The position numbers were made by a program, and so were the translations under genes. The notes under the pieces were generated by a model. That model saw only the letters and a list, made by a program, of their open reading frames with translations, ran no database searches and was not told the origin of the DNA. 20,712 nt of DNA, from the IMG/VR virus record IMGVR_UViG_3300042320_001813, positions 1-20,712 of that record. One strand, written 5' to 3'. Shown one piece after another: positions 1 through 20,712 of this stretch (its first letter is position 1; the number at the start of each line of letters is the position of its first letter). Source of the stretch: a virus.

Positions 1-666
1 AATACAAATTATTCAATACAGGTAGGCAGTGGAGGTACTGGCAGCACAAGCAATAATGGAACACAAGGTGGAAGTAGTATTTTTGATTCCATAACTTCAA
101 CTGGTGGCGGAACTGGTGGTGGACCACAAACGGCTGGCGGTAATGGTGGTTCATCTGCTGGCGGTGGCACAGGTGCTAATGCTGGCACAAGAACTGCCAG
201 CCCTGTTCAAGGAAATAATGGTGCGAATGGTGGCACTCACCCATCAGGTCTTACTGGTGGTGGTGGTGGTGCGGGTGCAGCAGCAACAAACGCAAATGGC
301 GGTGCAGGTCAGGCTGTAAGCATTACTGGCACAAGTGTTACTTACGCTGGTGGCGGTGGCGGTGGTAACTCACAAAATCAAAGCAATGAAGGCACAGGTT
401 CAAACGGTGGCGGTAATGGTGGAAGAAGTGCAAATGGTTCAGCAGGCACAGCCAATACTGGCGGTGGCGGCGGTGGCGGTGGCAATAATACTTTTGTTGG
501 CTATAACGGTGGCAACGGTGGTAGTGGCGTAGTCATTTTGCGTTACGCAGATACTTATACAATCACTATCGGCGCAGGTTTAACAGGCACAGAGTCGGCT
601 GCTTCGGGTGGCTACAAACGGGCTACGATTACTGCTGGCTCGGGTAATGTGAGTTGGGCTTTGTAA
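1..666 (+). CDS. G1: glycine-rich tail adhesin, 5' end outside window (partial)
   Basis: The frame is open from base 1 to a TAA at 664-666, giving 221 residues of the C-terminal part. It is a low-complexity Gly/Ser/Thr/Asn protein with runs of GGGGG separated by short loops, then GSGVVILRY and a beta segment ending GGYKRATITAGSGNVSWA. This is the phage glycine-rich domain found in tail-fibre tip proteins. Such adhesins (for example S16 gp38, a T4-like phage) pack poly-glycine II helices and carry receptor specificity in their loops. Gly-run followed by a C-terminal beta tail makes it subtype A, like the genes at 9004 and 11317. The stop overlaps the next start (TAATG), so translation is probably coupled. 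The family is secure; binding to a host receptor is inferred. Confidence 0.8.
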   Translation, partial: NTNYSIQVGSGGTGSTSNNGTQGGSSIFDSITSTGGGTGGGPQTAGGNGGSSAGGGTGANAGTRTASPVQGNNGANGGTHPSGLTGGGGGAGAAATNANGGAGQAVSITGTSVTYAGGGGGGNSQNQSNEGTGSNGGGNGGRSANGSAGTANTGGGGGGGGNNTFVGYNGGNGGSGVVILRYADTYTITIGAGLTGTESAASGGYKRATITAGSGNVSWAL

Positions 667-941
667 TGGCACATTACGCATTTATTGGATACGGAAACAA
701 AGTTGTCAAAGTTATTGTCGGCGTTGATGAAACAGTTACACAACTAGACGGTGATGTTGAAGTCGGCGGTTCTTCAGAAGCGTGGGAACAGTTCTATCAA
801 AACCAACCACAGCATCAAGGTTTGTTGTGCAAACGCACTTCATACAACGGGAACATTCGTGGCAGATACGCAGGTATCGGATACACCTATGACGCTGACC
901 TTGACGAGTTCATCGCACCTGTTATCGAGAGTGAGGTTTAA
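666..941 (+). CDS. S1: short adhesin-partner protein (MAHYA family)
   Basis: A 91-residue protein starting MAHYAFIGYGN. The ATG at 666 is preferred over an upstream in-frame TTG at 654 because it overlaps the stop of G1 and matches the MAH starts of its paralogues. Seven related short genes follow the seven glycine-rich genes here. The shared core is a VIV-x-V strand, then (R)TSYNGNIRGRYAGIGYTYD and F-x-x-P. Similar small proteins are common beside tail-fibre genes in aquatic phages, without an established function. A fibre-assembly chaperone or tip-capping role is possible but inferred. It ends in the short -APVIESEV form and lacks the SWxLD...PPTP tail seen in S2, S4 and S7. Its last codons hold a GAGG ribosome binding site for the next gene. 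Confidence 0.75.
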   Translation: MAHYAFIGYGNKVVKVIVGVDETVTQLDGDVEVGGSSEAWEQFYQNQPQHQGLLCKRTSYNGNIRGRYAGIGYTYDADLDEFIAPVIESEV

Positions 942-946
942 CTATG
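902..946 (+). repeat. 45-nt exact junction repeat, copy 1 (end of S1 into next gene)
   Basis: Identical to 10175-10219 (end of S5 into G6). It spans the last codons of the partner gene, the stop and the next ATG, including the GAGG ribosome binding site. The inner 20 nt (921-940) also occur at 11293-11312. Confidence 0.85.
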
Positions 947-1390
947 GCTTATACTTCTAGCCAAATTGTTCAAGCAGTTCCGAGCAACAATGTAACTGCT
1001 TATGTTGCCTACACGCCTTCTTACACAAACATAACTCTTGGTAATGGCACAAACAATTTTCGTTATGCACAGATTGGTTTTTTGGTTCATGTTTACGGTC
1101 AATTAACTTTCGGAAGCACAACAACTATGGGAAGCGGTCCTAAAATAAGTTTGCCAGTTACAGCAAAATTAGGAAACAATTTTTACACAAACAACATAAG
1201 TTATGTTGATACAAGCACAACCGACCAATATCTTGGCGCAGGATATTTAGATTCAACTACAACAGTTCTATTTAAGTTGCCACAAGTAACGGGAAATTTT
1301 TTGTTTCACGCCAATGTCGGTGCTACTCAACCGTTTACATTTGCAACAACCGATATCATTAACTTTAATTTTGTTTATGAGGCTGCATAA
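944..1390 (+). CDS. Beta-rich tail/fibre protein
   Basis: 148 residues, rich in Thr, Asn, Tyr and Val, with no signal peptide or membrane segment. The stretch YTPSYTNITLGNGTNNFRY-AQIGFLVHVYGQLTFGS followed by ISLPVTA resembles a beta-sandwich module found at the ends of minor tail proteins and tail fibres of actinobacteriophages, in which a YTP...LGNG-T-RY-QIG-VHV pattern recurs. It probably contributes a host-contact or virion-surface domain. The start is 2 nt after S1, with GAGG inside the S1 3' end as ribosome binding site. Its stop overlaps the next ATG by one base (TAATG). It interrupts the array of adhesin/partner pairs together with the next gene. Module recognition is moderately sure; the exact role is inferred. 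Confidence 0.6.
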   Translation: MAYTSSQIVQAVPSNNVTAYVAYTPSYTNITLGNGTNNFRYAQIGFLVHVYGQLTFGSTTTMGSGPKISLPVTAKLGNNFYTNNISYVDTSTTDQYLGAGYLDSTTTVLFKLPQVTGNFLFHANVGATQPFTFATTDIINFNFVYEAA

Positions 1391-1638
1391 TGAACTACCT
1401 AGATTTTGTTGCACCACACGAAAACGCAAACGAAATACCTAACGAATGGTATTTTGAACGGTTTAGAAACTGGCGTAACCGTGAACTACAAGCATCGGAC
1501 TGGACACAGATAGCAGATTGCACAGCCGACAAAACAGCGTGGCAAGAATACCGTGAAGAACTACGAGACTTGCCATCACAAAACGCTGACCCTAAGTTGA
1601 TTGTTTTTCCGACTCGCCCACAAGCGTTACTGGGCTAG
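1390..1638 (+). CDS. Tail assembly chaperone-like small protein (Phage_tail_APC type)
   Basis: 82 residues. The central pattern W-RNREL-ASDWTQIADC----AWQEYREELRDLPSQ, followed by a P-rich FPTRP end, fits the family usually named phage tail assembly chaperone (PF16778), found in many tail-fibre clusters, where R-x-x-L-x-x-SDWTQ and YR-x-x-LRDLP are the hallmarks. It is short, charged and probably cytoplasmic during assembly. The ATG overlaps the upstream stop (TAATG), and GAGG in the upstream codons 7 nt before the ATG can serve as ribosome binding site. It probably works with the fibre protein at 944-1390, with which it is coupled. The family name is not direct evidence of chaperone activity. 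Confidence 0.7.
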   Translation: MNYLDFVAPHENANEIPNEWYFERFRNWRNRELQASDWTQIADCTADKTAWQEYREELRDLPSQNADPKLIVFPTRPQALLG

Positions 1639-1641
1639 ACG

Positions 1642-2532
1642 ATGACTAATTCACGCAGACCGCTTGGATATGTTTCGGCTTACCCTGTAGTTGTGCAAAC
1701 TGTAAGTGCTGTCCCTGTTGTTGTTGATTATCTTGTTGTCGCTGGCGGTGGTGGTGGGGGAAACTGCAACAACGCAACTTTTAACGGTGGCGGTGGTGGT
1801 GCTGGTGGCGTAAGAAGCACTGTTGCGGTAAGCGGTGATGCTACGACTTTAGAAACAGCGTTCACACCAGTTAGCGGAACTGTTTACACAGCGACGGTTG
1901 GTGCTGGTGGTGCGTCAAACACATCTGGCACAGATAGTTCTGTTGCTGGCACGGCTTTGACAACTATTACTTCAACTGGTGGTGGTCGTGGTGGTGGCAC
2001 TAATGCGTCTGCTACTGGTGGGAGTGGTGGTGGTGGTTATAATTTGAATACGAATGGCTCAGCAGGCACAGCCAATCAAGGTCGTGCGGGTGGTTCTACG
2101 ACTGGCGGTTTCGGCGGTGGCGGTGGCGGTGCAAGTAATACTGGTGGAAATACATTTGGGTCGGGCACTAATGCAGGTGGTGTTGGCGTAGTGAATGTGA
2201 TATCAGGTTCAAGTGTTTACTACGGTGGCGGTGGTGGTGGTAATTCTCCTTCTGGGGCTGTTGCTTCTGGCGGAAATGGTGGTGGCGGTAACGGTGGAAA
2301 TGCAAGCACACTTCCGCAGGCTGGCACAGCAAACACGGGTGGCGGTGGCGGTGGTCGTAATGACGGTCAAGGCGCAGGTGCAGGTGGTGCTGGCGGTTCA
2401 GGAATCGTTATTATGCGAACTCTTGACACATTCGCAGACCCAACCACATTGACAGTTGGCACACAAACAACCACGGGCGGATACAAAATATTTACGTTTC
2501 TTGCAACTGGCACGATTGCGTGGACTTTCTGA
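1642..2532 (+). CDS. G2: glycine-rich tail adhesin, subtype A
   Basis: 296 residues. The N-terminus carries the tag shared by all complete adhesins here (R5-R-P-L-GYVSA13), then a hydrophobic strand VVVDYLVVAGGGGGG around residues 26-38. A Gly-rich body of about 210 residues follows, then GSGIVIMR and a C-terminal beta segment GGYKIFTFLATGTIAW. This strand-plus-Gly-run pattern is the phage glycine-rich tip domain. The C-terminal end differs more from G1, G5 and G7 than they do from one another, and its partner S2 is also the most divergent. No clear Shine-Dalgarno sequence precedes the ATG, which lies 3 nt after the upstream stop, so it may depend on translational coupling. Receptor binding is inferred. 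Confidence 0.8.
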   Translation: MTNSRRPLGYVSAYPVVVQTVSAVPVVVDYLVVAGGGGGGNCNNATFNGGGGGAGGVRSTVAVSGDATTLETAFTPVSGTVYTATVGAGGASNTSGTDSSVAGTALTTITSTGGGRGGGTNASATGGSGGGGYNLNTNGSAGTANQGRAGGSTTGGFGGGGGGASNTGGNTFGSGTNAGGVGVVNVISGSSVYYGGGGGGNSPSGAVASGGNGGGGNGGNASTLPQAGTANTGGGGGGRNDGQGAGAGGAGGSGIVIMRTLDTFADPTTLTVGTQTTTGGYKIFTFLATGTIAWTF

Positions 2533-2867
2533 TGGCACACTTCGCAGAATTAGATAACAACAATAATGTGCTACGAGTAATCGTGGTCGCTAACGAATAT
2601 GAATCAAACGGTGTTGAGTGGTGCAACGATTTATTCGGTGGCACTTGGGTTCAGACAAGTTTTAATAACAGGATTCGCAAACAATTCTGTGGCGTTGGGT
2701 TCAAATATCTGCCTGACGCTGATGTGTTCGTAGCACCACAACCGTTCCCTTCGTGGACTCTTGACAGCAACCACGATTGGCAACCACCGACACCAATGCC
2801 ATCAGATGCTTCAACAGAAAACCCGTATGAGTGGAACGAAGAAGAACAAGAGTGGGTCACACATTAA
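2532..2867 (+). CDS. S2: short adhesin-partner protein, long-tailed form
   Basis: 111 residues starting MAHFAELDNNNNVLRVIVV. The ATG at 2532 shares its A with the TGA of G2; an upstream in-frame TTG at 2520 is rejected for this reason. The core W-VQTSFNNRIRKQFCGVGFKY matches the other partners (WVQTSYN..R..YAGIGY). It then carries the long tail F-APQPFPSWTLD---DWQPPTPMPSD----YEWNEEEQEWV, shared with S4 and S7 but absent from S1, S3, S5 and S6. Bases 2707-2800 are 78/94 identical to 12421-12514 in S7. It ends a transcription unit, being followed by a promoter-bearing gap. Function is unknown; a fibre chaperone or tip component is one possibility. Confidence 0.75.
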   Translation: MAHFAELDNNNNVLRVIVVANEYESNGVEWCNDLFGGTWVQTSFNNRIRKQFCGVGFKYLPDADVFVAPQPFPSWTLDSNHDWQPPTPMPSDASTENPYEWNEEEQEWVTH

Positions 2868-2894
2868 CTAGGTGGCTTATACCGCTACCAGCAA
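2864..2894 (+). repeat. 31-nt intergenic element, copy 1
   Basis: This block starts at the stop of S2 and matches 12590-12620, just after S7, at 29 of 31 positions. A diverged third copy lies at 4956-4978 (AACTAGGT then ACCGCT, with 2 extra bases between). In this copy GGTGGC (2871-2876) can pair with GCTACC (2884-2889) around a 7-nt loop with one G-U pair. Copy 2 has a mismatch there, so a hairpin is not clearly conserved. It always sits at the head of a gap that precedes a new plus-strand unit. Confidence 0.75.
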
Positions 2895-2966
2895 CAAAAT
2901 TATTGCACCGGCTAAAGCGTAGTAAAATACACTGTAGTGTCGCAGTAGCGGCAGAAAGAGCACGAT
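2895..2966 (+). promoter_or_regulatory. Putative promoter region for the tailspike gene
   Basis: A -10-like TAAAAT is at 2923-2928. No good -35 is seen at 17 nt; TTGCAC at 2903-2908 is only 14 nt away. A 12-bp imperfect palindrome, ACACT-GT-AGTGT (2929-2940), sits immediately downstream and could be an operator. AGAAAGAG (2953-2960) precedes the ATG at 2967. The gap is 99 nt long, unlike the 2-3 nt gaps inside the array, which supports a new transcription start here. Confidence 0.4.
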
Positions 2967-4922
2967 ATGCCAGCAATTGATTTTCCAAATTCTCCATCTC
3001 TCAACCAAGTATACACTGCCGGCTCCCGCACGTGGACTTGGAATGGTTCTGCCTGGGAGGTAAATCCTTCAGCTGCAAATGTAGAAGCAGGCTCACTTGC
3101 TTCTTACGCACCGCTAAGCTCGCCTACTTTTACTGGCAACGTTGTATTACCAAGCACAACGACTATCGGTGACGTGTCATCAACCGAGCTCGGCTACGTG
3201 AACAGTGTCACCTCGGCAATTCAAACTCAAATCAATGCAAAAGTCAATAAGACCTCTCTGCCAGTTTCTGTGTCAGATTATGGCGCAGTTGGCGATGGCG
3301 TTACAGATGACACTGCCGCTTTTGATGCCGCGGCACAAGCACGAACTGGCGCTGTCACCTACACTGACAATGGAATCCTGAGAGCAAATTGTGTATTTGT
3401 AACAATTCCAGATGGCAACTATGTGCTTTCTAGTCGAATAGATACTGGCGGTCGAGAAGTTGTTTGGGTTGCAGACCGTGGCGCAAAAATCCTTAATCCA
3501 GAAAATCTTAACGGTGACCTTCTTCGTGAGGGCCAAAGAATCATGTCGGCGCCTTACGGCAACGAAGATAGCGCGACTGGTTTTGCGGTAAGACTTTATC
3601 CAAGTGGCTCGGACTTTAATAGCGCCGCCGAAGTTTTGGGTGTAACCAACGAGGCGGATATCTCTATCTACACTGACAGAGACGCAGTTTCTTTCTTTGC
3701 CGATGTTTTAGCTCCACCTCCAACGCTGACTTTAGCTGGCGCAACCTATACAGCAACAACTGTTGTCCCTGCTTCAACAATCAGCGAGGCGAATAGAAGA
3801 CTTTTGCGCAAAGGCATGATTATTGATACTGCTCACAGCCCAACAAAGTACAGCGGATTTATCACTGATTGGGCAGCAAATGGTTCAAGCATCACGGTTG
3901 AAGGTTGGTATCTCGCCAACGGTACAGCACAATCTGCCTCAACTCCATCGGGAACAGCAACTGCCTATGTAAATCCGTTCACAAAAGTATGGGCGCATAA
4001 CGCAAATGTTTTGATGGACGCGAATTCACATGCTTCAGCAATGACTGGTTTTGAACTTGGACTTGTAGACAACAAAGAAGCATCAACCGCTGCAACTGGT
4101 GGTTCACACTATGCATGGGGTTTTGATGCCGTAAATCTTGGAACGTACAAAGTCCAAAGTTTCTTTGTTGCTCGTGGTTCTGGTTTTGTAGGACTACGAG
4201 TTGATAATGCCGATACTGGTTTATACTACACAGGTGGAACAAATGTTTTTGATTCTTATATTTCCAATGAGCGCTCCGCTCTTTTGCGTGCTGATGGCAC
4301 ACTGGAACTTGGAAAGCAAAACACTGCAGCAACCTGGTACATGGATATTCATACCTCTGGCAACAACGAATCGGTCAATGACTATGATGCAAGAATACAA
4401 GTCACCGGCGGTTCTGAAACTGATGGAAGCGCGACTGTAACTTTTTTTGCAACAAACACAGATACTCAGGTCTTACGACCTCGCACTGATTCAACATACT
4501 CACTTGGTGGAGCGGCTCGTAGGTGGACGGTAGTTTACGCCGACACTGCAACAATTAGCACATCGGATGAAAGAGAGAAAGAGCAGATCGGCGACATCAA
4601 CGAGGCAGTTCTGCGCGCTTGGAGTAACGTCGAGTATCAACAGTTCAAGTTTAAAGACGCTGTTCAGAAAAAAGGAGACGGCGCGAGGTGGCATGTTGGG
4701 TTGGTGGCGCAACGAGTTAAAGAAGCATTTGAGGCTGAAGGCGTTGATCCGTTTGCCTACGGCATCCTGTGCTACGACGAATGGGAAGAGCAGGAAGAGC
4801 GCTTTGAGGACGGAATTGGCATGGTGCAAGAACACCAGGCTGCCGGAAATAGATACGGAATTCGGTACGAAGAAGCCCTTGCTCTAGAGTGCGCGTATTT
4901 ACGCAGTAGACTACCGCAATAA
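2967..4922 (+). CDS. Tailspike with pectate-lyase-like region and C-terminal S74 intramolecular chaperone
   Basis: 651 residues. Residues 1-32 (PAIDFPNSPSLNQVY...TWTWNGSAWEV) form a short N-terminal module also found in the next gene, probably for virion attachment. A fibre linker follows with the phage motif SSTELGYVNSVTSAIQTQINAK. Then comes VSDYGAVGDGVTDDTAAF, typical of the first turns of a pectate-lyase/parallel beta-helix tailspike. The C-terminus is a peptidase S74 chaperone: RWTVVYADT-ISTSDEREKEQI has the S-x4-K dyad at S533/K538, followed by WHVGLVAQRVKEAFEAEG and a helical end. In characterised members, including endosialidase and other S74 fibres, this domain trimerises the spike and then cuts itself off at the Ser. 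Removal of about 119 residues is therefore predicted. Enzymatic depolymerase activity is possible but no catalytic residues could be assigned. Confidence 0.88.
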   Translation: MPAIDFPNSPSLNQVYTAGSRTWTWNGSAWEVNPSAANVEAGSLASYAPLSSPTFTGNVVLPSTTTIGDVSSTELGYVNSVTSAIQTQINAKVNKTSLPVSVSDYGAVGDGVTDDTAAFDAAAQARTGAVTYTDNGILRANCVFVTIPDGNYVLSSRIDTGGREVVWVADRGAKILNPENLNGDLLREGQRIMSAPYGNEDSATGFAVRLYPSGSDFNSAAEVLGVTNEADISIYTDRDAVSFFADVLAPPPTLTLAGATYTATTVVPASTISEANRRLLRKGMIIDTAHSPTKYSGFITDWAANGSSITVEGWYLANGTAQSASTPSGTATAYVNPFTKVWAHNANVLMDANSHASAMTGFELGLVDNKEASTAATGGSHYAWGFDAVNLGTYKVQSFFVARGSGFVGLRVDNADTGLYYTGGTNVFDSYISNERSALLRADGTLELGKQNTAATWYMDIHTSGNNESVNDYDARIQVTGGSETDGSATVTFFATNTDTQVLRPRTDSTYSLGGAARRWTVVYADTATISTSDEREKEQIGDINEAVLRAWSNVEYQQFKFKDAVQKKGDGARWHVGLVAQRVKEAFEAEGVDPFAYGILCYDEWEEQEERFEDGIGMVQEHQAAGNRYGIRYEEALALECAYLRSRLPQ

Positions 4923-5035
4923 CCGCTAGATTTGTTGTAATTTTCAACAAAAAGCAACTAGGTCGCGTAATCACCGCTGTATACTCGTGTTAATATACAT
5001 AGGGTATAGTGCGTATCGAAAGATAGGATGATACA
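4923..5035 (+). promoter_or_regulatory. Intergenic gap with diverged shared element and candidate promoter
   Basis: This 113-nt gap holds a weak hairpin, TTTGTTG (4931-4937) with CAACAAA (4945-4951), without a T-run. It also holds AACTAGGT (4956-4963) plus ACCGCT (4973-4978), the third variant of the element at 2864 and 12590. Several -10-like boxes follow: TATACT at 4980-4985, TAATAT at 4991-4996 and TATAGT at 5005-5010. No convincing -35 is seen. AGGA (5025-5028) precedes the GTG at 5036 by 7 nt. A separate transcript start for the 5036-12575 unit is likely; the exact -10 cannot be chosen. Confidence 0.4.
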
Positions 5036-5428
5036 GTGGCAGCAATTGATTTTCCAAACTCACCGTTAACAAATGATCTTTTCACGTCTAGTGGCAAGAC
5101 TTGGTTTTACAACGGCACCGCATGGACGCTTATGGGCGTATCCGCCCTGTCTCCGGGCGTGCCAGACGATGGGTCAGTCACGGCGGTTAAATTAGCAAGC
5201 GACGCTGTCACAACTGTTAAGATTCTTGATTTAAACGTTACAACTGCAAAGATTGCTGACGACGCGGTTACAGCAGACAAGCTTGCTAACACAGCAGTTA
5301 CGCCAGGCTCATACACGACGACCAACATCACTGTTGACGCACAAGGTAGAGTTACTGCAGCATCATCAGGAACTGGCTTCGACGCGTTCGATGATCAAGT
5401 TTTCATCGCAACGCAAATATGGTCTTAA
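5036..5428 (+). CDS. Short tail-fibre protein sharing the tailspike N-terminus
   Basis: 130 residues from a GTG start with AGGA 7 nt upstream. Residues 1-33 (AAIDFPNSPLTNDLFTSSGKTWFYNGTAWTL) match the N-terminal module of the 2967-4922 tailspike. The rest is a repeat of the D-x-AVT-x-x-K(L/I) type (DGSVTAVKLASDAVTTVKI...TTAKIADDAVTADKLANTAV), then TNITVDAQGRVTAASSG. These are classic phage fibre shaft repeats. It is much shorter than usual fibres and ends FDDQVFIATQIWS without a tip domain. It may be a short baseplate-proximal fibre or a truncated fibre whose tip was lost. Trimerisation and virion attachment are inferred from the repeat type and shared N-terminus. Confidence 0.75.
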   Translation: MAAIDFPNSPLTNDLFTSSGKTWFYNGTAWTLMGVSALSPGVPDDGSVTAVKLASDAVTTVKILDLNVTTAKIADDAVTADKLANTAVTPGSYTTTNITVDAQGRVTAASSGTGFDAFDDQVFIATQIWS

Positions 5429-5446
5429 CAAAATAGGAGATAGATA

Positions 5447-5818
5447 ATGGCAACACTAAGCAAATTATGTCTACAGCCAGCCGGCACTACGGGCACAGGG
5501 TTAGCGATAAAAGTTGCTGCTACTGCCACAGCTGGTACGGCAATTCACACAGCATCGGCTACTGCAACGACGATCGATGAGATCTGGTTGTACGCCGTGA
5601 ATACCTCTGCTTCGTCGGTTAAATTGACGATTGAGTGGGGTCAGGCTGATGCGCCTGATGGCAACATTGAGGTCACAGTACAGCCAGAGGCTGGACTTGT
5701 AACTATCATTCCAGGACTGTTGTTGCAGGGCAACGCTTCAGCAAAGGTTGTTCGTGCATTCGCCGCTACTGCAAACGTCATCACGATTCACGGATTCGTC
5801 AACAGAATTACGGCGTAA
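5447..5818 (+). CDS. Small beta-sandwich phage protein of unknown role
   Basis: 123 residues with a strong ribosome binding site (AGGAG at 5435-5439, 7 nt before the ATG). The sequence alternates hydrophobic and Thr/Ala residues, with DEIWLYAVNTSASSVKLTIEWG, GLVTIIPGLLLQGNASAKVVRAFA and ANVITIHGFVNRIT. This suggests an all-beta, virion-associated domain with no transmembrane segment or signal peptide. Relatives occur next to tail-fibre genes in many aquatic phage contigs and are normally called hypothetical. A decoration or tail protein is plausible given its place between fibre genes. The gene is 18 nt after the short fibre and 3 nt before G3, so it belongs to the same unit. Confidence 0.65.
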   Translation: MATLSKLCLQPAGTTGTGLAIKVAATATAGTAIHTASATATTIDEIWLYAVNTSASSVKLTIEWGQADAPDGNIEVTVQPEAGLVTIIPGLLLQGNASAKVVRAFAATANVITIHGFVNRITA

Positions 5819-5821
5819 CCT

Positions 5822-6706
5822 ATGGGTCGCAGGACATTTGGATATGTCAGCGCAGAGCCAACAACAAGTGCCGTCTATGTAAACGGCACTCAAACGGGTT
5901 ACGGTGTTGCGACAGGCGGAACTTCGTCAAGTATTACTGTGTCAGCACAGGCATACACGCTTCTAACTTTTACAAGCACAGGAACTTTGACGGTTACTAC
6001 CGCAGGTTTGTTTGACGTTTTAGTTGCTGGCGGTGGCGGTGGTGCTGGTGGTAGTGGTGGTGGTGTTGCTGGTGGCGGTGGCGGTGCTGGACAACTTGTA
6101 GGTCTTTTTACAACATCAACACTTTATCTAGACGCAAATCAAACAATTACAATCGGTGCTGGTGGTGCTGGTGGTGTGGGTCAAAATTTTGGAACAGCAG
6201 GAAGTTTCACCGCAGTCGGCACAAAACTTGTTGCTTCTGGTGGTGGTTTTGGACACTCTAACGACAACGCCGCTGGTCCAGGTGGTTCTGGTGGTGGTGG
6301 TGGTGGTCGTGGTGGTGCTGGTGGTATTGCTAATTTTGCAAATTTAGGTAATGATGGCGGCATTGGTTCTCGTGATGGAGACTTAAGGGCTGGCGGTGGC
6401 GGTGGCGGTTATTCAGCCGCAGGTGGCACCTCAGGTACCACTACTGGCGGTACTGGTGGTAATGGCGGTGATGTCAGTGCATTTATTTCAGGCAGTGCAA
6501 CTTACAAATCAACTGGCGGTGGCGGCGGTGGCACTAGTTCTGGCGGTGCTGGTGGTAACTCATCGGCAAATTCAAACGCTGGCAAAACATCAGGCACAGG
6601 TAATTCTGCTTCAGCAAATAGCGGTAGTGGTGGCGGCAGCACAGTCAACGGTTCAAATGGCGGTGCAGGCGGTAGCGGTATTGTTTATGTAAGGTTCAAG
6701 GTTTAG
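5822..6706 (+). CDS. G3: glycine-rich tail adhesin, subtype B
   Basis: 294 residues. The N-terminal tag G7-YVSAEP is followed by a beta module, GYGVATGGTSSSITV...YTLLTFTSTGTLTV---GLFDVLVAGGGGG (about residues 22-72). A long Gly-rich body then runs to a short end, GSGIVYVRFKV. In subtype B the beta hairpin (FTSTGTLTV) precedes the Gly body, the usual order for the phage glycine-rich domain; subtype A has its equivalent at the C-terminus. An in-frame (GGT)6 tract lies at 6290-6307. No clear Shine-Dalgarno sequence is seen, and the ATG is 3 nt after the upstream stop. The tip/receptor-binding role is inferred from the family. Confidence 0.8.
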   Translation: MGRRTFGYVSAEPTTSAVYVNGTQTGYGVATGGTSSSITVSAQAYTLLTFTSTGTLTVTTAGLFDVLVAGGGGGAGGSGGGVAGGGGGAGQLVGLFTTSTLYLDANQTITIGAGGAGGVGQNFGTAGSFTAVGTKLVASGGGFGHSNDNAAGPGGSGGGGGGRGGAGGIANFANLGNDGGIGSRDGDLRAGGGGGGYSAAGGTSGTTTGGTGGNGGDVSAFISGSATYKSTGGGGGGTSSGGAGGNSSANSNAGKTSGTGNSASANSGSGGGSTVNGSNGGAGGSGIVYVRFKV

Positions 6707-6708
6707 TT

Positions 6709-6960
6709 ATGGCACATTTTGCAAAAATAGAAAACGGTTTAGTGCAACAAGTAATCGTTGTCAGCAACAATGATGCACCAACCGAAGCAGACGGTCAAGC
6801 GTTCATCGCATCTATCGGTTTTGACGGTGTGTGGGTTCAGACTTCTTACAACAACAATCCGATTGAAGGTGCTTCTCGTGGCAAATATGCTGGCATCGGT
6901 GATACTTGGAATGGCACAGAGTTTGTTGCGCCACCAAGTCCAGTTATTGAAGGAGCTTAA
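6709..6960 (+). CDS. S3: short adhesin-partner protein
   Basis: 83 residues starting MAHFAKIENGLVQQVIVVSN. It has the core VWVQTSYNNN-IEGASRGKYAGIGDTW and the short end FVAPPSPVIEGA. MAHFAKI-N--V-QVIVVSN is the form of this family most often seen in cyanophage and other marine phage tail clusters. It follows G3 with a 2-nt gap and precedes G4 with a 2-nt gap. The AAGGAG within its final codons (IEGA) is the ribosome binding site for G4. It lacks the aromatic/proline tail of S2, S4 and S7. The biochemical role is unknown. Confidence 0.72.
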   Translation: MAHFAKIENGLVQQVIVVSNNDAPTEADGQAFIASIGFDGVWVQTSYNNNPIEGASRGKYAGIGDTWNGTEFVAPPSPVIEGA

Positions 6961-6962
6961 CT

Positions 6963-8663
6963 ATGCCGAATCGGCGTGAACTCGGATATGTAAGTAGCGG
7001 TAATACCCCGACTATTGTTGGGCAAGTAGGCGCTTACGGTGTAGGTTCGGGCGGCACATCGTCAAGTATTACTGCTGGTGGTTCTAACTATAATCTTTAT
7101 ACTTTTACTTCTGACGGCAACTTTGTTGTAACCTCTGATGGTTTATTTGATGTCCTTATGTTTGGTGGCGGTGCTGGCGGTTCTAGTGGTCGTATTGGCA
7201 CAGATAGCGGTGGCGGTGGTGGCGCAGGTGGCGTTATTGAAAGCACAATTTATTTAACTGCTGGAACTTACGCAGTTGATGTTGGTGCTGGTGGCGCAAG
7301 TAATACGGAAGGTTTAGGTTCAAACATTAACTCAACTGGTCGCAGTTTTGGTATTGGCGGTGGCGGAACTGGCGTTAATTATGGGGCTGTCACAAACAAA
7401 AGCGGTGCGTGTGGCGGTGGTGGTAGTGGCACAGGTTCGGCTCCAGAAATTGTCGGAGGTGCTGCAACTAATGCAGGTGTAAATGGTTTTGCAGGCGGTA
7501 ACGGCGTGCAAAGTAATGGCTCTGGCGCTGGCGGTGGCGGTGGCGTAACAGCCGTTGGTGCAAACGCAAGCGGTGGAAACGGCGGAAACGGCGGTGCTGG
7601 TTATGATGTCAGTGCATTTATTGGTGGAAGCGCATTATTTAAGGGTGGCGGTGGCGGCGGTGGCACTCGTAGCGGTTCGGCTGGTGCTGGTGGTAGTTCA
7701 GTTGGTGGTGCAGGCGGAGTAACTGCGGTAGGTTCATCGGCAGCAGCAAACACGGGTTCAGGTGGTGGAGGCGGTGGCGGTGCAACGGGCGGCACAGGCG
7801 GTTCAGGCATTGTTTATATTCGTAGCAAGACGAGTGCTGTAGCAACTTTGAGTGGTTATGGTGTTGCTTCGGGCGGCAGTAGTTCAACGATTACTGTTGG
7901 TAATCAGAGTTACACGCTGTTGTCGTTTACGAGCGACAGCAATCTTGTTGTTTCTACTGGTGGATTGTTTGATGTCTGTTTAATCGGCGGCGGCGGTGCA
8001 GGTGGTGGCAGTTACACGGATTCTGTGCCTGGCGGCGGTGGAGGTGGTGGCGGTGTTTTAGGTATTACCAGCACGACCACAATCTATTTGCCTGCTGCAA
8101 CTTACACGCTTGATGTTGGTGCTGGCGGTGCTGGAACAACCGCAACCGCAACGGGTGGCATCGGTTTAAAGTCATCTATCGGTTCACAGATTTCTGTTGC
8201 TGGCGGTGGCGGTGGTGGTTGTTATGACGGTCAGTTAAACGCATATCCAACGGGTGCATCTGGTGGTGGTGTTATTGACGCTGCCTTAAGTGGCACAGGT
8301 TCAGTTTCTTGCGACAGTAATGTTGGGAACAATGGTGGTGGCGCAACTACAAGTAATGGTGCTGGAGGTGGTGGCGGTGCTGGTGGAACTGGCGGTGGTT
8401 CAACTTCTGGGACTGGTGGAACTGGCGGTAACGGCATAGACATAAGCGGTTTTATTACTGGCGCAACCTATTATGCGGGTGCAGGTGGAGGCGGTGGCGG
8501 TGCAAGTGTTGGTGGGGCAGCAGGTAACGGCGGTGTTGCAGGTAAAACAACTGGCGCAGGAAACAACGGCTCAAATTACGGTGCAGCAGGTGGCGGAACA
8601 GTTAGCGCATTACAATCGGGCAACGGTGCTGCTGGCGCAGTTTTTGTCAGGTTCAAAATCTAA
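6963..8663 (+). CDS. G4: double-length glycine-rich adhesin, two tandem subtype-B units
   Basis: 566 residues, about twice the length of its neighbours. Unit 1 starts with the tag MPNRRELGYVSS, a beta module (YGVGSGGTSSSIT...YNLYTFTSDGNFVV...LFDVLMFGGG), a Gly body and GSGIVYIRSK. Unit 2 begins at about residue 297 with SGYGVASGGSSSTITV...YTLLSFTSDSNLVV...LFDVCLIGGGG, a second Gly body, and ends GAVFVRFKI. Unit 2 lacks the N-terminal GYVS tag, so this looks like an in-frame fusion or duplication in which one start region was lost. AAGGAG 7 nt before the ATG, inside S3, is a good ribosome binding site. Reading through both units is uninterrupted, which argues against a frameshift artefact. Confidence 0.82.
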   Translation: MPNRRELGYVSSGNTPTIVGQVGAYGVGSGGTSSSITAGGSNYNLYTFTSDGNFVVTSDGLFDVLMFGGGAGGSSGRIGTDSGGGGGAGGVIESTIYLTAGTYAVDVGAGGASNTEGLGSNINSTGRSFGIGGGGTGVNYGAVTNKSGACGGGGSGTGSAPEIVGGAATNAGVNGFAGGNGVQSNGSGAGGGGGVTAVGANASGGNGGNGGAGYDVSAFIGGSALFKGGGGGGGTRSGSAGAGGSSVGGAGGVTAVGSSAAANTGSGGGGGGGATGGTGGSGIVYIRSKTSAVATLSGYGVASGGSSSTITVGNQSYTLLSFTSDSNLVVSTGGLFDVCLIGGGGAGGGSYTDSVPGGGGGGGGVLGITSTTTIYLPAATYTLDVGAGGAGTTATATGGIGLKSSIGSQISVAGGGGGGCYDGQLNAYPTGASGGGVIDAALSGTGSVSCDSNVGNNGGGATTSNGAGGGGGAGGTGGGSTSGTGGTGGNGIDISGFITGATYYAGAGGGGGGASVGGAAGNGGVAGKTTGAGNNGSNYGAAGGGTVSALQSGNGAAGAVFVRFKI

Positions 8664-8685
8664 ATAAAGCAAACAGGAGTAAATA

Positions 8686-9000
8686 ATGTCAGCACAATAC
8701 TTTGCACAAATTGATGAAAACAATGTTGTAACCCATGTCGCTGTGGTGCAACGAGATTTTCTTGAAGCGAACCCTGAACGATACACAGGCACTTGGGTTG
8801 AAACATTTTTTGATACGGCAGGTAAACAATACGCCGGTGTTGGTTACGAGTATTTACCTGATGCACAAGATTTTAGACCGCAACAACCGTATCCGTCTTG
8901 GACTTGGGCAAATAAAGTTTGGAATCCACCAACACCTATGCCAACAGACGACAAAATGTATTCTTGGAACGAATCAGAACTTGAATGGGTTGAGGTTTAG
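8686..9000 (+). CDS. S4: short adhesin-partner protein, long-tailed form
   Basis: 104 residues starting MSAQYFAQIDENNVVTHVAVV. It has its own ribosome binding site (AGGAG, 8675-8679) in a 22-nt gap after G4, unlike most partners. The middle, FLEANPERYTGTWVETFFDTAGKQYAGVGYEY, is nearly the same as in S6, whose adhesin is also subtype B. The C-terminal tail LPDA-DF---QPYPSWTW---VWNPPTPMPTD--MYSWNESELEWVEV is the long form shared with S2 and S7. The end codons contain GAGG that serves G5. Function is unknown; the matching of partner subtype to adhesin subtype suggests it acts specifically on the preceding adhesin. Confidence 0.75.
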   Translation: MSAQYFAQIDENNVVTHVAVVQRDFLEANPERYTGTWVETFFDTAGKQYAGVGYEYLPDAQDFRPQQPYPSWTWANKVWNPPTPMPTDDKMYSWNESELEWVEV

Positions 9001-9036
9001 TTTATGGCTGCAAGGTTGATGGGTTATGTTTCGGCT
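8991..9036 (+). repeat. 46-nt exact junction repeat, copy 1 (S4 end into G5)
   Basis: Identical to 11304-11349 (S6 end into G7). It covers the final partner codons with GAGG, the stop, a 3-nt gap and the first 11 codons of the subtype A adhesin (MAARLMGYVSA). Confidence 0.85.
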
Positions 9037-9936
9037 TCAAACACACCGACAGTAATTTTGGCGAATGTTACTGGTGTCCCAACTTCTTTAACCGTTGATT
9101 ACTTAGTTCTTGGTGGCGGAGGTGGAGGTGGCGGTGAACTTGCTACAGGCTTTTGCGCTGGTGGTGGCGGTGCTGGTGGTATGCGTTGCACAGTAACCGC
9201 AACTGGTGGCGGTGGTTCTCTGCCTTCAGCATTATCGCTTTCTACTTACACAAATTATGCAGTAGCCGTTGGGGCAGGTGGCGCTGGTGGTGTTACTCGT
9301 GCAAGTGGAACATCTGGTTCAGCAAGTTCATTTAGCACGGTTTCAGTATCTGGCGGTGGCGGAGGTGGAAGTCCAGATGGAGCAGGTTTAAACGGTGGTT
9401 GTGGTGGTGGAGGTGGTGGTGCTTTTAGCGCAACTTTAAAATCTGGTGGTACTGGAACAAGTAACGAAGGTTACGCAGGTGGAACAAATAGTTCAATAAA
9501 CTCTGCTGGTGGTGGCGGTGGCACAAGTGCTGTCGGCACTAATAGCGTAAGTACTGGTTCGTCTGGTAATGGTGGAAACGGTACGGCTTCAAGCATTACT
9601 GGAACCTCCGTAACATACGGAGGAGGCGGTGGAGGAGGCGGAGGAAACTGGTCTAGCAACGGTATGGGCGGAACTGGTGGTGGCGGTAGCACAAGCAAAT
9701 ATGGTGATGCTGGTCGTGGTGCTGCAAATCTTGGTGGTGGCGGTGGCGGCTGTTCTGGCGGCGCTATTGACGGTAACGGTGGTCAAGGTGGAAGCGGTGT
9801 AGTTATTCTTCGCTACTCAGACGCTTATAGTATTCTTTTTGGTGCTGGTGTAGCAGGCGCAGAATCGGCTGCATCGGGCGGATATAAGCGAGCAACCATT
9901 TATACTGGTTCTGGAAATGTTAGTTGGTATCAATAA
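9004..9936 (+). CDS. G5: glycine-rich tail adhesin, subtype A
   Basis: 310 residues with N-terminal tag MAARLMGYVSASNTPT, then strand SLTVDYLVLGGGGGGG. Next is a block GGMRCTVTATGGGGSL...TNYAVAVGAGGAGG (about residues 56-96), more Gly modules, ITGTSVTYGGGGGGG, GSGVVILRYSD and the C-terminal beta segment GGYKRATIYTGSGNVSW. This is the subtype A layout. Its first 36 coding bases and the 3' end of the preceding partner form a 46-nt block repeated exactly at the S6/G7 junction. The stop overlaps the S5 start (TAATG). Compared with G7 the MRCTVTATGGGG block sits near the N-terminus instead of near the C-terminus. Receptor binding is inferred from the family. Confidence 0.8.
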   Translation: MAARLMGYVSASNTPTVILANVTGVPTSLTVDYLVLGGGGGGGGELATGFCAGGGGAGGMRCTVTATGGGGSLPSALSLSTYTNYAVAVGAGGAGGVTRASGTSGSASSFSTVSVSGGGGGGSPDGAGLNGGCGGGGGGAFSATLKSGGTGTSNEGYAGGTNSSINSAGGGGGTSAVGTNSVSTGSSGNGGNGTASSITGTSVTYGGGGGGGGGNWSSNGMGGTGGGGSTSKYGDAGRGAANLGGGGGGCSGGAIDGNGGQGGSGVVILRYSDAYSILFGAGVAGAESAASGGYKRATIYTGSGNVSWYQ

Positions 9937-10214
9937 TGGCTCATTACGCATTTCTTGATGGAAACAATGTCGTTGTCAAAGTAATTGTTGGCATTGACGA
10001 AACACAAACACAAGTTGATACTGACGGCAAAGTTGTTGGCGGTTCAACAGAAGCGTGGGAAAAGTTTTATGAATCGCAAGCAATACATCTAGGTTTAACC
10101 TGCAAACGCACCTCATACAACGGGAACATTCGTGGCAGATACGCAGGTATCGGTTACACCTATGACGCTGTTGCTGACGAGTTCATCGCACCTGTTATCG
10201 AGAGTGAGGTTTAA
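9936..10214 (+). CDS. S5: short adhesin-partner protein (MAHYA family)
   Basis: 92 residues, MAHYAFLDGNNVVVKVIVGIDETQTQ. It is very close to S1 along its whole length, including SSEAWE/STEAWE-FY, CKRTSYNGNIRGRYAGIGYTYDA and the end DEFIAPVIESEV. The last 45 nt of the S5 junction (10175-10219) are identical to 902-946. The ATG at 9936 overlaps the G5 stop, so an upstream TTG at 9924 is not used as the start here. The partner of another subtype A adhesin (S7) has the same N-terminal half. The ESEV codons carry GAGG for G6. Function is unknown. Confidence 0.76.
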   Translation: MAHYAFLDGNNVVVKVIVGIDETQTQVDTDGKVVGGSTEAWEKFYESQAIHLGLTCKRTSYNGNIRGRYAGIGYTYDAVADEFIAPVIESEV

Positions 10215-10219
10215 CTATG
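10175..10219 (+). repeat. 45-nt exact junction repeat, copy 2 (end of S5 into G6)
   Basis: Second copy of 902-946. The sequences diverge immediately after the ATG, which fits a recombination boundary at the gene junction. Confidence 0.85.
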
Positions 10220-11092
10220 CCGAACAGGCGTGAACTCGGATATGTGAGTGCTGGAAGCACAAGCACTATTGTTGCTACTACAGGTTATGGTGTGGCGACT
10301 GGTGGCACTTCAAGTTCTATAACTGTTTCTTCACAGAACTGTACGCTTCTAACTTTTACGAGCGACAGCAATCTTGTTGTTACTACAGCAGGTTTGTTTG
10401 ACGTTTTGCTTGTCGGTGGTGGCGGTGGCGGTCACGCTGGTTCGAGTTTATATGGCGGCGGCGGTGCGGGTGGCGGTGCTGTAGTTGGCATAAATTCTGC
10501 AACCACAATTTATTTGACTGCCGCTACTTATGCCGTTGATGTTGGTGCTGGTGGTGCTGGTGCTGGTGGCGCAAATAGCGCAACAACAGGGTTAGGTAGT
10601 TCTGTTGGAAGTGTAATTGCTTGTGCTGGTGGCGGTTCAACAGGTGCAGTTGCACAAGCAGGCCAAAAAGATAGTGCAGGCGGTTCAGGAGCAGGCGGTT
10701 CAGCAGGTGCTACAGGTGCAGTTAGTTTGGAATTAGCAAACGGCAACAACGGCGGCAACGGCGGAAGCACAGCAGAATTTACGGGTGGCGGTGGCGGTGG
10801 TGCAGGTGGCGTTGGCGGCAATGGCGGCGCAACTAATGGGGGCACAGGCGGAAACGGTATTGACATTTCACCGTTTATAACTGGTGCAACATATTATGCG
10901 GGTGCAGGCGGTGGCGGTGGCGGTAAAACAACTGGTGGCACGGCTGGAAATGGTGGCGTTGCAGGTAAAACTACAGGCAACGGCAACGCAGGCGTAAATT
11001 ATGGTGCTGGTGGTGGGTCGTGTGCAAATAGTTCAGGTAGCACAGGTGGCGCAGGTGCGGCTGGGGTTGTTTATGTCAGGTTTAAAGTATGA
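10217..11092 (+). CDS. G6: glycine-rich tail adhesin, subtype B
   Basis: 291 residues. The tag MPNRRELGYVSAGSTST is identical to G4 over its first eleven residues. A beta module follows (GYGVATGGTSSSITVSSQNCTLL..., then FTSDSNLVVTTAGLFDVLLVGGGG), then the Gly body. Gly modules include GNGIDISPFITGATYYAGAGGGGGG, shared with unit 2 of G4 (GNGIDISGFITGATYYAGAGGG). The end is AAGVVYVRFKV. The start is 2 nt after S5 with GAGG inside the S5 3' end. The stop overlaps the S6 start by 4 nt (ATGA), a coupled arrangement. The G4/G6 similarity suggests a duplication or gene conversion between these two adhesins. Confidence 0.8.
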   Translation: MPNRRELGYVSAGSTSTIVATTGYGVATGGTSSSITVSSQNCTLLTFTSDSNLVVTTAGLFDVLLVGGGGGGHAGSSLYGGGGAGGGAVVGINSATTIYLTAATYAVDVGAGGAGAGGANSATTGLGSSVGSVIACAGGGSTGAVAQAGQKDSAGGSGAGGSAGATGAVSLELANGNNGGNGGSTAEFTGGGGGGAGGVGGNGGATNGGTGGNGIDISPFITGATYYAGAGGGGGGKTTGGTAGNGGVAGKTTGNGNAGVNYGAGGGSCANSSGSTGGAGAAGVVYVRFKV

Positions 11093-11313
11093 AAACTTTT
11101 TTTGCTCAACTTAACGATGACAATGTTGTTATCGATGTTCATTGTGTTACACAAGAGTTTTTGGAAGCGAACCCTGACCGCTATCAGGGCACTTGGGTTG
11201 AAACTTTTTTTGATACAGCAGGCAAAACTTATGCTGGTATCGGCTGGACATATGATGAGGCGACACAAGATTTTGTTGCACCACCAAGTCCTGTTATCGA
11301 GAGTGAGGTTTAG
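11089..11313 (+). CDS. S6: short adhesin-partner protein, short-tailed form
   Basis: 74 residues, the shortest partner: MKTFFAQLNDDNVVIDVHCV-QEFLEANPDRYQGTWVETFF, DTAGKTYAGIGWTYDEATQDFVAPPSPVIESEV. The centre matches S4 closely, while the end matches S3 (APPSPVIE) and S1/S5 (VIESEV). This makes it a mosaic of other partners. The 4-nt ATGA overlap with G6 implies translational coupling. The 20-nt stretch at 11293-11312 is identical to the ends of S1 and S5 and holds GAGG that serves G7. Function is unknown. Confidence 0.75.
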   Translation: MKTFFAQLNDDNVVIDVHCVTQEFLEANPDRYQGTWVETFFDTAGKTYAGIGWTYDEATQDFVAPPSPVIESEV

Positions 11314-11349
11314 TTTATGGCTGCAAGGTTGATGGGTTATGTTTCGGCT
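11304..11349 (+). repeat. 46-nt exact junction repeat, copy 2 (S6 end into G7)
   Basis: Second copy of 8991-9036. Direct repeats flanking S4/G5 and S6/G7 could delete or duplicate the intervening 2.3 kb by homologous recombination. Confidence 0.85.
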
Positions 11350-12210
11350 AGCAACACACCGACAATCGTAAGTGCTGTTGGTGGCATAACTGTTGATTAT
11401 CTTGTTATCGGCGGTGGCGGTTCAGGCGGAGCATTTGATATTCCTCTTGATGGTTATTTTACTGGAAATAACGGAAATGCAAGCATATTCTCAACCATTG
11501 TTTCTCGTGGCGGTGGTGGTGGCGGTAAATATCAAAATGGAAACGGTTTAGCAGGCGGTTCTGGTGGTGGTGCTGGTGGTGGCACAACTGGTGTTGGCGG
11601 AACTGGTGAAAGTGGTCAAGGTTTTGCAGGTGGCGTAAATACTACTGGAACTAACGGCGGTGGTGGTGGTGGCGGTGCTGGTGCGGTTGGTGGTGTCGGT
11701 GCAAACGGTGCTGGTGGTGCTGGTGTAGCAAACGACATTACTGGAACATCTGTTACTCGTGCTGGTGGCGGTGGTGGTGGCGCAAGCGGAGCAGGTGGTT
11801 CGGGCGGTGGCGGTGCTGCTGCTTCGGGTGGCACGAATGCAGGTGCTGGCACAGTCAATACAGGTAGTGGTGGTGGTGCTTCACTCGTATCAGGAACTGC
11901 TGGTCACGGTGGCGGTGGTGCTGGTGGGTTTCGTTCAACAGTTACAGCAACAGGCGGTGGCGGTAGTTTAGAAACCCCACTTGATATTTCGCCTTCAACC
12001 AATGTTGTTGTTTCGGTTGGTGCGGGTGGTGCAAAAATAGATACAACAGGTGACTCTGGTGCAGGCGGTAGTGGTGTAGTGATACTTCGCTATTCAGATT
12101 CAAGAACGATTACTTTCGGAACAGGTTTAACTGGCACGGAAAGCGCAGCAAGCGGTGGATACAAACGGGCAACAATTACGGCTGGCACGGGATATGTGAG
12201 TTGGGCATAA
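11317..12210 (+). CDS. G7: glycine-rich tail adhesin, subtype A with rearranged modules
   Basis: 297 residues. Tag MAARLMGYVSASNTPT as in G5, then ITVDYLVIGGGGSGG. The Gly body begins with IFSTIVSRGGGGGG and QGFAGGVN, then ITGTSVTRAGGGGGG, and only near the end (residues about 201-239) the block GGFRSTVTATGGGGSL...TNVVVSVGAGGA. In G5 that block comes directly after the first strand. GSGVVILRYSD and the beta segment GGYKRATITAGTGYVSWA close the protein. The stop overlaps the S7 start (TAATG). The moved block is best explained by module shuffling in a poly-glycine fold. Family assignment is firm; function is inferred. Confidence 0.8.
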   Translation: MAARLMGYVSASNTPTIVSAVGGITVDYLVIGGGGSGGAFDIPLDGYFTGNNGNASIFSTIVSRGGGGGGKYQNGNGLAGGSGGGAGGGTTGVGGTGESGQGFAGGVNTTGTNGGGGGGGAGAVGGVGANGAGGAGVANDITGTSVTRAGGGGGGASGAGGSGGGGAAASGGTNAGAGTVNTGSGGGASLVSGTAGHGGGGAGGFRSTVTATGGGGSLETPLDISPSTNVVVSVGAGGAKIDTTGDSGAGGSGVVILRYSDSRTITFGTGLTGTESAASGGYKRATITAGTGYVSWA

Positions 12211-12575
12211 TGGCACATTACGCATATTTAGATAGCAACAATGTTGTGGTCAAAGTTTTGACAGGCGTTGATGAAACAGTTACACAAAACGGTGTTGGCG
12301 GTTCTTCGGAGGCGTGGGAACAGTTTTATGAAAGCCTAGAATGGAACGCAGGTCTGACCTGTAAACGAACTTCATACAACGGCAACATTCGCAAACGATA
12401 CGCAGGCATTGGCTTTATTTATCTGCCTGATGCTGATGTGTTCGTCTTACCACAACCATACGGTTCGTGGACTCTAGATGCCAACTACGATTGGCAACCA
12501 CCAACACCGAAGCCTGATGGCAACTATAGATGGTTTGAACCAAACCAAGTGTGGATAGAAATTGTTGAGTCGTAG
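12210..12575 (+). CDS. S7: short adhesin-partner protein, chimera of two partner types
   Basis: 121 residues. The N-terminal half (MAHYAYLDSNNVVVKVLTGVDETVTQ, SSEAWEQFY, CKRTSYNGNIRKRYAGIGF) belongs with S1 and S5. The C-terminal half (YLPDADVFVLPQPYGSWTLDANYDW, QPPTPKPDGNYRW) belongs with S2. The ATG at 12210 overlaps the G7 stop; the upstream in-frame TTG at 12201 is not preferred. Both S2 and S7 are followed by the same 31-nt intergenic element, so the shared segment may run from inside the gene into the gap. It closes the adhesin array. Function is unknown. Confidence 0.76.
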   Translation: MAHYAYLDSNNVVVKVLTGVDETVTQNGVGGSSEAWEQFYESLEWNAGLTCKRTSYNGNIRKRYAGIGFIYLPDADVFVLPQPYGSWTLDANYDWQPPTPKPDGNYRWFEPNQVWIEIVES

Positions 12576-12589
12576 ATGTGGGTCGCAAT

Positions 12590-12620
12590 TTAACTAGGTG
12601 ACTGATACCGCTACCAGCAA
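12590..12620 (+). repeat. 31-nt intergenic element, copy 2
   Basis: It matches 2864-2894 at 29 of 31 positions, the two differences being at 12601 and 12604. It begins 15 nt after the S7 stop, whereas copy 1 overlaps the S2 stop. It lies upstream of a clear TATAAT and a new gene. It could be a regulator or RNA polymerase factor site, a processing or termination signal, or a recombination remnant. Confidence 0.75.
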
Positions 12621-12698
12621 TCCTTTAGTTTTCCGTAAAAGCAGCGAAAAGCTACTTGAGAGTATAATATAGACGATAAGACGCGTGGGAGAAAACGT
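12621..12698 (+). promoter_or_regulatory. Promoter region of the glycosyltransferase gene
   Basis: A perfect TATAAT lies at 12663-12668. The hexamer 17 nt upstream is AGCAGC, so no -35 consensus is present. The promoter may need a phage-specific activator, perhaps at the 31-nt element about 42 nt upstream. GGGAGA (12687-12692) precedes the ATG at 12699 by about 6 nt. Confidence 0.5.
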
Positions 12699-14438
12699 AT
12701 GAAGATCGCTGTATACACAATAGCGCTAAACGAGCAAAAATTTGTAAAGCCTTGGTATGAATCGGCAAAGGATGCGGACTACCTGTTGATCGCTGACACT
12801 GGATCTACCGACGACACAGTAGAAACGGCTCGCGAACTGGGAATCAACGTAGTGTCAATCTGTGTTAGGCCTTGGCGATTTGACGATGCAAGAAATGCGT
12901 CATTGGCCATGATTCCAGCTGACATCGACTACTGCATCGCTCTTGACATGGACGAGGTGTTAGTCGCCGGCTGGAGAGAACACTTTGAAAAGACACCGCC
13001 GGGAGTGACTCGCCCAAGATACAAGTACGTGTGGAACTGGAATCCAGACGGCACCGAAGGCTTAGTTTATGGCGCGGACAAGGCTCACGCAAGAAAAGGA
13101 TATCGTTGGCGACACCCAGTGCATGAGGTGTTGAGTCCAACTGATGGAGAGGTGCAGAGTTGGATTGGAATGCAGATTCATCATTTTGCTGATCATTCAA
13201 AGTCGCGCGGACAGTACCTTCCTCTTCTTAAGAAAGCAGTTGATGAACTTCCAAACGACGATCGCAACGCGTATTACTACGCTCGTGAGTTGTTTTTTCA
13301 CGGTCAAAGCGATCAAGCATTGACAGAGTTCAAGCGACACCTCGCTCTTCCAACGGCGCAGTGGCGTCCCGAGCGCGCGGCGTCGATGCGCTATCTTGCG
13401 AAGGTAGAAACGTCGGAGGCTGAGACCTGGCTTCTACGCGCGTGCGCAGAGGCGCCGGATTTTCGCGAGCCGTGGGTAGAGCTTGCGAGTCATTACTATG
13501 GCAAGAAACAGTGGGCGAACAGTTTGGCCGCGGCGCAACGTGCACTCGCGATAAAAGAAAAGCCGCTGCTGTATCTTTGCGATGCATACTCGTGGGGCGC
13601 GGCTCCGCACGATTTTGCCGCGATCGCGTCTTCGTACCTAGGCCAAAAGAAACAGGCGATCGACTACTGCCATGACGCGCTTCGCATCGAGCCTAACAAC
13701 GAGCGCATGCAGGGGAACATGTCTCTGATGCTGCGCGATCATTACTATGAAAAGATCACCGCGGTTATTCCAACTAAATCAAACGTAGACGGAGCTCTAG
13801 ATGTCATCGATCGTCTTCAAAAAGACGGTCAGGTAGAGACAATCGTGGTTGTTGCTGACGGACCTGACGCCTTTGCAACGTATGAAAAGTTGCTTGCCGA
13901 CAAGAAAAACGTCGTGCTAAAACAGGTAAAGCTCGGCGCCGGTATTCACGTCATGTGGAATCTTGGCATCGATGTCGCGATCGAAAAAGGCACAGGAGCA
14001 GTATTCATAAATGACGATGTAATTCTTGGAGATCACTGCGCTGGAGCACTGGCGTCCCTACTTGAGTACGACAAGTCAATTGGAATTGCCTGTGCGGGAT
14101 ATGACTATCGTAAGTTTACAGACATCGTTCAAGATGTGAACACCGTGTGCAACGGTCGCTATGACGGCACCGGCGGACTTGCTGGATTCTGCATGGCGCT
14201 GTCAAAAGATCTTACTAAGACATGGCGCTTCGATGAGTCAATGAAGTGGTGGTACGGCGACAATGACGTGTTGAACTGGGTTCTTAGGACTCAAAAACGT
14301 CGCGCGGTTATTACAAGTGTAGCTCGCTGTAGCGGCAACAGCTCAAGTACGATTGAAAATGATCCGCCAGACAACTTTGTTCAAACTGTTCAAAACGATA
14401 AGTTGAAATTTTACATTAAATGGAACATTGAGGACTGA
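12699..14438 (+). CDS. Protein with two GT-A glycosyltransferase domains joined by a helical repeat linker
   Basis: 579 residues. The N-terminal domain (1 to about 190) is a GT2-type fold: IAVYTIALNEQKFV at the start, ADTGSTDDT (32-40) and the metal-binding DMDE (83-86). Residues about 200-345 look like tetratricopeptide-type helices (AYYYARELFFHGQSDQALTEFKRHL, YLGQKKQAIDYCHDALRIEPNNERM). From I353 a second GT-like domain begins (ITAVIPTKSN, IVVVADG, VFINDDVIL with NDD at 438-440, WWYGDNDVLNW). Proteins of this layout occur in phage genomes beside structural genes. The likely role is transfer of sugar to a virion protein or a surface glycan, acting in the cytoplasm; the acceptor is unknown. 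The linker is more GC-rich than the flanks. ATG chosen on GGGAGA and on the IALNE motif near the N-terminus. Confidence 0.82.
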   Translation: MKIAVYTIALNEQKFVKPWYESAKDADYLLIADTGSTDDTVETARELGINVVSICVRPWRFDDARNASLAMIPADIDYCIALDMDEVLVAGWREHFEKTPPGVTRPRYKYVWNWNPDGTEGLVYGADKAHARKGYRWRHPVHEVLSPTDGEVQSWIGMQIHHFADHSKSRGQYLPLLKKAVDELPNDDRNAYYYARELFFHGQSDQALTEFKRHLALPTAQWRPERAASMRYLAKVETSEAETWLLRACAEAPDFREPWVELASHYYGKKQWANSLAAAQRALAIKEKPLLYLCDAYSWGAAPHDFAAIASSYLGQKKQAIDYCHDALRIEPNNERMQGNMSLMLRDHYYEKITAVIPTKSNVDGALDVIDRLQKDGQVETIVVVADGPDAFATYEKLLADKKNVVLKQVKLGAGIHVMWNLGIDVAIEKGTGAVFINDDVILGDHCAGALASLLEYDKSIGIACAGYDYRKFTDIVQDVNTVCNGRYDGTGGLAGFCMALSKDLTKTWRFDESMKWWYGDNDVLNWVLRTQKRRAVITSVARCSGNSSSTIENDPPDNFVQTVQNDKLKFYIKWNIED

Positions 14439-14439
14439 C

Positions 14440-14955
14440 ATGCATGGCAATGTAATGAACTGGGTAGCACGGTGCTTGGACCTGCGAAAGACGCTAGTCT
14501 CAAAGAGCACATCGGCGCGCGTGCTTGAAATTGGCAGCTTGGATATAAATGGAAGTGTTAGGCCGCTGTTTGCAAACACGATCTCGGACGGTGGATTATT
14601 CTTTGGAATCGACGTGCAAGAAGGTCCGGGCGTTGATCTTGTCGCTGATGCCAGCGTCTATAAAAGCGATGTTCAGTACGATGTAGTAGTTTGCGCTGAG
14701 GTATTTGAACATACTGCTGTCTGGCCAAAGATCGTTAAAAATGCGCACTCACTACTTGTTCCAGGTGGAATGTTTATCGCGACTATGGCCGGTGAAGGAC
14801 GACCGCCACACTCGGCTATTGATGAAAATCCAATTCGCAGCTGGGAATACTACAAAAACGTCACTAAGACAGACCTTGAAAAACAACTTGCAATTTTTTC
14901 AGATTTTAAGGTTGACGTAGTTGATACTGATACTAGATGCTGGGCTTTAAAGTAG
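14440..14955 (+). CDS. Class I SAM-dependent methyltransferase
   Basis: 171 residues from the ATG at 14440, one base after the glycosyltransferase stop. A TTG at 14428 would overlap the upstream gene and adds only four residues, so it is not preferred. Motif I is VLEIGSLDINGSVRPLF, the acidic strand-2 end is FFGIDVQEGPGVD, motif IV is YDVVVCAEVFEHT, and LLVPGGMFIATMAG follows. This is the Methyltransf_11-type Rossmann core, short at its C-terminal substrate side. It is probably co-transcribed with the glycosyltransferase, so it may methylate a sugar or the same acceptor; that is inference. Its last 23 nt overlap the 3' end of the converging whiB-like gene. Confidence 0.8.
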   Translation: MHGNVMNWVARCLDLRKTLVSKSTSARVLEIGSLDINGSVRPLFANTISDGGLFFGIDVQEGPGVDLVADASVYKSDVQYDVVVCAEVFEHTAVWPKIVKNAHSLLVPGGMFIATMAGEGRPPHSAIDENPIRSWEYYKNVTKTDLEKQLAIFSDFKVDVVDTDTRCWALK

Positions 14956-15466
14956 ACTTTTTACTTTTCTTAGTCTTAGTTTTTTCGCGTTCTACTTTCT
15001 TTTTCTTAGCACGTGCGGCGCGTTCTGCATGATAAGCGATCACCGCATTGGCACTCGTTCTGCTGCGCCATGTGAATTCGCAAGTTGAGCACCGCACAAG
15101 TTTCATTGTTGTCCATCTGCCTCCTTCTGGGGACTCTGCAACAACAACTTCTAGTTTGTCGGGCCTCGCTGCGCAATACGGACAGTTAGGAAACCGCTGT
15201 CTACGAGCTTCTTTACCTTCTTGGTTCACAGAAAGCGCACGTCTAAGTTCGCCTTCATCTTTTCCGCCCCAAATTCCCCATATCTGTTTGTTTTCAAGAG
15301 CGTACTTTAAACAGTCACTGCGTGCTTCACATCCGTAACACAGGTTCTTGGCATCGTATTTTTCTCGTGGCTCGTTAGAGAAGAAGAATTTGCTGAGATG
15401 TTTATGCTCAGGCTCTGCGCACTTCGCGCTGTCTTGCCAGTCAGTTTGGCTTAACCTGTGCTTCAA
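14933..15466 (-). CDS. WhiB-family Fe-S protein with C-terminal zinc ribbon and Lys-rich tail
   Basis: 177 residues. The WhiB domain spans about 9-78. DWQDSAKC16 is followed by LCYGC (C43, C46) and C52, the four-cysteine pattern of a [4Fe-4S] cluster, then the beta-turn signature IWGIWGGKDEGEL. Wbl proteins are actinobacterial regulators that usually bind the housekeeping sigma factor; phage Wbls such as TM4 WhiB can alter host regulation and superinfection. Unusually, a second domain follows with CPYC (95-98) and CSTC (126-129), a zinc-ribbon pattern, then a basic Lys-rich end. The start is a TTG overlapping the upstream TGA (TTGA), so translation is coupled to the 15463-15801 gene. DNA or RNA polymerase binding by the tail is inferred. 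Confidence 0.85.
   Translation of the reverse strand: MKHRLSQTDWQDSAKCAEPEHKHLSKFFFSNEPREKYDAKNLCYGCEARSDCLKYALENKQIWGIWGGKDEGELRRALSVNQEGKEARRQRFPNCPYCAARPDKLEVVVAESPEGGRWTTMKLVRCSTCEFTWRSRTSANAVIAYHAERAARAKKKKVEREKTKTKKSKKSTLKPSI
14949..15010 (+). terminator. Possible plus-strand terminator inside the 3' end of the whiB-like gene
   Basis: AAAGTAGA (14949-14956) and TCTACTTT (14991-14998) form an 8-bp inverted repeat, with a nested AAAGTA/TACTTT pair (14962-14967). A T-rich stretch follows at 14999-15007. The outer loop is long (34 nt) and the stems are AT-rich, so this is weak evidence. It is the only candidate at the end of the plus-strand unit. Confidence 0.25.
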
Positions 15467-15801
15467 GAGAACTCAACCCAAGTAACTTCAATGATATCGT
15501 CCACGTAGTTTCCGTCAGGAGTTTCTCCCAGTTCGTCACACACTGAATAGTCGATTTCACCATCTACTTCTCCGGCGTACCCTTGAATAACAGAAGCAGC
15601 CTCAGCAAGTCTGTACCCGTCTCCAAGAGATACTGCAGAGCCATCTCGTTGAAGTGATGAAGCAAGCGCGCGGCGAACAACATCGTGCTCTAGGTCAACA
15701 TGACCTTCAGTGAAAAATACTAGACTCGAGCTAGTTAAAGGAGAATAAGAATAGCCAGTCCACTCCCACCATAGGCATTCTCCAACACGCGAGTCTTTCA
15801 T
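15463..15801 (-). CDS. Hypothetical acidic protein upstream of whiB
   Basis: 112 residues, not recognised. The sequence is acidic with an aromatic N-terminus (GECLWWEWTGYSYSPL) and a C-terminal half rich in Asp/Glu (GEVDGEIDYSVCDELGE, YVDDIIEVTWVEFS). No membrane segment or signal peptide is seen. The ATG at 15801 is used; no Shine-Dalgarno sequence precedes it. A TACAAT box ends only 10 nt upstream, so the message may be nearly leaderless, a common mode in Actinobacteria. Its stop overlaps the whiB-like start by 4 nt, so the two are likely made together. A small DNA-mimic or regulator-binding protein is conceivable from charge and context, but nothing proves it. Confidence 0.6.
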   Translation of the reverse strand: MKDSRVGECLWWEWTGYSYSPLTSSSLVFFTEGHVDLEHDVVRRALASSLQRDGSAVSLGDGYRLAEAASVIQGYAGEVDGEIDYSVCDELGETPDGNYVDDIIEVTWVEFS

Positions 15802-15811
15802 ACGTATTCAT

Positions 15812-15817
15812 ATTGTA
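15812..15817 (-). promoter_or_regulatory. Candidate -10 box for the 15801-14933 operon
   Basis: TACAAT on the minus strand, 10 nt before the ATG at 15801. No matching -35 is seen. The spacing would give a leader of only a few bases and there is no Shine-Dalgarno sequence. Confidence 0.35.
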
Positions 15818-15851
15818 TCTCATGTCATCTAAGAAAAGTGATTGAAACTAT

Positions 15852-15872
15852 ACCGCAAAATATGTCTGCGGT
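15852..15872 (-). terminator. Short hairpin after the glycosylase-like gene
   Basis: ACCGCA (15852-15857) pairs with TGCGGT (15867-15872) across a 9-nt loop, 28 nt beyond the stop of the minus-strand gene at 15900. The downstream minus-strand sequence is only mildly T-rich, so termination is uncertain. A tandem 9-mer AACTGAGTG (15875-15892) lies between this hairpin and the stop. Confidence 0.3.
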
Positions 15873-15899
15873 TAAACTGAGTGAACTGAGTGGCTAGTC

Positions 15900-16409
15900 T
15901 TAGGCAGCTACAAAACCATCTTGATGCGGCCATAGGTAAACGTATGTTTGCGGTTTAGCGCCAGAATCTTCATCCCAATTAAATTGATTATACCAATCGT
16001 AGTTCTTGCACAGCAGCGCAGTTCTATGCGTGGAGCATAGACGCTCGTAGTACTCGCGGTCTGTCATCCAAGTAGGCACAAGTAGATCTGTAGACACTCG
16101 ATTAAGTTCTACTGCGCGATCGTACGTGCGGTAAGTCTTGTCAAGCAGCGTAGACTTGAAGCCACGACTACGCCATTCAAAGTACGTTGCAGAAATGTAA
16201 GAAACAAGCAACGTTTCGTACCCACGCCACATGCGAGCGACAGGGTGGTTGTACCAGCCTTTGGGGTCACGATGATTGCCTTCAGGGTCTAGTTTAGTGT
16301 TTGTCAATAAACACTGCCATGCCTCAAGCGTCTGTTTGTGCAGACGCTTATTGTCAAGTGTTGCAGCAGTTGCTGTAAATGAATCTGGAATAGTAAGAAA
16401 TGATTGCAT
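15900..16409 (-). CDS. Pyrimidine-dimer DNA glycosylase-like protein (MSMEG_6728/T4 endonuclease V related)
   Basis: 169 residues. It has MQSFLTIPDSF at the N-terminus, LDNKRLHKQTLEA (18-30), GWYNHPVARMWRGYETLL (51-68), EWRSRGF, and a C-terminal H-RTALLCKNYDWY followed by YVYLWP. This is the pattern of the small helical family containing T4 endonuclease V and actinobacterial MSMEG_6728-like proteins: M-x-x-F-(L), D-x-KRL-x-KQ, W-NHP-x-x-MW-G-E, H--R--LL-K. The T4 enzyme cuts UV-induced dimers using an N-terminal amine (Thr2) and Glu23. Here residue 2 is Gln, and the Glu equivalent cannot be fixed without alignment, so activity is not assured. It has an extended -10 promoter and an AAGGA ribosome binding site of its own. 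Confidence 0.75.
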   Translation of the reverse strand: MQSFLTIPDSFTATAATLDNKRLHKQTLEAWQCLLTNTKLDPEGNHRDPKGWYNHPVARMWRGYETLLVSYISATYFEWRSRGFKSTLLDKTYRTYDRAVELNRVSTDLLVPTWMTDREYYERLCSTHRTALLCKNYDWYNQFNWDEDSGAKPQTYVYLWPHQDGFVAA

Positions 16410-16415
16410 AAGTTG

Positions 16416-16463
16416 TCCTTGCGTCGTTAATTAAATTATATCAACAAACGCTAGAAAACTAAA
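16416..16463 (-). promoter_or_regulatory. Extended -10 promoter and ribosome binding site for the glycosylase-like gene
   Basis: On the minus strand, TGATATAAT (TATAAT at 16435-16440, with the extended-10 TG) is preceded 17 nt upstream by TTTAGT (16458-16463). AAGGA (16416-16420) lies 6 nt before the ATG at 16409. This is the best promoter in the window and makes the gene independent of the methyltransferase upstream. Confidence 0.65.
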
Positions 16464-16476
16464 CTTAAGTCTCCAG

Positions 16477-17724
16477 TTATCCAGCTTCTGGGTACCATTG
16501 TTTCTTGACTTTTTGACGAGAAAATCCTTTGTCTGTGTCTACAAAATACTCGCGGTCTCCAATTAGAGTTCCGCTTCTTGTCAAAGACTGTCCGCCAAGA
16601 GAGGCGACAACTCCTTTACCTACCCAGTTTGCTGCTTGAGCTGCGACTGCCTTACCCCACGTTGATTGCAAGTAGCTGTAGTCTTTCACTGACTCAAACT
16701 CCCAGTCGTCAGGCAGGCCTTGAATACGCGCTGCTTCTCGATGAGTAATTAGACGAGGCTCTGTAGGGTGAACAACATGATCTAGTGCTGAGCCAGTTAG
16801 CACGTTCGCCCAAAGATCTTTTCTCCAACGATACGGTTGAGAAAATCCTAAGTTAAAGTCGTTAGCAAGAATATTTGCACCAAGATTTTCCCAAGTCTTT
16901 GGAAACTTATTGCCATTTGCTTCATAAGCTTTTTTAAGATTTGTTCCAAGATCTTCACTGTTTTTCCAACCATCGTTGCCTACGATGTCAAACACATCTT
17001 TAACTCGCTGAGCATGAATATTTGTCTTGCCAATGTGCCCGTTTACCATGCCAGTCTCAGATCTAAGATGCGCAATAATTGGTGAAGCTGGCGCAGTGTA
17101 CTTCTGTGCTTCCCACTGCAGAGGCATCTTTGCGAGATCTCCAATAACTTCCATAAGCCGTGGTAGACGTCCTACAATCGGCTCTTCAACACTAAAAGGC
17201 ATTCCACCTCGTGTTGCAACCCAAAAGTATCGCGGCCGGTACGAGAATCCGCCTACGTGCAAGTTGTTGTGCTTAACGTGATAGAGGTCGTAGCGTTTAC
17301 CGCTTAGTTGTTCGACCATGTCTCTGTATTGAACCATGACGTCTCGCCCTTGAGTGAAAGCTTGTTGCACGCACTCAAATACAATTATTTCAGGAGCAAC
17401 TTTTGCCGCGTAGCGCATAAACGCGCGTGTATGCTCGTGCGCTGCTGAGTCTGGACCACGGTTTGCAGGACCCGACCATACAGACCAACCAGAGCACGGC
17501 GGACAACCCATGACAACATCTGCATCTTTTACTGGCCATTCGTCTTCTTTACTTGAGAAGAAAGAATCCCACTTGTCACCAAGAAACTTGCGGTTTACCT
17601 CTGCGACTTTGTTGCCAAAGTCTAAAGTTCCAGTGCGCAACGTCATTTCCATTCCAGCCTGAGTAAAGCCGTAGCTCATGAACCCAGCAAGACCGTTGCA
17701 GTCAATAAATGTTGGTTTTTCCAT
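16477..17724 (-). CDS. C5-cytosine DNA methyltransferase (Dcm-like)
   Basis: 415 residues from the ATG at 17724; a TTG at 17742 would add six. Numbering below is from that TTG. Motif I is FIDCNGLAGFMSYGFTQAGM (12-31), motif IV GCPPCSGWS with the catalytic Cys at 83, motif VI FECVQ (122-126), motif VIII YRPRYFWVA, motif IX RLITHREAARIQGLPDDW and motif X WGKAVAAQAANWVGKGV. The order is canonical. Two oddities: motif VI has ECV where ENV is usual, and motif IV is PCS rather than PCQ. The region between VIII and IX is the target recognition domain, so specificity cannot be read. Likely roles are protecting phage DNA from host restriction or preparing 5mC for further modification. No cognate endonuclease is adjacent, so it is an orphan methyltransferase. 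Confidence 0.85.
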   Translation of the reverse strand: MEKPTFIDCNGLAGFMSYGFTQAGMEMTLRTGTLDFGNKVAEVNRKFLGDKWDSFFSSKEDEWPVKDADVVMGCPPCSGWSVWSGPANRGPDSAAHEHTRAFMRYAAKVAPEIIVFECVQQAFTQGRDVMVQYRDMVEQLSGKRYDLYHVKHNNLHVGGFSYRPRYFWVATRGGMPFSVEEPIVGRLPRLMEVIGDLAKMPLQWEAQKYTAPASPIIAHLRSETGMVNGHIGKTNIHAQRVKDVFDIVGNDGWKNSEDLGTNLKKAYEANGNKFPKTWENLGANILANDFNLGFSQPYRWRKDLWANVLTGSALDHVVHPTEPRLITHREAARIQGLPDDWEFESVKDYSYLQSTWGKAVAAQAANWVGKGVVASLGGQSLTRSGTLIGDREYFVDTDKGFSRQKVKKQWYPEAG

Positions 17725-17742
17725 AGTTTGTCCGTTATCCAA

Positions 17743-17781
17743 TCAGTTGTTTAATCTTATACTGCTCGACGCAGAAACTTA
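17743..17781 (-). promoter_or_regulatory. Short gap before the methyltransferase
   Basis: A TATAAG box on the minus strand (about 17757-17762) lies some 30 nt before the ATG at 17724. No -35 is recognisable. The gap is longer than others in this cluster, so an internal start is possible. Confidence 0.25.
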
Positions 17782-18075
17782 CTACAAACTAGCGTCGATT
17801 TCGCCGACTTCATAACCACACGCGGCGTACCCAGCTATATCTACCCATGTGTCTGGCTGAAATCCAGACTTAGAAGCGTAGCGAGCAACCTTTACAGCTA
17901 CCATAGCCATTGCGACATCTTCTTTTGTCACTTCAATTCCAAAAATCACTGACCACAGCTTTGCAATTCGTTCAAAGTTGTCTTCTGGTCCTCCGTACTG
18001 TTTAGCTCTTGCTCCAGAGATAATGTCACAGGCTTCAGCAAGCATTCTTTCTCTTGCGGTGCTGTTCTTTTTCAT
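17782..18075 (-). CDS. DUF6378-like phage protein
   Basis: 97 residues, strongly helical and cytoplasmic: LAEACDIISGARAKQYGGPEDNFERIAKLWSV, IEVTKEDVAMAMVAVKVARYASK, then DTWVDIAGYAACGYE. The pattern (RA-QYG-PEDNF--IA-LW, V-LKIAR, D-W-DIAGYAA) fits the DUF6378 family, which is widespread in phages next to nucleotide-metabolism genes and has no proven function. The conserved acidic and helical layout resembles all-alpha NTP pyrophosphatases, but the ExxE and ExxD motifs are not clearly present, so this remains a suggestion. It overlaps the upstream gene by 4 nt (ATGA), so it is co-translated with it. Confidence 0.7.
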   Translation of the reverse strand: MKKNSTARERMLAEACDIISGARAKQYGGPEDNFERIAKLWSVIFGIEVTKEDVAMAMVAVKVARYASKSGFQPDTWVDIAGYAACGYEVGEIDASL

Positions 18076-18269
18076 TTGTCTTCAGTCCGTGCTCTAATTT
18101 GTACGTTACCAACGTACTCGTCGGCGCTGTGAGACACTATATGAATCTCAGTGTCGCGAGGAAGCACCGCGGTTGAATTATCTGTAAGATCACGCCATTC
18201 TTTCTCTGCGTTTTCTGCAATTTCGGCAATTGTTTTGCCGTAGACTTTGTACTCTATGAATTGGCGCAT
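18072..18269 (-). CDS. Small hypothetical protein
   Basis: 65 residues, not recognised: MRQFIEYKVYGKTIAEIAENAEKEWRDLTDNS, then EIHIVSHSADEYVGNVQIRARTEDK. It has an alpha-then-beta appearance (helix 12-27, two strands after 40), similar in layout to small phage ferredoxin-fold proteins, without a motif to support more. It is coupled on both sides, starting within TAATG of the upstream stop and overlapping the next start by 4 nt. This supports it as a real gene despite its size. Confidence 0.6.
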   Translation of the reverse strand: MRQFIEYKVYGKTIAEIAENAEKEWRDLTDNSTAVLPRDTEIHIVSHSADEYVGNVQIRARTEDK

Positions 18270-18688
18270 TATTTGATCCTTTTTTCCAGCGCGTACGGAG
18301 AATAGTGAACTCCATCAAGAAGCGGTGTCTTACCGTCTGTAGACTTAAAAATCACGTCTCCATAGCGTACTGCAACTACCTTCCCTCTGCGTCCATTGTG
18401 AATGCGACCAGTTTCATCTGTAAACGCGTCTATCTTCACACGAATAACATCACCAACTACGATGTTTCCAGGCTGCGCGGGCACCCAGGTTTCATCAGGC
18501 GCATCTTCTGTAAGCGGAATGTTTTGCGCAAACTTAGTGAACAGCTCAATAACTTCTTGGTTTTGCTTTGAACTGTGCTTGCCTTTTTCCCAAGCGGCAA
18601 GCAGCTCAAGTACTGTGTTGCCAACTCCTACCCTTATCTTGTGAGCCTGTAGTTGCTCACGAACCCATTGATAATCTACGCTTGGCAT
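18269..18688 (-). CDS. Hypothetical protein with SH3/KOW-like C-terminal domain
   Basis: 139 residues. The N-terminal 70 are helical (VDYQWVREQLQAHKIRVGVGNTVLELLAAWEKGK, QEVIELFTKFAQNIPL). The C-terminal part, GDVIRVKIDAFTDETGRIHNGRRGKVVAVRYGDVIFK followed by HYSPYALEKRIK, has the alternating strand and G-R-G-K-V-V pattern of a KOW/SH3-like barrel, often RNA- or ribosome-binding. Similar C-terminal segments ending HSP-ALEKRV occur in actinobacteriophage hypothetical proteins. Start and stop each share one base with the neighbouring genes (TAATG twice). The function is unknown. Confidence 0.65.
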   Translation of the reverse strand: MPSVDYQWVREQLQAHKIRVGVGNTVLELLAAWEKGKHSSKQNQEVIELFTKFAQNIPLTEDAPDETWVPAQPGNIVVGDVIRVKIDAFTDETGRIHNGRRGKVVAVRYGDVIFKSTDGKTPLLDGVHYSPYALEKRIK

Positions 18689-19155
18689 TACTTAACCTTT
18701 CCAGGACATTCTTGTTCAGGGCACGTGCTTACGTCAAAATCATCTAAAGCACGAGTGCATTTACTACACTTGACGCCGTCACTTTTGACTTTGTATCCTT
18801 TGATTTGACGCTGTCTGTTGACTTCCATCTTGTTGACGTAGTACGAGTCCAGTTGCTGGTCAGTTCCACCGACTGCGCATATTATGTTCGCAACAAAATG
18901 CAAAATGTCAACACACTCTTTAATCACTGCCTCGCGATTAACGTACGGATCATCGTGTTGCCACGGCTTCCACGAGATCTCTTTGCGCACCTCGGCGAGC
19001 TCATCGTCTATCGCGAGCATGTTCCAGCGCAAGTACTCAATGATATTGTTTAATTCCTGCGGCTGACTGCCTTCAAACTTCTCATAAGACACACCATATG
19101 ACTCTTGCTGTAGCTGCTTAGTCTTTGCCAGCCAGTCGTTGAATAATAGTCCCAT
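18688..19155 (-). CDS. MazG/dUTPase-like all-alpha NTP pyrophosphohydrolase with C-terminal zinc ribbon
   Basis: 155 residues. Residues 1-120 are helical: W44, then DELAEV with E52-x-x-E55, and ECVDILHFVANI with E80-x-x-D83. This is the ExxE...ExxD metal site of MazG and dimeric dUTPase-type enzymes, which hydrolyse (d)NTPs to monophosphates. Phages use them to adjust dNTP pools or lower alarmones; which substrate applies is not readable. A short zinc-ribbon-like end follows with Cys 130, 133, 145 and 150, an addition not required by the catalytic fold. AAGGA (19159-19163) overlaps the stop of the upstream gene and is only 3 nt from the ATG, a tight spacing. Confidence 0.75.
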   Translation of the reverse strand: MGLLFNDWLAKTKQLQQESYGVSYEKFEGSQPQELNNIIEYLRWNMLAIDDELAEVRKEISWKPWQHDDPYVNREAVIKECVDILHFVANIICAVGGTDQQLDSYYVNKMEVNRQRQIKGYKVKSDGVKCSKCTRALDDFDVSTCPEQECPGKVK

Positions 19156-19161
19156 ATGTCC

Positions 19162-20187
19162 TTACTGTAGTTGTAAATGTGTTTCTAGCGTTTGTAAAAC
19201 TGTAGATCTATCTGGAATTTTATCAGCATATTGTTCTTTTTGGCTGAATGACAGGTCAATTCTATCAAAAGGATCAAGATCTTCAACGGCTGAAGCAATA
19301 TAATTCCATGCATCACCGATGGCGCCACTGTCTCGCCAGTCGGTAACAACAGGAGTAATCGTGTTCATTGCGTAGGCAAACATCGGACTCCACCAAGACC
19401 CGTCTCGCCCATGAGGAGAAATTGCGGCGCCAGAAGAACCTTCAAGTTTTGTTTTAAGTGACGCGTCGGTTGATTTGTATCCGTCTTTCGCCGCGGTAAA
19501 CGGAAACTTTGACGTCGCTGCAACTCGTTTAGTCCAACTTGAAGTTACGTCACTTGCCACCCAAACGTGCTTTTTTACGATAGCTTTTTCTACAGCCGTG
19601 GTTGATGGTGTGTCAGACACAAGGTAAGAATCAACATTGACTGGCTTTAGCGCTTTTGCGGCGTTATCTCCTACTTGAGCACACACTTTGTAGTGGTTGT
19701 TCCACGGCAGCTCTGGGTACAAACATGTCTTCCAGTTGTCGTTCAACAAATAGTCAACAGCTGAAAGAAGCTTATTTTTAACTCCAGGACGCGCTGCTTC
19801 GAAGTACTCTTTACGTGATGAGTAGAACTGTTTGACAATATTCTCTGGAGCTGTGCTAATTGCGCGCAGACTAGAAAAAATCTGATGCGGAGCCGGAGCG
19901 TCGATGAACATAATCAACTTATCACTGTCTTTAAGCGCGTCTATTACGCTGAGGCCGCCATACGCGTAGTTAGCTGACACGCTTGTGATTGGAGATACAC
20001 CAGCAACTACAGCGTCATACTCGTCTAAAAACGCAGCGTCCCATTCAACAGAAGGCGGTTCATGGGTGACGTCGTAGCCTGCTTTCTCAAGGATATCGAC
20101 AAGAACTCCTGAAAACTGCAGGGTTCTAAGATTAGCGCGAATAGACGACTGCGATGACGTCATTCCCGTAACTAGTACTTTTTTCAT
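19162..20187 (-). CDS. Glycosyltransferase-like protein (GT-B type)
   Basis: 341 residues. It starts MKKVLVTGMTSSQSS with a Rossmann-like first half (SGVLVDILEKAGYDV, YDAVVAGVSPIT, KLIMFIDAP). Toward the C-terminus, ISPHGRDGSWWSPMFAYAM (256-274) is followed by TPVVTDWRDSGAIGDAWNYI and VEDLD. This resembles the nucleotide-sugar-binding half of GT-B transferases in actinobacteriophages. The same motif, SP-x-x-x-x-GS-x-WW-x-x-x-F-x-YA and VTD, is in the next gene upstream, so the two are paralogues. It overlaps that gene by 4 nt (ATGA). Acceptor and sugar are unknown; phage DNA, a virion protein or the host surface are candidates. Assignment is moderate because no catalytic residue is identified. 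Confidence 0.6.
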   Translation of the reverse strand: MKKVLVTGMTSSQSSIRANLRTLQFSGVLVDILEKAGYDVTHEPPSVEWDAAFLDEYDAVVAGVSPITSVSANYAYGGLSVIDALKDSDKLIMFIDAPAPHQIFSSLRAISTAPENIVKQFYSSRKEYFEAARPGVKNKLLSAVDYLLNDNWKTCLYPELPWNNHYKVCAQVGDNAAKALKPVNVDSYLVSDTPSTTAVEKAIVKKHVWVASDVTSSWTKRVAATSKFPFTAAKDGYKSTDASLKTKLEGSSGAAISPHGRDGSWWSPMFAYAMNTITPVVTDWRDSGAIGDAWNYIASAVEDLDPFDRIDLSFSQKEQYADKIPDRSTVLQTLETHLQLQ

Positions 20188-20712
20188 GCGACTGTGCCGT
20201 CTGGGTTGAGTTTAAGTCCTCTATCTTCAGTAGCTGCTCGTGTAACAATTCTGTTGCAGTGCTCGACGAACGATTGGTACGTTGGCATGTGCGGACGAAG
20301 CGCCGCCGACTGTGCGTCGGCTGCTTCTTTGAGTTCGGCGTCGTTCATAGCCTCAACCTGGCGGATAGTTAGTTTATATGGAGCGCCAAGTGGGTCGCCT
20401 TCTCCTTTATCAGTCACAAGAATTGAACCGACGCGAGCGGCGTACATGAATCGGCTACGCCACCAGCCTGACCCAGCGTGCGGGTATGGCGGCGACAAGA
20501 TTCCCCAGTGATCATTGTAGAAGCCGAGAACATCAGCTTCAGTCTGAAAGCGCTGACCGCCGTATTTGCGAATAAGTTTTCTACTGCCTACGATTTCAAC
20601 TGGCCACGCAGGGCTCTTTCTTTCCAACCATGTGTCGTGAGGCATCAACGCGCCAAGAACCCACGAACGCTTTTTTGTAGCCGCGTCAGCAGGTGTGACT
20701 GCTTCAAGGGTG
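20184..20712 (-). CDS. Glycosyltransferase-like protein, 5' end outside window (partial)
   Basis: The frame is open to the right edge, so the N-terminal part is missing; 175 residues are visible. KKRSWVLGAL-PHDTWLERK-PAWPVEIVGSRK is typical of the hinge/C-terminal Rossmann start in GT-B proteins. Then comes FYNDHWGILSPPYPHAGSGWWRSRFMYAA, followed by GSILVTDKGEGDPLGAPY and a helical end. The GS-WW-x-x-x-F-x-YAA...VTD motif matches the downstream paralogue at 19162-20187. An in-frame TTG-ATG at 20643-20648 should not be taken as the true start, since homologous-looking sequence continues upstream. It is translationally coupled to its paralogue (ATGA). Confidence 0.6.
   Translation of the reverse strand, partial: TLEAVTPADAATKKRSWVLGALMPHDTWLERKSPAWPVEIVGSRKLIRKYGGQRFQTEADVLGFYNDHWGILSPPYPHAGSGWWRSRFMYAARVGSILVTDKGEGDPLGAPYKLTIRQVEAMNDAELKEAADAQSAALRPHMPTYQSFVEHCNRIVTRAATEDRGLKLNPDGTVA

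Follow-up and report, generated by a model that had tools for sequence, protein, structure and literature searches.

Why a phage should carry seven different glycine-rich proteins of tail-tip type in one region, each followed by a member of one small protein family, is the question raised by this locus. The window, i.e. the whole stretch of DNA that was analysed, comprises 20,712 nt of the IMG/VR record IMGVR_UViG_3300042320_001813; the cassettes span positions 1-12575, and all genes and gene remnants described below lie on the plus strand. Phages of the abundant freshwater bacteria have hardly been cultured; the present virus infects freshwater bacteria, probably actinobacteria. The best explanation of the locus, with a probability of roughly 0.7, is a modular host-recognition array whose units of exchange are cassettes of a receptor-binding tip and its dedicated chaperone; the host of the phage is probably an actinobacterium. 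The parts of such an array are already known; what is new is their dose, their modularity and their setting.

Organization of the cassette array

Open reading frames and profile matches confirm seven glycine-rich genes (G1 to G7, 29.7-34.0% glycine), one of them double-length, each followed by one member of the partner family (P1 to P7). The first pair consists of G1 (1-666; PF21722, E 1.3e-14), whose 5′ end is cut by the left window end, and P1 (666-941; phrog_7759, E 1e-20). The array continues beyond this end, and the virus has at least seven cassettes. The second pair is G2 (1642-2532; PF21722, E 3e-23) and P2 (2532-2867; phrog_7759, E 6.6e-35), which has a long Trp/Pro tail. Further downstream follow G3 (5822-6706; PF21722, E 3.4e-17) and P3 (6709-6960; phrog_7759, E 4e-15), then the double-domain protein G4 (6963-8663; 566 aa, two PF21722 stretches, E 4.5e-18) and the long-tailed P4 (8686-9000; phrog_14370, E 2e-16; phrog_7759, E 2e-15). 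The last three pairs are G5 (9004-9936) with P5 (9936-10214; phrog_7759, E 9.7e-22), G6 (10217-11092; PF21722, E 4.4e-17) with P6 (11089-11313; phrog_14370, E 3e-18; phrog_7759, E 7e-7), and G7 (11317-12210; phrog_2295, E 3.4e-21) with P7 (12210-12575; phrog_7759, E 1.8e-33).

The description of the whole span as tandem cassettes holds for the seven pairs and has to be amended for positions 944-5818, which also carry five non-cassette genes. The first encodes an accessory fibre-tip-like protein (944-1390; phrog_13144, E 3e-6) with a C-terminal match to large phage proteins. It is followed by a tail-fibre assembly chaperone of the classical family (1390-1638; PF16778 Phage_tail_APC, E 1.8e-16) and, behind P2, by a tailspike with a pectate-lyase-like fold and an S74 self-cleaving chaperone (2967-4922; PF13884, E 2.7e-15; PF12708, E 6.7e-8). 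A short fibre protein or fragment with an IDFPNSP N-terminus (5036-5428; tail-fibre PHROGs) opens a recurring module and is found at the same position in the related contig L093. The fifth gene encodes a phrog_30535 protein (5447-5818; E 4.3e-60); in the fetched loci, its homologues lie directly 5′ of the glycine-rich frame in 59 of 84 cases.

Pairing of the two genes

Most pairs had been described as joined by stop/start overlaps, and five of the seven junctions do overlap, through TAATG in pairs 1, 5 and 7, TGATG in pair 2 and ATGA in pair 6; pairs 3 and 4 are separated by 2 and 22 nt, respectively. Across the fetched loci, the partner lies immediately 3′ of a glycine-rich frame in 84 of 115 cases, and a further 27 partners have such a frame within 3 kb; in the same loci, a glycine-rich gene comes first in 9.7% of same-strand gene pairs. 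When an unrelated gene of the neighbourhood was used to fetch the loci, a glycine-rich gene directly preceded the partner in 75 of 78 cases. Adjacent cassette genes also overlap more often (86/142) than the background of the same loci (307/1303). Partners are thus not found equally often away from glycine-rich genes: the pairing is not due to chance and is general across loci. In marine loci, other genes can separate the two.

The two proteins also vary together. Among 70 distinct pairs, divergence of the partner N-terminus follows that of the fibre C-terminus (rho 0.576, p 0.001) and not that of the fibre N-terminus (rho 0.019, not significant), while the partner tail, once the partner N-terminus is controlled for, has a correlation of 0.011 with the fibre C-terminus. 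The pairs of the window, taken by themselves, do not reach significance (rho 0.36, exact p 0.09, n=7). Genetic linkage may contribute to the co-variation, because the compared segments are adjacent DNA. Together with the adjacency counts, these correlations support the proposal that each partner is dedicated to its glycine-rich gene.

The glycine-rich proteins

Six of the seven glycine-rich proteins match PF21722 (Gly_rich_2) above the cut-off (E 1e-14 to 3e-23); G7 has no Pfam match and is recognized by phrog_2295 (E 3e-21), as are G2, G5 and G6. Outside Gly-Gly columns, the paralogues are only 19-45% identical (second domain of G4 left out). The AlphaFold2 model of G5 (pLDDT 92.0, pTM 0.88) was compared with known structures by Foldseek, and its best match is the tail tip of mycobacteriophage Bxb1 (9d93; E 1e-4, prob 1.00), a tailed phage of an actinobacterium that also has a glycine-rich domain at its tail tip. 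The fibre gp24 of cyanophage Pam3 is matched as well (7ypx_A; E 6.7e-4, prob 1.00, TM 0.34/0.42), and G5 has the gp24-type fold of a beta-sandwich with a glycine-rich lattice. The models are single chains, and the TM-scores of the fold matches are modest (0.34-0.45). These similarities support the original prediction of receptor-binding tips; the glycine-rich proteins would be located in the virion, where they probably touch the host.

Differences from both systems are also apparent. In Bxb1, no partner-family gene is present among gp22-gp29, and the glycine-rich profile has no significant sequence match to these proteins. Pam3 (7YPX) resembles the window in linking a glycine-rich receptor-binding domain to a beta-sandwich and in co-encoding a small chaperone; unlike the window, it has one pair only. 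Its gp24 starts with a helical trimerization bundle, which is missing from G5, where residues 1-26 form a loose peptide with no helix (pLDDT about 54-80). The N-terminal docking motif GYVSA precedes different bodies in about one third of glycine-rich frames of the fetched loci (57/183). Salmonella phage S16 gp38, named at first as an example of such tips, shares polyglycine motifs and variable loops at a fibre tip (comparison in PMC9608196). However, it is a separate tip protein on the fibre gp37, whereas here the glycine-rich gene is the upstream member of the pair. Closer models, among the fold matches listed, are provided by Pam3 gp24 and by the tail tip of Bxb1; a direct relationship to S16 gp38 was rejected, since its structure (6F45) is absent from the 50 listed for G5.

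The partner proteins

All seven partners match phrog_7759 (E 7e-7 to 7e-35), a family without assigned function that is widespread in cyanophages, pelagiphages, methylophages and actinophages. None reaches the cut-off of any Pfam family, tail-fibre assembly profiles included (six give no match, and P1 has one irrelevant sub-threshold match), which rules out a known Pfam chaperone and distinguishes the partners from the tail-fibre assembly proteins of Mu and T4. A profile search against all PDB sequences gave no match. The AlphaFold2 model of P7 (pLDDT 92.8) contains a single helix of at least four residues (33-42), and its Trp/Pro tail has few strands; the top fold match of the model in the PDB is the Mu tail-fibre chaperone (5yvq_B), with weak scores (E 0.5, prob 0.63, TM 0.3). 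As for Mu Tfa and T4 gp38, and more generally for Tfa/gp25 chaperones, the partner gene lies directly 3′ of the fibre gene. The C-terminal helical trimerization domain of these chaperones, including Pam3 gp25, is missing from the P7 model.

By analogy with Pam3 gp25, which is absent from virions (PMC9608196), the partner may act as a chaperone rather than a cap. The opposite case, in which the partner would be a cap or accessory retained on the tip and sharing in binding, is unlikely, even if Mu Tfa and S16 gp38 are reported to stay on their fibres (PMC7289586), a Mu protein heads the PDB matches of the partner, and the C-terminal tail of the partner is variable and recombining. Pam3, the closest glycine-rich system, releases its chaperone, which conceals the receptor loops as long as it is bound (PMC9608196), and the fibre is tracked by the N-terminal domain of the partner, not by its tail.

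Variable cassette content and probable exchange

One or two cassettes had been considered the normal dose, and this was borne out: among 44 records, 33 have one partner, 10 have two and 1 has none. Relatives range from 0 to 8 cassettes, with seven in the window and eight in a sister contig. Variable cassette content was also found between close relatives. One contig (L107) is 99.97% identical to the window over 11.4 kb and yet does not contain the cassette G1-P1; a phrog_30535 gene occupies the site, the switch point is a stop codon, and there is no long exact repeat at the variant junction. Two others (L093 and L094) are 99.8% identical and have a single fibre segment replaced. Near-identical viruses carry different cassettes, and therefore the array seems to be an evolving host-recognition kit. 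In L093, the tape measure gene and a minor tail gene of 415 aa directly precede the cassettes, and in Pontimonas phage phiPsal1, which has an actinobacterial host, the order is tape measure, fibre, glycine-rich gene, partner. Both phiPsal1 and pelagiphage HTVC033P carry one or two genes of this kind. A literature search on glycine-rich fibres of pelagiphages gave no result.

Stretches of 60 nt common to other phages cluster at the docking segment, at the junction of the two genes and at the partner-internal YAGIG segment. The repertoire had been suggested to be multivalent or switchable. Programmed switching has no support in the window: invertible repeats around cassettes are absent apart from one chance-like inverted pair, internal promoters, terminators and structured RNA do not exceed chance in the array, and no invertase or reverse transcriptase was found among the genes searched. 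Slippage at tandem repeats was also rejected, as these amount to a short GGT run and a repeat of 2.4 copies.

The conserved exchange points at module borders, the scars described below and the population-level presence or absence of cassettes would also suit a recombination reserve, in which few tips, or a single one, would be produced or mounted while the remaining cassettes serve as donors for exchange. Such a reserve is rather improbable: the pairs lying fully inside the window are intact, open, on one strand and mostly translationally overlapping, and promoters or terminators between cassettes are not above chance.

Still less probable is a composite tip, in which the glycine-rich copies would be structural or lipid-interacting parts of a heteromeric organelle and not alternative specificities. 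The Bxb1 tail tip is the best structural match, its polyglycine domains join the central fibre and have been suggested to meet lipids (PMC13252515), and the conserved docking peptide could mean that all copies attach at the same site. A range of 0 to 8 copies among relatives and the missing cassette in a 99.97% identical phage fit an obligate part poorly. The low identity of the paralogues outside Gly-Gly columns also counts against a composite tip. An assembly artefact, by collapse of repeats or chaining of cassettes from several phages, can practically be dismissed: metagenome assembly is error-prone in paralogues and contigs break inside G1 (at the window start, and at window position 213 where contig L119 begins), but in the stretches compared the window is 99.97-100% identical to three other IMG/VR records, the paralogues differ far too much to be mistaken for one another, and the variant junction bears no long exact repeat.

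Proposed mechanism and related systems

In the modular host-recognition array, each glycine-rich protein would be a tail-tip receptor-binding protein, attached by its short conserved N-terminal docking peptide (GYVSA) and continued by a body of beta-strands and a polyglycine lattice with variable non-glycine segments. The overlapping 3′ gene would encode a small dedicated assembly chaperone, probably not retained in the virion, whose N-terminal domain may engage the C-terminal end of its own fibre. A precedent exists in Pam3, where the N-terminal domain of gp25 binds the glycine-rich and TNF-like domains of gp24 (PMC9608196), i.e. the distal part of the fibre. Recombination at conserved stretches, namely the docking segment, the gene junction and YAGIG, would add, remove and reshuffle cassettes; phages of one population would therefore differ in their cassette sets. 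Display of all seven tips at the same time is conceivable. More tentatively, at least seven tips may sit side by side on a single small tail, or be distributed over different particles, via the shared docking peptide, the partners being private chaperones keyed to the C-terminus of their own tip; a two-gene cassette could therefore introduce a new specificity without disturbing the others.

Several receptor-binding proteins and recombination at conserved ends are also known from Ackermannviridae and from the Klebsiella phages phiKp24 and K64-1 (PMC11414711). In these multi-spike phages, tailspikes sit on large branched complexes, whereas here small polyglycine tips have a helper each. The cultivated Nanopelagicales phages E7 and F5 are likewise freshwater actinophages, whose second variable island, devoted to host recognition, covers tail fibre and collagen-like proteins; in the part of the source consulted, a tail fibre, two collagen-like proteins and DUF2541 proteins are described, and no glycine-rich/partner cassettes are reported (PMC10202952).

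If the array is what is proposed, the members of phrog_7759 would be helpers in the assembly of specific tips, each cassette would be an expressible two-gene unit usable for receptor finding, and the array would provide a countable metagenomic marker of host-range evolution. If new tips can indeed be plugged in, a single phage could keep pace with the microdiversity among the abundant actinobacteria of fresh waters.

Gene remnants in the array

A 31-nt repeat follows P2 and P7. It was first considered as a promoter or recombination site; this was rejected, as the repeat is coding sequence from the 5′ end of a gene located behind the partner in relatives. Its RNA gives no sign of structure (z 0.65). 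The full gene, which encodes an exported protein of about 500 aa, is present in relatives after the last partner. The first scar (2852-2894) retains roughly the first 14 codons of this gene, with the 31-nt core identical to that of contig L081. The second (12578-12620), directly after P7, derives from the same lost gene and has a stop in codon 8. The two scars suggest that the array consists of joined blocks.

Organization and genomic setting of the array

The + strand of this single IMG/VR record of 20,712 bases encodes seven Gly-rich ORFs (G1–G7, about 30–34% glycine), with a small ORF (P1–P7) behind each. Pfam Gly_rich_2 is matched by six of the seven G proteins and phrog_2295 by the remaining one. 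The seven partners all match phrog_7759, a family without assigned function, and a profile search found no Pfam family for any of them. The original prediction of seven tip–partner pairs drawing on one partner family is thereby borne out, as is the predicted stop/start overlap in most pairs, present at five of seven junctions (TAATG three times, TGATG and ATGA once each); in the two remaining pairs the genes stand 2 and 22 nt apart. G4 (6963–8663) genuinely contains two domains. The stretch from P1 to G3 holds, in addition to G2–P2, further fibre genes for a fibre-tip-like protein, a Phage_tail_APC chaperone of the classical kind (PF16778), an S74-type tailspike, a short fibre protein (IDFPNSP) and a phrog_30535 protein (5447–5818). 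The latter family is very common in IMG/VR (572 pattern matches) and almost missing from named phage records (one weak match); it probably serves uncultured phages as a virion adaptor.

Downstream of the cassettes, a glycosyltransferase and a methyltransferase are encoded on the same strand, followed on the opposite strand by WhiB, a pyrimidine-dimer glycosylase, a cytosine methylase and a dUTPase. WhiB, described as a key indicator of actinophages (PMC10202952), points to an actinobacterial host. Within the phage collection searched, the gene at 19162–20187 has no relatives outside Gordonia phages and one Actinomycetia phage. A freshwater source is suggested by relatives that carry WhiB and by what has been published about them. 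The array start, missing from the window, is present in L093, a 73-kb related contig with the same glycosyltransferase–methyltransferase–WhiB order. Its modules (short fibre, phrog_30535, Gly-rich, partner) directly follow genes for 793-aa tape-measure-like and 415-aa minor-tail-like proteins, which puts the cassettes in the tail-tip region. No cassette occupies that place in four other relatives that share the glycosyltransferase (L090, L091, L096, L099).

Association of the partner with Gly-rich genes

The predicted tie between partner and Gly-rich gene holds in other phages. Of 115 partners preceded by sufficient sequence, from loci fetched mostly via the partner plus phage records, a Gly-rich ORF lies directly before the partner start in 84 and within 3 kb, not adjacent, in 27; four have none by threshold, one of them (CRP-207) standing behind a protein with a Gly-rich C-terminus. 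The background in the same loci is 9.7% of same-strand gene pairs with a Gly-rich first gene. Since these loci had been selected by partner, a second sample was fetched via the phrog_30535 gene, and there a Gly-rich ORF stands immediately before 75 of 78 partners. The same pairing occurs in the isolated phages phiPsal1 (Microbacteriaceae host), Bellamy, HTVC033P, HTVC008M, Melnitz (two pairs) and CRP-207; in DSL-LC04, S-TIM4 and S-MS29 other genes separate the two.

In many marine phages a 2OG-Fe(II) oxygenase gene (PF13759), often accompanied by an 84–86-aa gene, lies between Gly-rich gene and partner (L056 9393–10001; L060 9398–10000 and similar marine loci; see also L108 3397–4017); the oxygenase may modify the tip. 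A sulfotransferase-like gene (PF13469) is inserted likewise in L014 (3534–4238) and L008 (729–1424). In the Pontimonas phage phiPsal1 (MG835450; L109 3105–4001), an unannotated 298-aa Gly-rich ORF lies directly 5′ of the partner, where small hypothetical genes are annotated in the deposited entry.

Predicted structures and co-variation

The AlphaFold2 model of G5 (9004–9936) has pLDDT 92.0 and pTM 0.88; residues 1–26 are loose and the remainder consists of a few strands and long glycine segments. The underlying 43-sequence alignment has 11 invariant columns, the start Met and ten glycines. PDB structures that Foldseek matches to the model include the tail tip of mycobacteriophage Bxb1 (9d93, E 1.1e-4) and the fibre of cyanophage Pam3 (7ypx, E 6.7e-4), both with probability 1.00 and TM-scores of 0.34–0.45. 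Pam3 gp24, the receptor-binding fibre whose fold the G5 model matches, is also Gly-rich and has its own chaperone, gp25, whose N-terminal beta-sandwich grips the TNF-like and Gly-rich domains of gp24 and which is required for folding and absent from virions (PMC9608196). The model of P7 (12210–12575; 71 relatives, pLDDT 92.8) has as top PDB match the Mu tail-fibre chaperone (5yvq_B), a weak resemblance (E 0.5) and only a lead; its significant matches among predicted structures are uncharacterised phage proteins.

Pairwise distances among 70 distinct pairs reveal that the partner N-terminal part co-varies with the last 40 residues of the fibre (Spearman 0.576, Mantel p 0.001). It is uncorrelated with the Gly-rich N-terminus (0.019), and, with this N-terminal part controlled for, the C-terminal tail of the partner shows no correlation with the Gly-rich C-terminus (0.011). 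CKRTSYN-class partners accompany 28 of 30 fibres ending in 'GAGLT...TAGSGxVSW' and none of the 12 stopping at the Gly core. Adjacency on the DNA explains this co-variation poorly by itself, because the two partner halves, equally adjacent, correlate less (0.272), though linkage may contribute. The window pairs alone give rho 0.36 (exact p 0.09) in a low-powered test.

Most likely, each two-gene cassette would yield a polyglycine tail tip and a private assembly helper, and recombination at shared borders would bring in new tips; tips with dedicated helpers, as a whole reading, is given a probability of about 0.72. The helper is probably released rather than retained as a cap, and that all the tips are displayed, either together or in mixtures, is rather doubtful. 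Each component is known already: multi-receptor phages, Gly-rich tips and fibre-specific chaperones. What appears new is their combination and turnover: the papers searched describe no freshwater phage with a probable actinobacterial host that combines at least seven small Gly-rich tips, individual helpers and observed cassette turnover.

Exchange borders, turnover and copy number

At the N-terminus, different bodies from different phages share the peptide MAARLMGYVSASNTPT or MPNRRELGYVSAG almost to the letter, most plausibly as a docking peptide; of 183 Gly-rich ORFs, 57 have a GYVS-type motif. Tiles of 60 nt with at least 88% identity to several other phages fall mostly at this segment, the G–P junction and the conserved YAGIG region of the partner, and further at the phrog_30535 gene and the array end; little is shared within the Gly-rich bodies. 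The tail of the partner, which is either long (YPSW...W) or short (...IESEV), is swapped between N-terminal classes.

The originally proposed repertoire, multivalent or switchable, is partly supported. Programmed switching was not found: neither inversion repeats nor an excess of internal promoters or terminators turned up. Cassettes do turn over between near-identical phages. The sister L107 shares 99.97% identity with the window across 11.4 kb and is unrelated to it upstream of the P1 end, the switch point being the stop codon. In place of G1–P1 it carries a phrog_30535 gene and, farther upstream, another G–P pair and then a further partner; the window's form is backed by a second record, L119. 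Between L093 and L094, otherwise 99.8% identical, one segment of a fibre gene has been replaced (L093 4690–5362).

Two scars, at 2852–2894 after P2 and 12578–12620 after P7, retain only the first ~14 codons of a gene for a ~500-aa exported protein, which suggests a fusion of what were once two array ends. Many relatives retain this gene whole directly behind the last partner (L010 1189–2733, L188 13324–15030); its product, a putative phage-encoded surface or secreted protein, has a weak PA14 domain, a Thr-rich linker and a C-terminal hydrophobic stretch followed by RR.

The window has seven partners and L107 eight. Whole-record searches of 44 IMG/VR entries gave one partner in 33, two in ten and none in one. 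The biggest other arrays seen are in L130 (four pairs) and L055 (four partners). As the records are fragments, all of these counts are lower bounds. Gly-rich expansion without partner expansion is observed in L128 (171 kb, 8 Gly-rich ORFs) and L180 (97 kb, 6), with only 2 partners each.
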